Origin: Curtobacterium citreum
GTDB lineage: Bacteria > Actinomycetota > Actinomycetes > Actinomycetales > Microbacteriaceae
NCBI RefSeq assembly: GCF_006715175.1
Contig: NZ_VFMQ01000001.1
Span: forward strand, 2,852,001 to 2,916,000
Direction of reading: 5' to 3'
Length of the DNA: 64,000 nt
The position numbers were made by a program, and so were the translations under genes. The notes under the pieces were generated by a model. That model was not told the DNA's origin and ran no database searches. It saw only the letters and a program-made list of their open reading frames with translations. This document shows, piece after piece, positions 1 through 64,000 of this stretch; the first letter of the stretch is position 1, and every line of letters starts with the position of its first letter.

Positions 1-200
1 TGGTGCTCCGCCGCACGAACCTGGCGTTCGTCGGCGGCGTCACGATCGACCTGCTCGACGAGCTGGCCGACGTCCTCGCCGGTGCGCTCGGCTGGACGGC
101 CGAGGAGCGCGCGGACGAGGTCCAGCGCACGCTCGACGTCCTGCGCGAGTCGCACGGCGTGATCGTGCCGCTGCACACGTCGGCGGCGCAGCCCGCGTAG
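1..200 (+). CDS. glpD: C-terminal fragment, probable glycerol-3-phosphate dehydrogenase
   Basis: This is the 3' end of a gene that begins before the window; the reading frame enters at base 3 and ends at TAG. The visible 65 residues (VLRRTNLAF, then a helical stretch with ALGW, then EEV-type acidic helices) resemble the small C-terminal helical domain that closes FAD-dependent GlpD enzymes, which oxidise glycerol 3-phosphate to dihydroxyacetone phosphate at the membrane. No catalytic residue lies in this fragment, so the call depends on the RRT motif and the LGW helix only. It is followed by a perfect 46-bp palindrome that probably ends transcription. Another FAD oxidoreductase with a DAO_C-type tail is possible. 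Confidence 0.55.
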   Translation, partial: VLRRTNLAFVGGVTIDLLDELADVLAGALGWTAEERADEVQRTLDVLRESHGVIVPLHTSAAQPA

Positions 201-217
201 TCGGTCGCGACCACCCC

Positions 218-263
218 ACGGACGGGAGGCACGGTGCCAGCTGGCACCGTGCCTCCCGTCCGT
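218..263. repeat. GGACGGGAGGC inverted repeat, copy 1 (perfect palindrome)
   Basis: A perfect 46-bp palindrome centred between 240 and 241, with arms ACGGACGGGAGGCACGGTGC and complement. It lies between two convergent genes and could terminate both. It is one of nine full copies of the same sequence in the window; the conservation of the bases, not only of the pairing, marks it as a dispersed repeat family. There is no T-run on either side. Confidence 0.9.
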
Positions 264-378
264 CGTGTGGTCACGTCTGCTGCAGCGCGACGCCGCGCCC
301 GGCGCCGAGACGCCGACTCGTCCGCGAGACGCCGCCGGATCCGGCGGCGTCTCGCGGCGACGAGTGCGCCTCGCCGCG

Positions 379-1035
379 CTAGAACCGCTCGCCGGTCGGG
401 TCCTGCGCCGTGCGGTCGACGAGCTCGTCGCCGCCGACCGGCTCACCCTCCCAGTCGACCAGGCGCCACCCGTCGGCGGTCGAGCCCTCGAGCTCGACGA
501 TGCCGGTGTTCTCGAGGTTGCGCTTCGTCCCGAACTCGTCCGGGGTGTTCTGCGCGACGGCACTCGCCCACGTCCGGATCGCCGCGCCGTGGCTGACGAC
601 CGCGGCGACCGCGACGCCGGTGGCCTCGACCTGCCGGATCGCGCCCTCGTAGCGGGCGAAGAACTCCTCGCCGCTCTCGCCGCCGGGCATCCGGCTGGCC
701 CGGTCCCCCGCCGACCAACCGTGCACGGTCGAGATGTACAGCTGCACCGAGACCCGGTCGCGCTTGCCCTGGGTGTCGCCGGCCTCGATCTCGCGCAGCC
801 CGTCGAGCACGACCGGCTCGAGCCCGAGCGCGGCGGCGAGGGGCGCGGCGGTGACCTGCGTTCGGACCATCGACGAGACGAAGAGCCGCTCGATCCCACG
901 GTCGGCAAGGGCGCCCGGCAGCGCCGCGGCCTGCTGCTGCCCGAGGTCCGTCAACCCCGGACCGGGGACGGCGGCGTCGAGCACGCCGTCCACGTTGGCG
1001 GGGGTCTGACCGTGACGGATGAGCAGGAGTCGCAT
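379..1035 (-). CDS. Histidine phosphatase family protein
   Basis: A 218-residue member of the phosphoglycerate-mutase-like histidine phosphatase superfamily. The phospho-accepting RHG motif is at residues 7-9, a second active-site arginine in the SSMVRTQ segment near 58, an acidic residue in REIEAG at 82-84, and the second catalytic histidine in VVSHG near 149. These enzymes remove phosphate from small molecules; the substrate cannot be read from the sequence. The ATG at 1035 is 6 nt after a TAGGGT box with no ribosome binding site, which suggests a leaderless message. It converges on the glpD fragment and is unrelated to it as far as can be seen. Confidence 0.88.
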   Translation of the reverse strand: MRLLLIRHGQTPANVDGVLDAAVPGPGLTDLGQQQAAALPGALADRGIERLFVSSMVRTQVTAAPLAAALGLEPVVLDGLREIEAGDTQGKRDRVSVQLYISTVHGWSAGDRASRMPGGESGEEFFARYEGAIRQVEATGVAVAAVVSHGAAIRTWASAVAQNTPDEFGTKRNLENTGIVELEGSTADGWRLVDWEGEPVGGDELVDRTAQDPTGERF

Positions 1036-1064
1036 GGACCCACCCTAGGAGAGGGCCGCCGACG

Positions 1065-1187
1065 TCAGCCCTGCCGCGCCTTCCATCGCGGGTCCCGCTT
1101 GTTGATGACGTACACGCGGCCGCGGCGTCGCACGATCTGCGAGCCGGGGATCTTCTTGAGCGCCTTGAGCGAGTTGCGGACCTTCAC
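1065..1187 (-). CDS. rpmJ: 50S ribosomal protein L36, zinc-independent form
   Basis: A 40-residue protein starting (V/M)[11 protein letters not shown] and ending RWKARQG. It contains no cysteine or histidine, so it is the C-minus form of L36 that does not bind zinc; the zinc form carries a CxxC...C...H ribbon. Bacteria make the C-minus form under zinc shortage, which frees zinc held by ribosomes. GTG at 1187 is preceded by AAGGAG at a normal distance. A Zur-like palindrome lies 29 bp upstream and a CobW_C-domain gene diverges from it, which supports regulation by zinc. Confidence 0.93.
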
Positions 1188-1215
1188 GGGTCTCCTTCCT
1201 GCACCGACTCCTTGT

Positions 1216-1230
1216 TGAGAACGGTTGTCA
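1216..1230. promoter_or_regulatory. Zur-like operator
   Basis: TGAGAACGGTTGTCA is an inverted repeat with seven-base arms around a central base, with one mismatched pair. It resembles the actinobacterial Zur box (TGA-AA-x-x-TT-TCA pattern). It sits between the divergent genes for zinc-free L36 and the CobW_C-domain protein, 15 bp before the ATG at 1246 and just upstream of the TAGGCT box at 1233-1238, so a bound repressor could block both directions. Confidence 0.75.
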
Positions 1231-1245
1231 TGTAGGCTACCCGAC

Positions 1246-2283
1246 ATGCGCCCTGCAGCAACCACCCTCGTCACCGCCCTGCACGATGCCGACGCAGTCC
1301 GCGTCGCGCGCCGGATCGGCAGCGGCCACCGGATGCACGTCCAGGGCGATGCCCTCGCGGCGGCCAGGGGCATCGCCGCGCGACGCGACCAACTCGACCG
1401 CGTGTGCGGACCGGACGCCGACCACGACCTCGTCGTCACGCTCGCGCCGGAGGTGGACGTCCGCGCGGTCGGGATGCTCCTCGCGAACGCCGCCCGTTCG
1501 GAGACCGGCGACGACCGGGTCCTGCGCCACGTGGTCGCCGTGCTCCGGGCGGACGACGTCGCCCACCTGCTCTGGTCGGACGTGGACGACGCCTTCGTGG
1601 CCGCTGAGCGCGTGGTGGCCCTCGTCGAGTACGCGACCGTGGTCGCGCTCGACCGACTCGAGCCACTCTCCGGCCGTCGTCGTCGGGCGCTCGTGGCGTT
1701 GCTCCACCGCATGGCTCCGCAGGCGGCGATCGTCACGGCACCCGCCGTCAGGGGGCCGCTCGACCTGCCGGCGTCGAACGGCGGCGCCGCCCGCCTGCTG
1801 GCCTCCGGCGCCGGCTGGATGCGCGCACTGTCGAGCGACGCCGGCCGGACCGACACCGGGCGAGGGCCGCAGGACGACCTGGTGACGATGCGGTACCGCG
1901 AGCCGCTGCCGTTCCACCCCGGGCGACTCGCCGACGTCATCGCGAACGACCTCGCCGCGGGCGCGAACGGGCGGGTCCTGCGCTCGAAGGGGTTCTTCCG
2001 ACTGGCCTCACGGCCGGACCACGTCGGCTCGTGGTCGAGCTTCGGTGCGATGCTCGCGCTGGACCCGACCGCGAACCCGTCGTGGGACGAGGACGCGCCG
2101 GTCGGTCAGGCGATCTGGTTCGTCGGCGAGCGCCTCGACGTGCACGTTGTCGAACGCGCGCTGGACGGCGCACTCCTCACGTCGGAGGAGCTGCTCGCCG
2201 GGCCGGACGTCTGGCGTCGGTGGCCGGACCCGTTCCCGGTGTGGCCGGCGCTCGACCCCTCGCACGGACACCGGCACGACTGA
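1246..2283 (+). CDS. COG0523-like protein with CobW_C domain, degenerate G domain
   Basis: A 345-residue protein whose C-terminal third ([17 protein letters not shown], then [29 protein letters not shown] and a DPFPVW end) matches the CobW C-terminal domain of COG0523 GTPases, several of which are zinc chaperones induced by zinc starvation. The N-terminal part lacks the usual GxxGxGKT P-loop, the CxCC metal motif and a clear NKxD motif, so GTPase activity is doubtful. I start at ATG 1246: the TTG at 1225 lies inside the Zur-like box, and TAGGCT ends 7 nt before this ATG, fitting a leaderless transcript. Context with L36 points to zinc limitation. It could be a regulator or storage protein derived from a chaperone. 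Confidence 0.7.
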
Positions 2284-2290
2284 CCGGTGT

Positions 2291-2328
2291 GCGACGTCGC
2301 ACGCGTCGATCGACGCGTGCGTCGTCGC
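2291..2328. terminator. Palindromic hairpin after the CobW_C gene
   Basis: A 24-bp perfect palindrome (2298-2321) extended to 38 bp with a single mismatch, beginning 7 nt after the stop codon of the CobW_C gene and between convergent genes. There is no U-tract, so it is a terminator-like structure rather than a classical intrinsic terminator. A 14-base direct repeat (GGACGACCGGCGCC type) follows at about 2347-2378. Confidence 0.6.
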
Positions 2329-2386
2329 AGACCGCGCGCCGTGCTCCGGACGACCGGCGCCCCGGGACGACCGGCGCTGCACGCCC

Positions 2387-3889
2387 TCAGCGCCGGGCGG
2401 TCTCCGCGATCCCGTCGTGCGCCGCGAAGGGCAGGTCGCCCAGGTCGAGGTTCGGGTTCGTGTCCTGCGTGAGCACGAGCTCGCGCGCCTCGGCCTCGGA
2501 CTCCACCGCGGGCATCGACCCCGGGAGCGGCCGCTGCGAGGACTCGCGCATGCAGAACACACCGATCGCCCCGACGATGCTCATCGCCACGAGGAAGTAC
2601 GCCGGCGCGAGCTGGTCCCCCGTCGCGGTCAGGAGCGCCTGCACGATGAGCGGCGTCGTTCCACCGAACACCGCGATGGCGATGTTGTAGGCGAAGCCCA
2701 TGCCCCCGTACCGGGTCGACGTCGGGAAGAGCGCCGGCAACGAGGCCGCCTGGTTCGACACCCACAGCGCGGTCATCAGCGCCAGCAGCCCGAGTCCGGC
2801 GAGGGTCGACCACTGCGCTCCGTGCCCGATGAGCAGGAAGGCCGGGACGGCGAGCACGACCGTGGTGCCGGCACCGATCCACATCACCGTGCGACGACCG
2901 ATCCGGTCGGAGACGCGACCGGCGACCGGCAGCATCACCGCGAGCAGCACGAGCACGGGGATGGTGAGGAGCGTCCCGTCGATCGCCGAGTACCCCAGCG
3001 AGTCGGTCAGGTACGTCGGCATGTACGAGGTCAGCGCGTAGCCGACCGTGTTCGAGGCGCCGACGAGCATGATCGCGATGACGATCGGGCGCCAGTGGTC
3101 CCGCACCATGACGAGCACGTTGGCGGGCCGACCGCCCTCGGCGGCCTCGCGGTCCGAGGCGGCGGCCTCCTGCGCCGCCTGGGTCGCCTGGAAGACCGGC
3201 GACTCCTCGATGCGCAGGCGGAACCAGATCGCGACGACGCCGATCACGCCGGCGAGCAGGAACGGGAGGCGCCAGCCCCACGCGGTCATCGTCTCGTCGC
3301 CGAGCGACACCTGCAGCACGGTCACCACGGTGGCGCCGAGCGCGAAGCCCATGTAGCTGCCGAAGTCGAGGATGCTCGCGAAGAAGCCGCGCCGACGGTC
3401 GGGGGCGTACTCGGTCACGAACGTGGTCGCGCCGGCGTACTCGCCACCGGTCGAGAAGCCCTGCGCGAGCTTCAGCACGACGAGCACGACCGGAGCGACC
3501 GCGCCGATGGTCGACCATGCCGGCAGCACTCCGATCAGGAACGTCGACGACGCCATCAGGATCAGCGTCGTGGCGAGCACCTTCTGCCGTCCCAGCCGGT
3601 CCCCCAGCCGACCGAACACGATGCCGCCCAGGGGTCGCGCGACGTAGGTCGCCGCGAACACCCCGAGGCTGAACAGGATCTGCACCGACGGCTCGGCCGT
3701 GGGCAGGAACACCTTGCCCATCGTGACCGCCAGGTAGCCGTACACCCCGACGTCGTACCACTCCATCGTGTTGCCGACGACCATCCCGCTGACGGCCCGG
3801 CGCATCATGCTCTTGTCGACCACCGTGACGTCGCTGACCCGCAGACGTCGGGGCGGTCGGGTGGTGGTACTGCTGGGGTCGGAACCCAT
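2387..3889 (-). CDS. MFS transporter, metabolite:H+ symporter (ProP/MHS) type
   Basis: A 500-residue, twelve-helix major facilitator. GNTMEWYDVGVYGYLA in helix 1, the RPLGGIVFGRLGDRLGRQKVL loop and GFSTGGEYAGATTF are hallmarks of the metabolite:proton symporter family, which imports organic acids, proline/betaine or shikimate-like compounds. Long acidic tails at both ends (last 40 residues rich in E and D) are typical of ProP-like members. ATG at 3889 has GAGGAG upstream; longer in-frame extension to 3967 lacks one. The substrate is not predictable. The gene stands alone, convergent with the CobW_C gene. Confidence 0.85.
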   Translation of the reverse strand: MGSDPSSTTTRPPRRLRVSDVTVVDKSMMRRAVSGMVVGNTMEWYDVGVYGYLAVTMGKVFLPTAEPSVQILFSLGVFAATYVARPLGGIVFGRLGDRLGRQKVLATTLILMASSTFLIGVLPAWSTIGAVAPVVLVVLKLAQGFSTGGEYAGATTFVTEYAPDRRRGFFASILDFGSYMGFALGATVVTVLQVSLGDETMTAWGWRLPFLLAGVIGVVAIWFRLRIEESPVFQATQAAQEAAASDREAAEGGRPANVLVMVRDHWRPIVIAIMLVGASNTVGYALTSYMPTYLTDSLGYSAIDGTLLTIPVLVLLAVMLPVAGRVSDRIGRRTVMWIGAGTTVVLAVPAFLLIGHGAQWSTLAGLGLLALMTALWVSNQAASLPALFPTSTRYGGMGFAYNIAIAVFGGTTPLIVQALLTATGDQLAPAYFLVAMSIVGAIGVFCMRESSQRPLPGSMPAVESEAEARELVLTQDTNPNLDLGDLPFAAHDGIAETARR

Positions 3890-4079
3890 ACGCGATCTCC
3901 TCGTGGTGGGGACGGGCCGATCGGTACCGGCCCGGAACAGCCAGCAACGGTACCGAGCGACCGACATGTCACTGGCCGGGGATTCACAGGTACCGGCGTG
4001 TCACCCGGACGGGGGTCACGCCCGATCCGTACGACGGTGCCGATCGGCCCGAAGGTCACGACGCGGTAACGTCTGCCCC

Positions 4080-4616
4080 GTGGCGATCGAACCGGACACG
4101 AAGAACTGGACCTGGGTGATCGGGACCGCGTGCCCCGACTGCGGCTTCGACGGGGCGACCCTGGCGTTCCGCGACGTCCCGTCGGTCATCGCCGAGAACG
4201 CTGCCGCGTGGCCGGAGCAGCTGGCCCGTCCGGACGTCCGGCAGCGCCCCGACGACCGCACGTGGTCGCCACTGGAGTACGGCGCGCACGTCCGCGACGT
4301 CCACCGGAAGATGACGGAACGGCTCCGGCTCGTGCTCGCCGAGGACGACCCGACCTTCCCGAACTGGGACCAGGACGCCACCGCCGCCCAGGACCGCTAC
4401 GGCGAGCAGGACCCGGCGGTCGTCGCCCGGGAGCTCACCGATGCGGCCCGTGACGCGGCGGCCGCGTTCGCCGCCGTCCCCGACGGCGCCGTCGGACGGA
4501 CGGGGCGGCGCTCGGACGGCAGCGCCTTCACGGTCACGACCCTCGCGACCTACTACGCGCACGACCCGGTGCACCACCTGTGGGACGTGCGCCGGACCGC
4601 CCACCGCACGGGGTGA
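4080..4616 (+). CDS. DinB-fold protein
   Basis: A 178-residue four-helix-bundle protein of the DinB/mycothiol-dependent superfamily. It shows the GAHVRDVHRKM helix and the C-terminal HDPVHHLWDV segment, which supply the metal-binding histidines in this fold. Unusually, the N-terminus carries CPDCG at 18-22, a possible extra metal or redox site seen in an actinobacterial subgroup. GTG at 4080 lies 7 nt after TAACGT (4067-4072) without a ribosome binding site, so a leaderless start is likely. DinB proteins often catalyse thiol transfer or detoxification; the reaction here is unknown. It converges on the SorC gene across a repeat hairpin. Confidence 0.75.
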   Translation: MAIEPDTKNWTWVIGTACPDCGFDGATLAFRDVPSVIAENAAAWPEQLARPDVRQRPDDRTWSPLEYGAHVRDVHRKMTERLRLVLAEDDPTFPNWDQDATAAQDRYGEQDPAVVARELTDAARDAAAAFAAVPDGAVGRTGRRSDGSAFTVTTLATYYAHDPVHHLWDVRRTAHRTG

Positions 4617-4660
4617 CGGACGGGAGGCGCGGTGCCGGCCCGCACCGCGCCTCCCGTCCG
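4617..4660. repeat. GGACGGGAGGC inverted repeat, copy 2
   Basis: Nineteen-base arms (CGGACGGGAGGCGCGGTGC and complement) around a 6-base loop, beginning one base after the DinB stop codon and lying between convergent genes. Here the family's variable base is G (GGCGCGG) in both arms, a paired change relative to copy 1, so pairing is under selection. Confidence 0.88.
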
Positions 4661-4679
4661 CCCCTGGTCGCCTCGCGAC

Positions 4680-5645
4680 TCAGGCGAGTGCGTCGAGCAG
4701 GGCGCGCGCGGTCACGGCGTCGGTCACCAGCTCGTTGATCATGCCGGCACGGACGGCGCCGATGATGCTCGGCACCTTCGCCGACCCGACGGCGACGCCG
4801 ACCGCGTGCGGGACGCCCGCGAGCACCTCGCGCGACGTCCGGACCATGCGCTCGCTGCCGGGGAACTCGATCGGCGACCCGTCGGCGGCGAAGAAGTTGA
4901 GACAGACGTCACCGGCGGCCTGGTCGAACACGGCGTCCTCGACCGGGATCCCCCGCGCCAGCGCATCGCGTGTGGGGGTCGGTGCGCCGACGCCCAGGAT
5001 CGCACCCTTCGCCCGCCCCCACAGGCCGACGACGTGCTGGAAGGCGGGGTCCTCGTCGAGCGATGCCCGCATGGCGGCCGACGGCAGGGCCTGCGCGAAC
5101 AGGAACGCCGGGATCGCGCCGGAGTGCTCGGCGGCCGTCCGGGTGATCTCGTTCGTCTGGAACCACGGCATCGGGTCCGCCTGCCCGCCGACGGTGGGGA
5201 CGAGCTGCACGCCCGCGAGCTGCGGCATCCCGGTCTGCGCGACGTCGTAGACCGTCCGACCGGACGACACCAGGACCGCGTCGCCCGGGGTGAGCCCCAT
5301 CCCCTCGACAGCGGTCGCGATCGGGGCGGCCAGGTCGGCGCCGAGCGTCGCCTGGTGCGTCACGGCCGCCAGGTGCACGGCGCGCAGCCCGAGCACGACC
5401 TGCAGCCGTTCGGCGAGCGCGACGGTCTCGTCCTGGAAGGGGTCCACGACGTCGATCCGGACGAGGCCGGCGCGGCGCGCCTCGGCGACCAGTCGGCTGA
5501 CCGTGGGGCGCGAGACCCCGAGGCGCGAGGCGATCTCGACCTGGGTGGCGTCCTCGAGGTAGTACATCCGGGCCGCCTGGTAGACGGTGTCCAGCGGGAA
5601 ACGGGCCCGCGACCCCTCGGCGCCGGTGGTGCTCTCGGAGGACAT
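4680..5645 (-). CDS. SorC-family sugar-binding transcriptional regulator
   Basis: A 321-residue regulator with an N-terminal helix-turn-helix (ATQVEIASRLGVSRPTVSRL near residues 34-54) and a SorC/DeoR-type sugar-phosphate-binding domain (LVSSGRTVYDVA, VGLWGRAKGAILGVG, VPSIIGAVRAGMINELVTD). Such proteins usually repress or activate polyol operons and respond to a phosphorylated intermediate. ATG at 5645 has a weak GAAGGG upstream. It is followed downstream on the same strand order by the SDR gene region (SDR at 5699-6547 is upstream of it by 53 bp), so SDR and regulator may share a transcript. It probably acts at the divergent promoter region 6581-6630. Confidence 0.88.
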   Translation of the reverse strand: MSSESTTGAEGSRARFPLDTVYQAARMYYLEDATQVEIASRLGVSRPTVSRLVAEARRAGLVRIDVVDPFQDETVALAERLQVVLGLRAVHLAAVTHQATLGADLAAPIATAVEGMGLTPGDAVLVSSGRTVYDVAQTGMPQLAGVQLVPTVGGQADPMPWFQTNEITRTAAEHSGAIPAFLFAQALPSAAMRASLDEDPAFQHVVGLWGRAKGAILGVGAPTPTRDALARGIPVEDAVFDQAAGDVCLNFFAADGSPIEFPGSERMVRTSREVLAGVPHAVGVAVGSAKVPSIIGAVRAGMINELVTDAVTARALLDALA

Positions 5646-5698
5646 GCTGCGGCACCCTTCGGATCGGTCGGACACTCGGATCGTAGTCCGACCGAGGG

Positions 5699-6547
5699 TC
5701 ACCGGATCGTGAACCCGCCGTCCACGCGGAGGTCGGCGCCGTTCACCATCGCGGCGCCGTCGCTCGCCAGGAACAGCACCGCGGCGGCGATCTCGGCGGG
5801 GGTCGCGAAGCGGCCGGTCGGGATCTCGTCCTGGTGCCGGATGCCCGCCGCGTTCGCCCAGGCCGCACGACCCAGGTCGGTGAGCACGACCGTCGGTGAG
5901 ACCGTGTTGACCGTGACCCCGCGCCCGCCCCACTCGAGCGCGAGCACCCGGGTCAGACCGAGGACGCCGGCCTTCGACGCGCAGTACGCGGCGTGCCGGT
6001 CGAGGCCGACGTGGGCCGCCTGCGACGCGATGTTCACGATGCGCCCGGTGCCGGCGGCGAGCATGTGCCGCCCGACTGCCTGCGCGAGCCGGAAGGTGCC
6101 CGTCAGGTTGACGTCGAGGGTGCGCGCCCACGCCCCGGCGTCGAGGTCTTCGGCGGCGTCGAGCGCGACGATGCCCGCGCAGTTCACGAGCACGTCCATC
6201 GAGCCCGCGGCGTCGACGACCTGCTGGACCGCGGCCGCGACGGAGACGTCGTCGGTGACGTCGCACGCGAGGCCGAGGTGCTCCCCGGCCGTGACGGCGG
6301 GCAGCTCGGCGGCGGCCGCCGCCGAGGGGTCCGCACGGACGTCGACGATGGCGACGCGGGCACCGCGGGAGGCGAAGGCGTGCGCGATGGCGTTCCCGAT
6401 GCCGGACGCGCCGCCCGTCACGACCGCGGTCCGGCCGGTCAGGTCGTTCGTCAGGTCGACGGTCCCGGGACCGGGTCGCAGTGCCGCGGCGAAGTCGGTG
6501 GCGGTGGCGGTGTCGGTGCCGGTGGCGCTGTCGACGGCGTCGGTCAT
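5699..6547 (-). CDS. Short-chain dehydrogenase, candidate D-threitol dehydrogenase
   Basis: A 282-residue classical SDR: TGGASGIG cofactor motif at 44-51, NCAG at 122-125, and the catalytic tetrad N147, S175, Y188, K192. The D at the end of strand 2 (AIVDVRAD) favours NAD+. It has a 30-residue N-terminal extension containing a TDTATATD stretch. ATG at 6547 has AAGGGAG upstream. In Mycobacterium smegmatis a similar SDR oxidises D-threitol to D-erythrulose in a cluster with a zinc dehydrogenase, a DhaK-type kinase and an RpiB-type isomerase; all these partners are adjacent here. The substrate is inferred from this context. Confidence 0.8.
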   Translation of the reverse strand: MTDAVDSATGTDTATATDFAAALRPGPGTVDLTNDLTGRTAVVTGGASGIGNAIAHAFASRGARVAIVDVRADPSAAAAAELPAVTAGEHLGLACDVTDDVSVAAAVQQVVDAAGSMDVLVNCAGIVALDAAEDLDAGAWARTLDVNLTGTFRLAQAVGRHMLAAGTGRIVNIASQAAHVGLDRHAAYCASKAGVLGLTRVLALEWGGRGVTVNTVSPTVVLTDLGRAAWANAAGIRHQDEIPTGRFATPAEIAAAVLFLASDGAAMVNGADLRVDGGFTIR

Positions 6548-6580
6548 GGTCGCTCCCTTGCGATGGATCGGTGTGGTGTG

Positions 6581-6630
6581 GGAACCATAGCAGAAATTGT
6601 GTTCTGGACATCTGTTCCGACGGGTGTACA
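6581..6630. promoter_or_regulatory. Divergent promoter/operator of the polyol cluster
   Basis: An AT-richer patch holds two nested inverted repeats on nearly the same centre: GGAAC (6581-6585) with GTTCC (6614-6618), and CAGAA (6591-6595) with TTCTG (6602-6606). On the plus strand TTCTGG (6602-6607) and TACAGT (6625-6630) are 17 bp apart and form a plausible -35/-10 pair for the zinc dehydrogenase gene; on the minus strand TATGGT (6584-6589) may be the -10 for the SDR gene. The SorC regulator is the natural candidate to bind the nested repeat. Confidence 0.6.
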
Positions 6631-6689
6631 GTCGTCGCCGAACCATCGGAACGGGCGCCCCGCCCGGCTGACCAACGGAGGACCAGCAC

Positions 6690-7868
6690 ATGTCGACGAC
6701 GACGACGACCGAGACCCCGGCGCAGGGTGAGGCGCACCTCGAGATCCCGACCACGATGCGCGCCGTCGTGGTGCACGGGCCCGGTGACTACCGACTCGAG
6801 GAACGTCCGGTGCCGCAGCCCGGCCCGGGCGAACTGCTGCTCTGCACCGACGCCGTCGGCATCTGCGCGAGCGACCTGAAGTGCTACCACGGCGCCGCGA
6901 AGTTCTGGGGCGACGAGAACCGGCCGGCGTGGGCGGAGGCCGACCGGATCCCCGGCCACGAGTTCGTCGGGACGATCGTCGCCGGTGACGACGCCGCACT
7001 CGCGAAGCGCGGTGTGACGCTCGGCGACCGGATCGCGTGCGAGCAGATCGTCCCGTGCTGGGAGTGCCGGTACTGCCTCGAGGGTGCCTACTGGATGTGC
7101 GCCGTCCACGACATGTTCGGGTTCAAGGGCTTCGACGGTGCGATGGCCGAGTACGTGCTCGTCCCGGCGAAGGCCCTGACCCATCCGGTCGACCGCGCGC
7201 TGCCGGGCCAGGTCGCCGCCTTCGCCGAGCCGCTCTCCTGCGCCTTCCACGCCGTCGAGCGCGGCGAGATCAGGTTCGGCGACACCGTGGTGATCGCCGG
7301 CGCCGGCCCGATCGGCCTGTCCGCCATCGCCGGTGCCCGCCAGAAGAACCCGCTGCGGATCATCGCGCTCGACGTCGTCGACGACAAGCTCGCGCTCGCC
7401 CGCAAGGTCGGTGCCGACCTGACGATCAACATCGCGCAGGAGGACGCCGTCGCCCGGGTCAAGGAACTCACCGACGGCTACGGCGCCGACGTCTACATCG
7501 AGGCGACCGGTCACCCCTCCGCGGTGCCCCAGGGCCTGAACCTGCTCCGCAAGCTCGGCACGTTCGTCGAGTACTCGGTCTTCAAGGACGCCGTCTCGGT
7601 CGACTGGTCGATCATCTCCGACGACAAGGAGCTCGACGTCCGGGGCGCCCACCTCGGCCCGCACACCTGGCCGGCGGCGATCAAGCTGCTCGAGTCGGGC
7701 ACGCTGCCGATGGACGAGATCTGCACGCACCAGTTCCCGCTCGAGGACTTCCAGCAGGCCCTCGACCTGGTGGGCGACTCCGCCGGCGTGTCGGTGAAGG
7801 TGTCGATCATCCCGTCGCTCTCGGCGCCCACCACGTCCGCCCCGACCGTGTCCGCCGCGCGGGCCTGA
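6690..7868 (+). CDS. Zinc alcohol dehydrogenase, candidate erythritol/L-threitol dehydrogenase
   Basis: A 392-residue medium-chain dehydrogenase. Catalytic zinc ligands C59 and H90-E91 (GHEF), structural-zinc cysteines C123, C126, C129 and C137, and the Rossmann GAGPIG at 204-209 are all present, so the enzyme should be active and zinc-dependent. ATG at 6690 has GGAGG upstream. It heads the plus-strand arm: polyol permease, kinase and isomerase follow. The length and the FWGDENRP insert resemble the erythritol/L-threitol dehydrogenase of M. smegmatis, which makes erythrulose. A sorbitol- or threonine-dehydrogenase-like role cannot be excluded by sequence alone. Confidence 0.82.
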   Translation: MSTTTTTETPAQGEAHLEIPTTMRAVVVHGPGDYRLEERPVPQPGPGELLLCTDAVGICASDLKCYHGAAKFWGDENRPAWAEADRIPGHEFVGTIVAGDDAALAKRGVTLGDRIACEQIVPCWECRYCLEGAYWMCAVHDMFGFKGFDGAMAEYVLVPAKALTHPVDRALPGQVAAFAEPLSCAFHAVERGEIRFGDTVVIAGAGPIGLSAIAGARQKNPLRIIALDVVDDKLALARKVGADLTINIAQEDAVARVKELTDGYGADVYIEATGHPSAVPQGLNLLRKLGTFVEYSVFKDAVSVDWSIISDDKELDVRGAHLGPHTWPAAIKLLESGTLPMDEICTHQFPLEDFQQALDLVGDSAGVSVKVSIIPSLSAPTTSAPTVSAARA

Positions 7869-7886
7869 GCGCCGAGGAGTCCCGCG

Positions 7887-9215
7887 ATGTCGACGACGAC
7901 CGCGCGCACCACCACCGCGCCCACGACCGCCGCCGCCCGCCCCGAGGGTCGACTCGACCGGATGGGCATCCCCCGTCCGCTCGCCCTCGGCTTCGTCGCC
8001 GTGCTCGTCTTCATGACGGGCAACGGCGTCGAGTCGAACTTCATCACGCCGCACATGGTCGCGGTCCTCGGTAGCCCCGAGGCCACCGTCGCCACGATCG
8101 TGACGTTCTACAGCCTCGCCGCCCTCATCGGCAGCTACGTCTCCGGCGCCCTCTCCGACCTGATCGGGCCGCGCCGGGTGATGATCCTCGGGTTCGCCGT
8201 CTGGGTGGTCTTCGAGGTGCTGTTCCTGCTGGCGCTGAACGTCGAGAGCGTGCCCTTCGCCGCCGTCGCCTACGCCCTGCGCGGCTTCGGCTACCCGCTC
8301 TTCGCGTTCGCCTTCCTGGTCTGGGTGAACATCACCACGCCGGTCAAGCGCAACGGCGCAGCGGTGGGGTGGTTCTACGTCGCCTTCACCGGTGGCCTGC
8401 CGACGCTCGGCTCCCTGTTCGCCATCGGGGCCATCCAGGTGTTCGGTGGCGGGACGATCGGTGAGACGGGCGCGATGATCGCCTCGATCGGCCTCGTGGT
8501 CGCCGGGTTCCTCATCATGCTGTTCGGCGTCCGCCTGCCGAACGGCTTCTCGCGGATCGCGCCGGCCGCGGAGAGCGCCTGGCGGGTCCTGACGAGCGGC
8601 ATCCGCCTCACCGCGACGCGACCGAAGATCCTGATGGGCTTCCTCGTCCGCCTCATCAACACCGCACCCGAGTTCGGCATGTTCGTCGTGCTGCCCGCCG
8701 TGATCGCGAACGACCGCGGCTGGGGCCAGAGCCGCTGGCTGCTCATGACCGTCTGCGTCTACGCGACGAACATCCTGGTGAACGCCCTGTTCGGCTGGGT
8801 CGGCGACCGCATCGGCTGGCAGCGCACCGTCAAGTGGTTCGGCATCGTCGGCTCCGCGACCGGGCTCGTGGCCTGGTGGTACGTGCCGCAGCTGGTGCCC
8901 GCCGGGTCGGACTGGGGCTACGTGCTCTCGGTCGTGGCCGGCTGCGTGTTCGGGTGCCTGCTCGCGGGCTTCGTCCCGATGGGCGCGATCATGCCGGCGC
9001 TCGCTCCGGAGCACAAGGGTGCCGCGATGGCGATGTACACCACGGCCGCCGGCGGCGCGGCGTTCCTCGGCACCGGCGTCGTCGCAGCGGTCTTCGCGCT
9101 CGGCGGCGGCGGCCAGGCGGTCACCTGGACGTTCGTCGGCCTCTACGCCTGCGCGTTCGTGATGATCCACTTCCTCGACGTGCCGCAGGGGCGCCCGCAC
9201 CGCGGCACCCGCTGA
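7887..9215 (+). CDS. MFS transporter, polyol permease family
   Basis: A 442-residue MFS protein with twelve predicted helices. The opening GIPRPLALGFVAVLVFMTGNGVE and the SDLIGPRRVM loop fit the polyol permease family (ribitol, D-arabinitol and related carriers). It starts 18 bp after the zinc dehydrogenase stop and has GAGGAG before ATG 7887, so it is in the same operon. It is the only transporter in the cluster and would carry the free polyol. The N-terminal 20 residues are a Thr/Ala-rich cytoplasmic tail. Confidence 0.85.
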   Translation: MSTTTARTTTAPTTAAARPEGRLDRMGIPRPLALGFVAVLVFMTGNGVESNFITPHMVAVLGSPEATVATIVTFYSLAALIGSYVSGALSDLIGPRRVMILGFAVWVVFEVLFLLALNVESVPFAAVAYALRGFGYPLFAFAFLVWVNITTPVKRNGAAVGWFYVAFTGGLPTLGSLFAIGAIQVFGGGTIGETGAMIASIGLVVAGFLIMLFGVRLPNGFSRIAPAAESAWRVLTSGIRLTATRPKILMGFLVRLINTAPEFGMFVVLPAVIANDRGWGQSRWLLMTVCVYATNILVNALFGWVGDRIGWQRTVKWFGIVGSATGLVAWWYVPQLVPAGSDWGYVLSVVAGCVFGCLLAGFVPMGAIMPALAPEHKGAAMAMYTTAAGGAAFLGTGVVAAVFALGGGGQAVTWTFVGLYACAFVMIHFLDVPQGRPHRGTR

Positions 9216-9232
9216 GGCACGCCGACCCGACC

Positions 9233-9265
9233 CCGGGCGGCGGTGGCCGTCCCACCGCCGCCCGG
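9233..9265 (+). terminator. GC-rich hairpin between permease and kinase
   Basis: A perfect 14-bp stem (CCGGGCGGCGGTGG with its complement) and a 5-base loop, 18 nt after the permease stop codon, followed by a run of seven C. It is inside the presumed operon, so it may attenuate or protect the upstream mRNA. Bases 9266-9396 that follow are strikingly C-rich and G-poor. Confidence 0.6.
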
Positions 9266-9396
9266 TCCCCCCCGATGCGCACACCCCCTCACCGGCACGC
9301 GCGACCCCTCCGACCCGACCGACGCACCCGGTCGTCCGACCCGATCCTGACCCCATCCACCGGACCCCGGTCCACCGCACGACAGGAACGACCCCC

Positions 9397-11136
9397 ATGA
9401 CCACCATCCACGACGACCCCGAGGACTTCGCCGAGGACCAGCTCGCCGGCTGGCTCGCCCTGTACGCCGACCGCGTCCGCGGCGTGCACGGCGGCGTCGT
9501 CGCACTCCCGACGGAGGGCGCCGAGCGCCAGGTCGCCGTCGTCGTCGGCGGCGGCTCCGGGCACTACCCTGCGTTCTGCGGCGTCGTCGGTCCGGGCTTC
9601 GCCACCGGTGCCGTCGTCGGCAACGTCTTCACCTCGCCCTCGGCGGCGCAGGTCTACTCGGTCGCCAAGGCCGCCGACCAGGGCCGCGGCGTCGTGCTGT
9701 CCTTCGGCAACTACGCCGGTGACACCATGAACTTCGGGCTCGCCGCCGAGCGGCTCCGCGCCGAGGGCATCGACACCCGGATCGTCGTCGTGACCGACGA
9801 CGTGGCGAGCGCGGACGAGGTCACGAAGCGTCGCGGCATCGCCGGCGACTTCTCGGTGTTCAAGGCGATGGGTGCCGCCGCGGCCGCCGGCGCGGAGCTG
9901 GACGAGGTCGAGCGCGTCGGCACCGCCGCGAACGCCGCCACCCGCACGATCGGCGTCGCATTCTCCGGCTGCACCATGCCCGGCGCCACCGAGCCGCTCT
10001 TCTCGGTCCCCGACCGCCACCTCGGGCTCGGGCTCGGCATCCACGGCGAACCCGGCATCCAGGACGTCCCGGTGCTGCCGGCGCGGGACCTCGCCGCGCT
10101 GCTCGTCGAGCGTCTGCTGGCCGAACGACCCGAGGGCGCCGGACCGCGGGTGGCGCCGATCCTCAACGGCCTGGGCGACACGAAGTACGAGGAGCTCTTC
10201 CTGCTGTGGGGCCGGGTGCTGCCCCTCCTCGAGGACGCGGGGCTCGAGGTCGTCGAGCCCGAGGTCGGCGAACTGGTCACGAGCCTCGACATGGGCGGCT
10301 GCTCGCTGACGCTGCAGTTCCTCGACGACGAGCTCGAACGGTACTGGCGCGCCGATGCCTACACGCCGGCGTACCGCAAGGTCGCCGCCCCGGTCGCCGC
10401 GCTCGTGCCGGCCGCGGCCGTCACCGAGGCCGCTGCCGAGGCGACGGTCGTGCCGGAGGCGACCGGTGCCTCCCGGCGGGCCGCCGAGACCGCACGCGTC
10501 GCCGTCGAGGCGATGGACGTCCTGCTCCGCGAGCAGGAGGAGACGCTGGGCCGCATCGACGCGGTCGCCGGTGACGGCGACCACGGTCGCGGCATGGTCA
10601 AGGGCATCGGTGCGGCCCGTCGCGCCGTCGAGCAGACCGACCGGGAGGCCGGGGTCGCCTTCGTCCTCGGCCGTGCCGGTGAGGCGTGGGCCGCGTCGGC
10701 CGGCGGCACGTCCGGTGTGCTGTGGGGTGCGGCACTCGAGGCGTTCGGCCGCGCGCTCGGCGACGACGCCGAGCACGTGGACGCGGCCGACGTCGTCGCG
10801 GCCGCCCAGGCCTTCGCGGACTCGATCGTCCACCTCGGTGGCGCGTCCCGCGGTGACAAGACCCTGCTCGACGCCCTGATGCCGTTCGTCGACGAGCTGC
10901 GGTCCCGGGTCGACGAGGGTGCCGACACGGCGGAGGCGTGGCAGGCGGCGGCCGGGGTCGCGGTCGAGCAGGCGGCGGCCACGGCGGACCTGCGGCCGAG
11001 GGTCGGGCGTGCCCGGCCGCTGGCCGAGAAGAGCGTGGGGACGCCCGACGCGGGCGCCACCTCGATGGGGATGGTCCTCACGCGGATCGGCGAGGTGCTC
11101 GCGGTCCGCGCACGACGCGAAGGAGTGGACGCATGA
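9397..11136 (+). CDS. Fused DhaK-DhaL kinase, candidate erythrulose kinase
   Basis: A 579-residue ATP-dependent dihydroxyacetone-kinase-type fusion. The DhaK part has GGGSGH at 51-56 and the substrate-binding histidine H216 in GIHGEPG, which forms a covalent hemiaminal with ketoses in this family. The DhaL part (about 355-579) has GDGDHG at 392-397 (Mg-ATP aspartates) and a GGTSG loop. The phosphotransfer-type three-protein Dha system is absent, so ATP is the donor. In tetritol clusters this family phosphorylates D- or L-erythrulose. It overlaps the RpiB start by four bases (ATGA), which fits tight coupling. Plain glycerone kinase is the alternative. Confidence 0.85.
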
Positions 11137-11618
11137 CGTACCGGTTGGTGGTGGGCTCCGACGACGCGGGCTTCGACTACAAGGAGGTCATCAAGCGTGA
11201 CCTCGAGGCGGACGACCGCGTGGCGAGCGTCGTCGACGTCGGGGTCGACGCCGACGGCCACACGGCGTACCCGCACGTGGCGGTGGACGCGGCGCGGATG
11301 GTGGCGGACGGTCAGGCCGACCGCGCGATCCTGGTCTGCGGCACCGGGCTCGGGGTGGCGATCAGCGCGAACAAGGTCCCCGGCATCCGAGCCGTCACCG
11401 CGCACGACTCGTTCAGCGTCGAGCGCTCCGTGCTGTCGAACGACGCGCAGGTGCTCTGCATGGGGCAGCGCGTGATCGGGCTCGAGCTCGCACGGCGACT
11501 GGCGAAGGAGTGGCTCGGGTACGAGTTCGACTCGACGAGCGCGAGCGCCGAGAAGGTCGCGGCGATCTGCGGCTACGACGGCTCGGTGCCGGTCGGTACC
11601 GACGTCGGGAGGGCATGA
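11133..11618 (+). CDS. RpiB-family isomerase, candidate erythrulose-4-phosphate isomerase
   Basis: A 161-residue LacA/RpiB-family isomerase: [10 protein letters not shown] at the phosphate-binding N-terminus, the VCGTGLG loop holding the catalytic cysteine near residue 69, and TAHDSFS. RpiB interconverts ribose and ribulose 5-phosphates; in tetritol pathways a paralogue turns D-erythrulose 4-phosphate into D-erythrose 4-phosphate, which enters the pentose phosphate pathway. ATG at 11133 overlaps the kinase stop (ATGA) and has GAAGGAG in the kinase end. This coupling to a ketose kinase is the main reason for preferring the four-carbon substrate. Confidence 0.85.
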
Positions 11619-11620
11619 GG

Positions 11621-11646
11621 GCGCTGGGTCCGCGGATCCCCAGCGC
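11621..11646 (+). terminator. Hairpin after the polyol operon
   Basis: An inverted repeat GCGCTGGG-TCC / GGATCCCCAGCGC with a small bulge, 2 nt after the RpiB stop codon. A second inverted repeat (GTCGGGTGCGC at 11650-11660 and complement at 11675-11685) follows and encloses TACGGT, a possible -10 for the next operon. Confidence 0.55.
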
Positions 11647-11736
11647 GCTGTCGGGTGCGCGACGTACGGTGCTCGCGCACCCGACGCTCCACGGCGACGC
11701 CGCTCGTGCACCCACCGCACCACCGAAGGGGACCCG

Positions 11737-12804
11737 ATGAAGAAGTCAGCCTGGCTGCCCGCCGCGATCGCCCCGGTCGTCGTGGCCGGAGCGATCGCCG
11801 CGCCCGTCATCGCGAACGCCGCCGCCGACCCGGTCGCCGGCACGGACCCGAGCGCGGCGGACGTGCTCGCGAGGATCGCGGCGTCCCGGGACGCGCAGTA
11901 CTCGGGCACGCTCTCGCAGACGAGCGACCTCGGCCTGCCGGAACTCCCCTCGGGCAGCGGTGGGTCCTCGCTCGAGGGTGGTGCGTCCGACGTCCTCGGG
12001 CTGCTCACCGCATCACACACCGCGCGCCTGTACGTCGGTGGCGAGGACGAACAGCGCTTCCAGCTGACGCAGCAGCTCGCCGAGCAGGACGTCGTCCGGA
12101 ACGGGTCCGACGTGTGGACGTGGGACTCGGAGGAGCGCAAGGCCGTGCACCTCACGCTCCCCGCCGGTTCCGATGCCCCCACGGCCGGCGCGACCACGCC
12201 GGCGCAGGCCGCCGAGCGTGCGGTCGCGGCGATCACACCGAGCACCCGGGTCTCCGAGCCGACGACGGTCCGCGTCGCCGGTCACGACGCCTGGCAGGTC
12301 ATCCTGACGCCGAGGTCCGACGACACGCTGGTCGGCAGCGTCCGGCTGGCGGTGGACCAGCAGACCGGGCTGCCGCTCCGCGTCACGGTGACGGCGGCCG
12401 GGCAGGACGACCCGGCGTTCCAGGTCGGCTTCACGAGTCTCGACTACGGCGCACCCGACGCCCGACTGTTCGACTTCACGCCGCCGGCCGGCGCGGACGT
12501 CACGACGAAGGACCTCTCCGACGCGGGTCAGCACCGACCGGGCCAGCACGGGCAGTCACAGGGTGCCGGTGTCCGGCCGACGGTGACCGGGTCCGGCTGG
12601 GACAGCATCGTCGAGCTGCCGACCGGGGACTCCGCCCGGACGACCCGGGACCCTGACGCATCGGCACTCCTCGACCAGCTGACGAAGCCGGTCGACGGCG
12701 GCCGGGCGCTGCAGACATCGCTCGTCTCGGTGTACCTGACGGACGACGGCCGGGTGCTCGCCGGCGCCGTGCCGGTGTCCGCGCTGGTCGCCGCCGCGAA
12801 GTGA
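11737..12804 (+). CDS. Secreted LolA/RseB-like protein
   Basis: A 355-residue exported protein with a Sec signal peptide (MKKSAWL, hydrophobic core to about residue 28, ANA-type cleavage). The rest has the repeating beta-strand pattern of the LolA/RseB fold (YSGTLSQTSDLGLP, ARLYVGGEDEQRFQL, VRNGSDVWTWDSEERKAVHLTL, AWQVILTPRSDD, VDQQTGLPLRVTV). In diderms this fold carries lipoproteins or senses envelope stress; in actinobacteria it sits outside the membrane and its ligand is unknown. GAAGGGG precedes ATG 11737. Its stop overlaps the start of an ABC ATPase (GTGA), so it is probably a partner of that exporter. Confidence 0.75.
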   Translation: MKKSAWLPAAIAPVVVAGAIAAPVIANAAADPVAGTDPSAADVLARIAASRDAQYSGTLSQTSDLGLPELPSGSGGSSLEGGASDVLGLLTASHTARLYVGGEDEQRFQLTQQLAEQDVVRNGSDVWTWDSEERKAVHLTLPAGSDAPTAGATTPAQAAERAVAAITPSTRVSEPTTVRVAGHDAWQVILTPRSDDTLVGSVRLAVDQQTGLPLRVTVTAAGQDDPAFQVGFTSLDYGAPDARLFDFTPPAGADVTTKDLSDAGQHRPGQHGQSQGAGVRPTVTGSGWDSIVELPTGDSARTTRDPDASALLDQLTKPVDGGRALQTSLVSVYLTDDGRVLAGAVPVSALVAAAK

Positions 12805-13832
12805 CGGCAGCACCGCAGCCGGGCGAGACAGCGCGGCAGCCGGGCGAGACAGCGCGGCAGCCGGGCGAGACAGCGCGGCAGCCGGACGACGCGTCGTCCG
12901 AGCTCGCAGTCCGCACCGAGGGGCTCGTCAAGGTCTTCCGGAAGCAGCGGGCCGTCGACGGCATCGACCTGGCCGTACCGCGCGGGTCGGTCTTCGGGTT
13001 CCTCGGCCCGAACGGCTCGGGCAAGACCACCACGATCCGCATGCTCCTCGGACTGTCCTCGGCGACGAGCGGCACGATCGAGGTGCTCGGCCGACCGGTC
13101 CCGGGCGCTCTGCAGGAGGTCCTGCCCCGTGTCGGCGCGCTCGTCGAGGGCCCGGCCGCGTACCCGTACCTGTCCGGACGCGCGAACCTGCAGCGTTTCG
13201 ACGTCGCCGACCCGAGCTCCGACCCGCGCACCCGTCGGGACCGCGTCGCGGTCGCCCTCGAACGCGTGGGGCTCACCCACGCCGCGGACAAGAAGGCACA
13301 CGCCTACTCGCTCGGCATGAAGCAGCGCCTGGGGCTGGCGAACGCCCTGCTCGCGCCGCGCGACCTGCTCGTGCTCGACGAGCCGACGAACGGTCTCGAC
13401 CCCCAGGGCACGCGCGAGGTCCGGAACCTCATCCGCTCGCTCGCCGACGACGGCACCACGGTGTTCGTGTCGAGCCACCTACTCGCCGAGATCGAGCAGG
13501 TCTGCACGCACGCCGCCGTGATGCGGAGCGGACGCCTCGTGGCGCAGGGGTCCCTCGACGACCTGCGCGCCACCGGTGGCCGGACCGTCACCGTACGGAC
13601 CCCGGACGTCGGCGAGGCCTCCGCGGTCCTCGTCCGGATCGGGCTCTCCCCCCGGCGCGACGCCGGTTCGGACGCCCTCGTCGCGGACCTGCCCGCCGAC
13701 CTCGAGCCGGAGACCATCACGGCGGCGCTCGTCCGTGCCGACGTCCGCGTCCGTGGCATCGCGCTCGGCGGTGGCACCCTCGAGGACCTGTTCGTCGCGC
13801 TCACCGGGGAGGGCTTCGATGTCGCAGCTTGA
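12801..13832 (+). CDS. ABC exporter ATP-binding protein
   Basis: A 343-residue ABC ATPase of the CcmA/NatA-like DrrA group: Walker A GPNGSGKT at 69-76, an atypical signature SLGMKQR near 170-176, and Walker B VLDEPTNGLDP at 191-201. A C-terminal extension of about 90 residues follows, as in drug and lipid exporters of this group. The N-terminus holds three perfect GETARQP repeats not found in the family. GTG at 12801 overlaps the LolA-like stop. The partner permease starts at 13819, inside the last codons. Confidence 0.88.
   Translation: MTAAPQPGETARQPGETARQPGETARQPDDASSELAVRTEGLVKVFRKQRAVDGIDLAVPRGSVFGFLGPNGSGKTTTIRMLLGLSSATSGTIEVLGRPVPGALQEVLPRVGALVEGPAAYPYLSGRANLQRFDVADPSSDPRTRRDRVAVALERVGLTHAADKKAHAYSLGMKQRLGLANALLAPRDLLVLDEPTNGLDPQGTREVRNLIRSLADDGTTVFVSSHLLAEIEQVCTHAAVMRSGRLVAQGSLDDLRATGGRTVTVRTPDVGEASAVLVRIGLSPRRDAGSDALVADLPADLEPETITAALVRADVRVRGIALGGGTLEDLFVALTGEGFDVAA
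12819..12881 (+). repeat. Three perfect 21-bp tandem repeats
   Basis: Three identical copies of CCGGGCGAGACAGCGCGGCA plus G at 12819-12839, 12840-12860 and 12861-12881, followed by a partial fourth. They encode PGETARQ three times at the start of the ABC ATPase. Being a multiple of three, copy number can change without a frameshift; identity of the copies suggests recent expansion. Confidence 0.95.
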
Positions 13833-14661
13833 CACCGCGCACCGGCCCAGGCGACCGTTCGCCCTGCTCGGCTCCGAACTCGCCCTGGTGTTCCGCCGTC
13901 GACGGACCTGGGCGATGCTCGGCGCGCTCGCACTCGTGCCGGTGCTCATCGCGATCGCCGTCCGGCTGACCACGGACCCGAGCGACCGCGGCCCCGCGTT
14001 CCTCGGCGACATCACGAACAACGGGCTCTTCGTCGCCTTCACGGCGCTGACGGTGTCGATCCCGCTGTTCCTGCCGCTCACCGTCGGGGTGGTGTCCGGG
14101 GACACCGTCGCCGGCGAGGCGAACCACGGCACGATCCGCTACCTGCTCGTCGCACCGACCGGCCGGCTCCGGTTCATCGTCGTGAAGTACGTCGGGGCGG
14201 TCGCGTTCAGCCTGGCCGCGACGCTCCTCGTGGTGCTCGTCGGTGCGGCGATCGGCGCACTGCTGTTCCCGATCGGCCCCGTCACGCTGCTGTCCGGGAC
14301 CCAGGTCGACGGCTGGTCGTACGCCGGCCGGGCCGTGCTCCTGGCGCTCTACGTGACGCTGTCGATGCTCGGCCTGTCCGCGATCGGCCTGTTCGCGTCG
14401 ACGCTCACCACCGTCCCGGTCGGGGCGATGGCGGCGACGGTCGTGCTCGCCGGGGTGTCGCAGGTGCTCGACCAGCTCCCCCAGCTCGACTGGTTGCACC
14501 CGTTCCTGTTCTCGCACCTGTGGCTCGGGTTCGGGGACCTGCTCCGCGACCCGATCGCGTTCGACTCGTTCGGGCAGAACGCTCTGCTGCAGCTCGGGTA
14601 CGTCGCGGTGTTCGGCGCGCTGGCGTACGGCCGGTTCGCGACGAAGGACGTCCTGAGCTAG
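13819..14661 (+). CDS. ABC exporter permease
   Basis: A 280-residue ABC-2-type membrane protein with about six helices, ending FATKDVLS. A cytoplasmic N-terminus (RRPFALLGSELALVFRRRRTW) precedes helix 1, and VSGDTVAGEANHGTIRYLLVAPTGR is the conserved cytoplasmic coupling segment of this family. ATG at 13819 lies within the ATPase gene, a 14-base overlap, so the two proteins are translated together. With the LolA-like protein it forms a three-gene unit closed by a strong hairpin. The exported substrate is unknown. Confidence 0.85.
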   Translation: MSQLDTAHRPRRPFALLGSELALVFRRRRTWAMLGALALVPVLIAIAVRLTTDPSDRGPAFLGDITNNGLFVAFTALTVSIPLFLPLTVGVVSGDTVAGEANHGTIRYLLVAPTGRLRFIVVKYVGAVAFSLAATLLVVLVGAAIGALLFPIGPVTLLSGTQVDGWSYAGRAVLLALYVTLSMLGLSAIGLFASTLTTVPVGAMAATVVLAGVSQVLDQLPQLDWLHPFLFSHLWLGFGDLLRDPIAFDSFGQNALLQLGYVAVFGALAYGRFATKDVLS

Positions 14662-14671
14662 CGACGGTCGA

Positions 14672-14715
14672 ACGACGAGACGGTCCGACCCCGCGGGGCC
14701 GGACCGTCTCGTCGT
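14672..14715. terminator. Strong hairpin between convergent genes
   Basis: A 16-base perfect stem (ACGACGAGACGGTCCG, 14672-14687, with its complement 14700-14715) 10 nt after the permease stop codon and before the stop of the convergent MDR gene. The loop contains a further CCCC/GGGG pairing. It likely serves both genes. The sequence is not related to the GGACGGGAGGC family. Confidence 0.75.
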
Positions 14716-14731
14716 CGTGGACGGACCTCGC

Positions 14732-15793
14732 TCAGGACGCGGGTGACGCGCTCCCGCCCGCCATCGTCTCGGTGTCGGCACCGCGCTGCTCGCCGTAGCG
14801 GTCGCGCAGGTCCCGGGCCTTCTCGGACCGGTACCAGTCGAGGCGCGCACCGGTCTCGACGGTCTGCATGCCGATCACGACCTTGCCGCGGGAGCGCATC
14901 TCGGCCAGGTCCTCGTACGCGTCCACGATGAACTCGAACGGGTAGAAGCCGGAGATGAGCACCTGCACGCGCCGGTCCTGCACGGCCTTGGCGAGCATGA
15001 CGAGCAGGTCGCGCGCCTCCTCGTCGTCCGCGGGGGCGCGGAGGAAGCGGAGTTCGACGTCGCGACGGTGCTCGGAGGTCACGAGCCGCTCCGACGGCAC
15101 GCCGAGGCGCTTCGCGAGGTCCGCCGCACCGCCCCCGCCGTGGTTGTCGATGAACGCGGTGATCGCTCGGCCGGCCGCCATCTGGCGGATGCGGTCCTCC
15201 TCGCCCTCGCCGTAGGCCACGGGCAGCGTCCCGATCTGGCGCAGGTAGTCGTGGTTCCGCGGGCTGCCGAGCGCGATCACGGTCGCGCCGGCGTCGTGGG
15301 CGAGCTGGCACTCGATGTGCCCGACCCCACCCGCGGCGGCGCTGATCACGACGGTGTCCTCGGGGCCGAGGCGCAGGCCGCGGACGATCGTCGCGGCGGT
15401 CGCTCCGGCGAGGTACAGCCCACCGGCGACCTCCCAACCGACGTGTTCGGGCTTCTTGATGACCGCGCCGCGCGGCACGCGCACCCACGTGGCGTGCGCG
15501 CCGCCGTCCGGGGCGTGTCCCATGACCTCGTCGCCGACCTTGAGGTCCTTGACCTCGGCGCCGCGTGCGCGGACGATGCCGGCGAAGTCGACGCCCTGGT
15601 GGGCCGGGAACGCGAGGTCGATGTGGTCGCGGAGCTTCCCCTCGCGGAGGAACCGCTCGACGTGGTTCAGGCCGGCGGCGACGACCTCGACGACGACCTC
15701 GCCGGGTCCGGGTTCGGGACGTTCCTGCGGGACGAGGTCGACGACGTCGAACCCGCCGTACCGGTCGTACTGCACGGCACTACCGATGCGCAT
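14732..15793 (-). CDS. Zinc-free MDR, quinone-oxidoreductase-like
   Basis: A 353-residue medium-chain dehydrogenase of the quinone oxidoreductase group: N-terminal GroES-like fold (RIGSAVQYDRYGGFDVVDLV, GLNHVERFLREGKL, HQGVDFAGIV, VGDEVMGH) and a Rossmann domain with AAAGGVGH in place of the GxGxxG of zinc ADHs. It lacks the zinc ligands. Such enzymes reduce quinones or enones with NADPH. A C-terminal DRYGEQRGADTETM tail is unusual. ATG at 15793 has GGAAGGAG upstream. It stands alone. Confidence 0.85.
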   Translation of the reverse strand: MRIGSAVQYDRYGGFDVVDLVPQERPEPGPGEVVVEVVAAGLNHVERFLREGKLRDHIDLAFPAHQGVDFAGIVRARGAEVKDLKVGDEVMGHAPDGGAHATWVRVPRGAVIKKPEHVGWEVAGGLYLAGATAATIVRGLRLGPEDTVVISAAAGGVGHIECQLAHDAGATVIALGSPRNHDYLRQIGTLPVAYGEGEEDRIRQMAAGRAITAFIDNHGGGGAADLAKRLGVPSERLVTSEHRRDVELRFLRAPADDEEARDLLVMLAKAVQDRRVQVLISGFYPFEFIVDAYEDLAEMRSRGKVVIGMQTVETGARLDWYRSEKARDLRDRYGEQRGADTETMAGGSASPAS

Positions 15794-15914
15794 GAGGGAC
15801 TCCTTCCGTCTGCATGACCCCCGGTGTACTCGCGCCGCCGGGACGGTGTCCGGGAGCGCGGGGTACTCGACGGGTCCCCTCCCGTGGGCGCGGTCGCCCC
15901 ACGCGAGCACGGGA

Positions 15915-15959
15915 CGGACGGGAGGCACGGCGCCGGTCCGGCACCGTGCCTCCCGTCCG
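15915..15959. repeat. GGACGGGAGGC inverted repeat, copy 3
   Basis: Sixteen-base arms (CGGACGGGAGGCACGG, 15915-15930, and complement 15944-15959) around a 13-base spacer. It lies between two genes transcribed in the same (minus) direction, so it is not confined to convergent gene ends. Confidence 0.88.
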
Positions 15960-16003
15960 GTCCGTCCCCGGCCGGGTGCCGGGCCGGTCCGCGTGGCCCG
16001 GAC

Positions 16004-16084
16004 TGCGCGACTCGGCCTGCGCGACCCGGCCCGCGCAGCCCGGCCCGCGCGACCGAGCCTGCGTCAGCCCTGCGCGGACCGGCC
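16004..16084. repeat. 14-bp tandem array next to a stop codon
   Basis: Four in-phase units of 14 bp (16004-16017, 16018-16031, 16032-16045, 16046-16059; consensus TGCGCGACCCGGCC), a shortened 11-base unit, and a further full unit at 16071-16084. The array ends 12 bases before the stop codon of the minus-strand phosphoesterase gene, so it would be in that gene's 3' untranslated region. Confidence 0.75.
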
Positions 16085-16096
16085 CGTGCCTCGCGC

Positions 16097-17011
16097 TCAG
16101 CGCGGGCCGGCCTGCTCCGCGATCCGCGCGACCGTCTCGGCGTCCAGCGCGAACGCGAGCGGATCCGCGTCCGGCTGGGGAACGCGCACCGGGGTGGACC
16201 ACACCGAGCCGTCCGGCGCGACGTCCACGATGAGTGCACCGGCGGCGACGTGGGCGGACTCCTCGTCGTACGGACCGACGACGTCGGTGTCGTTCGCCAC
16301 TCCGGGGGCGACGAGCACGGGGATCCCGCCGAGCGACCCGACGGCGTGGTGGTGCTGGTGGCCGCCGAGGACGACCCGGACGTCCGAGCCGTCGAGCACC
16401 TCGGCGAGGTCCTCCGGGTTCTGCAGGCGGAGCGCCTCGTGCAGGAGCGTCGGCGACGGCACCGGCGGGTGGTGCAGCACGACGACCGTGCCGTGCGCCG
16501 CGGGCTCACCGGTCAGCGCGGTCCGGAGCCGCTCGAGCGCCGTGTCGTCGAGGTACCCGTAGCCGGCGCCGGGGACGCTCGTGTCGACGGTGACGATGCG
16601 GAAGCCGTGCACGGTGGACTGTCCGGAGACCGGGACCTCCGGCGGGGTGTGCTCCATCGTGTGCGCGAGCGGCCGGCCGCCCTCGCCGAGGACGTGCCCG
16701 TTCGCCAGGACCTGACGGAAGCCCTCGCGCAGGTCGTGGTTGCCCGGGACCGCGACGAACGCCGCGCCGTGCCGCTCCGCCCAGGCGCCGACGCGCTCCC
16801 GGACGGTCCGGTAGGACTCCGGGCTGCCGTCCTCCGACACGTCGCCGGACACGACGACGAGCCCGACGCCCGGGACACCGTCCACGTGGGCGAGCACGGC
16901 GTCGAGCGCCGCGGTGGTGTCGACGGACCCCTGGTGGAGTGCACCGTCGCCGGTCAGGTGCGTGTCGGAGAGGTGGAGGATGCGGAGCGACCCCGCGGCT
17001 GGCTGCTGCAT
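16097..17011 (-). CDS. Metallophosphoesterase, CpdA-like
   Basis: A 304-residue calcineurin-like phosphoesterase. All metal motifs are present: D16-x-H18, GD at 56-57, GNHD at 90-93, VLHHPP with H180, and GHQHHH at 217-222. This arrangement matches the class III cyclic-nucleotide phosphodiesterases (CpdA, Rv0805), which cleave 3',5'-cAMP or 2',3'-cyclic nucleotides, but many relatives have other substrates. ATG at 17011 follows TAGCGT by 6 nt with no ribosome binding site. It diverges from the threonine aldolase gene across only 58 bp. Confidence 0.85.
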   Translation of the reverse strand: MQQPAAGSLRILHLSDTHLTGDGALHQGSVDTTAALDAVLAHVDGVPGVGLVVVSGDVSEDGSPESYRTVRERVGAWAERHGAAFVAVPGNHDLREGFRQVLANGHVLGEGGRPLAHTMEHTPPEVPVSGQSTVHGFRIVTVDTSVPGAGYGYLDDTALERLRTALTGEPAAHGTVVVLHHPPVPSPTLLHEALRLQNPEDLAEVLDGSDVRVVLGGHQHHHAVGSLGGIPVLVAPGVANDTDVVGPYDEESAHVAAGALIVDVAPDGSVWSTPVRVPQPDADPLAFALDAETVARIAEQAGPR

Positions 17012-17069
17012 GGCGCCACGCTAGCGGCGTCGCGCATCGACGATCTGAACGGCGCGTTAGCGTTGCCTG

Positions 17070-18080
<1,011 letters not shown>

Positions 18081-18110
18081 CCGGCGCTGGCGCTCGCGGG
18101 CTCCGGTGAT

Positions 18111-18182
18111 CGCGAAACGCAACGTCGGCGGGTTCTCGCAGCGGTACTTCGCTGCGAGCAACCGCCGACGTTGCGTCTTGCG
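18111..18182. repeat. Long hairpin repeat, copy 1
   Basis: Left arm CGCAACGTCGGCGGGTTCTC then GCAGCG (18118-18143), loop GTACTT, right arm 18150-18175. The arms pair over 26 positions with a short mismatch, and flanks extend it to about 72 nt. A second copy is at 39454-39525. It lies 30 nt after the threonine aldolase stop codon, so it may act as a terminator, but the sequence conservation exceeds what pairing needs. Confidence 0.85.
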
Positions 18183-18293
18183 GGAGGGAGCTTGATCGGA
18201 CGTCTCACGACATCCCCGACTCCGTCGACGCGTTGGCGCAGCGCGCTCCTTGCCCGAGAGCGCACCCCTGCCCCATCACCCTCGCCAACGATC

Positions 18294-18320
18294 TCATACA
18301 GACATAGGATGTCTGTATGA
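18294..18320 (+). promoter_or_regulatory. Palindromic operator over the lldD start codon
   Basis: A perfect inverted repeat with 12-base arms (TCATACAGACAT and complement) and a 3-base centre AGG. It contains the TAGGAT box (18305-18310) and the ATG at 18317-18319. With the box 6 nt before ATG, transcription should start at or near the start codon, so a protein bound here would block both the promoter and the 5' end of the gene. The regulator is not encoded nearby. Confidence 0.8.
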
Positions 18321-19639
18321 CCTCGACCGACGATCAGCACCGCGTCGACCCGGCGACCGGGGCTCCGGCACCGACGCCGGGCACACCGTCGACGAACCGG
18401 GTCCGGGTCCGGCGGCAGCTGCCGACCGTGCACGACCTGGCGCCGCTCATGCAGTTCAAGAAGCCCGACCTGAACGCCCGGCGCCGACGCTTGGAGTCGG
18501 CACTGACGATCTGGGACCTCCGTCGGATCGCCGCGCGCCGCACCCCGAAGGCGGCGTTCGACTACACCGAGGGCGCGGCGGAGGCCGAGATCTCCCTCGC
18601 CCGTGCCCGGCAGGCGTTCGAGGACATCGAATTCACCCCGGCGATCCTGCGCGACGTCTCGAAGGTCGACACCTCCCGCCAGGTGCTCGGCGCGCCGACC
18701 GCCCTGCCGTTCGGGATCGCGCCGACGGGCTTCACGCGGATGATGCAGACCGAGGGCGAACGCGCCGGCGCCCGGGCAGCCGGTCGGGCGGGGATCCCGT
18801 TCTCGCTGTCGACGATGGGCACCACGGCGATCGAGGACGTCCGCGACGCGAACCCGCACGGGCGCAACTGGTTCCAGCTGTACATGTGGAAGGACCGCGA
18901 CAAGTCGATGGCGCTCGTCGACCGGGCCGCGAAGGCCGGGTTCGACACGCTGCTCGTCACGGTCGACGTCCCGGTCGCGGGCGCACGCCTCCGGGACAAG
19001 CGCAACGGGTTCTCGATCCCGCCGCAGCTCGGCGTGAAGACCATCGTCAACGCGATCCCCCGGCCGTGGTGGTGGTTCGACTTCCTCACCACGGAACCGC
19101 TCGCGTTCGCCTCCCTCGACCGCTGGTCGGGCACGGTCGGTGAGCTGCTGGACCACATGTTCGACCCGACGGTCACCTACGAGGACCTCGCGTGGATCCG
19201 GGACCAGTGGCCCGGCAAGGTCGTCGTGAAGGGCGTGCAGTCCCTCGCGGACGCCAAGCGCCTGGCGTCGATGGGCGTCGACGGCATCACCCTGTCGAAC
19301 CACGGCGGTCGGCAGCTCGACCGTGCTCCCGTCCCGTTCCACCTGCTCCCGGAGGTCGTCAAGGAGGTGGGTGCGGACACCGAGGTGCACCTCGACACGG
19401 GCATCATGTCCGGCGCCGACATCGTCGCCGCCGTCGCGCTCGGTGCACGCTTCACCATGGTGGGTCGTGCCTACCTGTACGGGCTGATGGCGGGCGGCGA
19501 GGCCGGTGTCGACCGGATGATCCAGATCCTCTCCGAGCAGATCGAGCGGACCATGCGGCTGCTCGGCGTCGCCACGCTCGACGAGCTCGAGCCCGGTCAC
19601 GTCACCCAGCTGCAGCGACTGGCCCCGGTCCGGCGCTGA
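18317..19639 (+). CDS. lldD: L-lactate dehydrogenase (FMN-dependent, LldD type)
   Basis: A 440-residue FMN-dependent alpha-hydroxy-acid dehydrogenase. The N-terminal [18 protein letters not shown] segment and the WWWFDFLTT region are typical of actinobacterial lactate dehydrogenases. FMN/catalytic residues include K305 (VVVKG), H329 and R332 ([10 protein letters not shown]), and the [19 protein letters not shown] phosphate loop. It would oxidise L-lactate to pyruvate and pass electrons to the quinone pool. The start at 18317 is inside a palindromic operator. No lactate permease or LldR lies beside it. Other hydroxy acids such as mandelate or glycolate are less likely. Confidence 0.87.
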
Positions 19640-19664
19640 TCCGTCGCTGACGCGACCACCCCAT

Positions 19665-19706
19665 GGACGGGCGGCACGGTGCCAGCTGGCACCGTGCCTC
19701 CCGTCC
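19665..19706. repeat. GGACGGGAGGC inverted repeat, copy 4
   Basis: A 42-bp palindrome centred between 19685 and 19686, with one mismatch (GGGCGGC against GCCTCCC). Like copy 1 it has no loop and uses CAGCTG at the centre. It lies between the convergent lldD and GH5 genes. Confidence 0.88.
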
Positions 19707-19720
19707 GGTCCGTGGTCGCG

Positions 19721-20848
19721 TCAGCGGGTCCCGAACGGCGCCCGCTCGCCCTCGTCCCAGGCCCACCGCAGCAGGGCGAGCCCGGACTCGTTCGTCACCG
19801 CGAGCTTCGCGTGCGACCCGGTGCCCTGCAGTTCCTCGAGGCTGTAGGTGTCACCGGTGCGCAGCCCCGGCCAGTACACGGCGCCGAGGTGCCGCTCGCG
19901 GACGATCGTCGTGACCGTCTGCAGGAAGGCGACCGAGTTGTCCGCGTCGGCGTTGCCGGTCGTCGCGGAACCGCGGTAGTCGATCCCGGTGGTCATCGGG
20001 ACCCCGAACTCGTCGAGGACGGTGCGGGCGCTGCACGCCTGGTCGCCGAGTCGGCTCTCGAAGTCGGCGGCCCAGCCCGCGGCGTCGTGCGTGCCCCAGA
20101 ACCCGTAGAAGTGCTGCGACACGTAGGTCCCGGCGAGTGCCGGCGCGGCGCAGACCGCGTCGACGTGGTCGTTGTAGCCGGTGCCGCTGACGAACACGCG
20201 GTCGCGCGGGATCCCACGGGCCGTGTAGCGGTCGACCCAGTCGGTGGCCACCTGGATCCAGTCGGCGGGTGCGTAGCCGAACGGCTCGTTCATCGGCTCG
20301 AAGTACACGCCGGCGTCGCCGCGGTAGGTGCTCGTCAGCGTGTCCCACATGGCGGTCCAGGCGGCGGGGTCGTCGACCTTGCCGTCCTTGCTGGCGTCAC
20401 TGCTCTCCCAGTAGCCGAGGACGACCTTGACGCCCTGGTGCCGGGCGGCGTCGATCGCCCCCCTGTAGGACGTCCACCACGTCGTGCCGACGGAGTACGG
20501 GTTGACGGGCAGGCGGACGGTGTCGGCGCCGAGGTCCTTCCGGAACTCGCGGACGATCCGCTCCGAGGTCTTGTACACGGTGCGGTAGTCGTCCGACGTC
20601 GAGAGCCCCGAGGGGACGACGGGCCCGTTCGCGTAGTTGTCCCGCGGGTCGGCCCAGTTGACGCCGTGGAACTGCGTCGGGTCGAGCGCGGGGGTCGGGT
20701 CCGGGCGGGTGTGGGCCGGCGCCGCGGCGGTCGGGGCCGGGGCGGCGGTCGCGGTGCCGGGGGCGGCGAGGGCGAGCGCGGTGGCGCCGGCGACGACGGC
20801 GAGCGTACCGACGAGTCGGCGTCGGCGTGGGGTGGTCGAGGTGTGCAT
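19721..20848 (-). CDS. Secreted glycoside hydrolase, GH5-like
   Basis: A 375-residue secreted protein. The signal peptide has RRRR, a hydrophobic Ala/Leu core and AAPA cleavage near residue 36, followed by a Pro/Thr/Ala-rich linker. The catalytic domain shows the clan GH-A features: FHGVNWADPRDN, TVRLPVNPYS, acid/base E188 in EPMNEPFG, SQHFYGFWG, and nucleophile E280 in LDEFGV. This fits GH5 (cellulase, mannanase or related exo-acting enzyme); the substrate is not readable. GGGAGGA precedes ATG 20848. It is a single gene facing lldD. Confidence 0.82.
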   Translation of the reverse strand: MHTSTTPRRRRLVGTLAVVAGATALALAAPGTATAAPAPTAAAPAHTRPDPTPALDPTQFHGVNWADPRDNYANGPVVPSGLSTSDDYRTVYKTSERIVREFRKDLGADTVRLPVNPYSVGTTWWTSYRGAIDAARHQGVKVVLGYWESSDASKDGKVDDPAAWTAMWDTLTSTYRGDAGVYFEPMNEPFGYAPADWIQVATDWVDRYTARGIPRDRVFVSGTGYNDHVDAVCAAPALAGTYVSQHFYGFWGTHDAAGWAADFESRLGDQACSARTVLDEFGVPMTTGIDYRGSATTGNADADNSVAFLQTVTTIVRERHLGAVYWPGLRTGDTYSLEELQGTGSHAKLAVTNESGLALLRWAWDEGERAPFGTR

Positions 20849-21008
20849 GGGTCCTCCCTGACTGCATCGTTGCAGCGGCACGACGACGTCGTCGTGCCGG
20901 TCGTCGGCGCTCCCGCGTGCCCCCTGGCACGCTCATGGCAACGTCAACACGCAAGCAGCGTGGCACTGCGCGGGCGCGGTGTCAACGGGTGCTTGGGCGG
21001 CGTTGCGG

Positions 21009-22205
21009 TCAGGCTGCGGGGACCGGCTGGGCGGCCGGCAGCGCGAACGCCATCGGGTCGGCGCGGACGGTGTCGAGTGCCAGCGCCAGCGCCCCCAGGA
21101 CGACGACGTCGCCACCGAGCCGGGAGGCCACGACCTCCGGCGTCGGGTCGTACTCCCAGGCCGCGAGGTGCGCCCGTGCCCGGTCGATCACCGGCTCGAC
21201 GGCGTCCGCGATCGCCCCGGCGACGACCACGCGGTCGATGTCGAGCAGGCTCGCGAGCAGCACGCAGACCCGCGCCAGACGGTCCCCCAGCGCGTCGACG
21301 ATCCCGACCGCGACCGCGTCGCCGAGCGCGGCGGCGGTCAGGACGGCCGCAGCGTCGGGCTCCTCGTCGCCGCCGAACAGCGAGGACGCGCCGACAGGGC
21401 CTGCCGCCCGCGCCTGCCGGACGAGCGTGCGGGCGGTGCGACCGATGCCGTCGGAGGACGCGACACCGTCGACCAGGTCGAGCACCCGGAGCTCGCCGGC
21501 ACCGCCGCGCGCCCCGCGCAGCAGGACCCCGTCGACGACGAGCCCGGCGCCGAAGCGCTCACCGGACAGCAGCGCCGCGAACGAGGCGTCGCCGGAGGAC
21601 GGCCGTTCGGCGAGGGCCGCCGCGTTCGCGTCGTTCTCGACGACCACGACACCGTGCGGTACGACGTCGGCGAACCCCGGGTTCATCCGGTTCCAGAACC
21701 CGCCGTCGTCCGGCGAGGCACCCGAGGCGTCGACGGGCGCGGGGATGCCGATCACGGTCACGAGCACGCGCGTCGGGTCGACTCCGGCGTCGGCGAGCGC
21801 CCTGGACACGGTGTCGGCCGTGACGCCGAGGCGCACCGGGACCTCGAGGCCAGCGTCGCCGAGTGCGCCCTCGGCCCGTGCGAGCACCGTCCCGCGCAGG
21901 TCTGCGACGAGCGCCGTGACGCGGTGCTGCCCGGCGTCGACCCCGACGACCACCCCGGCTCCCGCGTCGAGTTCGTAGCGGCGGGCGGGTCGGCCCTTCC
22001 GGTACTCCTCCCCCGCAGCCCGGGCGTCGTCGAGGTCGCGGAGCCACCCGAGCCGGACGAGCTCGGCGCACGCGGCGAGGACGGTCGAGCGGGTCAGGCC
22101 GGTGGCGTCGATGGCTTCGGTCGCGGTGAACGCGGCGGCGTCGAACGCGGACGCCAGGACCGTCTCGGCGCTGGTCGCACGAGCGGGCTCACGGCGTCGG
22201 GACAT
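21009..22205 (-). CDS. ROK-family transcriptional regulator
   Basis: A 398-residue ROK protein with an N-terminal winged helix (ATEAIDATGLTRSTVLAACAELVRLGWL) joined to a sugar-kinase-like domain (GVVVGVDAGQHRVTALVADLRG, VVVVENDANAAAL, ERFGAGLVVDG). The usual zinc cysteine cluster (CGxxGC) of ROK repressors is missing, and GIPAPVD replaces the kinase GxPG loop, so it is a sensor, not a kinase. ATG at 22205 follows TAGGGT by 6 nt. It diverges from the sugar ABC operon and probably controls it. Confidence 0.87.
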   Translation of the reverse strand: MSRRREPARATSAETVLASAFDAAAFTATEAIDATGLTRSTVLAACAELVRLGWLRDLDDARAAGEEYRKGRPARRYELDAGAGVVVGVDAGQHRVTALVADLRGTVLARAEGALGDAGLEVPVRLGVTADTVSRALADAGVDPTRVLVTVIGIPAPVDASGASPDDGGFWNRMNPGFADVVPHGVVVVENDANAAALAERPSSGDASFAALLSGERFGAGLVVDGVLLRGARGGAGELRVLDLVDGVASSDGIGRTARTLVRQARAAGPVGASSLFGGDEEPDAAAVLTAAALGDAVAVGIVDALGDRLARVCVLLASLLDIDRVVVAGAIADAVEPVIDRARAHLAAWEYDPTPEVVASRLGGDVVVLGALALALDTVRADPMAFALPAAQPVPAA

Positions 22206-22230
22206 GCGCTGACCCTACCGCGGGGAACAT

Positions 22231-22265
22231 TGCTTGCGCGATTAGATTTTCTGAGTAGATTAAGT
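22231..22265. promoter_or_regulatory. AT-rich promoter/operator between ROK gene and ABC operon
   Basis: An unusually AT-rich stretch for this genome, with two copies of TAGATT (22243-22248 and 22256-22261) 13 bp apart inside ATTAGATTTTCTGAGTAGAT. It is the only such patch between the divergent ROK and binding-protein genes, so it is the likely ROK site and contains promoter elements for the ABC operon. Confidence 0.5.
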
Positions 22266-22339
22266 GTCGCGAGCCGGCACCGACGCCGGTCCGCTGACCG
22301 GGACGGCAGGGACGCCGGGTCCGGACGGACGGAGACGAC

Positions 22340-23638
22340 GTGCGACCACACGCCACCACCAGGGACACCGCCGCACTCAGCCGCCGCGGGTTCCTCCTCG
22401 GGGCCGGCGGCATCGGCGCGGGCCTGGCACTCGCCGCGTGCGCCCCGCTCGGCGGTTCGAGCAGCCGACCCGAGACGATCACCTTCTACGTGTCGAAGCC
22501 CGAGGTCATCGGCTACTTCGACGACGTCATCGCGAAGTTCCACGACAGCCAGTCGAAGATCCGCGTGGTCCGCGACTCGACGTCGAACATGTCCGCGAAC
22601 TTCGTCCGGAACCGGCCGCCGGACCTCGGGTGCCTGAACTACAACTACGCGATGGTCTCGTTCGTCGAGCACGGCGCCCTGACGGACCTGTCGGACCTGC
22701 CCGAGAAGGACACGATCAACCCGGACCTGTGGCCGCTCATGCAGCAGACGGCCGACTACCCGGGCCGCACCAGCGTGCTGCCCTACTCGGTGACGGCGGC
22801 GTCCGTGATCTACAACAAGCGGATCTTCGCCGACCAAGGGCTCGAGGTGCCGACCACGTGGTCGGCGTTCCGCGACGTGTGCGAGCGGCTCGTCCGCGCC
22901 GGCATCACCCCGATGTACGGCACGTACAAGGACAACTGGACGATCGCCCAGGGCATGTTCGACTACTCGGTCGGCGGCATGCTCGACCTGCAGCAGACCT
23001 TCGCCGCGCTCGACCGCGAGGGAACCCGGGTCGGCAAGGGCTCCCGTGTCTCGTTCGAGAAGGACTTCGCGGCGCCCGTGGACCGCATGGTGGACCTGCT
23101 CCAGTGGCACCAGAAGGGCGCCGCGAGCCGCGGGTACGGTGACGGGAACCTGGCGTTCGCGCAGGGGAAGGCCGCGATGTACCTGCAGGGACCGTGGGCG
23201 CTCGGCGAGATCGCGAAGTCGAACAAGGACGTCGAGCTCGGCACCTTCCCGTTCCCCGCGACCGACGACGCCGCGGACAACAAGGTGCGCGTGAACGTCG
23301 ACCTGGGGCTCTGGATCCCGGAGGCGTCGCGCAAGCAGGAGGCCGCGCGCGAGTTCCTGTCGTTCCTGATGAGCCCGGCGGTCAGCGACCGGTACAACGC
23401 CGACAACAACGGCTTCGGCGTCCGCAAGGACTCCCCACCGGTGTCGAACCCCGCTCTCCGTGGCATGCAGGACTCGTACGACCGCGCCGCCTTCTCCCTC
23501 GGCGCCTCGCAGCTCATCCCCGCCGAGATCCCGGTGGCGAACTACCTGCAGTCCATCGCCTTCGGCGGTGCCCCCGCTCCGCAACTCCGCACCCTCGACG
23601 GCGACTGGGCGCGGCTCGCGCTCCGCACGGCCGCGTAA
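22340..23638 (+). CDS. Sugar ABC transporter substrate-binding lipoprotein
   Basis: A 432-residue extracellular binding protein of the CUT1 type. The N-terminus has twin arginines (LSRRGFLLGAGG), a hydrophobic core and a lipobox LAAC, so it is probably exported by Tat and lipidated. The mature part has the class-D/G fold pattern (ITFYVSKPEVIGYFDDVIAKFH, VIYNKRIFADQGLEVPTTWSAF, FAQGKAAMYLQGPWALG, SRKQEAAREFLSFLMSP). GTG at 22340 is preceded by GGAGA. Two permeases and an alpha-glucosidase follow, so the ligand is probably an alpha-glucoside; no ATPase gene is in the operon, so a shared MsiK-like ATPase is expected elsewhere. Confidence 0.87.
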   Translation: MRPHATTRDTAALSRRGFLLGAGGIGAGLALAACAPLGGSSSRPETITFYVSKPEVIGYFDDVIAKFHDSQSKIRVVRDSTSNMSANFVRNRPPDLGCLNYNYAMVSFVEHGALTDLSDLPEKDTINPDLWPLMQQTADYPGRTSVLPYSVTAASVIYNKRIFADQGLEVPTTWSAFRDVCERLVRAGITPMYGTYKDNWTIAQGMFDYSVGGMLDLQQTFAALDREGTRVGKGSRVSFEKDFAAPVDRMVDLLQWHQKGAASRGYGDGNLAFAQGKAAMYLQGPWALGEIAKSNKDVELGTFPFPATDDAADNKVRVNVDLGLWIPEASRKQEAAREFLSFLMSPAVSDRYNADNNGFGVRKDSPPVSNPALRGMQDSYDRAAFSLGASQLIPAEIPVANYLQSIAFGGAPAPQLRTLDGDWARLALRTAA

Positions 23639-23648
23639 GGAGACGACC

Positions 23649-24599
23649 TTGGCCACCACGACCACCGAAGCGATCACGACGGCGGACCGCCGCCGACGGG
23701 GCGGAGCCGCACCGCGCCTCCAGGCCGGCAGCCGCGGACGCCGGAAGCGCATCGAGCCGCTGTTCCTCGTCTTCCTCGTCCCCACCCTGGTGCTCTTCAC
23801 GCTCGCCATCACGCTGCCGGCGGTGATGGGCATCGTGCTGAGCTTCACGGACTCCGTCGGGTTCGGCGAGTTCCGGTTCACCGGACTCACCAACTACGTC
23901 GCCGTGTTCTCCGACCCGGCGATCCTGCAGGCGTACCTGTTCACGATCGGGTTCTCGCTCGTCACCGTCCTCGTCGTCAACGCGATCGCGTTCCTGCTCG
24001 CCATCGCGCTGACGTCGAAGGTGCGCGGGAAGATCGCGCTCCGGGCGGTGTTCGTCCTGCCGATGGTGATCTCGGGCATCGTCATCGCCTACGTGTTCTC
24101 GTTCCTGTTCGCGAACTCGCTGCCAGCGCTCGCCACCGCACTGGGCTTCGCGCCGCTCGAGCAGAGCATCCTCGCGAACCCGGACCTGGCGTGGGTCGCG
24201 ATCGTGGTCGTCACCGCGTGGCAGGCGATCCCGTCGACGCTCCTCATCTACATCGCCGGGGTCCTTTCGATCCCCGGCGAGGTGTACGAGGCCGCCGCCC
24301 TGGACGGGGCGAGCTCCTGGCGGCAGCTCGTGTCGATCACGGCCCCGCTGACGGCGGGCTACATCCTGATCAACCTCGTGATCGGGTTCAAGAACTTCCT
24401 CAACTCCTACGACATCATCGTCGGCCTGACCGACGGCGGCCCCGGTACCGCGACGACCAGCGTCGCGATGTCGATCTTCAAGGGCTTCAGCAGTGGCGAC
24501 TACGCCTACCAGATGGCGAACGCGACGATCTTCTTCGTCATCGCGGTCGTGATCGCCGTGATCCAGCTGCGGGCGACCCGCGGGAAGGCAGCGCTCTGA
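23649..24599 (+). CDS. Sugar ABC transporter permease, MalF-like
   Basis: A 316-residue permease with six helices and the EAA loop (YEAAALDGASSWRQLVSITAPL). I place the start at TTG 23649, six bases after GGAG that overlaps the end of the binding-protein gene; no ATG or GTG fits as well. The N-terminal tail (ADRRRRGGAAPRLQAGSRGRRKR) is encoded in part by 23709-23728, which equals one arm of the GGCCTGGAGGCGCGG variant repeat. It pairs with the next gene to form the membrane channel. Confidence 0.87.
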   Translation: MATTTTEAITTADRRRRGGAAPRLQAGSRGRRKRIEPLFLVFLVPTLVLFTLAITLPAVMGIVLSFTDSVGFGEFRFTGLTNYVAVFSDPAILQAYLFTIGFSLVTVLVVNAIAFLLAIALTSKVRGKIALRAVFVLPMVISGIVIAYVFSFLFANSLPALATALGFAPLEQSILANPDLAWVAIVVVTAWQAIPSTLLIYIAGVLSIPGEVYEAAALDGASSWRQLVSITAPLTAGYILINLVIGFKNFLNSYDIIVGLTDGGPGTATTSVAMSIFKGFSSGDYAYQMANATIFFVIAVVIAVIQLRATRGKAAL

Positions 24600-25516
24600 T
24601 GACCATGCAGGCACCCCTCCGACCGGGCACCACCGCGACCGGGTCGATCCGCTCCGTGGACGCCGACCGCACCGCCGGACGACGCGGCGGCGGCCGTGGC
24701 GACCGCGCCAACTGGCCGGTGACGATCGTCCTCGTGCTGTGCGCACTGTCCGTCCTCGTCCCGCTGTACGTCACGGTGACGATGGCGTTCAAGACCACGA
24801 GCCAGGCCGTCGACGGCAACGCGTTCTCGCTGCCGGCGCCGTTCAGCGTCGACGGGTTCGTCCAGGCGTGGGAGCTCACCGACTTCCCGCGGGCGTTCGG
24901 CGTCTCGGTGCTCATCGCCGCGATCACCGTCGCCGGGACGATCCTGCTCGCGTCCTTCACCGCGTACGCCATCGCCCGGAACTGGGAGCGCCGGCTGTTC
25001 CGCTGGTCGTTCTTCTACCTGCTCGCCGCGATGTTCCTGCCGTTCCCGGTCCTCGCACTGTCGCAGGTGAAGCTCACCGGGCTGGCGCACCTGGACAACC
25101 CGCTCGGCGTCGCGATCCTGCACGTCATGTTCCAGCTGTCCTTCAGCGTGCTGCTGTTCACCGCGTTCCTGCGGTCGATCCCGGCCGAACTGGAGGAGAG
25201 TGCACGCATCGACGGTGCGACCACGGGACAGGTGTTCTGGCGACTGGTGTTCCCGCTCCTCGCACCGATGAGCGCCACCGTCGGCATCTTCGCGTTCCTC
25301 GCGTCCTGGAACGACTTCGTGATGCCGTCGCTGATCACCTCCGACCCGGCGCTGCAGACCCTGCCGGTGCTGCAGCAGATGTTCCAGACCCAGTTCAGCA
25401 ACAACTACAACGTGTCGTTCGCCTCGTACCTGATGGCGATGGCGCCGGCGATCATCGTCTACCTCGTCACCCAGCGGTGGGTGATGGCCGGGGTGACGCA
25501 GGGCGCCATCAAGTGA
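24599..25516 (+). CDS. Sugar ABC transporter permease, MalG-like
   Basis: A 305-residue permease with six helices, EAA loop EESARIDGATTGQVFWRLVFPL and the C-terminal YLVTQRWVMAGVTQGAIK that is nearly invariant in MalG-type proteins. ATG at 24599 overlaps the stop of the first permease (TGATG). The N-terminal 35 residues are hydrophilic and Gly/Arg-rich. Together with the MalF-like protein it takes up a sugar that the alpha-glucosidase downstream would hydrolyse. Confidence 0.88.
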   Translation: MTMQAPLRPGTTATGSIRSVDADRTAGRRGGGRGDRANWPVTIVLVLCALSVLVPLYVTVTMAFKTTSQAVDGNAFSLPAPFSVDGFVQAWELTDFPRAFGVSVLIAAITVAGTILLASFTAYAIARNWERRLFRWSFFYLLAAMFLPFPVLALSQVKLTGLAHLDNPLGVAILHVMFQLSFSVLLFTAFLRSIPAELEESARIDGATTGQVFWRLVFPLLAPMSATVGIFAFLASWNDFVMPSLITSDPALQTLPVLQQMFQTQFSNNYNVSFASYLMAMAPAIIVYLVTQRWVMAGVTQGAIK

Positions 25517-25545
25517 CCGAGCCGAGCACCGCCACGACCACGACC

Positions 25546-25574
25546 CCCACTCCCACTCCCACTCCCACTCCCAC
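25546..25574 (+). repeat. Hexanucleotide tandem repeat TCCCAC
   Basis: Four perfect TCCCAC units (25551-25574) after a partial one. If translation begins at GTG 25513, they encode a TPTPTPTP spacer; if at GTG 25594, they are a leader. The unit is six bases, so changes in number keep the frame. Confidence 0.9.
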
Positions 25575-25593
25575 GAACGACGGAAGGCCCGAC

Positions 25594-27255
25594 GTGACCG
25601 ACACCCTCGCCCAGCCCGCTGCGACCACCACCGACGAGACGTGGTGGCGTCAGGCGAGCGTCTACCAGGTCTACCCGCGCTCGTTCGCCGACGCGGACGG
25701 CGACGGCATCGGCGACCTGCCCGGTGCGACGAGCCGCGTGCCGTACCTGGCCTCGCTCGGCATCGAGGCGGTCTGGCTCAGCCCGTTCTACCCGTCCGCC
25801 CTCGCCGACGGCGGCTACGACGTCGACGACTACCGCGACGTCGACCCGCGGCTCGGCACGCTCGCGGACTTCGACGACATGGTCGCGGCGCTGCACGGCG
25901 CCGGCATCCGCGTGATCGTGGACATCGTGCCGAACCACACGAGCGACCGGCACGCCTGGTTCCGCGAGGCCCTCGCGGCACCGAAGGGCAGCCCGGAGCG
26001 GGACCGCTACGTCTTCCGCGACGGCACCGGCCCGGACGGGCAGGAGCCGCCGGCCGACTGGGTGTCGATCTTCGGCGGCCCCGCGTGGACCGCGGTCGGC
26101 GACGGTCAGTGGTACCTGCACAACTTCGCGAAGGAGCAGCCTGACCTGAACTGGGCGAACCGCGAAGTCCGCGACGACTTCCTGCACACCCTGCGCTTCT
26201 GGTCCGACCGCGGGGTCGACGGCTTCCGCATCGACGTCGCCCACGGTCTCGCGAAGGACCTGCCGGCCGGCGAACTGCCCACGTGGGCCGAGGTGCTCGC
26301 GAGCCCGAAGGACGGCGCGCACATCCTCTGGGACCGCGACGACGTGCACGAGATCTACGCCGAGTGGCGCCGGGTCTTCGACGAGTACACCCCCGCCCGC
26401 ACCGCGGTCGCCGAGGCCTGGGTCGCCGCCGACCGCCGCGCCCGGTACGCCTCCGCCGAGGGACTCGGGCAGGCCTTCAACTTCGACCTGCTCGAGGCCG
26501 ACTTCGACGCGCAGCAGTTCCGGACGATCATCGAGTTCAACCTCGGGCTCGCCGAGCAGTCCGGCTCGTCGACGACGTGGGTGTTCTCGAACCACGACGT
26601 CGTCCGGCACGCCACCCGGTACGCGCTCCCGGCCCGCAACGGCGCCGAGGAGAAGCAGGGCGCCGCGTGGCTGCTCGCCGGCGGCCGGCAGGAGGACCTC
26701 GACCGCGCCCTCGGGCTCCGGCGCGCGCAGGCGGCGACGCTCCTGGAGCTCGCGCTGCCCGGCTCGGCGTATCTGTACCAGGGCGAGGAGCTCGGCCTGC
26801 ACGAGGTCGGCGACATCCCCGACGCCGAACGACAGGACCCGGCGTTCTTCCGGAACCCGGGCGTCGACGTCGGCCGCGACGGCTGCCGCGTGCCGATCCC
26901 GTGGACGCGCTCGGGGCCGTCCTTCGGCTTCGGCACGGGCGGTTCGCACCTGCCGCAGCCGGCCTGGTTCGCCGACTCGTCGGTCGAGGCCGAGGACGCC
27001 GACCCGGACTCGACGCTCAACCTGTACCGGAAGGCCCTCGGCCTGCGCGGCCAGCTCCGGTCCGAGGAGCACCTCGAGTGGATCGAGACCGGCCGCGACG
27101 ACGTGCTCGCGTTCCGTCGCCCGAACGGGTGGACGAGCGTGACGGTGTTCGGTGACGAGCCGTTCGCACTCCCCACCGGCGAGCTCCTGCTCGCCTCCGC
27201 GCCGGTGGCAGACGGCGCCCTGTCGGGTGTGGGGACCGCCTGGTTGCGTTCCTGA
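25594..27255 (+). CDS. Alpha-glucosidase, GH13
   Basis: A 553-residue GH13 enzyme with the four conserved regions: VDIVPNHTS at 109-117, GFRIDVAHG with nucleophile D214, AVAEAW with acid/base E274, and FSNHD with D335. QPDLNWANREV (182-192) marks the oligo-alpha-1,4/1,6-glucosidase group. It is cytoplasmic. GTG 25594 has GGAAGG six bases upstream and gives the usual family length; GTG 25513, which overlaps the permease stop, would add 27 residues with a Thr-Pro repeat. It would split the imported glucoside to glucose. Trehalose-like or sucrose-like substrates are possible. Confidence 0.9.
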   Translation: MTDTLAQPAATTTDETWWRQASVYQVYPRSFADADGDGIGDLPGATSRVPYLASLGIEAVWLSPFYPSALADGGYDVDDYRDVDPRLGTLADFDDMVAALHGAGIRVIVDIVPNHTSDRHAWFREALAAPKGSPERDRYVFRDGTGPDGQEPPADWVSIFGGPAWTAVGDGQWYLHNFAKEQPDLNWANREVRDDFLHTLRFWSDRGVDGFRIDVAHGLAKDLPAGELPTWAEVLASPKDGAHILWDRDDVHEIYAEWRRVFDEYTPARTAVAEAWVAADRRARYASAEGLGQAFNFDLLEADFDAQQFRTIIEFNLGLAEQSGSSTTWVFSNHDVVRHATRYALPARNGAEEKQGAAWLLAGGRQEDLDRALGLRRAQAATLLELALPGSAYLYQGEELGLHEVGDIPDAERQDPAFFRNPGVDVGRDGCRVPIPWTRSGPSFGFGTGGSHLPQPAWFADSSVEAEDADPDSTLNLYRKALGLRGQLRSEEHLEWIETGRDDVLAFRRPNGWTSVTVFGDEPFALPTGELLLASAPVADGALSGVGTAWLRS

Positions 27256-27281
27256 CGGGACCGCGCGTTCCTGACGGGACC
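27246..27281 (+). repeat. 17-base direct duplication over the alpha-glucosidase stop
   Basis: GCGTTCCTGACGGGACC occurs at 27246-27262 and again at 27265-27281. The first copy contains the stop codon of the alpha-glucosidase gene. The second therefore also carries a TGA in the same local context. It looks like a short local duplication. Confidence 0.85.
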
Positions 27282-27287
27282 AGCAGG

Positions 27288-27331
27288 CGGACGGGAGGCA
27301 CGGTGCGGGCAGGCACCGTGCCTCCCGTCCG
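27288..27331. repeat. GGACGGGAGGC inverted repeat, copy 5
   Basis: Nineteen-base perfect arms (CGGACGGGAGGCACGGTGC, 27288-27306, and complement 27313-27331) with loop GGGCAG, 33 nt after the alpha-glucosidase stop and before the 19-bp array of the convergent gene end. Confidence 0.9.
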
Positions 27332-27356
27332 TCCCGGGGTCGCGTCCCGCGCCCGG

Positions 27357-27500
27357 CGTGCCGTGCCGATCCGCGCGTGGGGTGCCGATCCGCGCGTGGG
27401 GTGTCGATCCGCGCGCGGGATGGCGATCCGCGCATGGGAGGTCGCCCCTTCCGACCCGCCATGCGCGGATCCGCCTCCCACGTCACCCGTGATGGGACAG
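27357..27500. repeat. Composite 19-bp-array element, locus 1
   Basis: Four in-phase 19-bp units at 27365-27383, 27384-27402, 27403-27421 and 27422-27440 (consensus GCCGATCCGCGCGTGGGGT), then the same unit in the opposite orientation (ATGCGCGGATCCGCCTCCC near 27462) and a CCCATC/GATGGG-type segment that ends 6 bases before the stop codon of the minus-strand helix-turn-helix gene. It is the only locus with units in both orientations, matching its position between two convergent genes. Confidence 0.85.
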
Positions 27501-27505
27501 ATCGC

Positions 27506-27817
27506 TCAGGACGAGCTCACCGGCCCCGCGATCTCCCGGAGCGCGGCGAGGTGCGCCTGCCACGCGAGACGACCCGCCCGCGTCAGGGTCAGCGACGTCC
27601 GCGGGGTCCTGCCGACGTGCGCCTTGCCCACCGTGACGTACCCGGCCGCCTCGAGCGCGCTGGCCTGCTTGCTCAGCGCGGAGTCGGTGACCTCGAGCGC
27701 GTCCCGGACCTCGCGGAACGAGAGCGTCCCGGCCCGGTCGAGCGCTGCGACGACCGAGAACCGCACCGGGTTCTGCAGCAGGTCGTCGAGTCGGTGTCGC
27801 GGGTGCGAGCTGCTCAT
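27506..27817 (-). CDS. Winged-helix DNA-binding protein
   Basis: A 103-residue single-domain regulator of the winged helix HTH_34/MarR-like type (LLQNPVRFSVVAALDRAGTLSFREVRDALEVTDSALSKQASALEAAGYV, then a wing GRTPRTSLTLTRAG). ATG at 27817 overlaps the stop of the upstream membrane-protein gene (ATGA), so the two are one transcript. Proteins of this type are commonly cotranscribed with small membrane proteins and repress their own operon. The direct repeats at 28282-28309 are a candidate binding site. Confidence 0.85.
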   Translation of the reverse strand: MSSSHPRHRLDDLLQNPVRFSVVAALDRAGTLSFREVRDALEVTDSALSKQASALEAAGYVTVGKAHVGRTPRTSLTLTRAGRLAWQAHLAALREIAGPVSSS

Positions 27818-28236
27818 CCGCGGGACTCCCACGCGGCGCAGGCGAGCGACACGACGAGGACGAGACCGGACGTGACCGCCGACCACAGCACCGAGCCGTG
27901 CGCCCAGCCCACGACGGCGATCGCGGCGCAGTAGGTCAGCCCCCATGCGGCGACGTAGGTGATCCACCGCCGGCCGCGGGCGAAGGCGGCACGACCACGG
28001 ATCGCGGCGCTGAACCACAGGACGAGCGCGAGCACGACGACGATCGTGCCGACGTACGCCGCCGCGAAGGCACGGCCCGCTGACATCCCCATCGCGAAGG
28101 TCCCGAGGGACGTCGTCGCGCCGAGGGCGACGATGAAGGCGACGTACGGCCACCGGACGGCGTCGTGCGTGCGACGGGCGAGACGGTCGGCGTGCGCGAG
28201 GAGCGCGCGGGCCTCGGACGGTTGCGGATCGGACAT
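27814..28236 (-). CDS. Small membrane protein
   Basis: A 140-residue protein with four predicted membrane segments (WPYVAFIVALGATTSLGTFAMGM, AAAYVGTIVVVLALVLWFSAA, WITYVAAWGLTYCAAIAVVGWA, SAVTSGLVLVVSLACAAW) and a charged N-terminus of about 25 residues. I do not recognise a named family. AGAGGGGG precedes ATG 28236. It is translationally coupled to the winged-helix gene, which suggests a regulator and its target or sensor. Confidence 0.75.
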   Translation of the reverse strand: MSDPQPSEARALLAHADRLARRTHDAVRWPYVAFIVALGATTSLGTFAMGMSAGRAFAAAYVGTIVVVLALVLWFSAAIRGRAAFARGRRWITYVAAWGLTYCAAIAVVGWAHGSVLWSAVTSGLVLVVSLACAAWESRG

Positions 28237-28277
28237 GGTTCCCCCTCTGGTCCCTCCCCACCCCGGGAAGTGTTCCC

Positions 28278-28309
28278 ATCATGGCAACTACTTTCCAATG
28301 TGGCAAGTA
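28278..28309 (-). promoter_or_regulatory. Promoter with direct repeats for the membrane protein/winged-helix pair
   Basis: On the minus strand TTGCCA (28306-28301) and CATGAT (28283-28278) are 17 bp apart. Two copies of TGGCAA(C/G)TA (28282-28290 and 28301-28309 on plus) lie 19 bp apart, about two helical turns, and overlap both elements. This fits autorepression by the winged-helix protein. Confidence 0.5.
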
Positions 28310-28354
28310 CCGGTACCCGGCGACCCCCGCCCCACCGTCGGTAGGGTCGGCACC

Positions 28355-29344
28355 ATGAGCGGGGCGGACATCAGCGTGCAGGACTTCGTGATGCGCTTCG
28401 GCGACCGCGACGTGGTCGACGGCCTGTCCTTCGACGTGGCACCCGGCGAGACGTTCGGCCTGCTCGGCAGCAACGGCTCGGGCAAGACCACCACGATCCG
28501 GGCCCTGCTCGGCATCACGACCCCGACCGCCGGCACCCTGACGGTCGACGGCGTCCCGTACCGACCGGCGACCGGCGGCATCGGCTACCTGCCCGAGGAG
28601 CGCGGGCTCTACCGCAAGGAGTCCGTCATCGACGTGATGACGTACTTCGGCATGCTCCGGGGTCTGCGCCGTCCCGAGGCGACCGCGTGGAGCACCGCCT
28701 ACCTGGAGCGCGTCGGGCTCGCGGACCGCGCGAAGCTCCGCGTGGACAAGCTCAGCGGTGGGCAACAGCAGAAGGTGCAGCTCGGCATCACGATCATGGA
28801 CCGCCCGCGCCTGCTCATCCTCGACGAGCCGACGAAGGGCCTCGACCCGGTCAACCGCCGGCTGCTCCTCGACCTGGTCGCCGAGCGGAAGGCCGACGGC
28901 GCCACGGTCGTGCTCGTGACGCACCACATGGACGAGGTCGAGCGGTTGTGCGACCGGATCCTCCTGCTCAAGGACGGGCGCGCCGCCGCGTACGGCAGCA
29001 TCCCCGAGGTGCAGGACGCCTTCGGCGGTGCGGTCGCACACGTGACGCTCGACGGCAGCGTTCCGGAGTCGCCGCTGTACCGGGTGGTCCGGCACGAGGG
29101 GCACGTGGCGTACCTCGCCCTGACCGACGCCGCCGCGCCGGACGGATCGGACGTCCTCGCCGCGCTCGTGTCCGCCGGGGTGCACGTGACCGGGTTCACG
29201 ATGCGGCGGATCCCCCTCGACGAGATCTTCGTGCAGGTCTACGGCCACGACGCCGGGCACGACGACCTGCCCGCCACGAGCGAGCACGAGGAGACCAGCA
29301 CCAGCACCGGCACCGGCACCGGCGCGAGCGGGGCAGCCGCGTGA
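28355..29344 (+). CDS. ABC exporter ATP-binding protein, NatA-like
   Basis: A 329-residue ATPase: Walker A GSNGSGKTT near 39-47, EERGLYRKESV (the NatA-type segment), signature LSGGQQQKVQL, Walker B LLILDEPTKGLDP and switch histidine THHMDEVE. The C-terminal 90 residues are an accessory domain ending in a Ser/Thr/Gly tail with a TSTGTGTG run. ATG at 28355 is 7 nt after TAGGGT. It is coupled to the permease by a 4-base overlap. NatAB systems export sodium or drugs; the substrate is not known here. Confidence 0.88.
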   Translation: MSGADISVQDFVMRFGDRDVVDGLSFDVAPGETFGLLGSNGSGKTTTIRALLGITTPTAGTLTVDGVPYRPATGGIGYLPEERGLYRKESVIDVMTYFGMLRGLRRPEATAWSTAYLERVGLADRAKLRVDKLSGGQQQKVQLGITIMDRPRLLILDEPTKGLDPVNRRLLLDLVAERKADGATVVLVTHHMDEVERLCDRILLLKDGRAAAYGSIPEVQDAFGGAVAHVTLDGSVPESPLYRVVRHEGHVAYLALTDAAAPDGSDVLAALVSAGVHVTGFTMRRIPLDEIFVQVYGHDAGHDDLPATSEHEETSTSTGTGTGASGAAA

Positions 29345-30573
29345 GCCGCCTCGGGACGGTCGTCCGGTTCGAGTTCGTCCGCGCCGTCAAGAAGCCCGCG
29401 TTCTGGATCGGCACGCTCGCCCTCCCCCTGGTGGTGGTCGTCGTGTCGCTGCTCGTCGGGGTCGGCCAGGCCGCGGGTGCGGACTCGGTCAGCTCGAGCT
29501 CCTCGGCCGCGAAGACCCCGTTCCACTACGTCGACCGCTCGGGGCTCGTCGACCGCTCGGTCGCGGCGAGGTGGGGCGGCTCACCGTCCACCGACCCCGA
29601 GGCCGACCGGGCGGCTGTCCGTGCGGGGCGGCTCGACCTGTTCGTCGTCTACCCCAGGACCCCGTCGAGCACCCCGATCCACATCGAGGCCGCCGACCGC
29701 GGGCTCTTCGAGAACGGCGGCTACTCGACCCTGGCCGAGCGGGTCCTCGAGCAGAGCGTCGCCGCGTCGGTGGACGACCCGGAGTCGGTGTCGATCCTGC
29801 GCTCACCGCCGGACACCGACCTCCGCACCTGGTCGGACGGACACGTCGCGCCCGGCTGGCTGTCGATCGTGCCGCCCTTCCTGTACGTCGCGGCGTTCTT
29901 CGGCATCGTCGTGCTGCTCGCCACCCGCATGGTCACGGTGGTGGTCGAGGAGAAGGAGAACCGCATCTCCGAGATGATCCTGACGACGGTCACGGCGGGT
30001 GAGCTGATCCGCGGCAAGGTCGTCGCGATGCTGCTCGTCGGCTTCGTGCAGGTCGGGGTGTTCGTCGTGCCGGGCCTCGCCGTCGCGCTCGTCGGCCTGC
30101 CGCTCGTGGCCGCGCGACTCGGTGGCCTGACGGTGGACCCGTGGCGGATGGTCGTCGGCGCGCTGCTGCTCGTCGGCGGGGTCCTGCTCGCGTCCGGGTT
30201 GTTCGTGGCGGTCGGCGCCGCGGTCCCGTCGATCAAGGATGCCTCGACGCTGCAGTCCGCGGCGATCTTCGCGCTGATCATCCCGCTGTACGCCGCGTTC
30301 TTCGTGATGACCACCCCGGGGTCCCCGATCGCGGCGTTCTTCACCTACTTCCCGACCTTCACCCCGATCACCGCGATGGTCCGGAACGCCGTCGGGACGC
30401 TCACCCTCACCGAGTCTGTGGCGTGCATCGTCGAGGTGTTCGCCACCGCGGCGCTCCTGCTCTGGTTCGCCGAGTACCTGTTCCGCCACTCCATCGCCCA
30501 GTACGGCTCGAAGGTCACGCTGCGGCAGATCGCCGCCTGGCGGCGTCGCCGCACCCCGCGCACCGGTCGCTGA
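29341..30573 (+). CDS. ABC exporter permease, NatB-like
   Basis: A 410-residue ABC-2 permease. One helix near the N-terminus (FWIGTLALPLVVVVVSLLVGVG) is followed by an extracellular domain of about 150 residues, then five helices at the C-terminus (LSIVPPFLYVAAFFGIVVLLATRMVTVVVEEKENRISEMILTT holds the conserved EEKENRI motif). This is the NatB/YhaP architecture. GTG 29341 overlaps the ATPase stop codon. It ends before a hairpin shared with the convergent TetR gene. Confidence 0.87.
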   Translation: MSRLGTVVRFEFVRAVKKPAFWIGTLALPLVVVVVSLLVGVGQAAGADSVSSSSSAAKTPFHYVDRSGLVDRSVAARWGGSPSTDPEADRAAVRAGRLDLFVVYPRTPSSTPIHIEAADRGLFENGGYSTLAERVLEQSVAASVDDPESVSILRSPPDTDLRTWSDGHVAPGWLSIVPPFLYVAAFFGIVVLLATRMVTVVVEEKENRISEMILTTVTAGELIRGKVVAMLLVGFVQVGVFVVPGLAVALVGLPLVAARLGGLTVDPWRMVVGALLLVGGVLLASGLFVAVGAAVPSIKDASTLQSAAIFALIIPLYAAFFVMTTPGSPIAAFFTYFPTFTPITAMVRNAVGTLTLTESVACIVEVFATAALLLWFAEYLFRHSIAQYGSKVTLRQIAAWRRRRTPRTGR

Positions 30574-30593
30574 CCGTCCCGTGGCCGGGTCGA

Positions 30594-30643
30594 CGACGGC
30601 CTGGAGGCGCGGGGCGGGCCCGCCACGCGCCTCCAGGCCGTCG
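30594..30643. repeat. GGCCTGGAGGCGCGG variant inverted repeat
   Basis: Eighteen-base perfect arms (CGACGGCCTGGAGGCGCG, 30594-30611, and complement 30626-30643); the loop itself contains the palindrome GGCGGGCCCGCC. This is the second version of the GGACGGGAGGC family (CTGGAGGC replaces CGGGAGGC in both arms). It lies between the convergent permease and TetR genes. Confidence 0.88.
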
Positions 30644-30657
30644 CCGGGCGCGCTCGT

Positions 30658-31281
30658 CTACCGGACCGCGACCTCGTCGAGGTCCCAGGCCGCGGTCTCC
30701 TGCTCCCGCCACCCGAGCCGCAGGGTGCGCACCGACTGGTCGTACTCGACCAGCACGTCCAGGTAGGGCCGCACGAGCATCTGGATCTGCAGTCCCTCGT
30801 AGACTGCCAGGAGCTGGGTCGCCGCTCGGTGCGCGGGGATCCCGAGTCGCTCGGTGCCCGCGCGCACGTCGGCCTCGAGGCCACGGGTGAGCTCCTCGAC
30901 GAACTCCTCGAAGCGCTTGCGGAACAGCTCCGCGAAGTCGCCGTCCGCGGCCGCGATCGTCAGCACGCCCGCCATCAGCCGGACGAGGCCCGGGTCGGCG
31001 ACGTCCTCGGCCAGGGTGGTCCGGACGTGGTCGACCGTCGTGGCCGGGGTCGTGCGTCCGGTCCCCCGGAGCTGGATCCACCGGTCGTAGGTCACGAGCA
31101 GCAGGCGGTCCCACGACGGGAACAGGCGGTCGACGTCCTCCGGCCGGACCCCGCAGGTGTCCGCGACCACGACCGCGTCGACCATCTCGAAGGCGTACAG
31201 CCGGTAGGCGCGGATCGCGCCGCGCACGATGCGTTCGGCGAGTGCCTCCTCGTCGACGAGGTGCACGTCGGGGTCCGTCAT
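30658..31281 (-). CDS. TetR-family transcriptional regulator
   Basis: A 207-residue all-helical regulator. The N-terminal helix-turn-helix is atypical (AIRAYRLYAFEMVDAVVVADTCGVRPEDVDRLFPSWDRLL) but has the TetR length and order, and the rest fits the ligand-binding bundle. The start is uncertain: ATG 31281 lacks a clear ribosome binding site, and GTG 31317 would add twelve residues. The neighbouring NatAB genes converge on it, so they are not an obvious target. Confidence 0.7.
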   Translation of the reverse strand: MTDPDVHLVDEEALAERIVRGAIRAYRLYAFEMVDAVVVADTCGVRPEDVDRLFPSWDRLLLVTYDRWIQLRGTGRTTPATTVDHVRTTLAEDVADPGLVRLMAGVLTIAAADGDFAELFRKRFEEFVEELTRGLEADVRAGTERLGIPAHRAATQLLAVYEGLQIQMLVRPYLDVLVEYDQSVRTLRLGWREQETAAWDLDEVAVR

Positions 31282-31392
31282 CCGCACAGTCCACAGGAGA
31301 CCGCTCGTTCCTGTCACATCCTCGTTCGGGGGGTACCGCGGTGCACGGTCATCCCGGCCGCCTGGCCGTCCTGCCGGCGGCCCGGTGGTGCC

Positions 31393-32058
31393 TCAGCCGA
31401 CGGTGATCGGCGCTGCCGACGGCCGGACGCGCTGGCGCATCCACACGAAGAAGCCGGTCAGCGTGAAGACGCCGTAGAAGACGTACATCAGGCCGGAAGC
31501 GTAGTACCCGGCGGAGAACAGCAGGGGCACACCGACCAGGTCCACGGCGACCCAGATCAACCAGAACTCGACCCAGCCCTTCGCCATGCCGTACGTCGCC
31601 AGGAGCGAGCCGACGAAGATCCACGCGTCGCTCCACACCGGCTCGTACGAGCCGAGGGCACGGAACACCGGGGTCAGGACCGCGGTGCCGCCGACCATCG
31701 CGAGGACGAGCAGCGCGCGGGTCCGCCACGAGGCCCAGCGGGGCTCGACCACGGTGACGGTGTCGTCCGCGCGGTGGGTCCAGCGGTACCAGCCGTAGAC
31801 GCTCACGGCGATGAACATCACCTGGCGGCCGGCCTGACCGAGCAGGTTGACCGGGTTCGGGGTGTCGAACAGGGCGCCCATGAACACGGTGAAGAGCAGG
31901 GCGTTCCCGACGATGCCGACCGGCCACGCCCAGACCCTGCGGCGCATCCCGCCGAGGGCGCTGAGGAGTCCGAACACGTTGCCGACCACCTCGCGCCAGA
32001 GCACGGTCTGGTCGCCGATGACGAGCTGCGCGTCGAACAGCCACCGCACGATGCTCAT
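31393..32058 (-). CDS. pnuC: Nicotinamide riboside transporter PnuC
   Basis: A 221-residue PnuC-family protein with about seven helices. Diagnostic segments are VVGNVFGLLSALGGMRRRVWAWPVGIVGNALLF, QVMFIAVSVYGWYRW, and DAWIFVGSLLATYGMAKGWVEFWLIWVAVDL, with the aromatic residues that bind the pyridine ring. It takes up nicotinamide riboside by facilitated diffusion, trapped by phosphorylation. GAGGAGG precedes ATG 32058. No NadR-like kinase or riboswitch is visible beside it. Confidence 0.9.
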   Translation of the reverse strand: MSIVRWLFDAQLVIGDQTVLWREVVGNVFGLLSALGGMRRRVWAWPVGIVGNALLFTVFMGALFDTPNPVNLLGQAGRQVMFIAVSVYGWYRWTHRADDTVTVVEPRWASWRTRALLVLAMVGGTAVLTPVFRALGSYEPVWSDAWIFVGSLLATYGMAKGWVEFWLIWVAVDLVGVPLLFSAGYYASGLMYVFYGVFTLTGFFVWMRQRVRPSAAPITVG

Positions 32059-32189
32059 GGGGCCCTCCTCGTTTCCGGACGGTGCAACGGTAGGGGCCCG
32101 ACGCGCATTCCGGCGGTCGTGCGGCGCCGCGTGACGGGCTCGCGGGGTGCACGGCCCCGAGACTCGGCTCCGGGCTACGCTCTGGGGTC

Positions 32190-32741
32190 GTGGCGGACGA
32201 CGGCAGGACGGGCAGCGCGGCGGCAGCCGTCCAGCGCACGCGCGACCTGCTCGACGCCGCGGCCGACCGGCTCCGGGACGCCGGGGTGCGGGACGAGGCC
32301 CTCGCCGAGTACGTCGAGCCGCGCGCCGTGCTCGGGATCCGCCGCGACCCGACGATGCGACCGCTCGGCCGGGTGTGGCGCGTCGGTGCCCTGCTGCTCG
32401 GTTCGTCCGCGGAGACCACGGGCCGGGTCTGGGCCACCGCGCGCATCACCCGTGTGACCGATCCGGGCCGGACGCAGTTCGTGTCGGTGTCCGCCGAGGT
32501 GCGCCGCGCCTACCGGGCCGCCGCCGCGAAGGGGCACTTCCGCGAGAACGACACCGTGAACCACGGCGCGGTGCCGATCCCCCTCGACGACACCCTGGTC
32601 GACGCCGACGGTGTGCTCGCGGTCGTCGACGGCGAGCCGGTCGTCCGGTGGTCCCCCACCGCCGGCACGGTGCCGCTCGACGGGTACCTGCGCGACCGGG
32701 TGGCGCTGCTGGTCGATCCACCGCGGGGTGCGACGGACTGA
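32190..32741 (+). CDS. Conserved hypothetical protein
   Basis: A 183-residue soluble protein that I cannot assign. It has an N-terminal helix pair (AAVQRTRDLLDAAADRLRDAGVRDEALAEYV), a central beta-rich region (VGALLLGSSAETTGRVWATARITRV) and a SAEVRRAYRAAAAKGHFRENDTVNHG segment, and ends with a WSPTAGTVPLDGYLRDR strand-helix. The GTG at 32190 follows TACGCT (32176-32181) by 8 nt, so it is probably leaderless. It has no operon partner and converges with a lipoprotein gene. Confidence 0.7.
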   Translation: MADDGRTGSAAAAVQRTRDLLDAAADRLRDAGVRDEALAEYVEPRAVLGIRRDPTMRPLGRVWRVGALLLGSSAETTGRVWATARITRVTDPGRTQFVSVSAEVRRAYRAAAAKGHFRENDTVNHGAVPIPLDDTLVDADGVLAVVDGEPVVRWSPTAGTVPLDGYLRDRVALLVDPPRGATD

Positions 32742-32751
32742 CCGCCCCGGG

Positions 32752-33288
32752 TCAGCCGCCGTACTGGGCCGTCGCCACGACGTTCGAGCCGGACTCGCGG
32801 CACGCGGTGGTGAGGAGCTTCTGCTGGAGCTCCCACTCCGGGCCGTCCTCCATCGCGAGGCCCTCGGTCGGGGCCGGATGCGCGTCGAGGTACCGCTGGA
32901 CCGAGTCGATGGCCCGGGTCATCCGAGGGTCCGAGGACTGCAGGTGCTCGTAGCCGAACCGGGCCGACCGGACGAGGGCCAGCCGGTCGGACTCGCTGAC
33001 CGCACCGACCTGCTGCCCTGCCGACGCGTTCAGGAGGACCGTGCTCAGCGCACTCACGGTTCCGCAGACCGACGCAGCGGACAGGTCCTGCTGCATCGGA
33101 TCACTCGGTTCCTGCGTCTGCGCCGCACTCGGGGCCGCGGGCGTCTGGGCCGCGGGCGTCTGGGCCACGGGCGTCTGGGCCACGGGCGCAGCGCTGTCGC
33201 CGGAGCCGGCAGCGCAGCCGGACAGCAGTCCCCCGGCGAGCAGGACGACCACGGCGGCGAACGGGCGGACGGTGCTCGGGATTCCCAT
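32752..33288 (-). CDS. Putative lipoprotein with pentapeptide repeats
   Basis: A 178-residue protein with a lipoprotein signal peptide (lipobox LLSGC near residue 25) followed by a low-complexity segment of AQTP(V/A) pentapeptides. The mature C-terminal domain (about 110 residues) is helical with two cysteines (VCGTVSALS and TTACRES) that may form a disulfide. No family is recognised. The segment between the lipobox and the domain probably acts as a flexible tether. ATG 33288 has AGGA seven bases upstream. Confidence 0.7.
   Translation of the reverse strand: MGIPSTVRPFAAVVVLLAGGLLSGCAAGSGDSAAPVAQTPVAQTPAAQTPAAPSAAQTQEPSDPMQQDLSAASVCGTVSALSTVLLNASAGQQVGAVSESDRLALVRSARFGYEHLQSSDPRMTRAIDSVQRYLDAHPAPTEGLAMEDGPEWELQQKLLTTACRESGSNVVATAQYGG
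33137..33181 (-). repeat. 15-bp tandem repeat in the lipoprotein gene
   Basis: Three units of 15 bp (GCGGGCGTCTGGGCC, GCGGGCGTCTGGGCC, ACGGGCGTCTGGGCC) with a degenerate fourth. On the minus strand they encode the AQTPV/A pentapeptide tether. Confidence 0.9.
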
Positions 33289-33392
33289 GCGTCGATCCTG
33301 GCGCACCGGCACGCCGGAGTCGGCCGCGGTGACCGGATCGAGATCGCTCGATGCTGGATCGTGACCCGGCTCGACGGTGAGCCCGTCGGCGG

Positions 33393-34277
33393 TCAGTCGG
33401 CCAGGCGGTCGACCACGGCGGCTCGCGTCATCGCGTCGAGGCCGTCGTCGAGTGCGCCGCGGCTGGCGGACCACAGGGCCGACTCGACCAGCCGTGCCGT
33501 GCACCAGGCGGCGATCCGGTCGGCGAGCTCGCCGGTCGTGTCCGCGAGGACGACGACCCGATGCCGCACGGCGTGCAGGGGATCCTCCGCGCGGAACGGG
33601 TCGTCGACCTGCACGAGCAGCGGGCACAGGTCGTAGGCGGGGTCGCCGACCATCGGCTTCGGGTCGATGACGAGCCACGGCTCCCGCCCCGCCGCGAGCA
33701 CGTTGCCGGGGTTCGCGTCGCCGTGCACGACCACCGACCGCACGGCACCGCTCGGCAGCGTGCGGAGCAGGTCTGCGCCGCGGCGCACGAGTCCCGGGTC
33801 GAAGGGCGGCGTGAGCTCGCGCATCCGGTCCTCGGCGAGCGACGCCCACCCGGTGGTGACGTCGGCGACGGACACGAAGGTGTCCTCGTCGGGGACCCCG
33901 GCGGCCCAGAGCCGGGTGAGCAGACCGCCGGCGGAGCGCAGGCGGTGTTCGGCCGACAGGTCGTCACGCTCCCCGAGCCGGGTGCCGGGATCGCAGTGCT
34001 CGAGCAGCAGCACGAAGGGATCGTCCGAGTCGACGTCGAGCAGGCGGACCGCTCCGGCTCCGTCCCACCAGGCGAGTGCCGCGGCCTCATGCTCGGCCTC
34101 GTGGTGCGGCAGGGACAGCTTGAGGACGGCATCGCCACCGTCGGGCAACCGCACGGGCACGACGTGCGAGACGCTCCCGCCGGCGTACGGCTCGCCGGGA
34201 CGCAGGTCCCAGCGCTCGACCGCTCGTGCGAGCCTGCGCGGGACGGACGCACGCCAGTCCCGCTCGGTCGGCCACAT
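33393..34277 (-). CDS. APH(6)-type phosphotransferase
   Basis: A 294-residue kinase-fold protein close to the aminoglycoside/hydroxyurea phosphotransferases: VVHGDANPGNVLAAG is the catalytic loop with the aspartate, and WLVIDPKPMVGDPAYDLCPLL is the APH(6) metal-binding motif (DPKxxVGDPA). GGDAVLKLSLP holds the ATP-binding lysine. Relatives give resistance to streptomycin or hydroxyurea, but most environmental homologues have no shown resistance role. ATG 34277 is 6 nt after TACCAT. It is a single gene. Confidence 0.82.
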   Translation of the reverse strand: MWPTERDWRASVPRRLARAVERWDLRPGEPYAGGSVSHVVPVRLPDGGDAVLKLSLPHHEAEHEAAALAWWDGAGAVRLLDVDSDDPFVLLLEHCDPGTRLGERDDLSAEHRLRSAGGLLTRLWAAGVPDEDTFVSVADVTTGWASLAEDRMRELTPPFDPGLVRRGADLLRTLPSGAVRSVVVHGDANPGNVLAAGREPWLVIDPKPMVGDPAYDLCPLLVQVDDPFRAEDPLHAVRHRVVVLADTTGELADRIAAWCTARLVESALWSASRGALDDGLDAMTRAAVVDRLAD

Positions 34278-34457
34278 GCGCGCATGGTACCCACCGCCGG
34301 ACCGTGAGCGACCGGGCGGGCGCACCCCCGCGCCTCCTGTCCGACCCCCGAACGGGGTACGTCCTTGTCCGCCGCAGCACCGACTGCCGCGGCGTCCGGG
34401 CGGGTCTACCGTCTGTTGCGGGCGGCAACGGGGCCGCTCGACGACGAATCGAGCATC

Positions 34458-36239
34458 ATGCAACGACGGATGAGCACGCTCCTCGCGACGATCACGGCGG
34501 TCGGCCTGGTCGGCGCCCTGGCGCCGGCCCTGCAGGCGCAGGCCGCTGTCCCGACCAGCGACGTCCCGGACTTCGGGGGCAACGTCAAGGTCTACGACCA
34601 GTCCACTCCCGCGTCGACGATCCAGGCCGACGTCGACGCGGCCTTCAACGCGCAGCTCCGCAGCAGCACGGCACAGTTCGGCTCGCAGCGGTACGCCTTC
34701 CTGTTCAAGCCCGGCAGCTACGGGCGGGTCTGGGCGAACCTGGGCTTCTACACCTCGGTGGCCGGTCTCGGGAAGAACCCCGACGACGTGACGATCTCCG
34801 GCGCGCTCAACGTCGACTCCGGTTGGAACGCCGGCGACGAGAAGAACGCCACACAGAACTTCTGGCGGTCGGCGGAGAACCTCTCCGTGGCGCCCGAGGG
34901 CGGGACCGACCGGTGGGCGGTGTCGCAGGCCGCGCCGATGCGGCGAGTGCACATCAAGGGCAACCTGACCATGGGGCCGTCGAACCAGGACGGCGGGCAG
35001 GGGTACTCGTCGGGCGGCTACATCGCCGACTCGAAGGTCGACGGCACCGTCACGAGCGGGTCGCAGCAGCAGTGGTACACGCGGAACTCGACGCTCGGCA
35101 GCTGGCAGGGCGGCAACTGGAACATGGTGTTCTCGGGGGTGCAGGGCGCGCCGGCGAACGACTTCTCGAAGAGCTACACCACCCTGTCGAGCACCCCGGT
35201 CACGCGGGAGAAGCCGTACCTGTACGTCGACTCGTCGAACAAGTACCACGTGTTCGTCCCGTCGCTGCGGACGAACTCCGCCGGGGTGACGTGGCCGAAC
35301 ACGCCGGGGACGGACATCCCGATGCGCGACTTCTACGTCGCGCACCCCGGTGACAGCGCGGCGACGATCAACAGCGCGCTGGCGCAGGGGCTGAACCTGT
35401 TCTTCACCCCGGGCACGTACCAGTTGAACGCCGCGCTGAACGTCACCCGTCCGGACACCGTCGTCACGGGCATCGGGTTCCCGACGCTCGTGCCGACCGC
35501 CGGCAACGCCGTGCTCACCACCGCTGACGTCTCCGGCGTGAACGTGTCGAACCTGGTCGTCGACGCAGGCACGCAGAACAGCGCGCAGCTCGTCCGACTC
35601 GGCACCAGCGGCTCGCACGTCGACCATGCCTCGGACCCGCAGAGCATCCAGGACGTGTTCTTCCGCGTCGGGTCGAGCATCCAGGGCAAGGCGTCGACGA
35701 CGCTGCAGGTCGACGCCGACGACACGCTCGTCGACCACATCTGGGCGTGGCGGGCCGACCACGGCGGCGCCGCGACGGGCTGGAACGTCAACACCGGCGC
35801 GACGGGTGTCGAGGTGAACGGGGACGACGTCCTCGCCACCGGGCTGTTCGTCGAGCACTACCAGAAGTACGAGGTGCTCTGGAACGGCAACCGCGGTCGG
35901 ACGATCTTCTTCCAGAACGAGATGCCGTACGACGTGCCGGACAACGCCTCGTGGCAGAGCCCGACCGGTGCCGGGTACGCGGCGTACAAGGTCGCGTCCG
36001 GGGTGACGAACCACGAGATCTGGGGCGGCGGCGTGTACTGCTTCTTCAACACGAACCCGTCCGTGCACGCCGACCGGGCGTTCGAGACCCCGACGGGCTC
36101 GGGCATCCGGGCGCACGGGCTCGTGACGGTGTCGCTCGGGGACACGGGCACGATCTCGAGCGTCATCAACGGCGTCGGCGGGGCGGTTCCGACGCCGGTG
36201 GGCAACACGGCGCCGAACCGGCTCGCGTCCTACAACTGA
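34458..36239 (+). CDS. Secreted right-handed beta-helix protein
   Basis: A 593-residue exported protein with a signal peptide (AVGLVGALAPALQAQA) and a long region rich in Asn, Gly, Ser and short beta strands with ladder-like periodicity (VTISGALNVDSG, VNVSNLVVDAG, TGVEVNGDDVLATG), as in pectate-lyase-type beta helices. QRYAFLFKPGSYG, AVSQAAPMRRVHIKGNLTM and WAWRADHG are conserved in a large actinobacterial family sometimes labelled adenylyl cyclase; no cyclase motif is present. A role in polysaccharide binding or cleavage is plausible but untested. An alternative start is ATG 34470. Confidence 0.72.
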   Translation: MQRRMSTLLATITAVGLVGALAPALQAQAAVPTSDVPDFGGNVKVYDQSTPASTIQADVDAAFNAQLRSSTAQFGSQRYAFLFKPGSYGRVWANLGFYTSVAGLGKNPDDVTISGALNVDSGWNAGDEKNATQNFWRSAENLSVAPEGGTDRWAVSQAAPMRRVHIKGNLTMGPSNQDGGQGYSSGGYIADSKVDGTVTSGSQQQWYTRNSTLGSWQGGNWNMVFSGVQGAPANDFSKSYTTLSSTPVTREKPYLYVDSSNKYHVFVPSLRTNSAGVTWPNTPGTDIPMRDFYVAHPGDSAATINSALAQGLNLFFTPGTYQLNAALNVTRPDTVVTGIGFPTLVPTAGNAVLTTADVSGVNVSNLVVDAGTQNSAQLVRLGTSGSHVDHASDPQSIQDVFFRVGSSIQGKASTTLQVDADDTLVDHIWAWRADHGGAATGWNVNTGATGVEVNGDDVLATGLFVEHYQKYEVLWNGNRGRTIFFQNEMPYDVPDNASWQSPTGAGYAAYKVASGVTNHEIWGGGVYCFFNTNPSVHADRAFETPTGSGIRAHGLVTVSLGDTGTISSVINGVGGAVPTPVGNTAPNRLASYN

Positions 36240-36368
36240 GCGGGCCATCCGACCGACCGGGGCCGTCGACGACACCGGTCGCCGGCAGCCCCGGTCGCCG
36301 GCAACGCCCGGCCGTCGGGGCACACGCGCCGTCAGGCGGTCGTCACGCACCGCCGGTAGCGTCCGGGC

Positions 36369-37874
36369 ATGGCACCCGAGCGCCGCAGCACCGAAGCCGG
36401 CAGCACCGTCCGCACCAGGCTCGTCCTCCCCGGGCAGTACGGACCGCTGTTCGACGACGGCGGTCCGGTGCTCGTCGTCGAGGCCCGCGAGTTCTTCGAC
36501 GCGCGGCCGATGCACCGCGCGAAGGCGCACCTGTGGCTGAGCGCCCTGCGGCACCGCGTCCGGGAGCTCGGTGACCGCGCCGAGCACGTGCAGGTCGACC
36601 GTCTGAAGGACGCCCTCGTCGGTCGCGACGACCTCGAGGTGGTCGACCCGCCGTCCCGGACCCTCCGCGCGCAGGTCCGGCACTGGGGCAAGGGCACCGA
36701 GATCCTGCCGAGCCGCGGGTTCATCACCGACGAGGCCGAGTTCGCCGAGTGGGCAGCGCAGGGCACCGGCCGGTTCCGCATGGAGACCCACTACGAGCGG
36801 GTCCGCCGCCGCGAGGGCTGGCTGATGCGCTCGGAGAAGCCGATCGGCGGGAAGTTCAGCCTGGACGACCAGAACCGCGAGCCGCCGCCGAAGGGTGCGA
36901 CGACGCTCGGGCTCCCCGAACCGTGGTGGCCGACCGAGGACGAGATCGACGACGAGGTCCGTCGCGACCTGGACCGGTGGGAGCGCGACGGTGCCGTGCG
37001 CTTCGTCGGGAGGGACGACACCCGGCGCTTCGCGGTCACGGCGGACGAGGCCCGGCAGGCGCTCGACGACTTCGTCCAGGTGCGCCTGGGCGACTTCGGG
37101 CCGTACGAGGACGCCACGCTGACGAACGACTGGACGATGGCGCACTCGCTCCTCAGCGTGCCGATGAACCTCGGCGTGCTCGACCCGTTCGAGGTCGTCG
37201 AGGCCGCACTCGCCGCCCACCGCGACCACGACGCCCCGCTCGCCAGCGTCGAGGGGTTCGTGCGCCAGGTCGCCGGCTGGCGCGACTACGTCTGGCACCT
37301 CTACTGGTGGTTCGGCGACGACTACGGCGCCGAGGAGAACGCCCTCGACGCGCACGAGCACCTCCCCCGCTGGTGGCGGGAGCTCGACGCCTCGGAGATC
37401 GACGCGGTGTGCCTGAGCACCGCGATCGAGGGCCTGCACGACCACGGCTGGCTGCACCACATCCAGCGCCTGATGGTCCTCGGCAACTGGGCCCTGCAAC
37501 GCGGCTACGACCCGGTGCACCTGACCGAGTGGTTCACCGACGTCTTCGTCGACGGCACCGACTGGGTCATGCCGGCGAACATCATCGGGATGTCGCAGCA
37601 CGCCGACGGCGGCATGGTCGCGACGAAGCCCTACGCGTCGGGCGGCCGCTACATCGACCGGATGTCGGACCACTGCGGTGGCTGCCGCTACGACCCGACG
37701 AAACGGGTCGGCGAGGACGCCTGCCCCTTCACCGCGGGGTACTGGGCGTTCCTGTCGCGGACGGAACCCGCCCTCCGCAACAACAACCGGATGGCGCGTC
37801 CGCTCCAGCAGATGCGGAAGCTGGCGGACCTCGACCAGGTGGTGGCCCAGGAGGCGCGGCGCACCACCCCGTGA
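36369..37874 (+). CDS. Fe-S bacterial cryptochrome/photolyase (PhrB family)
   Basis: A 501-residue protein of the deoxyribodipyrimidine-photolyase-related family. Four cysteines at 348, 436, 439 and 452 (AVC, DHCGGC, DACPF) have the spacing of the [4Fe-4S] ligands of Agrobacterium PhrB (350, 438, 441, 454 from memory), a (6-4) photolyase. The FAD-binding helical domain contains WTMAHSLLSVPMNLGVLDP and the conserved DYVWHLYWW and GLHDHGWLHHIQRLMVLGNWAL segments. It should repair UV (6-4) lesions using light. ATG 36369 is 6 nt after TAGCGT (36357-36362). Confidence 0.9.
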   Translation: MAPERRSTEAGSTVRTRLVLPGQYGPLFDDGGPVLVVEAREFFDARPMHRAKAHLWLSALRHRVRELGDRAEHVQVDRLKDALVGRDDLEVVDPPSRTLRAQVRHWGKGTEILPSRGFITDEAEFAEWAAQGTGRFRMETHYERVRRREGWLMRSEKPIGGKFSLDDQNREPPPKGATTLGLPEPWWPTEDEIDDEVRRDLDRWERDGAVRFVGRDDTRRFAVTADEARQALDDFVQVRLGDFGPYEDATLTNDWTMAHSLLSVPMNLGVLDPFEVVEAALAAHRDHDAPLASVEGFVRQVAGWRDYVWHLYWWFGDDYGAEENALDAHEHLPRWWRELDASEIDAVCLSTAIEGLHDHGWLHHIQRLMVLGNWALQRGYDPVHLTEWFTDVFVDGTDWVMPANIIGMSQHADGGMVATKPYASGGRYIDRMSDHCGGCRYDPTKRVGEDACPFTAGYWAFLSRTEPALRNNNRMARPLQQMRKLADLDQVVAQEARRTTP

Positions 37875-37900
37875 GGGTCGCCATCGCGACGTGACCACAC

Positions 37901-37948
37901 ACCGGACGGGAGGCGCGTGACGGGCCCGCCGCGCGCCTCCCGTCCGGT
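37901..37948. repeat. GGACGGGAGGC inverted repeat, copy 6
   Basis: Seventeen-base perfect arms (ACCGGACGGGAGGCGCG, 37901-37917, and complement 37932-37948) around TGACGGGCCCGCCG. It lies between two plus-strand genes, 26 nt after the photolyase stop, so it can terminate the photolyase transcript. Confidence 0.88.
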
Positions 37949-38086
37949 CCGGACCCGGCCCCGTCCGGTCTGCAGCCAGCCCGTCGATGGAGCAGACGAC
38001 GTCGGGTCCGGTGCTGCCACCCGCCGGTTCCTGCTCCACCGACAGGGGGAGGCGGCCGCGCGAGCGGCGCCGGTAGGGTCGGGAAC

Positions 38087-39418
38087 GTGAGCAACGAGGC
38101 ATTCGACGACCGCTACGAGCTGCGCGAGTTCGCGCCGGGCACGGACGAGCAGGGGGCGCCGGACGCCGCGACCGACGCGTGGATGCACGCCGTCGGCCTC
38201 GGCTTCCACGAACCGCACCCGAACGACGAGGTCGCCGCGCTGATGGCCGAGGCGTTCGTCGCCGACCGCGAGACCTGGCTCGGCGTGCACGTCCGTCGTC
38301 CGCTCCCGGGGTCCGTCGACGAGACCTGGCCGGCCGGTACCTTCGCGTGGTTCCCGAAGTCCCTGAGCTGGGGCGACGGCCAGGCCGTCGAGACCCAGGC
38401 GATCTCGGCGGTGACCGTCCGGCCGACCGAACGCCGACGGGGCATCCTGCGTCGGATGATGACGCACGCGCTCGAGCGTGGCGTCGCCGAGGGCTACGCG
38501 GTGGCCTCGCTGACCGCGTCCGAGGGCACCATCTACCGACGATTCGGCTTCGGCTGCGCGATCCGCGAGCGGGCCGTCCGCGTCCGTCGGGCCCGGGCGC
38601 TGCCGTTCCTCGCGCCGACGACCGGCACGGTGACCGTCGTCACGCCCGAGTGGCTCGCGGACGGGAACGCCCGCGCCGTGTTCGACCGGTTCGACGCGCG
38701 CACGCCGGGCTCCATGAAGCGGAACACGAGCACCTGGCCGATCGTCACCGGCCTGCGGAACGGCGACGGCGAGCCGGCGAAGGACGTCCGCGCCGCCGTG
38801 CACCGCCCGGACGGCGCCACCGACGCGGACGCCGTCGACGGCTACGTGACCTGGCGCGTCAAGGAGGGCTCCGGCCGCGACCAGGACACCGTGCTCGAGG
38901 TCGTCGACCTGGTCTACGCGACCGACGAGGCGTACCTGTCGCTGTGGGAGTTCCTGCTCTCGATCGACCTGAATGACGTGGTGTCGTACAAGCGCTCGCG
39001 CCTCGACGACCCGATCGTCGCCGCGCTCGGGGACAACCGGGCGTACGACGTCGACCACGAGGAGGACCACGTCTGGCTACGGGTGCTCGACGTGCCCGCG
39101 GTGCTGGCCTCGCGGCCGTACGCGGTCGACGGGTCGATCGTGCTCGCCGTCTCCGACACGATGGGCTTCGCGGCGGGCACCTACCGGCTGGACGTCGTCG
39201 ACGGCCGCGGCACCGTGACCCGCACGGCCGCGGACGACTCCGGCGAGGCCGACGTGCGGCTCGACGTGGCCGACCTCGGCGCGCTGCTGATCGGCTCGGT
39301 GTCCCCGGTGACCCTCGCGGCGGCGGGGCTCGTGCGGGCGACGGACCCGGCGGCGCCGGTGCTCCTGCGCGCGATGCTGACCCCGGCGCGGGCGCCGCAC
39401 GGCATCACGTACTTCTAG
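38087..39418 (+). CDS. Eis-family GNAT N-acetyltransferase
   Basis: A 443-residue protein with the Eis three-part layout: N-terminal GNAT domain (ISAVTVRPTERRRGILRRMM is the acetyl-CoA loop, SEGTIYRRFGFG follows), a second GNAT-like domain (about 190-320), and a C-terminal SCP2-like domain ending in the free-carboxylate ITYF, as in mycobacterial Eis where the terminal Phe acts in catalysis. Eis enzymes acetylate many amines, including aminoglycosides. GTG 38087 follows TAGGGT (38074-38079) by 7 nt. It is a single gene. Confidence 0.88.
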   Translation: MSNEAFDDRYELREFAPGTDEQGAPDAATDAWMHAVGLGFHEPHPNDEVAALMAEAFVADRETWLGVHVRRPLPGSVDETWPAGTFAWFPKSLSWGDGQAVETQAISAVTVRPTERRRGILRRMMTHALERGVAEGYAVASLTASEGTIYRRFGFGCAIRERAVRVRRARALPFLAPTTGTVTVVTPEWLADGNARAVFDRFDARTPGSMKRNTSTWPIVTGLRNGDGEPAKDVRAAVHRPDGATDADAVDGYVTWRVKEGSGRDQDTVLEVVDLVYATDEAYLSLWEFLLSIDLNDVVSYKRSRLDDPIVAALGDNRAYDVDHEEDHVWLRVLDVPAVLASRPYAVDGSIVLAVSDTMGFAAGTYRLDVVDGRGTVTRTAADDSGEADVRLDVADLGALLIGSVSPVTLAAAGLVRATDPAAPVLLRAMLTPARAPHGITYF

Positions 39419-39453
39419 GGGCGCGGCGGGGGCGGCGCGAGCGCGGCGCGGCC

Positions 39454-39525
39454 CGCAAGACGCAACGTAGGCGGGTCCTCGCAGCGACGTACCGCTGCGA
39501 GGACCCGCCCACGTTGCGTTCCGCG
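39454..39525. repeat. Long hairpin repeat, copy 2
   Basis: Left arm 39461-39486 (CGCAACGTAGGCGGGTCCTC then GCAGCG), loop ACGTAC, right arm 39493-39518 with one mismatch. It matches copy 1 at 18111-18182 in both arms; the differing centre of each arm is changed on both sides. It lies between the convergent Eis and NlpC/P60 genes. Confidence 0.88.
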
Positions 39526-39541
39526 AGAGGAACCGCGGCGA

Positions 39542-39571
39542 GGGAGGCCGGGGACGAGACCCCGGCCTCCC
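39542..39571 (-). terminator. Hairpin after the NlpC/P60 gene
   Basis: A perfect 12-bp stem (GGGAGGCCGGGG and complement) with loop ACGAGA, 5 nt after the stop codon of the minus-strand NlpC/P60 gene. Confidence 0.75.
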
Positions 39572-39576
39572 GGGCG

Positions 39577-41082
39577 TCACTGCGCCAGGATCGCCGGGCT
39601 GGTGCCCGGCTGCATCCCGACGCCAAACGACGTCGCCGCGTCGTCGTTCGTGACCGACCAGAGGTCGCTGCTGTTCGTCTGGACGGCCACGACGTACCCG
39701 CTGCCGACCGCGGCGATCGCCGGGCTCGTGCCCGCAGCCATCCCGATGTCGAACGCGGTCGCCGCCTTGCCGTCGGTGATCGTCCACAGCTTGCCCGTGT
39801 TCGTCTGCACCGCGATGACGTACCCGCCGGACGGCTGCGCCAGGATCGACGGGCTCGTACCGGCGAGCATGCCGACGGGGAACGCCGTCGCCGCCTTGGT
39901 GTTCGTGACGCTCCACAGCGCGCCGGTGTTGGTCTGCACCGCGATGACGTAGCCGCCGTTCGCGGTCGTCGTCACGGACGGGCTCGTGCCGGTCTTCATC
40001 CCCACGCCGAAGTCCGTCGCGGCCTTCGTGTCGGTGATGCTCCAGAGGTCACCGGAGTTCGTCTGCACCGCCACCACGTAGTGCCCGCCCGCGGTCGCCG
40101 TGATCGACGGACTGGTGCCCGCGGCCATCCCGACCGGGAAGGCCGTCGCCGCCTTCGTGTTCGTGATGGTCCAGAGCGCGCCGGTGTTCGTCTGCACGGC
40201 GACCACGTAGCCTCCTCCCGACGTCGGGATGATCGACGGGCTCGTCCCTGCCTTCATGCCGACCGGGAAGGACGTCGCTGCACCGTCGGACGTGATCGTC
40301 CAGAGCGCGCCACCGGCGGCCTGGAACGCGGTGACGTACTTGCCGCCGCCGAGCGTGGCGATCGCAGGGCTCGTCCCGGAGGCGACGCCGACCGGGTACG
40401 CGGTCGCTGCCTTGCTCGCGGTGACGCTCCAGAGCTTCCCGGTGTTGACCTGCTCAGCCGTCACGTACGAGGTGGTGTGCACCGTGCCCGCCCCGGAACC
40501 GGAGCCGGACAGCGAACCGGTCGGCCGACCGACCACGTCCAGCAGCTGCTCCCCGGGCTCGGACCAGAGCGTCTGCTCCTTGACGCCCTCACCCGGAGCA
40601 GCCGCCGCCACCATGTACCCGTTGCCCAGGTAGATGCCGTCGTGCAGGAAGTTCCCCGAGGTCGTGCCGTTCGACGTCCAGAACAGCACGTCGCCGGGCT
40701 CGGCGTCCGCCCGGGACACGAGGTTCCCCTTGAGCGCGTTGAACTCGTCGCCGACGACGGGACGCGAGGTCCCGTTCGACAGGTCGATGCCCGCCTGGAG
40801 GTACGCCTTCCAGACCAGCCCGGAGCAGTCCCACTCCGTGGGTCCGTTGCCGCCGAGCACGTACTTGGTGTCGGCAGGCCCGCCGTCCGTCCTGCTCCAC
40901 ATGCTCTCCGCGTACGCGATGGCGCTGTTCGCCGCGGCGGAGGGCCCTCCCCCGGTGTTCAGGCCCGGTTGACTCGCGAGGGCCGGAGCCGCGAGGCCGA
41001 CCGTCCCCGCGATGGCGACCGCGGCGACCGCGATCCCGATGAACGTCTTCTTCGCCCGCGAGCGCACCGTCGTCGGTGTCAC
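39577..41082 (-). CDS. NlpC/P60 endopeptidase with seven C-terminal repeats
   Basis: A 501-residue secreted protein. After a signal peptide (FIGIAVAAVAIAGTVGLAAPALA) comes an NlpC/P60 peptidase: catalytic C in EWDCSGLVW, GDVLFW, and H in FLHDGIYLGNGYM. A Gly/Ser linker leads to seven repeats of about 43 residues with a YVVAVQTNTGxLWTIT...KAATxFPVGM...GTSPSI pattern, which fits a seven-bladed propeller and probably binds glycan or cell wall. I choose GTG 41082 because AAGGGG lies eight bases before it; GTG 41109 lacks a site. It cleaves peptidoglycan peptides; it stands alone. Confidence 0.85.
   Translation of the reverse strand: MTPTTVRSRAKKTFIGIAVAAVAIAGTVGLAAPALASQPGLNTGGGPSAAANSAIAYAESMWSRTDGGPADTKYVLGGNGPTEWDCSGLVWKAYLQAGIDLSNGTSRPVVGDEFNALKGNLVSRADAEPGDVLFWTSNGTTSGNFLHDGIYLGNGYMVAAAAPGEGVKEQTLWSEPGEQLLDVVGRPTGSLSGSGSGAGTVHTTSYVTAEQVNTGKLWSVTASKAATAYPVGVASGTSPAIATLGGGKYVTAFQAAGGALWTITSDGAATSFPVGMKAGTSPSIIPTSGGGYVVAVQTNTGALWTITNTKAATAFPVGMAAGTSPSITATAGGHYVVAVQTNSGDLWSITDTKAATDFGVGMKTGTSPSVTTTANGGYVIAVQTNTGALWSVTNTKAATAFPVGMLAGTSPSILAQPSGGYVIAVQTNTGKLWTITDGKAATAFDIGMAAGTSPAIAAVGSGYVVAVQTNSSDLWSVTNDDAATSFGVGMQPGTSPAILAQ
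39580..40467 (-). repeat. Seven tandem repeats of about 129 bp (propeller-type)
   Basis: These bases encode repeats of 43, 43, 43, 43, 43, 42 and 39 residues. The middle repeats are most alike, while the first two have diverged (EQVNTG, FQAAGG). Seven copies match the blade number of a common propeller; the short last copy may be completed by the strand before the first. Confidence 0.85.
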
Positions 41083-41264
41083 CGCGGGATCCCCTTGAGA
41101 GTTGATCACGACCGAATGCTCGACCTGCCCCTGGCGCCCGACAAGTCCTGCGTTGGGAGGACCGCCGGGGGACGTCCTCAGCACCTGCGCGGCCGGTCCC
41201 GTGCGCAGGTGAGGGGAGTCTCAGCGACGCGCCCGGGATCCGCGCCGTGAGCGTGTGAGGGGAC

Positions 41265-42263
41265 TCAGGCCCGGCGTCGGACCCGGGGGTCGACGAACGC
41301 GTAGACGACGTCGACGACCAGGTTCGCCGTGACGATCAACAGCGCCGAGAACACCGTGAAGCCGACGACGACCTGCAGGTCGAGCGTGTGCACGGCGTCG
41401 ATCAGGAGCGCGCCGAGCCCCTGCATCGAGAACACCTTCTCGGTGATGACCGCACCGCCGAGCAACGACCCGAGGTCGAGCCCGAACAGCGTGACCACGG
41501 GCAGGATCGCCGTGCGCAGGCCGTGCCGGACGACGACCTGGCGCTCGCGCAGACCCTTCGCACGGGCGGTCCGGACGAAGTCCTGCGACATCGACTCGAG
41601 CATCTCGCCCCGGGTCAGCCTGGCGTAGATCGCCGCGCTGATGAACGCGAGCACGCACCACGGCAGCACGAGGTGCGTGACCCACCCGACCGGGTCCTCG
41701 GCGAAGGGCACGTACCCGCTCGTCGGCAGCCACCCGAGGGTGAAGCCGAAGAGCAGGATCGCGAGCAGCCCGATGAGGTACGCGGGCGAGGACACCCCGG
41801 CGACCGCGACGGTCATCACCGCACGGTCGGCGATCGTCCCGCGGCGGAGCGCTGAGACGGTCCCGCCGGCGACCCCCGCGACGAGCCAGAGCACCGCGGC
41901 GCCGATCGCGATCGACGCGGTGACGGGCAGGCGCGACGTGATGAGGTTCGTCACCGAGTCGTGCAGCTGGAACGAGTACCCGAAGCACGGCGCCGCGCAC
42001 GAGATCGTCGAGGCGCCGGAACCGAACGTGCGGCCCGTGAAGATGCCGCCGAGGTACGCCGCGAACTGCGCGAACCACGGCTTGTCGGTGCCGAGGAACG
42101 CCTGCACGTCGGCCAGGCGCTCGGGTGTGCACGGCTTGTCGCAGATCGCCCGCGCGGGGTTCGTCGGCAGCAGCATGAAGAGCGCGTACGTGATCGCCGC
42201 GACGACGAGCAGCACGACGACGGCTCCGAGGATGCGGACGGCCAGGAACCGGGCGGCGTTCAC
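41265..42263 (-). CDS. Peptide ABC transporter permease, DppB-like
   Basis: A 332-residue permease with six helices, an N-terminal RFLAVRILGAVVVLLVVAAITYALFML segment, a large extracellular loop with four cysteines (AICDKPCTPER and SCAAPCFG), and the DppB signature EMLESMSQDFVRTARAKGLRERQVVVRHGLR. GTG 42263 overlaps the stop of the DppC-like gene by four bases. The extracellular CxxxC and CAAPC motifs are longer than in E. coli DppB and are common in actinobacteria. It forms the channel with the next gene product. Confidence 0.88.
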   Translation of the reverse strand: MNAARFLAVRILGAVVVLLVVAAITYALFMLLPTNPARAICDKPCTPERLADVQAFLGTDKPWFAQFAAYLGGIFTGRTFGSGASTISCAAPCFGYSFQLHDSVTNLITSRLPVTASIAIGAAVLWLVAGVAGGTVSALRRGTIADRAVMTVAVAGVSSPAYLIGLLAILLFGFTLGWLPTSGYVPFAEDPVGWVTHLVLPWCVLAFISAAIYARLTRGEMLESMSQDFVRTARAKGLRERQVVVRHGLRTAILPVVTLFGLDLGSLLGGAVITEKVFSMQGLGALLIDAVHTLDLQVVVGFTVFSALLIVTANLVVDVVYAFVDPRVRRRA

Positions 42264-43198
42264 CGGGCACCCCCTCGGGGGTCGAGCGCGTCGCGCAGGG
42301 CGTCACCGAGCACGTTGAAGGCCAGCGTGATGAGGAACAGTGCGGCTCCGGGGAAGACGAGGTACATCGGGTCGGTCTGCACCCAGCCGATCGCGTCACC
42401 GATGCTCCGGCCCCACGAGGGCGTCGGCGGCGTGACCCCGACGGCGAGGAACGACAGCGCGGCCTCGGCACCGATCATCGACGGGATCGAGATCGTGGCG
42501 TAGACGGTGACCGTGGCGGCGAGGTTCGGCAGCAGCTGCGTCCGGATGACGTGCCAGCGCCCGGCGCCCATCGCGGTCGACGCCACGACGTAGTTCCGGG
42601 TGACGAGCGAGAGCGTCTGCCCCCGGACCACGCGGGCGACGGCGGGCCAGCCGAAGAACCCGATCACGAGCACCACGAGCAGCGGCTTCGGGAACGAGGT
42701 GGGCACGACAGCGGTCAGCGCGATCATGAACACGAGCGACGGGAACCCGAAGATGACGTCCACCACGCGGGACAGCACCCGGTCGTACCAACCGCCGAGG
42801 AACCCCGTGGTCACGCCGACGAGCACGCCGATCACGATCGACATCGCGGTCGCGGCGAGCCCGATGCCGAGCGACGTCCGCGCGCCGTAGGTGACGATCG
42901 CGAAGAGGTCGCGGCCGGTCAGCGGCTCGACACCGAACCAGTGCTCGCCGCTCACCCCGCCGAGGGCACCGCGGGGTGCGCCGAAGTCGTTCAGCGCGTC
43001 GACGTGGTACGCGTAGGGGTCCTGGCCGCTGACGAGCGCGATGAGCGGCGCCGCCAGGGCGACGACGACGAACACCACGATGACGACCGCTGCGCCGACG
43101 GCCCACCGGTCGTGCCGGACGCGGCGGACGACGGCGCGGAACCCGGTCGAGCGTCCGGCGGCCGCGGAGACCGGGCTGTCGACGACGTTCGCGGTCAC
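42260..43198 (-). CDS. Peptide ABC transporter permease, DppC-like
   Basis: A 312-residue permease with six helices and the DppC N-terminal cytoplasmic/first-helix pattern (RHDRWAVGAAVVIVVFVVVALAAPLIA), GEHWFGVEPLTGRDLFAIVTYGARTSLGIGL, and the EAA-type loop NYVVASTAMGAGRWHVIRTQLLPNL. AAGGAG lies before GTG 43198. Its start overlaps the ATPase stop (43195-43198) and its stop overlaps the DppB start, so the three are translationally coupled. Confidence 0.88.
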   Translation of the reverse strand: MTANVVDSPVSAAAGRSTGFRAVVRRVRHDRWAVGAAVVIVVFVVVALAAPLIALVSGQDPYAYHVDALNDFGAPRGALGGVSGEHWFGVEPLTGRDLFAIVTYGARTSLGIGLAATAMSIVIGVLVGVTTGFLGGWYDRVLSRVVDVIFGFPSLVFMIALTAVVPTSFPKPLLVVLVIGFFGWPAVARVVRGQTLSLVTRNYVVASTAMGAGRWHVIRTQLLPNLAATVTVYATISIPSMIGAEAALSFLAVGVTPPTPSWGRSIGDAIGWVQTDPMYLVFPGAALFLITLAFNVLGDALRDALDPRGGAR

Positions 43199-44877
43199 GG
43201 TGCTGCTCCTTCCCACGCACGCCAGGCCTGCCGGCGCTCGGCCTGCCGCACCGGGTCGGCGACGGGCGCCGCCGCGAGCAGCATGCGCGTGTAGTCCTGC
43301 TGCGGGTCGTCGAGGACCCGGTCGGTGGTGCCCCGCTCGACGATCCGGCCCTCGTGCAGCACGACGACGTCGTCCGCGAGCTGCCGGACGACCGCGAGGT
43401 CGTGGCTGACGAGCAGCATGCCGAAGCCGAACTCCTGCTGCAGCCGCGCGAGCAGGTCGAGCACGGCCGCCTGCACGGTGACGTCGAGGGCGCTGGTCGG
43501 CTCGTCGGCGATCACGAGGGCCGGGCGCAGGGCGAGCGCGCGCGCGACGGCGACGCGCTGCCGCTGCCCGCCCGACAGCTGGTGCGGGAAGCGCTCGGCC
43601 CACGTCGGGTCGAGCTGCACGGCCGCGAGCAGTTCGCCCACCCGCGCGGCACGGTCGGCTGCGGAGCCGGCCCCGTGCACGAGGAGCGGCTCGGCGATGC
43701 TCCACCCGATGGTCTGCCGCGGGTTGAGCGAGGACGCCGGGTCCTGGAACACGATGCCGACCCGGCTGCGGAGGTCGCGGAGCCGACTCCCCCGCGCGGT
43801 GCGCAGGTCGGCGCCCTCGACCGCGACGCTGCCGTGCACGACGGGGACGAGCCCCGCGAGCGCACGACCGATGGTCGACTTCCCGGAGCCGGACTCCCCC
43901 ACGAGTCCGAGCGTCCGCCCGGCGTGGAGCTCCAGGTCGATCCCGGAGACGGTCGGGTCGCCGCGGCGCGCGTAGCGCACCGCCACGTCGCGCAGCTGCG
44001 CGACCACCCCCTCCGGACGGGAGGCACGGGTCGTCTCCGTCCCGCCTGTCGCAGCCGACGGGGCGGACGCGCCACGGGCCTCCCGGCCGGGGTCCGACTC
44101 GAGGGCAGGGACCGCGTCGAGGAGCTGCCGCGTGTACGCGGCGGCAGGGTGGGCGAAGACCTCCGCGACCGTGCCCGTCTCGACGGGGTCGCCCCGGCGC
44201 ATGACGAGCACCTCGTCCGCGACGTCCGCGACCACGCCCATGTCGTGGGTGATGAGCAGGACGGCCAGCGAACGCTCCCGGCCGAGCGTGCGGAGCAGGT
44301 CGAGGATGCCCGCCTGCACAGTGACGTCGAGCGCGGTCGTCGGCTCGTCGGCGATGAGCGCGACCGGGTCGCCCGCGAGCGCCATCGCGATCATCGCGCG
44401 CTGCAACTGCCCGCCCGAGAGCTCGTGCGGGTACGCCGTCCGGATCCGCCGCGGATCACGGAGCCCGGCGGACCGGAGCAGCTCGTCGACCCGGGCCGAG
44501 ACGCCCGCGCGGTCGAGGTCGGTCGGGTGCGCTCGGACGGCCTCGGCGATCTGCGTGCCGATCGACAGCACCGGCGTGAACGAGTTCATCGGTTCCTGGA
44601 ACACGACGCCGATGCCGGCACCGCGGACCGCCCGGAGCCGCTCCGCCGACGCACCGACGAGCTCGTCGCCGCGGAAGCGGACGCTGCCGGTCACCCGTGC
44701 CTCGGGCGGGAGCAGCCCGAGCACGCTCATCGCGCTCACGGACTTGCCCGACCCGGACTCGCCGACGAGCGCGAGGACCCGGCCGGGCGTCAGCGTGAAG
44801 GAGACGTCACGGACGACGGGCTCCGCGTCGCCGAACGCGACGCGGAGCCCCTCGACCTCGAGCAGCGGTGCACTCAC
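43195..44877 (-). CDS. Peptide ABC transporter, fused DppD-DppF ATPase
   Basis: A 560-residue protein holding two complete ABC domains. Domain 1: Walker A VGESGSGKSV, signature LSGGQLQRAMI, Walker B ALIADEPTTALDV. Domain 2: Walker A VGESGSGKST, signature LSGGQRQRVAV, Walker B LVIADEPTSALDV. Two separate genes are the usual arrangement. The linker between the domains (about residues 262-288) is encoded by 44014-44090, which contains both arms of the GGACGGGAGGC repeat. GTG 44877 overlaps the binding-protein stop. It powers uptake of di- or oligopeptides. Confidence 0.9.
   Translation of the reverse strand: MSAPLLEVEGLRVAFGDAEPVVRDVSFTLTPGRVLALVGESGSGKSVSAMSVLGLLPPEARVTGSVRFRGDELVGASAERLRAVRGAGIGVVFQEPMNSFTPVLSIGTQIAEAVRAHPTDLDRAGVSARVDELLRSAGLRDPRRIRTAYPHELSGGQLQRAMIAMALAGDPVALIADEPTTALDVTVQAGILDLLRTLGRERSLAVLLITHDMGVVADVADEVLVMRRGDPVETGTVAEVFAHPAAAYTRQLLDAVPALESDPGREARGASAPSAATGGTETTRASRPEGVVAQLRDVAVRYARRGDPTVSGIDLELHAGRTLGLVGESGSGKSTIGRALAGLVPVVHGSVAVEGADLRTARGSRLRDLRSRVGIVFQDPASSLNPRQTIGWSIAEPLLVHGAGSAADRAARVGELLAAVQLDPTWAERFPHQLSGGQRQRVAVARALALRPALVIADEPTSALDVTVQAAVLDLLARLQQEFGFGMLLVSHDLAVVRQLADDVVVLHEGRIVERGTTDRVLDDPQQDYTRMLLAAAPVADPVRQAERRQAWRAWEGAAP
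44014..44090 (-). repeat. GGACGGGAGGC repeat inside the fused-ATPase linker
   Basis: Left arm CCGGACGGGAGGCACGG (44014-44030) and right arm GCCACGGGCCTCCCGGCCGG (44071-44090) are inverted copies of the family separated by 40 bp, with a few mismatches. They are translated on the minus strand as the linker between the two ABC domains. Confidence 0.75.
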
Positions 44878-46541
44878 TTGGCGAGCGAGACCTTGAGGTA
44901 GTTCGGGTACGCCGGGAAGTCCGCGATGCGGAAGTTCTCGACGTTCGAGCCGGCCAGGAAGGACTGCTTCGCGTAGATCAGCGGGACGACGGGGGCGTCC
45001 GCCATGATCTTCTGGTCGGCCTCTGCCCACAGCTTCTGGGCGTCGGACTGGTCGATCGTGCCGGTGGCCTTCGCGATGAGCGCGTCGACCTCGGGGTTCG
45101 AGTACTTCGAGACGTTGTAGCCGCCCCCGCCGATCTGCGACGAGTCGTACAGCGGCTGCAGGTTGGCGTTCGCGCTCGGGAAGTCCGGCTGCCAGCTCGA
45201 CAGGGAGAGGTCGAAGTCGGTGCCGTTCGTGGTCGCCTGCGTGAAGGAGTCGTAGTCGAGCGGCTTCAGCGTCACCTGGATCCCGGCGCGCTTGAGCCCG
45301 GCCTGCAGTGCCTGCGCCTGGGCGAGGTACGTCGGGTCGTTCTGCGACACGAGGGTGAGCTTCAGGTCCTCGGCGCCGGCCTCCTTGAGGAGCTCCTTCG
45401 CCTTGTCGACGTCACCCGTGGCGCTCGTCTTGTACAGGTCGTAGTCCTTGCGGCCCGCGATGCCCGGCGTGATGAGCGTCGAGGCGTACTCACCCGCGAG
45501 CGCGCCACCCGCGGCGATCCGGAACGACTTGCGGTCCGCCGCGTACTGCAGCGCCTGGCGCACCTTGAGGTCCTGGAGCTTGCCGCGCTGCGTGTTGATC
45601 GCCATGTAGGTGATCGGGCCGGCCTTGCTCGTCGCGAGGCGGTCCTGGGCGGACGGGTTCGCGCGGACCTGGTTGAGCTCGGCGGCGCCGAGGTAGATCG
45701 CGCCGAACGAGTCCTTCGCGTCGCCGTTGTCGGCGATCAGGCTCTGCGTGGTGGTCGAGGCGTCCTGCGACTCCTTGAACACGATCTTCGACGGCCCCGC
45801 GGTGCGGATGCTGTCGGTCTTCGCGCTCCACTCCTTGTTGCGGACGAGCGTGACCTGCGAGCCCTGCGTGTTCGACTCGATCTGGTACGGGCCGGACGAC
45901 ACGGGCTTCGCGTCGTAGGCGCCGGTGTCCTTGCCGTCGCCCTCGGGGACCGGGGCGAACGCCGGCATCGACGCGAGCCACGGCCAGTCGCCGTACGCGC
46001 TGTCGAGCTTGAAGACGATGGTCTTGTCGTCCGGGGTCTCGATGCTGTCGAGGGTCTTGCCCTCGAACGGACCCTGGTACTGGCTGCCGCCGACCAGGAG
46101 CGACTTGTGGTAGCTCAGGCCACCGGTCAGGTTCGGCGCGAACGAGCGCTCGATCCCCCACTTGATGTCCTTGGTGGTGATCGGGGTGCCGTCCTGGAAC
46201 TTCAGGCCGTCCTTGAGCGTGTACGTCCAGGTCTTGCCGCCGTCGCTCGACTCACCGGTCGTGGTGGCGAGGTCCGGGACGACCTTCGCGGTCTTGCCCG
46301 GCTCGACGTCCCACGTGGTGAGGCGGCGTGCGACGAGGCCCATCGACGTGATGCCGAGGCTCTGGCTCGTGGCCGGGTCGAAGTGCAGCGCGGTCTGCGG
46401 CGTGAGGATGTTCAGCGTGCCGCCCTTGGTGGTGCCGGACGATGCGTCGTCCGATGCCCCGCCACCCGAGCAGCCGGTCAGCACGAGGGCTGCGGCGGCG
46501 GCGACGGCCGCGGTGATGGTCAAGCGCTTGGGGCGGTGCAT
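44874..46541 (-). CDS. Peptide ABC transporter substrate-binding lipoprotein
   Basis: A 555-residue DppA/OppA-family protein with a lipoprotein signal (lipobox LTGC near residue 24), then a Gly/Ser/Asp stretch and the SBP family 5 domain (GGTLNILTPQTALHFDPA, LVARRLTTWD, TWTYTLKDGLKFQDGTPITTKDIKWGIERSF, YMAINTQRGKLQDLKVRQALQYAADR). GAGGAG lies before ATG 46541. It is the first gene of the operon (binding protein, fused ATPase, DppC, DppB). A dipeptide or oligopeptide is the likely ligand. Confidence 0.9.
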   Translation of the reverse strand: MHRPKRLTITAAVAAAAALVLTGCSGGGASDDASSGTTKGGTLNILTPQTALHFDPATSQSLGITSMGLVARRLTTWDVEPGKTAKVVPDLATTTGESSDGGKTWTYTLKDGLKFQDGTPITTKDIKWGIERSFAPNLTGGLSYHKSLLVGGSQYQGPFEGKTLDSIETPDDKTIVFKLDSAYGDWPWLASMPAFAPVPEGDGKDTGAYDAKPVSSGPYQIESNTQGSQVTLVRNKEWSAKTDSIRTAGPSKIVFKESQDASTTTQSLIADNGDAKDSFGAIYLGAAELNQVRANPSAQDRLATSKAGPITYMAINTQRGKLQDLKVRQALQYAADRKSFRIAAGGALAGEYASTLITPGIAGRKDYDLYKTSATGDVDKAKELLKEAGAEDLKLTLVSQNDPTYLAQAQALQAGLKRAGIQVTLKPLDYDSFTQATTNGTDFDLSLSSWQPDFPSANANLQPLYDSSQIGGGGYNVSKYSNPEVDALIAKATGTIDQSDAQKLWAEADQKIMADAPVVPLIYAKQSFLAGSNVENFRIADFPAYPNYLKVSLAK

Positions 46542-46849
46542 GGCGTCCTGCTCCTCGTCGGGGGGTGGGGGTGTCGCTGCGCCCGGGCGGTGGGCCGGCG
46601 GGCGGTCCATCCTGGCACCGGGCCGGGGCGGGGTCCGAACCCTCGCGGGGTCCGGATGACACGCAACGCAACATTGCATGGCGCAACACGACAACGCGTG
46701 TGACCCGAGCGTATTCCCGGGTGGTCCGGCGCGCGCGGCGGGTGGTCGCGCCGGCTCGGTTGCGTCCGTCGCGCCGGCACGGTCCGCCGCGTTGTGCGGT
46801 TGCGTCCGTCGCGTTGCGCTGCACGGCCTGGAGGCTCGGCGCGACGCCG
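46542..46849. promoter_or_regulatory. Upstream region of the peptide operon
   Basis: No gene is visible. It holds GTTGCG-type motifs in direct and inverted order around 46664-46697 (ACGCAACGCAACATTGCATG), the most AT-rich part and the likely operon promoter, and a 16-base direct repeat GGTTGCGTCCGTCGCG at 46759-46774 and 46799-46814. A hairpin (CGGCCTG, 46824-46830, with CAGGCCG, 46851-46857) overlaps the stop of the convergent-side MFS gene and may terminate it. Confidence 0.5.
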
Positions 46850-48130
46850 TCAGGCCGGTGCGGTCGTGCGCGCCACCCGCCCGGCGATCGCGGCCACACC
46901 GAGCGCCGCCGCCAGGAACACCACCGCGAGGATCGCCCAGCCCGGCGTCCCGAGGTCGATCGCGGTCAGCGTCACCACGGCCGGTGCGACCATCGCAGCG
47001 ACGGCGTAGCCGGTCCCGTACACGCCCTGGTACGCCCCGATGCGGTCGGCGGGTGCGAGCTCGAAGGACAGCGCCCAGCCCGCCGCGCTCGACGTGATCT
47101 CGGCGAGCGAGTGCGCGACCGCGGCCGCGACGAGCACGGCCGTGGCGGTCGCCGCGGGCACCCAGTCGTCCCCGCGGACCCACCCCGCGGCCGCCCAGAG
47201 CCCGCACGCCAGCGCCATCACCCAGCCCGCGTGCCGCATCACCCGCGCGGCACCGGCGACGGTGTCGGTCCCCCGGCTCATCCGGACCTGGAGCAGGACC
47301 ACGCACACGGTGTTCACGAGCAGGAGCGGCGAGACAAGGACGTCCGGCGCGACGGTGTGCTGCACGACCCACAGCGGCACGGCGACCTCGAACAGGCCGA
47401 ACTGCATGCCGAAGACCCCGGTCAGCGCCGCGACCGCGAGGAACCGGACGTCCCGGTACGGACTGCGACCCGCGGGCTCCCGACGGACGATCGTGCCGGT
47501 GTCCGTCCGGTCGGCCGGGGTCGGGTCGACCCGCGCCGACGACAGCCCCGTGACGAGGAACGCCGAGGACACGAAGAGCAGCCCGGACACGACCATCGTC
47601 ACGCGGTACGCCTCGCCCGTGCCGATCGCGAGCGGGATCGCGGCGAGCGCCGTCCCCACGCCGATCCCGACGTTCGTCACGGTGCGCATCGTCGCCCGGA
47701 CCCGGACGCGCTCCGACCCCGGGAAGGCCCGACCGATCGCGGCGCTCCGGACCGAGCCGCCGCCCTGCTGCGCGAGCGTGACCATCGACGCGGTGACGAT
47801 GAGCGTCGCGACGTCGTGGACGAGCACGTAGGCGACGAGGGCGCTCCCCTGGACGACGTGCAGCCAGATGAGCATCCGGCGGGCACTGAACCGGTCGGCG
47901 AGGTGTCCGAACGCCAGGGACGATGCCACCCCGACCGCGCCGGCGACCGTCAGTCCGAGGCCGACCGCCACGGCGGGGATGCCGACGATCGTGATCAGGT
48001 AGAGCGACGTCAGCGTGAAGAACGCGCCGCGGCCGAGGGTGTCGACGAGCGTGACCGTGAGCAGGCGTCGGAGCGTGGTGTCCCGACGGACGAGGGTGCG
48101 GATCGGGACCTGCTGCTCGGTGGTGCTCAC
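46850..48130 (-). CDS. MFS efflux-type transporter
   Basis: A 426-residue, twelve-helix MFS protein (LVDTLGRGAFFTLTSLYLITIVGI, ADRFSARRMLIWLHVVQGSALVAYVLV, RVRATMRTVTNVGIGVGTALAA). The order of motifs fits drug or metabolite exporters of the DHA1-like group. GTG 48130 is close to a GAGGG. It diverges over 55 bp from an ArsR-type regulator, a common arrangement for a regulated efflux pump. Substrate unknown. Confidence 0.82.
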   Translation of the reverse strand: MSTTEQQVPIRTLVRRDTTLRRLLTVTLVDTLGRGAFFTLTSLYLITIVGIPAVAVGLGLTVAGAVGVASSLAFGHLADRFSARRMLIWLHVVQGSALVAYVLVHDVATLIVTASMVTLAQQGGGSVRSAAIGRAFPGSERVRVRATMRTVTNVGIGVGTALAAIPLAIGTGEAYRVTMVVSGLLFVSSAFLVTGLSSARVDPTPADRTDTGTIVRREPAGRSPYRDVRFLAVAALTGVFGMQFGLFEVAVPLWVVQHTVAPDVLVSPLLLVNTVCVVLLQVRMSRGTDTVAGAARVMRHAGWVMALACGLWAAAGWVRGDDWVPAATATAVLVAAAVAHSLAEITSSAAGWALSFELAPADRIGAYQGVYGTGYAVAAMVAPAVVTLTAIDLGTPGWAILAVVFLAAALGVAAIAGRVARTTAPA

Positions 48131-48185
48131 CCCTCAGTTCTGGCAGGGCCGACGTCCTGCACGAACGGATGTAGGTTCGGGCTTC

Positions 48186-49142
48186 ATGATCCGGTACCGA
48201 CTCGAGCCGTCGGACGTGTCCGCCGTGCGGTTCGGCATCTCGCCGCTGTCCGAGCTCGGCCTGGGGCTGCGCGCCTTCCGTGCACCCGAGCGCTATCCGC
48301 TGCAGCGGCCGTGGACCGACCGGATCGCCGGGGTGCTGCCGCTGCTCGACCGCGAGGTCCTGTCCGGACTCGTCGATGAGCGACGCTGGGTGGCCGACTT
48401 CGTGAACCCGCGGCCGGACTCGCCGCTGACGTCGTTCGACGACGAGCTCCGCGCGCTCGGGCGGATCCGGCCGGAGCGGCTCCGGAGTGACCTCGAGCGG
48501 GTGCACGGCACGGTCCCCGCGGTGTTCGCCGGGCGGCACGACCGCGTGGTCGAGCGACTGCAGCAGGCGCTCGCGACGACGTGGGAGCTGTGCTTCGCGC
48601 CGTACTGGCCGCGGATGCGACGGGTGCTGCAGGCCGACGTCGCCCACCGGGGGCGGGTCGCGGCGCACGAGGGCGTCGGCGCGGTGCTCGCCGGACTGTC
48701 CGAGAGCGTGCGGTTCGACGGCCGGCACGTCGACGTCCGCCTGAGCAGCCCGATCGCACGGGACCGGCCGGTGCAGGGCGAGGGGCTCACCCTCGTGCCG
48801 TCGGTGTTCGTCGTCCGGGCGTCGACCCCGATCGACGACGACCTGCCGCCGACGGTGATGTACCCGGCACGGGGGCAGGGCGCGATGTGGTCGACCGCGT
48901 CGCACCCCGATGCCGGCGCCGTGCGGGACCTGCTCGGGCGGACGCGGGCGGCGCTCCTCGAGGCACTCGGTGAGCCGGCGTCGTCGACGGACCTGGCGAT
49001 GCGGTTCGGGGTGTCGACGTCGGCGGTGAACCAGCACCTGCGCGTGATGGAGCGGGGCGGACTGCTCAACCGCACCCGGTACGGACGGGCCGTCCTGTAC
49101 TACCGCAGCACTGTGGGCGACGCGCTCGTCCGGAGGGAGTGA
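48186..49142 (+). CDS. ArsR-family regulator with N-terminal DUF5937-like domain
   Basis: A 318-residue protein. The first 230 residues (RYRLEPSDVSAVRFGISPLSELGLGLRAF, PYWPRMRRVLQADVAHRGRVAA) are a conserved actinobacterial domain of unknown ligand; the last 75 residues are an ArsR-type winged helix (SSTDLAMRFGVSTSAVNQHLRVMERGGLLNRTRYGRAVLYYRS). It lacks the cysteine metal site of classical ArsR. ATG 48186 follows TAGGTT (48172-48177) by 8 nt. It probably represses the divergent MFS gene. Confidence 0.85.
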   Translation: MIRYRLEPSDVSAVRFGISPLSELGLGLRAFRAPERYPLQRPWTDRIAGVLPLLDREVLSGLVDERRWVADFVNPRPDSPLTSFDDELRALGRIRPERLRSDLERVHGTVPAVFAGRHDRVVERLQQALATTWELCFAPYWPRMRRVLQADVAHRGRVAAHEGVGAVLAGLSESVRFDGRHVDVRLSSPIARDRPVQGEGLTLVPSVFVVRASTPIDDDLPPTVMYPARGQGAMWSTASHPDAGAVRDLLGRTRAALLEALGEPASSTDLAMRFGVSTSAVNQHLRVMERGGLLNRTRYGRAVLYYRSTVGDALVRRE

Positions 49143-49152
49143 GCGCCGAGGA

Positions 49153-49665
49153 TCACCCCTCCGGATCGAGCTCCGCGAGCCAGGAGCGCAGGACGCCCTC
49201 GAGCAGCCGTCGATCCGGCGCCGGTACCAGGTTGAGCAACCGACGCTCGTTCGCCATGTGCGCCGCGAAGGCAGCGTCGATCAACCGGAGCCCGTCGCGT
49301 GTGAGCCGGACCGCGCGACCGCGTCCGTCAGCATCACTCACGCGCCTCGACACGAGACCCGCACGTTCGAGGCGGTCGAGCCGCTTCGTCATCCCGCCAC
49401 TCGTCACCATCGTGGAGGCAGCGAGGTCGCCGGCGCTGCGCTCGTACGGCATGCCCGCACGACGGAGCGCAGCGAGCACGTCGAACTCGCCCTCGCTCAG
49501 GCCGTGGTCGTTGTACACCTCGGCGATCTCCTCGCTGAGGCGGGCCGCCAATCGGTGAAGGCGGCCGATGACGCCCTGCGGGCCCACGTCGACGTCCGGA
49601 CGTTCGCGCCGCCACTCCTCCTGGATCCGCTCGACCCGGTCCTGACGCAGGTTCATTCCATCCAC
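49153..49665 (-). CDS. MarR-family regulator
   Basis: A 170-residue MarR protein with the winged helix GEFDVLAALRRAGMPYERSAGDLAASTMVTSGGMTKRLDRLERAGLVSRRVSDADGRGRAVRLT and flanking dimerisation helices. I choose GTG 49665 because TATCGT (49673-49678) lies 7 nt before it; ATG 49656 would be three residues shorter. It diverges from the EamA gene, whose start is covered by a 20-bp palindrome, the probable binding site. The inducer is unknown. Confidence 0.88.
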   Translation of the reverse strand: MDGMNLRQDRVERIQEEWRRERPDVDVGPQGVIGRLHRLAARLSEEIAEVYNDHGLSEGEFDVLAALRRAGMPYERSAGDLAASTMVTSGGMTKRLDRLERAGLVSRRVSDADGRGRAVRLTRDGLRLIDAAFAAHMANERRLLNLVPAPDRRLLEGVLRSWLAELDPEG

Positions 49666-49696
49666 GACAGACACGATACCTTCCGGGCAAGCTATA

Positions 49697-49716
49697 TTGT
49701 CTTCCATGGAAGACAA
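49697..49716. promoter_or_regulatory. 20-bp palindromic operator over the EamA start codon
   Basis: TTGTCTTCCATGGAAGACAA is perfectly palindromic, and its centre is the ATG-containing CATG at 49705-49708. The TATATT box (49693-49698) overlaps its left end and is 7 nt before ATG 49706. MarR proteins bind palindromes of this size; here binding would block a leaderless gene. The first four codons of the transporter (MEDN) are fixed by the operator. Confidence 0.85.
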
Positions 49717-50593
49717 CAGGCGCTGGCTCCTGGTGGCCGCGGTGGCACCGATCCTCTGGGGCAGCACGTACTTCGTCACGAGGACGTTCCTCCCGCCGGG
49801 TGCTCTCTGGGGCGGGACGCTGCGGGCGCTGCCGGCAGGCCTCCTCCTGCTCGTCCTCGTCCGGCGGGTCCCGCGTGGCTCCTGGTGGTGGAAGGCCGTC
49901 GTGCTCGGGGTGCTGAACGTCGGCGGGTTCTTCGCGCTCGTCTACCAGGCCGCACAGTTGCTCCCCTCGAGCATCGCGTCCACCGTCATGGCGACCGCAC
50001 CGATCGCCCTCGCACTCCTCGCCTGGGTCCTGCTCGGTGAGCGCCCGTCCGGGTGGCGCCTCGCTGGGGCATCGGTCGGGGTCGGCGGCGTCGCGTTGCT
50101 CCTCCTCGGTGGACCCGGCCGCGTCGACGGCACCGGAGTCGTCGTGTCGGTCGCGGCGATGGCGTCGTCGTCGCTGGGCTTCGTCCTCGGCAAGAAGTGG
50201 AACACCGAGGTCGGCGTCCTCCCGTCCACGGCGTGGCAACTCCTCGTCGGGGGCGTCCTGTTGCTGCCGGTCGCGTTCCTCGTCGAGGGGCCGCCGCCCC
50301 GGCTCGATCCTGTGGCGCTCACGGCGACCGTGTGGCTCACGGTCGTCGCGACCGCCCTCGCGTACGTCGCCTGGTTCGCGGCGCTCGACCACCTCCGCGG
50401 TGACGTGATCGGACTGGTGGGGTTGCTCAACCCGGTCGCCGGCGTGCTGCTCGGCGTCCTCGTGGGCGCGGAAGCGATCGGGAGCCGTCAGGTGATCGGT
50501 CTCACGCTGGTCCTGATCGGCATCGCCGGACCGCTCCTGATCGGCAGGCGCCGCACGACTGCGACAGGCCGAAGCGCCCGCCCGCACCCCTAG
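49706..50593 (+). CDS. EamA-family (DMT) transporter
   Basis: A 295-residue drug/metabolite transporter with ten helices and two EamA halves (LWGSTYFVTRTFLPPG in the first, SSSLGFVLGKKWNTEVG in the second). LAWVLLGERPSGWRLAGASVGVGGVALL is the repeat end typical of the family. Substrates range from amino acids to purines. ATG 49706 is leaderless with TATATT 7 nt upstream. The MarR gene diverges from it, so this is a regulated efflux unit. Its stop overlaps that of the next, convergent gene by three bases. Confidence 0.87.
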   Translation: MEDNRRWLLVAAVAPILWGSTYFVTRTFLPPGALWGGTLRALPAGLLLLVLVRRVPRGSWWWKAVVLGVLNVGGFFALVYQAAQLLPSSIASTVMATAPIALALLAWVLLGERPSGWRLAGASVGVGGVALLLLGGPGRVDGTGVVVSVAAMASSSLGFVLGKKWNTEVGVLPSTAWQLLVGGVLLLPVAFLVEGPPPRLDPVALTATVWLTVVATALAYVAWFAALDHLRGDVIGLVGLLNPVAGVLLGVLVGAEAIGSRQVIGLTLVLIGIAGPLLIGRRRTTATGRSARPHP

Positions 50594-51450
50594 CGGTCGA
50601 ACAACCCGCCGAGGAAGTCGCCACCGAGGTTCGACGCCTGCTCGCCGAGCCCGCTGGCCTGCTCGCCCAGACCGCTCGCCTGCTCGCCGAGCCCCGACAC
50701 CTGCTCCCCGAGACCCCCGGCGTGCTCGCCGAGCCCGCCGAGGAACTCCTCGCCACCCGCGGCGATCCCTTCGAAGTCCACCCCGAGGTCCGCGGCTCCC
50801 GCGAGCACCGGCCCCGCTGCGGCACTCAGCACCGCGCCACCGGCGACCGCGACCGCCAGGCCCCCGACCGCCATCGCGCCGGCACCGACCGCGGCGCCGC
50901 CCGCGAACGACCCACCGAGGCCGCCGAGCGCCCGCTTGAGCATGCCAGGTCGGGAGACCTCGGCCCGGGTCGCCGCGCGGGCCATCCCGCCGGCGGAGTC
51001 GTCGCGCAGGTGCTCGTGTGGCGGGAGCTCGGAGTTCAGTCGGTCCCGGACCTGCTGGCGCTGCTCGGGCGTGAGGCGCGCGAAGGCGTCGTGGTGGACC
51101 TGCTCGAGGCGCTCCGGCGGTGCTGTGCGGAGCAGGTAGTCGTACTTCGCGAGCGCGACGGCGTCCGGGTCGGCCTGCCCGCGACGCTGCGGCTGCCCGT
51201 CCTGCTGCGCTTGCCCGTCCTGCTGCGGCTGACCGTGCTGCTGGGGCGCCGTCGTCTGCGGAGCCTGCTGCGGTCGCTGCCGGTCGTCGCCCGTCAGCTT
51301 GTCCGCCGCGGTGCGGACGATGTCCCGCCAGTCGGTCCCGCCCGACGACTGCGGGTTCGCGGCGTCCGGGCTCCCCTGCCCGCGCTGCTTCTGCATCTGC
51401 TTGTCGATGACCTTCGAGGCCATGCCGAGGATCCGGTTGAGGTTCGCCAT
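50590..51450 (-). CDS. Conserved hypothetical protein with glycine-rich heptads
   Basis: A 286-residue protein, function unknown. Parts in order: an N-terminal conserved segment (MANLNRILGMASKVIDKQ, DWRDIVRTAADKLTGDDR), a Gln/Pro-rich spacer (QQHGQPQQDGQAQQDGQ), a conserved DPDAVALAKYDYLLRTAPPERLEQVHHDAFARLTPEQRQQVRDRLNSELP domain, a Gly/Ala hydrophobic region (about 180-225, possibly membrane-associated) and five GLGEQAS-type heptads at the C-terminus. ATG 51450 has AAGGTTGG upstream. A similar middle segment is seen in other Microbacteriaceae proteins. Confidence 0.7.
   Translation of the reverse strand: MANLNRILGMASKVIDKQMQKQRGQGSPDAANPQSSGGTDWRDIVRTAADKLTGDDRQRPQQAPQTTAPQQHGQPQQDGQAQQDGQPQRRGQADPDAVALAKYDYLLRTAPPERLEQVHHDAFARLTPEQRQQVRDRLNSELPPHEHLRDDSAGGMARAATRAEVSRPGMLKRALGGLGGSFAGGAAVGAGAMAVGGLAVAVAGGAVLSAAAGPVLAGAADLGVDFEGIAAGGEEFLGGLGEHAGGLGEQVSGLGEQASGLGEQASGLGEQASNLGGDFLGGLFDR
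50632..50736 (-). repeat. Five 21-bp tandem repeats (GLGEQAS heptads)
   Basis: Five units encode GLGEHAG, GLGEQVS and three GLGEQAS in the minus-strand gene. The units are nearly identical in DNA, so they are recently expanded and may vary in number between strains. Confidence 0.9.
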
Positions 51451-51459
51451 GACCCAACC

Positions 51460-51486
51460 TTTGTGATCACACATGTGAGCACTCAG
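51460..51486. promoter_or_regulatory. Possible operator upstream of the heptad-protein gene
   Basis: TTTGTGATCACACATGTGAGCACT is AT-rich for this genome and contains the palindrome TGTGATCACA and an overlapping CACATGTG. It lies 13 bp before the ATG at 51450 and resembles Crp/Fnr-type sites, without a full match. Confidence 0.35.
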
Positions 51487-51562
51487 CGATGCGCCCGTGC
51501 GGCACCCGACCAACGCCTGCGCATCTGCTGGGCCGCTCGCACGACGGCCTCGGGCTCCCGTC

Positions 51563-51687
51563 GTTCCGGCCCATCGCAGCCGACATGAGAGGCCGGATCG
51601 CGCATCGGCAGTCGGAACGGACGACGCACCATGCGCAGATCGACCTCCCACGCGCGGTTCGGCCTCCCACGCGCGGATCGGCTCCCC
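51563..51687. repeat. Composite 19-bp-array element, locus 2
   Basis: A segment with CCCATCGCAGCCGACAT and GTCGGAACGGACGAC is followed by three in-phase 19-bp units at 51631-51649, 51650-51668 and 51669-51687 (consensus ACGCGCGGATCGGCCTCCC). The last unit ends 5 bases before the stop codon of the minus-strand alditol oxidase gene. It matches the loci at 27357, 57285 and 60906. Confidence 0.87.
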
Positions 51688-51692
51688 GCGCG

Positions 51693-52958
51693 TCAGGGCA
51701 GCAGCCGCGCCAAGTACGCGTTGCGGAACCGTCCGGTCGGGTCGAGGTCCCGCGCGAGCGCCGCGAAGTCGTCGAGCCGCGGGTACGCCTCGTGCAGTCG
51801 CTCGACACCCGCCGCGAACACCTTGCCCCAGTGCGGCCGCGGGTCGAAGGGCGCGAGGACGTCCTCGATCCGCGCGACGGCCGCTGCTACGGCCTCGGCG
51901 TCCCGCCGGAACGTGAAGTGCAGGCCGACCGACTGGCGTCCGGACGACGGCGCGAGCCATGCGGTGTCGGCGGCGATCGTCCGGACCTCGGCCGCGATGA
52001 GCAGCGGCGCGAACACGGGATCGAGCGGACGCAGGGCCTCGAGGGCGGCGACCGCGTGCGACGCGGGGATCAGGTACTCGGCCTGGATCTCGGCGCCGGT
52101 GGACGGCGTGAACGTCGACCGGAAGTGCGGCAGCCGCTCGGACCAGGGTCCCGGGACGCCGCCCTGCTCGGTGACGCCCGCGGTGTCGTTCTCGCCCGGG
52201 TGCACGGGGCCGTCGGCCGGCCGGGCGCCGAGCGCGACGAGGTCGACCGTCGGGGCCGGCTCGTCGGTCCGGCGCTTCGTCCAGACCTGGCGGGCACCGC
52301 GGTCGTCGAACGAGGTGAACAGCGACACCGAGTACGCGTCCGACACCACCGCGTCGAAGTGCTCGAGCACGGCGTCCCACGGCAGGTCGAGGTGCACCGT
52401 CGTGGCGACCTGGAACGTCGGCTCGATCGCGAGCTCGACCGCCGTCACGACCCCGAGCGCGCCGAGCGCCACCCGATGGGCGTCGAGGGCGTCGTCCGGC
52501 GTCGACGCGTCCACCCACGCGACGTCGCCGGAGGCGCGCACGACCTCCAGGCCGACCACCGCATGCGCGAGGGACGGGTTGCGCACGCCGGAACCGTGCG
52601 TGCCGGTGGCGACCGCCCCGGCCACGGAGATGTGCGGCAGGGAGGCGAGGTTCGCGAGGGCCCAGCCACGAGCCTCCAGGCCGGCCGCGACCGCGGCGTG
52701 CGTCATGCCTGCGGCGACCCGGACGACCCGGCGGTCGGCGTCGACGTCGAGCACGGGCGGCAGCCCGGCGACCGTCACCTGCACGCCGTCGGTGTCGGCG
52801 ATCCGGTTGAAGGAGTGTGTCGAACCGAGCGCCGTCAGGCGCGGCGTGGCCGCGACGACGCGGCGGACCTCGTCGACGGAGGTCGGCGAGAGCAGGTCGG
52901 ACGCACCGTAGGTGACGTTCCCGGCCCAGTTCGTGCGCGTCGTCGCAGCCACGGTCAC
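51693..52958 (-). CDS. aldO: Alditol oxidase
   Basis: A 421-residue VAO-type FAD oxidase close to Streptomyces coelicolor AldO. TNWAGNVTYGASDLL, LGSTHSFNRIA (H48, which binds FAD covalently), SLPHISVAGAVATGTHGSGV, GVPGPWSERLPHFRSTFTPS and RPHWGKVF are near-diagnostic. It oxidises the terminal carbon of alditols such as xylitol or sorbitol with O2 to the aldose and H2O2. Start GTG 52958 lies 4 nt beyond the araA stop, so the gene is the last one of the arabinose operon. L-Arabitol to L-arabinose is the reaction that fits the operon. Confidence 0.92.
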   Translation of the reverse strand: MTVAATTRTNWAGNVTYGASDLLSPTSVDEVRRVVAATPRLTALGSTHSFNRIADTDGVQVTVAGLPPVLDVDADRRVVRVAAGMTHAAVAAGLEARGWALANLASLPHISVAGAVATGTHGSGVRNPSLAHAVVGLEVVRASGDVAWVDASTPDDALDAHRVALGALGVVTAVELAIEPTFQVATTVHLDLPWDAVLEHFDAVVSDAYSVSLFTSFDDRGARQVWTKRRTDEPAPTVDLVALGARPADGPVHPGENDTAGVTEQGGVPGPWSERLPHFRSTFTPSTGAEIQAEYLIPASHAVAALEALRPLDPVFAPLLIAAEVRTIAADTAWLAPSSGRQSVGLHFTFRRDAEAVAAAVARIEDVLAPFDPRPHWGKVFAAGVERLHEAYPRLDDFAALARDLDPTGRFRNAYLARLLP

Positions 52959-52962
52959 GGTC

Positions 52963-54486
52963 CTAGAACCCCCGGTCGAGACGGTGCCACGCCTGCTGCA
53001 GCCGGAGCTCGTCGCGGAAGCCGCGGGCCGTGGTGTGCTCGTCGATGACCAGGAACTCGGTGCCGACCATCGTCGCGAGGTCCTCGACGACCTGCAGGCC
53101 GACGGCCGTCGTCATGACGGTGTGGTGCGCGGCGCCGGCGGTGAGCCAGGCCTCCGCGGCGACCGGGAACGACGGGCGCGGCTCCCACACGGCACGGCCC
53201 ACGGGGAGCTTCGGCAGCGCCTCGGTCGGCGGCACCACGTCGACGACGTTCGCGGTGAGGCGGAAGCCGTCGCGGGTGTCGGAGAGCGCGACGACGACGG
53301 CCTCACCCGCGTCGGCGGTGAAGACCAGGCGGACCGGGTCGTCCTTGCCGCCGATGCCGAGCGGGTGGATCTCGAGTGTCGGCTTCGAGGTGGTGAGGGT
53401 CGGCGAGACCTCGAGCATGTGCGCGCCGAGGATCTTCTCCGCCCCCGGGGTGAGGTCGTACGTGTAGTCCTCCATCAGCGAGGCGCCACCGGGCAGCCCC
53501 GCACCGGCGACGTTCATCGCACGGACCAGGACGGCCGTCTTCCAGTCGCCCTCGGCGCCGAAGCCGTACCCGTCGGCCATCAGGCGCTGGACGGCCAGGC
53601 CGGGCAGCTGCTTGAGCGTCCCGAGGTCCTCGAAGTTCGTGGTGAACGCCGCGGAGCCGTTCTGCTCGAGCAGGGCACGGAGGCCGAGCTCGATCGCGGC
53701 ACCGTCGCGGAGCGCGTCGTGGCGGTCGCCGCCGTTCCGCAGCTCCGGGACCACGTCGTAGTCACGCTCGTACGTCGCGACGAGTGCGTCGACCGCCGCG
53801 GTGTCGGCCTCCGCTTCCGCGACGGCCGCCGCGAGCTCGTTGACGGCCCAGGTGTTCACCTGCACGCCGAGCTCGATCTCGGCCTCGGTCTTGTCGCCCT
53901 CGGTCACGGCGACGTAGCGCATGTTGTCGCCGAAGCGGGTCAGCTTGAGCTCCCGCACCGCGGCGGCGCCGGCTGCCGCGCGCGTCCAGTTCGCGACCCG
54001 GTGCTGCACCCGTTCGTCGGACACGTGTCCGACCGCGGTCGCGTGCCGGACACCGAGGCGCGCCAGGGCGTACCCGAACTCGCGGTCGCCGTGCGCGGCC
54101 TGGTTGAGGTTCATGAAGTCGAAGTCGATGTCGCCCCACGGCAGGGCGACGTTCGCCTGCGTGTGCAGGTGCAGCAGCGGCTTCGTCAGTGCCTGCAGGC
54201 CGCCGATCCACATCTTCGCCGGGCTGAACGTGTGCATCCACGTCGTGACGCCGATGACCTTGTCGTCCGCGCTCGCCTCGATGAGGGCGCGGCGGATGCC
54301 GTCGGCGTCCTTGAGGACGGGCTTCCAGACGAGCTTGACCGGGAGCGCGCTCTCGAGCTGCGCGTGCACGGCGCGGCTCTGCTCCTCGACCTGGCGGAGG
54401 GTCTCCTCGCCGTACAGGCCCTGCGACCCGGTGAGGAACCAGACCTCGTAGCTGTCGAGGGTGGCCTGGGGGTTCACCTGCGTCAT
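52963..54486 (-). CDS. araA: L-arabinose isomerase
   Basis: A 507-residue enzyme of typical length. It shows [74 protein letters not shown] and [24 protein letters not shown], all conserved in AraA; the second and last contain active-site or metal residues. It converts L-arabinose to L-ribulose with Mn2+. ATG 54486 overlaps the araD stop (ATGA) and has AAGGAG upstream. The operon order is araB, araD, araA, aldO. Confidence 0.95.
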
Positions 54487-55193
54487 CGCATGGCTCCTTC
54501 GGGGTTCTGTCCGTAGACGTTCTGGTAGCGATCGAAGAGTCGATCGACGTTCTCCTGGGCGATGGGGACGAGCTCCCCGCCCTGCTTCGCGATGTGCACG
54601 GTGCGGGCGACGTCCTCGCACATCACCGCGGCCTTGACGGCGTCCTTCGCGTCCTTGCCGATCGTGAACACGCCGTGGTTCTGCATGAGCACCGCGCGGC
54701 TCCGGTGACCCGCGAGGGTGTCGACGATGCCGCGGCCGATCGAGTCGTCGCCGATGATCGCGAACGGGCCGACCGGGATCGGGCCGCCGAACTCGTCCGC
54801 CATCGCCGTGATGACGCACGGGATCTCCTCGGCGCGGGCCGCCCACGCCGTCGCGTAGGTCGAGTGGGTGTGCACGACCCCGCCGACCTCGGGCATGTTC
54901 CGGTAGACGAAGGCGTGCGCGGCGGTGTCGGAGGACGGGCCGTGGGCGTTGCCCCAGCCCTCGGCCGGGACGCCGTCGAGCGTGCAGACGACCTGGTTCT
55001 CGGGGGTCAGGTCGTCGCTCGACACCCCGCTCGGCTTGATCACGAACAGGTCCGTGCCGGGGACGCGCTCGGACACGTTGCCGCCGGTCCAGATGACGAG
55101 GCCGTAGCGGACGAGCTCGCCGTGCAGTGTCGCGACGCGCTTGCGCGCGCGGGCGACGGCCGCCTCGGTCTCGTCGGTGGTCAGGTCCGTCAT
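54483..55193 (-). CDS. araD: L-ribulose-5-phosphate 4-epimerase
   Basis: A 236-residue class II aldolase-fold epimerase: [22 protein letters not shown] is the substrate-phosphate segment, [13 protein letters not shown] holds the zinc histidines, and [25 protein letters not shown] is the family signature with the third zinc histidine. It converts L-ribulose 5-phosphate to D-xylulose 5-phosphate. ATG 55193 overlaps the araB stop (ATGA), and its own stop overlaps the araA start. Confidence 0.95.
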
Positions 55194-56977
55194 GCGGTCG
55201 GCTCCTTCTCGGTGTGCTGGGTGGGCGCTGCGTCGGCCGTGCCGGCGTCGGCCGCGGCGGCGTCGATGTCGGCCACGTCGGCGTCGGCCGTCCCGTCGCC
55301 GGCGTCGGCCTGGAGGCGCGGATCGCCCCCGTCGGTCGGCTCGCCCTGGTCGGTGGTCGGGCTGGTGCGGGTCGCCGCTGCCGCCACGTCCTGCACCGGC
55401 AGCGCCGCGCGGTACCGGGCGAGGTAGTCCTGGAAGCCCTGGACGTCCCGCTCCTCGGGATCGGCGACGTGCACCGAGTCACCCCCGAAGACCGTCTCGG
55501 CCAGGAAGTCCGCGAGCGACCGGTCGGTGTGCTCCAGGTAGGCCGCGAGGACCGCGATGCCCCAGGCGCCGCCCTCCCCCGCGGTCTCCTCGAGCGCGAC
55601 CGGCACGCGGAGCGCCGCGGCAAGCAGGCGTTGCGGCGCACCCGGCGTCCGGAAGAGCCCGCCGTGCGCGGTCATCCGGTCGACGGCGACGTGCTCGCCG
55701 TGCAGGACGTCCATGCCGATCGCGAGCGTGGCGAAGGCGCCGTGCACCTCGGAGCGGACCAGGTTGCCGAGCGTGAAGCGGGCGCCCGGCGTGCGGAGGA
55801 GCAGCGGTCTGCCGTCCTCGACGCCCGTGACCGGCTCGCCGGCCAGGTAGTTGAAGGACAGGAGCCCACCCGCGTCGGGGTCGGCGTCGACCGCCTCGGC
55901 GAGGAGCGTCGCGTACACGTCGTCGACGGGCAGCGGCGAACCCGAGGCCTCGGCGAACCGCCCGAACACCCGGGCCCACGCGGCGATCTCGCTCGCACCG
56001 TTGTTGCAGTGCACCATCGCGACGGCGTCGCCGGCCGGGGTCGTGACGACGTCGAGCTCCTCGTGCGGGGTGCCCAGCGGGCGCTCGAGCACGACCATCG
56101 CGAAGATGCTCGTGCCGACGCTGACGTTGCCGGTGCGAGGTGCGACGGCGTTCGTCGCGACCATGCCCGTGCCCGCGTCGCCCTCCGGCGGGCAGAACGC
56201 CACGCCCGGCTGCAGCGTGCCCGTCGGGTCGAGCCACGCGGCGCCCTCGGGGGTGAGCGCACCGGCGTCCTCGCCCGCGACGAGCACCTCGGGCAGGAGG
56301 GCGCGGAGGTCCGGCACCCGTCCGCCGAGCAGCTCCTGCGTCGTGGCGAGCATGGCGGCGTCGTAGTCGCGGCGGCCGGGCTCACCCGGTGCGCTGTCGA
56401 CGGGGCCGGAGTCGATCGGGAACAGCCCGCTCGCGTCGCCGACGCCCAGGACGTCCCGGCCGGTGAGCACCCGGTGGACGTATCCGGCGAGGGTGGTGAT
56501 CCCGGCGACGTGCGCCACGTGCGGTTCGTCGTCGAGGACGGCCTGCGCGAGGTGTGCGATCGACCAGCGCTGCGGGACGTTGAAGTCCAGCGCGGCGCTG
56601 AGCTGTTCGGCGGCCGGCCCGGTCGAGGTGTTGCGCCACGTGCGGAACGGGACGAGCAGCTCGCCGTCCGCGTCGAACGGCAGGTAGCCGTGCATCATCG
56701 CAGAGACCCCGGCGGCGCGGAACGTCGTCGGGCGGACCCCGACCTGCCGCTCGACGTCGGCGACCAGGTCGGCGTACGCGGCGCGGACCCCGGTCTCGAC
56801 GGACTCGAGGGAGTACGTCCAGCGTCCGTCGACGTACTCGTTCTCCCACTCGTGGGACCCGCTCGCGATCGGGCGGAGGTCCTCGTCGACGAGCACCGCC
56901 TTGATGCGGGTCGAGCCCAGCTCGATGCCGAGTGTCGTCCGGCCCTGTTCGACCTGCTGTCGGCGGTCGTCGCGCAT
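55190..56977 (-). CDS. araB: L-ribulokinase with low-complexity C-terminal tail
   Basis: A 595-residue FGGY-family kinase: [23 protein letters not shown] (ATP/Mg), [36 protein letters not shown], and [26 protein letters not shown]. It phosphorylates L-ribulose at O5. The domain ends near residue 540; the last 55 residues are Ala/Asp/Thr-rich ([21 protein letters not shown]), have no counterpart in the family, and include DPRLQ encoded by 55306-55321, one arm of the GGCCTGGAGGCGCGG repeat. ATG 56977 is the first gene of the operon behind two LacI operators. Confidence 0.93.
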
Positions 56978-57005
56978 CTGTCCCTCCGAGACCTCGTCGT
57001 CCTGC

Positions 57006-57039
57006 GTGAGCGCTCACATCATGGCAGGTGAGCGCTCAC
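57006..57039 (-). promoter_or_regulatory. Tandem LacI operators of the arabinose operon
   Basis: Two perfect copies of GTGAGCGCTCAC at 57006-57017 and 57028-57039, with centres 22 bp apart (two helical turns), 29 and 51 bp before the araB start. The same 12-mer lies before chvE at 62188-62199. This is the central LacI/GalR palindrome, so one LacI protein probably controls both operons. Confidence 0.88.
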
Positions 57040-57207
57040 ACCCGCAACGCGACGGCGCGCCGGGCACGCTCGGTGCGGCACTCCACGCGCTGAGCGACAC
57101 ATCACGGGCGGCCACGCGCGTGAGGTGTCGCCCAGCCCGTGAGCTCCCGCGCGCACGGCCGCGCAGGTGGCAGGCCATGCCCGCGGGACCGGCCACGGGG
57201 GGTGGGA

Positions 57208-57270
57208 GCGACCAGCCTGGAGGCGCGGCGCACGCCCGGCGGACCGGCACCGCGCCTCCAGGCCGGTCGC
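57208..57270. repeat. GGCCTGGAGGCGCGG variant inverted repeat
   Basis: Left arm 57208-57231 (GCGACCAGCCTGGAGGCGCG then GCGC) and right arm 57247-57270 pair over 24 positions with two mismatches. It is directly followed by the composite array element, whose first conserved segment (GACGCACGTTCCTGCCCATC) starts at 57271. Confidence 0.82.
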
Positions 57271-57284
57271 GACGCACGTTCCTG

Positions 57285-57684
57285 CCCATCGCACCCGACA
57301 TGGGAAGTCGATCCGCGCGTACCTGGTCGGAACGAACGACCGACCATGCCCGAATCGACCAACCACGCGCGGAACGCCCCGCTCCCCGCGCCCCCAGCAG
57401 CCTCCGAGGGCAGCCCGTGCACGTTTTTCCCATCGCACCCGACATGGGAAGTCGATCCGCGCGTGCCTGGTCGGAACAAACGACCAACCATGCGCGGAAC
57501 GACCGCCTCAGCGCGGAACGCCCCGCTCCCCGCGCCCCCAGCAGCCTCCGAGGGCAGCCCGTGCACGTTCTTTCCCATCGCGCCCGACATGGGAAGTCGA
57601 TCCGCGCGTGCCTGGTCGGAACGAACGACCACCTATGCGCGGAACGACCAACTATGCGCGGAACGACCCACCACGCGCGCCCCG
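57285..57684. repeat. Composite 19-bp-array element, locus 3 (three tandem 144-bp units)
   Basis: Three copies at 57285-57428, 57429-57573 and 57574-57684 (last one truncated). Each copy has a TTCCCAT/ATGGGAA inverted repeat around CG(C/A)CCCGAC, GGAAGTCGATCCGCGCGT, GGTCGGAACGAACGACC and ATGCGCGGAACGACC units; copies 1 and 2 share a long segment with GCAGCCTCCGAGGGCAGCCC. The final copy carries 19-bp units (ATGCGCGGAACGACCAACT, ATGCGCGGAACGACCCACC) that end 3 bases before the LacI-1 stop codon. Confidence 0.87.
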
Positions 57685-57687
57685 CCC

Positions 57688-58737
57688 CTACGCGCCGGCG
57701 GTGCTCTCGCGGACGACGAGCGTCGGCGTGACCGCGGTCGAGGCCGGCCGACCCCCGGCGACGAGCTCGAGCAGCGACCGCCCGGCGATCCTCCCGAGCT
57801 CGTCGAGGCGCATGTCCACCGTCGTCAGCGGCGGGCGGCTCGCGAGTGCCACCACGTCCCAGTCGTCGTACCCCGTCACCGCGACGTCCGCGGGTACCGA
57901 CCGCCCGGTCTCCCGCAGGCGGTCGCACACCCCCCGGGCGATCTGGTCGTTCCCGCACACGACCGCGTCCACCCTGCCGTGCGTGCGGTCGAGCTGGTCG
58001 ACGGCCCGGCGCCCCCAGCGCTCCGACCAGTCGCCGAACAGCGGCTCGCCGGTCATCCGGTCGCCGAGCACCGAGCGCGCCCCGGCGGCCCGGAGCTCGG
58101 CGGAGCGCGCGGTGACCGGCCCGGTGACGACCGCGACCCGTCGGCGCCCGAGCCCGAGGACGTGTGTCGCGGCGGCAGCGGCGCCCGCGGCGTCGTCGAG
58201 GGTGACCGACACGTCGGCGTCCGACGTGGACGGCGTCAGGGCGTAGACGACGGGCACCGGGACCGGGACCTCGATCGGCGGCCGGGCGTCGGCGGAACGG
58301 CCGGTGACGATGATGCCGTCGACACCGCGGGAGACGAGCGAGCGCAGGTAGTGGGCCTCGCGCACGTGGTCGTCGCGGGTGTCGGCGACCAGGACCATGA
58401 CCTCGCCGGCGGACAGGGCGTCCTCGGCGCCGAGCAGCACCGGCATCGTGAAGCGGCCGAACGAGTCGGTCGTCACCATCCCGACCGTGTACGAGCGACC
58501 GGACGACAGTGCCCGGGCCCGCGCGTCGCCGACGAACCCGAGCTGCTCGGCGGCGGCCTTGACCCTCGCCCGGGTCTCGGTACGGAGCTGCCCGGTGTCG
58601 TTCAGCGCCTTCGAGGCGGTCCCGATCGACACCCCGGCGAGCGCCGCGACGTCCGCGATGCGAGCGGGACGCCCGGGGTGCCCGGAGTGCCCGGGGCGCC
58701 CGAGGTGGGCAGGGTGGCCAGAGGGGTCGTGCGACAC
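57688..58737 (-). CDS. LacI-family regulator (LacI-1)
   Basis: A 349-residue LacI/GalR protein: helix-turn-helix RIADVAALAGVSIGTASKALND at about 26-47, hinge helix TRARVKAAAEQLGFVGDARARALSSGRSYTVGMV, and a periplasmic-binding-protein-like core ending LVVRESTAGA. The N-terminal 25 residues are a HPG/RPG-type low-complexity tail (SGHPAHLGRPGHSGHPGRPAR) encoded by short GC-rich repeats. GTG 58737 has GGAAAGGA upstream. It diverges from the GH127 gene, whose promoter holds the GGAAAGCGCTTTCC palindrome, its likely target. Confidence 0.9.
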   Translation of the reverse strand: MSHDPSGHPAHLGRPGHSGHPGRPARIADVAALAGVSIGTASKALNDTGQLRTETRARVKAAAEQLGFVGDARARALSSGRSYTVGMVTTDSFGRFTMPVLLGAEDALSAGEVMVLVADTRDDHVREAHYLRSLVSRGVDGIIVTGRSADARPPIEVPVPVPVVYALTPSTSDADVSVTLDDAAGAAAAATHVLGLGRRRVAVVTGPVTARSAELRAAGARSVLGDRMTGEPLFGDWSERWGRRAVDQLDRTHGRVDAVVCGNDQIARGVCDRLRETGRSVPADVAVTGYDDWDVVALASRPPLTTVDMRLDELGRIAGRSLLELVAGGRPASTAVTPTLVVRESTAGA

Positions 58738-58825
58738 GGCAACGTCCTTTCCGGGACGATCGTCCCCCGTCGGAGCCTACGGGAAACGGCTCTTGCGCCC
58801 GGGACCGACCTGCCGTACGGTCATC

Positions 58826-58843
58826 ACGGAAAGCGCTTTCCGT
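58826..58843 (+). promoter_or_regulatory. LacI-type operator before GH127
   Basis: ACGGAAAGCGCTTTCCGT is an 18-bp perfect palindrome with the central AGCGCT of LacI/GalR sites. It lies 89 bp after the LacI-1 start and 65 bp before the GH127 start. It differs from the GTGAGCGCTCAC operators of araB and chvE, which points to a separate regulator. Confidence 0.82.
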
Positions 58844-58907
58844 CCGTCGGACGCGTCGGTCCCCGTCCCGGTCCCGACGCGGGAGCGCCCGAGCGCGAGG
58901 AGGCGCC

Positions 58908-60890
58908 GTGACGACCACGCTCCCCACCGACAGCCGAGCACGGACCGCGACCCCGGCCCTCCCGACCGCCGGTGCAAACCTCGCGCTGCAGCCGCTCCCG
59001 ACCGGCGACGCCCGGATCACCGGCGGCTTCTGGGCCCTGCGGCAGGACCGCAACGGCCGCGACGCGATCCGCAGCGGGTACGACCGGCTCGACGCGGCCG
59101 GGAACTTCCGGAACCTGCGCATCGCCGCGGGCGACGAACAGGGCGAGGCGGTCGGTCCGGTGTTCATGGACTCGGACGTCACCAAGTGGCTCGAGGCGGT
59201 GGCGTGGGAGTACGGCCGCGCCCCCGCCGAGGACCTCCTCGCCCTGCAGCGCGAGGTCACCGCCCTGTACGCGAGGGCGCAGGCCGCGGACGGCTACGTC
59301 GACTCCGTGCAGCAGGTCCGCGGCAAGGGCGAGCGGTACGTCGACCTGCAGTGGAGCCACGAGCTCTACTGCGCCGGGCACCTGTACCAGGCGGCGGTCG
59401 CGCAGCACCGGGCGACGGGCGACACCGGGCTCCTCGACGTCGCGATCAAGAACGCCGACCACCTCGTCGCCACCTTCGGCGACGGGCCGGGGCAGACCGT
59501 GGACGTCGACGGCCACCCGGTGGTCGAGACGGGCCTCGTCGAGCTGTACCGCGAGACCGGCACCCGCACCTACCTCGACCTGGCGCACTGGTTCGTCGAC
59601 GCCCGCGGGCACGGCATCATCGAGCGCGCCGGCGGTGAGCCGACGTACTTCTCGGACCGGGTCCCGGTGCGGCAGGCGACCACGGTCGAGGGCCACGCCG
59701 TGCGCGCCGTGTACCTCGCCGCCGGCGCCGTCGACGTCGCGGTCGAGACCGGCGACGCCGAGCTGCTGGCCGCGAGCGAGCGGCAGTTCGCCGACATGCA
59801 GGCCACGAAGGCGTTCATCACCGGCGGCCTCGGCGCGCGCTGGGACCGGGAGGCGTTCGGCGACCCGTACGAGCTCCCCACCGACCGCGGCTACGCCGAG
59901 ACCTGCGCGGCCATCGGTGGGATCCAGTGGGCGTGGCGCCTGCTCCTGGCGACCGGCGAGTCCGTCTACGCCGATGCGATCGAACGCCTGCTGTACAACG
60001 CGTTCCTGGCCGGCGTGAGCCTGGCGGGCACCGAGTACTTCTACGTCAACCCGCTGCAGCACCGCGACGGGGCCCACCCGGACGAGAACCGCTCCCCCGC
60101 CCACGGCCGCCGCGGCTGGTTCGACTGCGCCTGCTGCCCGCCGAACATCATGCGCACGTTCGCGAGCCTGGACGGCTACCTGGCCACCGCGACCGACGGT
60201 GGCGTGCAGGTGCACCAGTACGCCACCGCCGACCTCGGCCCGGTCCGCGTCGAGACCGGGTACCCGCACGACGGCCGCGTGGTCGTCACGGTCACGCAGG
60301 ACGGGCCGCTCGCCCTCGGGCTGCGCATCCCCGCCTGGTCGGACACCACGACGGTCATCGGTCCGGACGGCACAACGCACCCCGTCCCGGGCACGCGACA
60401 CGTCCTGGACCGCACGTGGTCGGCGGGCGACACCGTCGAGCTCGTCCTCGACACGACACCGCACCGGTACGTCGCCGACCCCCGCATCGACGCCGCCCGC
60501 GGGCAGGTCGCGATCGAGCGCGGGCCGCTCGTCTACGCCGTCGAGCAGGCGGACCAGCACGGCTTCACGGTCGACGACCTGACGGTCGACGCGTCGGCGC
60601 CGATCACCGAGGAGCGTCGCGACGACCTCCTCGACGGCGTCGTCACGCTGCGCGTGCCCGGATCCGCACCGTCCCGGCACGAGCAGGCAGCGTGGCCGTA
60701 CCAGCGGCTCGACACGGACCGGACGGGAGGCACGGACCACCCCGCGGACGCGACCAGCGTCGACGACGTGGCCGGGTCCGGCGACCGCGCCACGATCCTC
60801 CAGTCCGTCACGGCGACCGCCGTGCCCTACTACGCCTGGGCGAACCGAGGTCCCGAGCCGATGCGCGTCTGGATCCCGCTCGCGCGGTGA
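58908..60890 (+). CDS. Beta-L-arabinofuranosidase, GH127
   Basis: A 660-residue enzyme of the GH127 family. E331, C333, C409 and C410 (YAETCAAIGG and FDCACCPPNIMR) align with the zinc site and cysteine nucleophile of Bifidobacterium HypBA1 (E338, C340, C417, C418 from memory). It has no signal peptide, so it acts in the cytoplasm, releasing L-arabinose from beta-L-arabinofuranosides such as those of plant extensins. GTG 58908 has GAGGAGG upstream. Near the C-terminus, residues DTDRTGGTDHP are encoded by 60720-60735, an arm of the GGACGGGAGGC repeat. Confidence 0.92.
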   Translation: MTTTLPTDSRARTATPALPTAGANLALQPLPTGDARITGGFWALRQDRNGRDAIRSGYDRLDAAGNFRNLRIAAGDEQGEAVGPVFMDSDVTKWLEAVAWEYGRAPAEDLLALQREVTALYARAQAADGYVDSVQQVRGKGERYVDLQWSHELYCAGHLYQAAVAQHRATGDTGLLDVAIKNADHLVATFGDGPGQTVDVDGHPVVETGLVELYRETGTRTYLDLAHWFVDARGHGIIERAGGEPTYFSDRVPVRQATTVEGHAVRAVYLAAGAVDVAVETGDAELLAASERQFADMQATKAFITGGLGARWDREAFGDPYELPTDRGYAETCAAIGGIQWAWRLLLATGESVYADAIERLLYNAFLAGVSLAGTEYFYVNPLQHRDGAHPDENRSPAHGRRGWFDCACCPPNIMRTFASLDGYLATATDGGVQVHQYATADLGPVRVETGYPHDGRVVVTVTQDGPLALGLRIPAWSDTTTVIGPDGTTHPVPGTRHVLDRTWSAGDTVELVLDTTPHRYVADPRIDAARGQVAIERGPLVYAVEQADQHGFTVDDLTVDASAPITEERRDDLLDGVVTLRVPGSAPSRHEQAAWPYQRLDTDRTGGTDHPADATSVDDVAGSGDRATILQSVTATAVPYYAWANRGPEPMRVWIPLAR

Positions 60891-60905
60891 CGCCGGTGGG
60901 CGCGC

Positions 60906-61048
60906 GACGCACGTTCCTGCCCATCGGACCTGACATCGGAAGCCGATCCGCGCGTACTCGGTCGGAACGGACGACCGACCATGCGCGGATCGGCACCCCG
61001 TGCGCGGAACGGCCTCCCACGCGCGGAACGGCCGACCACGCGCGGGTT
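60906..61048. repeat. Composite 19-bp-array element, locus 4
   Basis: It opens with GACGCACGTTCCTGCCCATC (60906-60925), identical to 57271-57290, then CATCGGAAGCCGATCCGCGC, GGTCGGAACGGACGACC and three in-phase 19-bp units at 60981-60999, 61000-61018 and 61019-61037, with a degenerate fourth up to the LacI-2 stop codon at 61051. The element lies between the convergent GH127 and LacI-2 genes. Confidence 0.88.
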
Positions 61049-61050
61049 CG

Positions 61051-62097
61051 CTACGTGCTCCGCCGCACCACCAGCTCGGGCGCCAGGAGCGTCTCGTCGC
61101 GGGGCTCCCCCTCGACGAGCGCCCGCACCGTCTCGAGCACCCGCTGCCCCATCGCGACGAAGTCCTGCCGCACGGTGGTGAGCGGCGGCGTGAAGTGCGC
61201 GGCCTCGGGGACGTCGTCGAACCCGACCACGGCGATGTCGTCCGGCACGCGGAGCCCCTCGTCCGCGAAGGCGTGCAGCACCCCGAGCGCCATCTGGTCG
61301 TTCCCCGCGAAGACCGCGTCGACCACGGTCGCGTCGATGTGCCGGGCGGCGGCGAACCCGCTCGCCGGGGTCCAGTCGCCGTCGAGCACGACCGGTTCGA
61401 GCCCGGCCTCGCGCATGACCCGCTCGTAGGTGGCGCGGCGCACCTCGGACTCCTGCGACACCGACGGTCCGGCGATGTGCACGATCCGCCGGTACCCGTG
61501 CCCGAACAGGTGCTCCATGACCAGGGTCGTCCCGGCGGCCTGGTCGATGGCGACCGCGGCCACGCTCGGCGCCGCGGGGGTCCTGGCGTCGCGCTGCACG
61601 GCGTTCGCGACGACGACCGGCACCGAGACCGGGATCGTCAGCGACGCGAGCGCGTCGAGCACCCGGTTGTCCGCCGCCACCAGGACGATCGCGGCGACGT
61701 CCTGGGCGAGCAGGGTCGTGAGCGCGCCGGAGAGGTCGACGGGCCGCGGTTCGTCCGGAAGCGTGGACAGGAGCACGTGGTACCCGGCGGCCCGCGCGGC
61801 GCGCTCGAAGCCGATCGCCGTGCTCGACGGCCCGTACAGGGCGTCGCCGGCGGTGATGATGCCGAGCGCACGGCTGCGGCCACCGGCCAGGGCCCTGGCG
61901 GCCGCGCGCGGTCGGTACCCGAGCGCCGTGACGGCGTCGGTCACCTGCGAGCGGTAGGCCTCGCGGACGGTGGGGTCGCCGTTGATGACGCGGGAGACGG
62001 TCTGGTGGGAGACGCCCGCGCGCTCGGCGACGTCGAAGATCGTCGGGGCCTTGCGGCGTCTGCCGCCGGCACCACCGAGCGCGGTCGTGGTCGTCAC
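61051..62097 (-). CDS. LacI-family regulator (LacI-2)
   Basis: A 348-residue LacI/GalR protein: helix-turn-helix TIFDVAERAGVSHQTVSRVINGD at about 19-41, hinge REAYRSQVTDAVTALGYRPRAAARALAGGRSRALGIIT, and a sugar-binding core. GTG 62097 is 7 nt after TACGCT (62105-62110 on the minus strand), a leaderless start. It diverges from chvE, whose promoter carries GTGAGCGCTCAC; the same operator is duplicated before araB, so this protein is the best candidate for the L-arabinose repressor. Confidence 0.9.
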   Translation of the reverse strand: MTTTTALGGAGGRRRKAPTIFDVAERAGVSHQTVSRVINGDPTVREAYRSQVTDAVTALGYRPRAAARALAGGRSRALGIITAGDALYGPSSTAIGFERAARAAGYHVLLSTLPDEPRPVDLSGALTTLLAQDVAAIVLVAADNRVLDALASLTIPVSVPVVVANAVQRDARTPAAPSVAAVAIDQAAGTTLVMEHLFGHGYRRIVHIAGPSVSQESEVRRATYERVMREAGLEPVVLDGDWTPASGFAAARHIDATVVDAVFAGNDQMALGVLHAFADEGLRVPDDIAVVGFDDVPEAAHFTPPLTTVRQDFVAMGQRVLETVRALVEGEPRDETLLAPELVVRRST

Positions 62098-62158
62098 GGG
62101 GCTGAGCGTACCGCGCAGTCCGCCCGACGAGGCAAAGTCCCGAAACGGTCACGACGAG

Positions 62159-62199
62159 TTGACACCCCGTGACGGAACCCTCAGTATGTGAGCGCTCAC
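62159..62199 (+). promoter_or_regulatory. Promoter and LacI operator of the chvE operon
   Basis: TTGACA (62159-62164) and CAGTAT (62182-62187) are 17 bp apart and form a good -35/-10 pair. GTGAGCGCTCAC (62188-62199) begins directly after the -10, so a bound LacI protein would block transcription start. It is identical to the two operators before araB. Confidence 0.85.
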
Positions 62200-62277
62200 C
62201 CGAGCAATCCCACGGGGCACAGCAGCCCCAGCACCTGAGCGCGTCGAGGACGACGCGAGAGGAACAGAGGTACTTCG

Positions 62278-63408
62278 ATGATGAAGCGCAGGATCATCGC
62301 GGGCGTCGCAGCAGTCGGCATCGCGTTCTCCCTGGCGGCGTGCTCGGCCGGTGGCCGGGCGTCGACCGAGGGCGGCACCAGCAGCGGCGACAACAAGGGC
62401 GCGCTCGTGGGCGTCGCCATGCCCACCAAGGTCTCCGAGCGGTGGATCAAGGACGGCGACGCCGTCAAGAGCGACCTCGAGAAGGCCGGCTACAAGGTCG
62501 ATCTCGAGTACGGCGACAACAAGGTCCAGCAGCAGGCCCAGCAGGTCAGCAACATGATCACCAAGGGCGCGAAGGTCCTGATCATCGCGTCGATCGACGG
62601 TGGGGCGCTCTCCGACCAGCTCGACGCCGCCGCGAAGGCCGGCATCAAGGTCATCTCCTACGACCGCCTGCTCACCGGCAACAAGAACGTCGACTACTAC
62701 GTCTCGTTCGACAACTACAAGGTCGGCGTCGACCAGGCCACCTCGCTGCTGACGGGCCTCGGCCTCGTCGACGCGGACGGCAAGAAGACGGACAAGAAGG
62801 GTCCGTTCAACATCGAGGTCTTCGCCGGTTCGCTCGACGACAACAACGCCGGCTTCTTCTTCAACGGCGCGATGGACACCCTCAAGCCGTACCTCGCGGA
62901 CGGCACGCTGAAGATCCAGTCCGGCCAGGACCAGCTCTCCCAGGCCGCGACGCAGCAGTGGGACCCGGCGACCGCCAAGGCCCGCATGCAGAACCTGATC
63001 GCCAAGTCGTACTCCGGCGGCACCACGCTGAACGGCGTGCTCTCGCCCTACGACGGCATGTCGATCGGCATCATCTCGGCTCTCCAGGGTGCCGGCTACG
63101 GCACCTCGGACCGTCCGCTCCCGATCGTCACCGGCCAGGACGCCGAGGCCGCCTCGGTCAAGTCGATCATCGCCGGCCAGCAGTACTCGACGATCTACAA
63201 GGACACCCGCAAGCTCGCCAAGCAGTCGGTCACCATGGCCGAGGACCTGCTGACGGGCAAGAAGCCCGAGGTGAACGACACCAAGAGCTACGACAACAAG
63301 GTCAAGGTCGTCCCGACCTACCTGTTCCAGCCCACCGTCGTCACGAAGGACAACTACAAGTCCGTCCTGATCGACAGCGGCTACTACACCGAGGCCGACC
63401 TCAAGTGA
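62278..63408 (+). CDS. chvE: Multiple-monosaccharide binding lipoprotein, ChvE type
   Basis: A 376-residue periplasmic-binding-protein-fold lipoprotein (signal [19 protein letters not shown], lipidated C22). ChvE-type features are [88 protein letters not shown] and [22 protein letters not shown]. ChvE binds L-arabinose, xylose, glucose and related sugars. Codon use is strict, as in highly expressed genes. ATG 62278 (followed by a second ATG) has AGAGG upstream. The ATPase follows after an inverted repeat. Confidence 0.92.
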
Positions 63409-63479
63409 CGATCGTCGACTCCGGCACAGTGCCGGATCCCGGCACCGAGACCGACCTCGAGTAGGTCCCGACCATCTGC

Positions 63480-63523
63480 CGGACCGGAGGCGCGGTGCAC
63501 ATCCGCACCGCGCCTCCCGTCCG
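63480..63523. repeat. GGACGGGAGGC inverted repeat, copy 7 (inside the operon)
   Basis: Nineteen-base arms (CGGACCGGAGGCGCGGTGC, 63480-63498, and complement 63505-63523) with one mismatch. It lies between the binding-protein and ATPase genes of one operon, where a stem could stabilise the chvE message and lower read-through to the ATPase. Confidence 0.88.
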
Positions 63524-63569
63524 TCTCCACCCGCGCGCGGAAGCGCGCACGACGGAAAGGCGGTCCCAC

Positions 63570-64000
63570 ATGGCGGACACCATCCTCGAGATGCGGGACA
63601 TCACCAAGACCTTCCCCGGTGTGAAGGCCCTGCAGGGCGTCTCCATCGAGGTCGAGCGCGGCCAGGTCCACGCGATCTGCGGCGAGAACGGCGCGGGCAA
63701 GTCCACCCTGATGAAGGTGCTGTCGGGCGTCTACCCGCACGGCTCGTTCGACGGCGAGATCCTGCTCGACGGCCAGCCGGTGAAGTTCGGCTCCATCAAC
63801 GACTCCGAGGCCGCGGGCGTGGTCATCATCCACCAGGAGCTCGCCCTCAGCCCCTTCCTGTCGATCGCCGAGAACATCTTCCTCGGCAACGAGCGCGTCA
63901 AGGGCGGGCTCATCGACTGGAACCAGACGAACCTCGAGGCCGCGTCGCTGCTGCAGCGCGTCGGGCTCAAGGACAACCCCGTCACGAAGATCGTCGACAT
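63570..64000 (+). CDS. mmsA: Multiple-monosaccharide ABC transporter ATPase (5' part)
   Basis: The first 143 codons are present; the gene runs off the window. It starts [21 protein letters not shown] and has Walker [18 protein letters not shown] near residue 36-52, the Q-loop IIHQELAL, and the sugar-ABC segment [16 protein letters not shown]. This matches the N-terminal half of GguA/MmsA-type proteins, which carry two ABC domains and pair with ChvE. GGAAAGG (63554-63560) precedes ATG 63570. The permease gene should follow. Confidence 0.9.

Follow-up and report, generated by a model that had tools for sequence, protein, structure and literature searches.

The window analysed here, a stretch of 64,000 nucleotides from Curtobacterium citreum, carries at four intergenic loci a 19-bp unit repeated in phase close to the ends of genes. 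This raises the question of what kind of element the unit belongs to, how widely that element is spread and what keeps it in place.

Results

The tandem unit is one arm of a hairpin

TRF gave a period of 19 at all four loci (27363-27438, 4.0 copies with 89% matches; 51629-51692, 3.5 copies; 57623-57679, 3.0 copies; 60979-61045, 3.5 copies), as a preliminary description of this DNA had reported; what had been observed there is real but incomplete. Within the window the loose unit pattern CATGCGCGGANCG, with two mismatches allowed, is not above chance (35 against 29.5 expected, a number reached in 20 of 100 shuffles), so that it is the phase and the composite that carry the evidence. The segment GGTCGGAACGNACGACC with at most three mismatches was found 12 times against 4.5 expected, and none of 100 shuffles reached 12.

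The unit forms part of a hairpin-forming DNA element of about 130 bases per copy, which is present as one composite at many unrelated intergenic sites of the genome. A small hairpin (TTCCCATCG..CGACATGGGAA) is followed by a long hairpin (inverted unit, GGTCGGAACGNACGACC, unit) with about 23 possible pairs and then, in this genome, usually by two further direct units, the tandem units thus lying at one end of the element after the hairpin. The 3' arm of the long hairpin is the 19-bp unit itself, and the 5' arm is the single inverted unit seen at each locus of the window. As every locus has this inverted unit, the presence of both orientations at 27.4 kb is ordinary structure, and the earlier idea that each of the two gene ends there had an array of its own was mistaken. 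Copies at unrelated sites have an 89-position consensus in common; in the consensus of ten copies, read by eye, GGGAAG stands before the long stem and CTCC after it. A 12-bp core, GCGCGGAWCGGC, is conserved in every unit including the extra ones, where its conservation is 0.88 and 0.83 compared with 0.66 and 0.60 for the spacers (no threshold was used). A pseudoknot pairing the 5' CGTTCC with the GGAACG loop was considered by eye and looked inconsistent.

Because 57274-57683 consists of three whole elements in tandem, with a period of about 144 bp, the four loci of the window together carry six elements. The features are:

27363-27507, minus strand: element copy 1; small hairpin at 27476-27497 and long hairpin at 27422-27475, with four direct units (27363-27438, 3' arm included); neighbours an alpha-amylase gene (25594-27255, plus strand) and a winged-helix gene (27506-27817, minus strand)
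51559-51692, plus strand: element copy 2; core 51559-51647, units 51629-51692, ending 1 base before the oxidase stop codon
51693-52958, minus strand: ALO-domain/FAD-binding oxidase, its 3' end abutted by the array of copy 2
57274-57417, plus strand: element copy 3, first of the tandem three; core 57274-57362
57419-57562, plus strand: element copy 4, second of the three; core 57419-57506
57563-57684, plus strand: element copy 5, last of the three; core 57563-57651, long hairpin at 57596-57648, with three units up to 57679 and 3 bases left between the element and the LacI-1 stop codon
57688-58632, minus strand: LacI-type regulator 1 (LacI-1), neighbour of copy 5
60909-61050, plus strand: element copy 6; core 60909-60997, three units and a degenerate fourth (60979-61050); neighbours a GH127 gene (58908-60890, plus strand) and LacI-2
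61051-62097, minus strand: LacI-type regulator 2 (LacI-2), neighbour of copy 6

The proposed adjacency to stop codons holds for the ALO-domain oxidase (aldO) and LacI-1, while at LacI-2 a gap of 13 bases, taken up by the degenerate fourth unit, separates the three units from the stop codon. Copy 2 folds poorly (z -1.5).

Copies in the genome of C. citreum and their gene context

A model search found at least 45 copies at 42 loci in the genome, a lower bound because 150 of 9944 first-look candidates were scored. The 45 are forward rows with E up to 9.4e-5; reverse readings of the same hairpins were set aside and three weak rows (2961687, 2781508 and 3449419) were dropped. The 12-mer GCGCGGATCGGC occurs 58 times in the whole genome and its reversed control is absent. 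By reading of coordinates, 49 of these 58 exact cores lie in or at listed elements, and with so few outside them a DNA uptake sequence was rejected.

Nineteen of the 45 copies lie between convergent genes, 24 between tandem genes and two between divergent genes, the contexts coming from a home-made gene caller and one of the two divergent copies (399111) having been reassigned by eye. Against a background drawn from the window together with 400-kb stretches from three relatives, convergent ends are favoured (19/45, p 1.5e-4) and divergent promoters avoided (2/45, p 7.6e-4). In 17 of 34 copies no more than 30 bases lie between the array and an opposing stop codon. The copies have a median identity of 69%; the best non-neighbouring pair reaches 88%, and there are no near-identical dispersed copies.

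Distribution across the genus

The model search found the element in 44 of 60 Curtobacterium genomes, leaving 16 without any copy, and a spaced pattern also gave 44 of 60 with a control of zero. The single match outside the genus among 299 genomes of the family was a different palindrome, searches of more than 40 genomes having used stricter filters. Within this sample the family is genus-restricted. Scanning Curtobacterium genomes, as had been proposed, thus yielded copies beyond the window both in this genome and across the genus, which supports the view that a repeated composite element lies between genes and is linked to their ends. No match pointing to carriage of the element by a plasmid or phage was found.

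The whole set is absent from species that are nested among carriers. In a transporter tree the absence requires 5 changes, a number as low being reached in 49 of 500 shuffles, so that it is hardly clustered there; in a recO tree it requires 3, with 8 non-carriers in one clade. Both are single-gene trees of 30 genomes with several weak forks. Two genomes, G003 and G088, have palindrome families unrelated to this one.

Related species have some sites in common and differ in others, such polymorphism being seen between species that are about 94% identical. Hand merging of the 21 sites in G006 with the 25 in G012 gave 18 common to both (18/21 and 18/25), seven of them confirmed by blastn and ten matched by coordinate offset alone; one common site is just upstream of recO in both genomes. 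This degree of sharing suggests long residence. Five of the ten unshared sites were readable on both sides. One comparison took in ten sites: four lacked a counterpart in the stretch examined (among them 1822444, which proved to be shared), one had a match on its right side alone, two were occupied in both genomes and three were readable. Neither a target-site duplication nor a clean insertion was seen, one empty site being a deletion scar, and among the few readable empty sites, some of them deletion scars, no terminal inverted repeats with target-site duplication of the kind expected of a MITE were found by eye. The earlier term 'mobile non-coding element' fits the dispersed, patchy and partly polymorphic sites, movement itself being presumed. 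In G006, G012 and G002 the element fills a 102-bp gap between two stop codons, and where G012 has a weak copy between two stop codons, G006 has a terminator-like hairpin at the corresponding place.

Pairing in the stem and types of arm

The pairs of the long stem covary. In 79 rows from 68 sources 83.9% of cells are paired compared with 77.2% after shuffling, and 194 cells are changed on both sides compared with 91, counts that are fitted to the structure of the model and include L077:4062 (+), a reverse reading of another row. Free of that fit are the four inner pairs outside the model, where 72% of cells are paired against 49% after shuffling; all the shuffle controls leave relatedness in. 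Cells with G-U and cells with A-C are equally frequent in the long hairpin (91:91) and, on small counts, show no link to the direction of transcription. An RNA-strand reading of the long stem was therefore rejected, and the specifically RNA-level function in 3'-untranslated regions suggested earlier is unsupported. The small hairpin leans to G-U (48:28). The arms are of type CGCGCG or CGGGCG, largely genome-wide among the matches listed (four genomes), and at two orthologous loci the difference in core type extends to both arms and the tandem units alike.

Search for a partner enzyme, an RNA family or a terminator

A Y1 transposase (Y1_Tnp, PF01797) was found in none of the 60 genus genomes, the control being positive in 5 of 14 known genomes, and RAYT was accordingly rejected as mobiliser. 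A reverse transcriptase was rejected as well: 28 of the 44 carriers have RVT_1 (PF00078), as do 12 of the 16 non-carriers (Fisher p 0.54), and the C. citreum genome has none. No Rfam family matched the window above its curated cut-off; at E<=1 in 57200-61100 there was one sub-threshold DUF3800-VI hit (58931-58968), which lies off the elements. A scan of 50000-63000, the 27.4-kb copy being outside this range, found no U-tract terminator at the elements and one terminator-like site at 62734, with 1.9 expected by chance.

Discussion

We think there is about an even chance that these copies form a dispersed, genus-restricted, non-autonomous family of extragenic palindromes working in the manner of REP or BOX repeats. 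Understanding of such palindromes is most advanced for those accompanied by a RAYT transposase. REP and REPIN sequences are described as dispersed intergenic palindromes that favour unidirectional and convergent gene ends, form lineage-specific families and tandem clusters and often lie less than 20 bp from gene 3' ends (PMC3733652; PMC8049555). The Curtobacterium element is likewise dispersed, intergenic and at gene ends, but its consensus shows neither GTAG nor CGTC as a tag at the base of the stem, no Y1 partner was found in the 60 genomes, and it has extra copies of one arm and a stem of about 23 pairs rather than the 5-13 bp given for REP, whose hosts as given in PMC3733652 belong to phyla other than Actinobacteria. 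BOX of Streptococcus pneumoniae (boxA, repeated boxB and boxC; described with RUP and SPRITE) is, according to PMC3049150, likewise a composite repeat of intergenic DNA in which a tandem module varies in copy number; it is over-represented between convergent genes and has no gene of its own. There, however, the tandem module lies between two end modules and not at one end as the repeated 3' arm does here, and sequence and host differ, homology having been compared through Rfam alone. The STAR elements of Staphylococcus share interspersed intergenic direct repeats, loci that differ between species and changes of copy number within a locus, but by their description (PMC3532100) they are direct repeats with spacers, whereas ours is built on a covarying hairpin. 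The earlier statement that no family like this is known is in line with our searches of Rfam and the literature, although extragenic palindromes, and composite repeats that include a tandem module, are well known as kinds of element.

We infer function and movement as follows. The core and hairpin would be recognised by a putative trans-acting factor that copies or homogenises elements, extra units would arise by local duplication of the 3' arm, and survival of copies would be chiefly downstream of stop codons, where a hairpin that is strand-symmetric would be harmless and may end or protect both converging transcripts. Species without copies nested among carriers would then presumably have lost the factor. 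A more specific form of this, which we regard as possible though rather doubtful, is that a hairpin-recognising system, neither Y1 transposase nor reverse transcriptase, copies and homogenises elements chromosome-wide, so that arms and units change core type together; its loss would clear or replace the whole set, and related lineages would run analogous systems with unrelated palindromes, as in G003 and G088. Against the palindrome family stand the lack of a mobilising gene in our searches, of near-identical dispersed copies and of a clean insertion, the mostly shared sites, the poor folding of the copy at 51559 and the G-U lean of the small hairpin.

It seems unlikely, but deserves weight, that the host maintains the element as a bidirectional 3'-end structure for converging genes, a terminator or mRNA-end protector, each copy being useful in place and its spread incidental. 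The bias towards convergent ends and away from divergent promoters, the proximity to opposing stop codons, the filled 102-bp gap, the terminator-like hairpin that corresponds to a weak copy and the strand symmetry of the long stem would all agree with this, as would the stable, GC-rich stem-loop 3' ends without a U-rich tail described for a GC-rich actinobacterium (PMC8269248). Bidirectional or U-poor GC-rich terminators of that kind are defined by structure and position, however, and a 3'-end role leaves unexplained the long consensus at unrelated sites, the conserved core in units outside the hairpin, the genome-wide arm types among the matches listed and the whole-set absence in nested species, and no U-tract was found at the elements scanned. 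That the elements are arrays of 19-bp binding sites, with one inverted unit and as a rule three direct ones, for a chromosome-organising, regulatory or other DNA-binding protein whose specificity differs between species, is improbable. It would account for a core better conserved than the spacers in each unit, for the joint switch of core type in arms and units and for a long stem with no transcript-strand preference; double-stranded binding, however, needs neither the covariation of spacer positions across the long hairpin nor the conserved small hairpin, the depletion at divergent promoters argues against a promoter regulator, and there is no candidate protein. Divergence between copies, deletion scars and the absence of a Y1 or reverse transcriptase partner would suit decaying relics of a formerly active element, kept by chance in gene ends, but stem pairing and the unit core are kept above the spacers and the arm type differs genome-wide between species among the matches listed, and we consider this distinctly improbable.

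As a palindrome family, the element would be a REP-like family in Actinobacteria with no RAYT-type gene in 60 genomes, of an unusual build in which a hairpin is joined by extra copies of one arm and core types differ genome-wide between species. Close species with and without the whole set make the spread, upkeep and loss of such repeats accessible to comparison of gene content. Since the elements mark gene ends, they could also help annotation and strain typing in the genus.

Anatomy and pairing of the element

The arrays of a 19-bp unit that the preliminary description placed at four loci were recovered by TRF at all four (period 19). The genes bordering these loci are as follows.

Genes bordering the element loci in the window
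25594-27255, plus strand, alpha-amylase gene
27506-27817, minus strand, winged-helix protein gene
51693-52958, minus strand, ALO-domain oxidase gene
57688-58632, minus strand, LacI-type regulator gene
61051-62097, minus strand, second LacI-type regulator gene

At 57274-57683 three complete elements stand in tandem with a period of 144 bp (TRF). A separate tandem repeat of period ~129 bp (39580-40311, 5.7 copies, TRF) sits in the called gene 39577-41067 (minus strand), which probably encodes a repeat protein. On the minus strand at 58931-58968 a match to the Rfam DUF3800-VI RNA fell below threshold (30.1 bits against a cut-off of 35); it lies within a called GH127 gene and is probably due to chance.

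In the consensus, taken from an alignment of ten copies from the C. citreum genome, the 5' part consists of a stretch resembling GCACGTTCCT followed by a small hairpin, TTCCCATCG..CGACATGGGAA. In the long hairpin the 19-bp unit forms the 3' arm and its reverse complement the 5' arm, with GGTCG-GAACGNA-CGACC at the top. Positions +19, +38, +57 and +76 were read without any threshold in 45 C. citreum copies, and units whose core has two mismatches or fewer were present in 40, 37, 12 and 5 of the 45, respectively. C. citreum copies thus usually have one inverted and three direct units, rather than an array of indefinite length. For the two extra units the mean consensus match is 0.88 and 0.83 in the core GCGCGGAWCGGC, compared with 0.66 and 0.60 in the spacers, so each unit seems to be constrained on its own. 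Spacers are more alike within a locus than between loci (0.67 vs 0.56; 38 loci; 0 of 1000 permutations), which points to local duplication as the source of the extra units.

Across 79 rows from C. citreum and its relatives, in an alignment fitted to the model, 83.9% of cells were paired, compared with 77.2% after shuffling; changes on both sides of a stem were seen in 194 cells, compared with 91. Four inner pairs outside the model were paired in 72% of cells (49% in shuffles). Three of the four window copies folded were stable relative to shuffles (z -3.6 to -5.1), while the copy with its core at 51559-51647, next to the oxidase gene, was not (z -1.5). G-U and A-C cells are equal in the long stem (91:91); by context in C. 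citreum they number 16:12 where the element is read along with co-directional genes, 18:18 where it lies against their transcription and 25:24 between convergent genes. The small hairpin tilts towards G-U (48:28). A crude letter test reads the loop as inverted in 4 of the 79 rows.

The base that distinguishes the two arm types, CGCGCG and CGGGCG, was left free in the search pattern. Among the matches listed for four genomes, nearly every row of the relatives G005, G016 and G036 has CGGGCG arms and most C. citreum rows have CGCGCG. Two orthologous loci, whose flanking genes are ~89% identical, differ between species in the type of both arms and of the tandem units together.

Orthologous loci with switched arm type
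C. citreum vs G044
G038 vs G032 and G001

At a third locus, common to five species, the arm type is constant and the spacers alone vary. A joint switch of arms and units through independent point changes in each copy is unlikely; it could result from copying or conversion, or from co-evolution with one trans factor.

Distribution and position relative to genes

The preliminary description raised the question of copies beyond the window and proposed a profile scan of Curtobacterium. At least 45 forward copies, distributed over 42 loci, lie in the 3.6-Mb C. citreum chromosome, and 44 of 60 genomes sampled from the genus gave matches. The same 16 genomes lacked matches by the model and by a spaced pattern; the reverse of that pattern, run as a control, had no hit in any of the 60. 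In a family sample 6 of 299 genomes matched, five within the genus and one, G088, of a different genus. What matched in G088 is a different palindrome, composed of GTGTGAGGACG words and likewise close to gene ends. Its copies (stretches L097, L101-L107) are long and nearly identical to one another, and each arm has two of these words at a distance of 19 bp. A pattern with 20 fixed bases found 47 matching stretches in 84,980 species genomes, with record titles naming Curtobacterium for 46 and Microbacteriaceae bacterium PS02333 for one. Plasmids and phages, queried with one window copy, gave no match.

The 45 C. citreum copies lie in convergent (19), tandem (24) and divergent (2) contexts. Relative to a background of intergenic bases from the window and from 400-kb stretches of three relatives (18% convergent, 58% tandem, 24% divergent), the convergent context is over-represented (p 1.5e-4) and the divergent under-represented (p 7.6e-4). 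The array is within 30 bases of the opposing stop codon in half of the copies that face one (17/34).

A second hairpin, GGAGGC..GCCTCC, occurs within 300 bp of 23 of the 45 copies. Perfect or near-perfect examples are found at window positions 225, 4623, 15921, 27294, 30603, 37909, 57219 and 63486. Often lengthened to GGACGGGAGGC..GCCTCCCGTCC, it is frequent between genes in C. citreum, G006, G003 and G012, and is probably their ordinary terminator-like hairpin.

Comparison of sites between species

In G006, G012 and G002 the two stop codons of one convergent gene pair are 102 bp apart, and the element takes up this whole interval. G003 has another hairpin there, beside a transporter 98% identical to that of G006; in C. 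citreum and several other genomes the interval is short and another gene is the neighbour. The element adjoins the same small gene in G001, G005, G011 and G044, with a deleted form in G032. A palindrome of a different kind, CGCTTCGTGAGCAGAAATGGTCGGGTCC plus inverse, is common in the non-carrier G003, where it forms nine two-arm clusters in 400 kb (L189-L208).

Among 30 genomes compared, the gap upstream of recO contains the element or its remnants in C. citreum, G056, G052, G031, G010 and G009 and, by eye, unrelated inverted repeats in many others. Species differ in the inverted-repeat family in this gap (L139-L168), with words such as GAGCGGGC..GCCCGCTCGG or GAGGTCGCACG..CGTGCGACCTC, and some families again have an extra 3'-arm copy (by eye). 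In the non-carriers G051 (C1:1357033-1357830) and G040 (C4:126355-127146) the RecO match spans one in-frame TGA, which may mean that the match stops there or that the gene is broken.

G006 and G012, whose 400-kb stretches are ~94% identical where they align, have 18 of 21 and 18 of 25 element sites in common, seven of the 18 supported by blastn, one by its position beside recO and ten by coordinate offset alone. Five of the ten unshared sites are readable in the other genome.

Readable unshared sites, G006/G012
short gap
other repeat in place
flanks aligned, 7 bases between them
first eight bases of the element kept, then a break (deletion scar)
805-base stretch

One further gap between stop codons holds a weak element copy in G012 and a terminator-like hairpin in G006. 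In single-gene trees of 30 genomes each, the non-carriers G003 and G008 fall within carrier groups (transporter), as does G053 (recO), where eight non-carriers form one group. The nested non-carriers indicate, on the sequences compared, that genomes have more than once lost the whole element set or had it replaced.

Relation to known repeats and possible mechanism

Earlier studies describe REPs tagged GTAG or CGTC near gene ends (PMC3733652), the role of GTAG and transposase in REP systems (PMC8266576), REPIN numbers with and without RAYT (PMC8049555), BOX repeats (PMC3049150) and STAR elements (PMC3532100). The Curtobacterium element has the same habit as REP and BOX, but differs from REP in tag, stem length and transposase and from BOX in module order. 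The Y1 transposase, the usual partner of REP repeats, was not found in the 60 genus genomes by a search that, as a control, detected it in 5 of 14 known genomes. Reverse transcriptase was rejected as a partner, as the presence of its genes across the 60 does not follow the element; such frames, often of ~497 residues, occur in 40 of them, unrelated to the element (e.g. G027:C1:30211, G006:C1:1774555). The view that no family like this has been described agrees with full-text searches of open-licence papers, which, among the results listed, gave no such repeat for Curtobacterium or Microbacteriaceae.

A role at 3' ends is plausible: the copies are suitably placed relative to genes, and U-poor stem-loop ends are reported for Streptomyces clavuligerus (PMC8269248), but this leaves the conserved unit core unexplained. 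An array of binding sites would account for that core, yet not for the covariation of the spacers, and we consider it improbable. No recent jump was seen among C. citreum copies, the best non-neighbouring pair being 88% identical and the median pair 69%. The explanation that we favour, at even odds because readable empty sites are few, is a non-autonomous extragenic palindrome, in which hairpin and core would be recognised in trans and copies would survive at gene ends.
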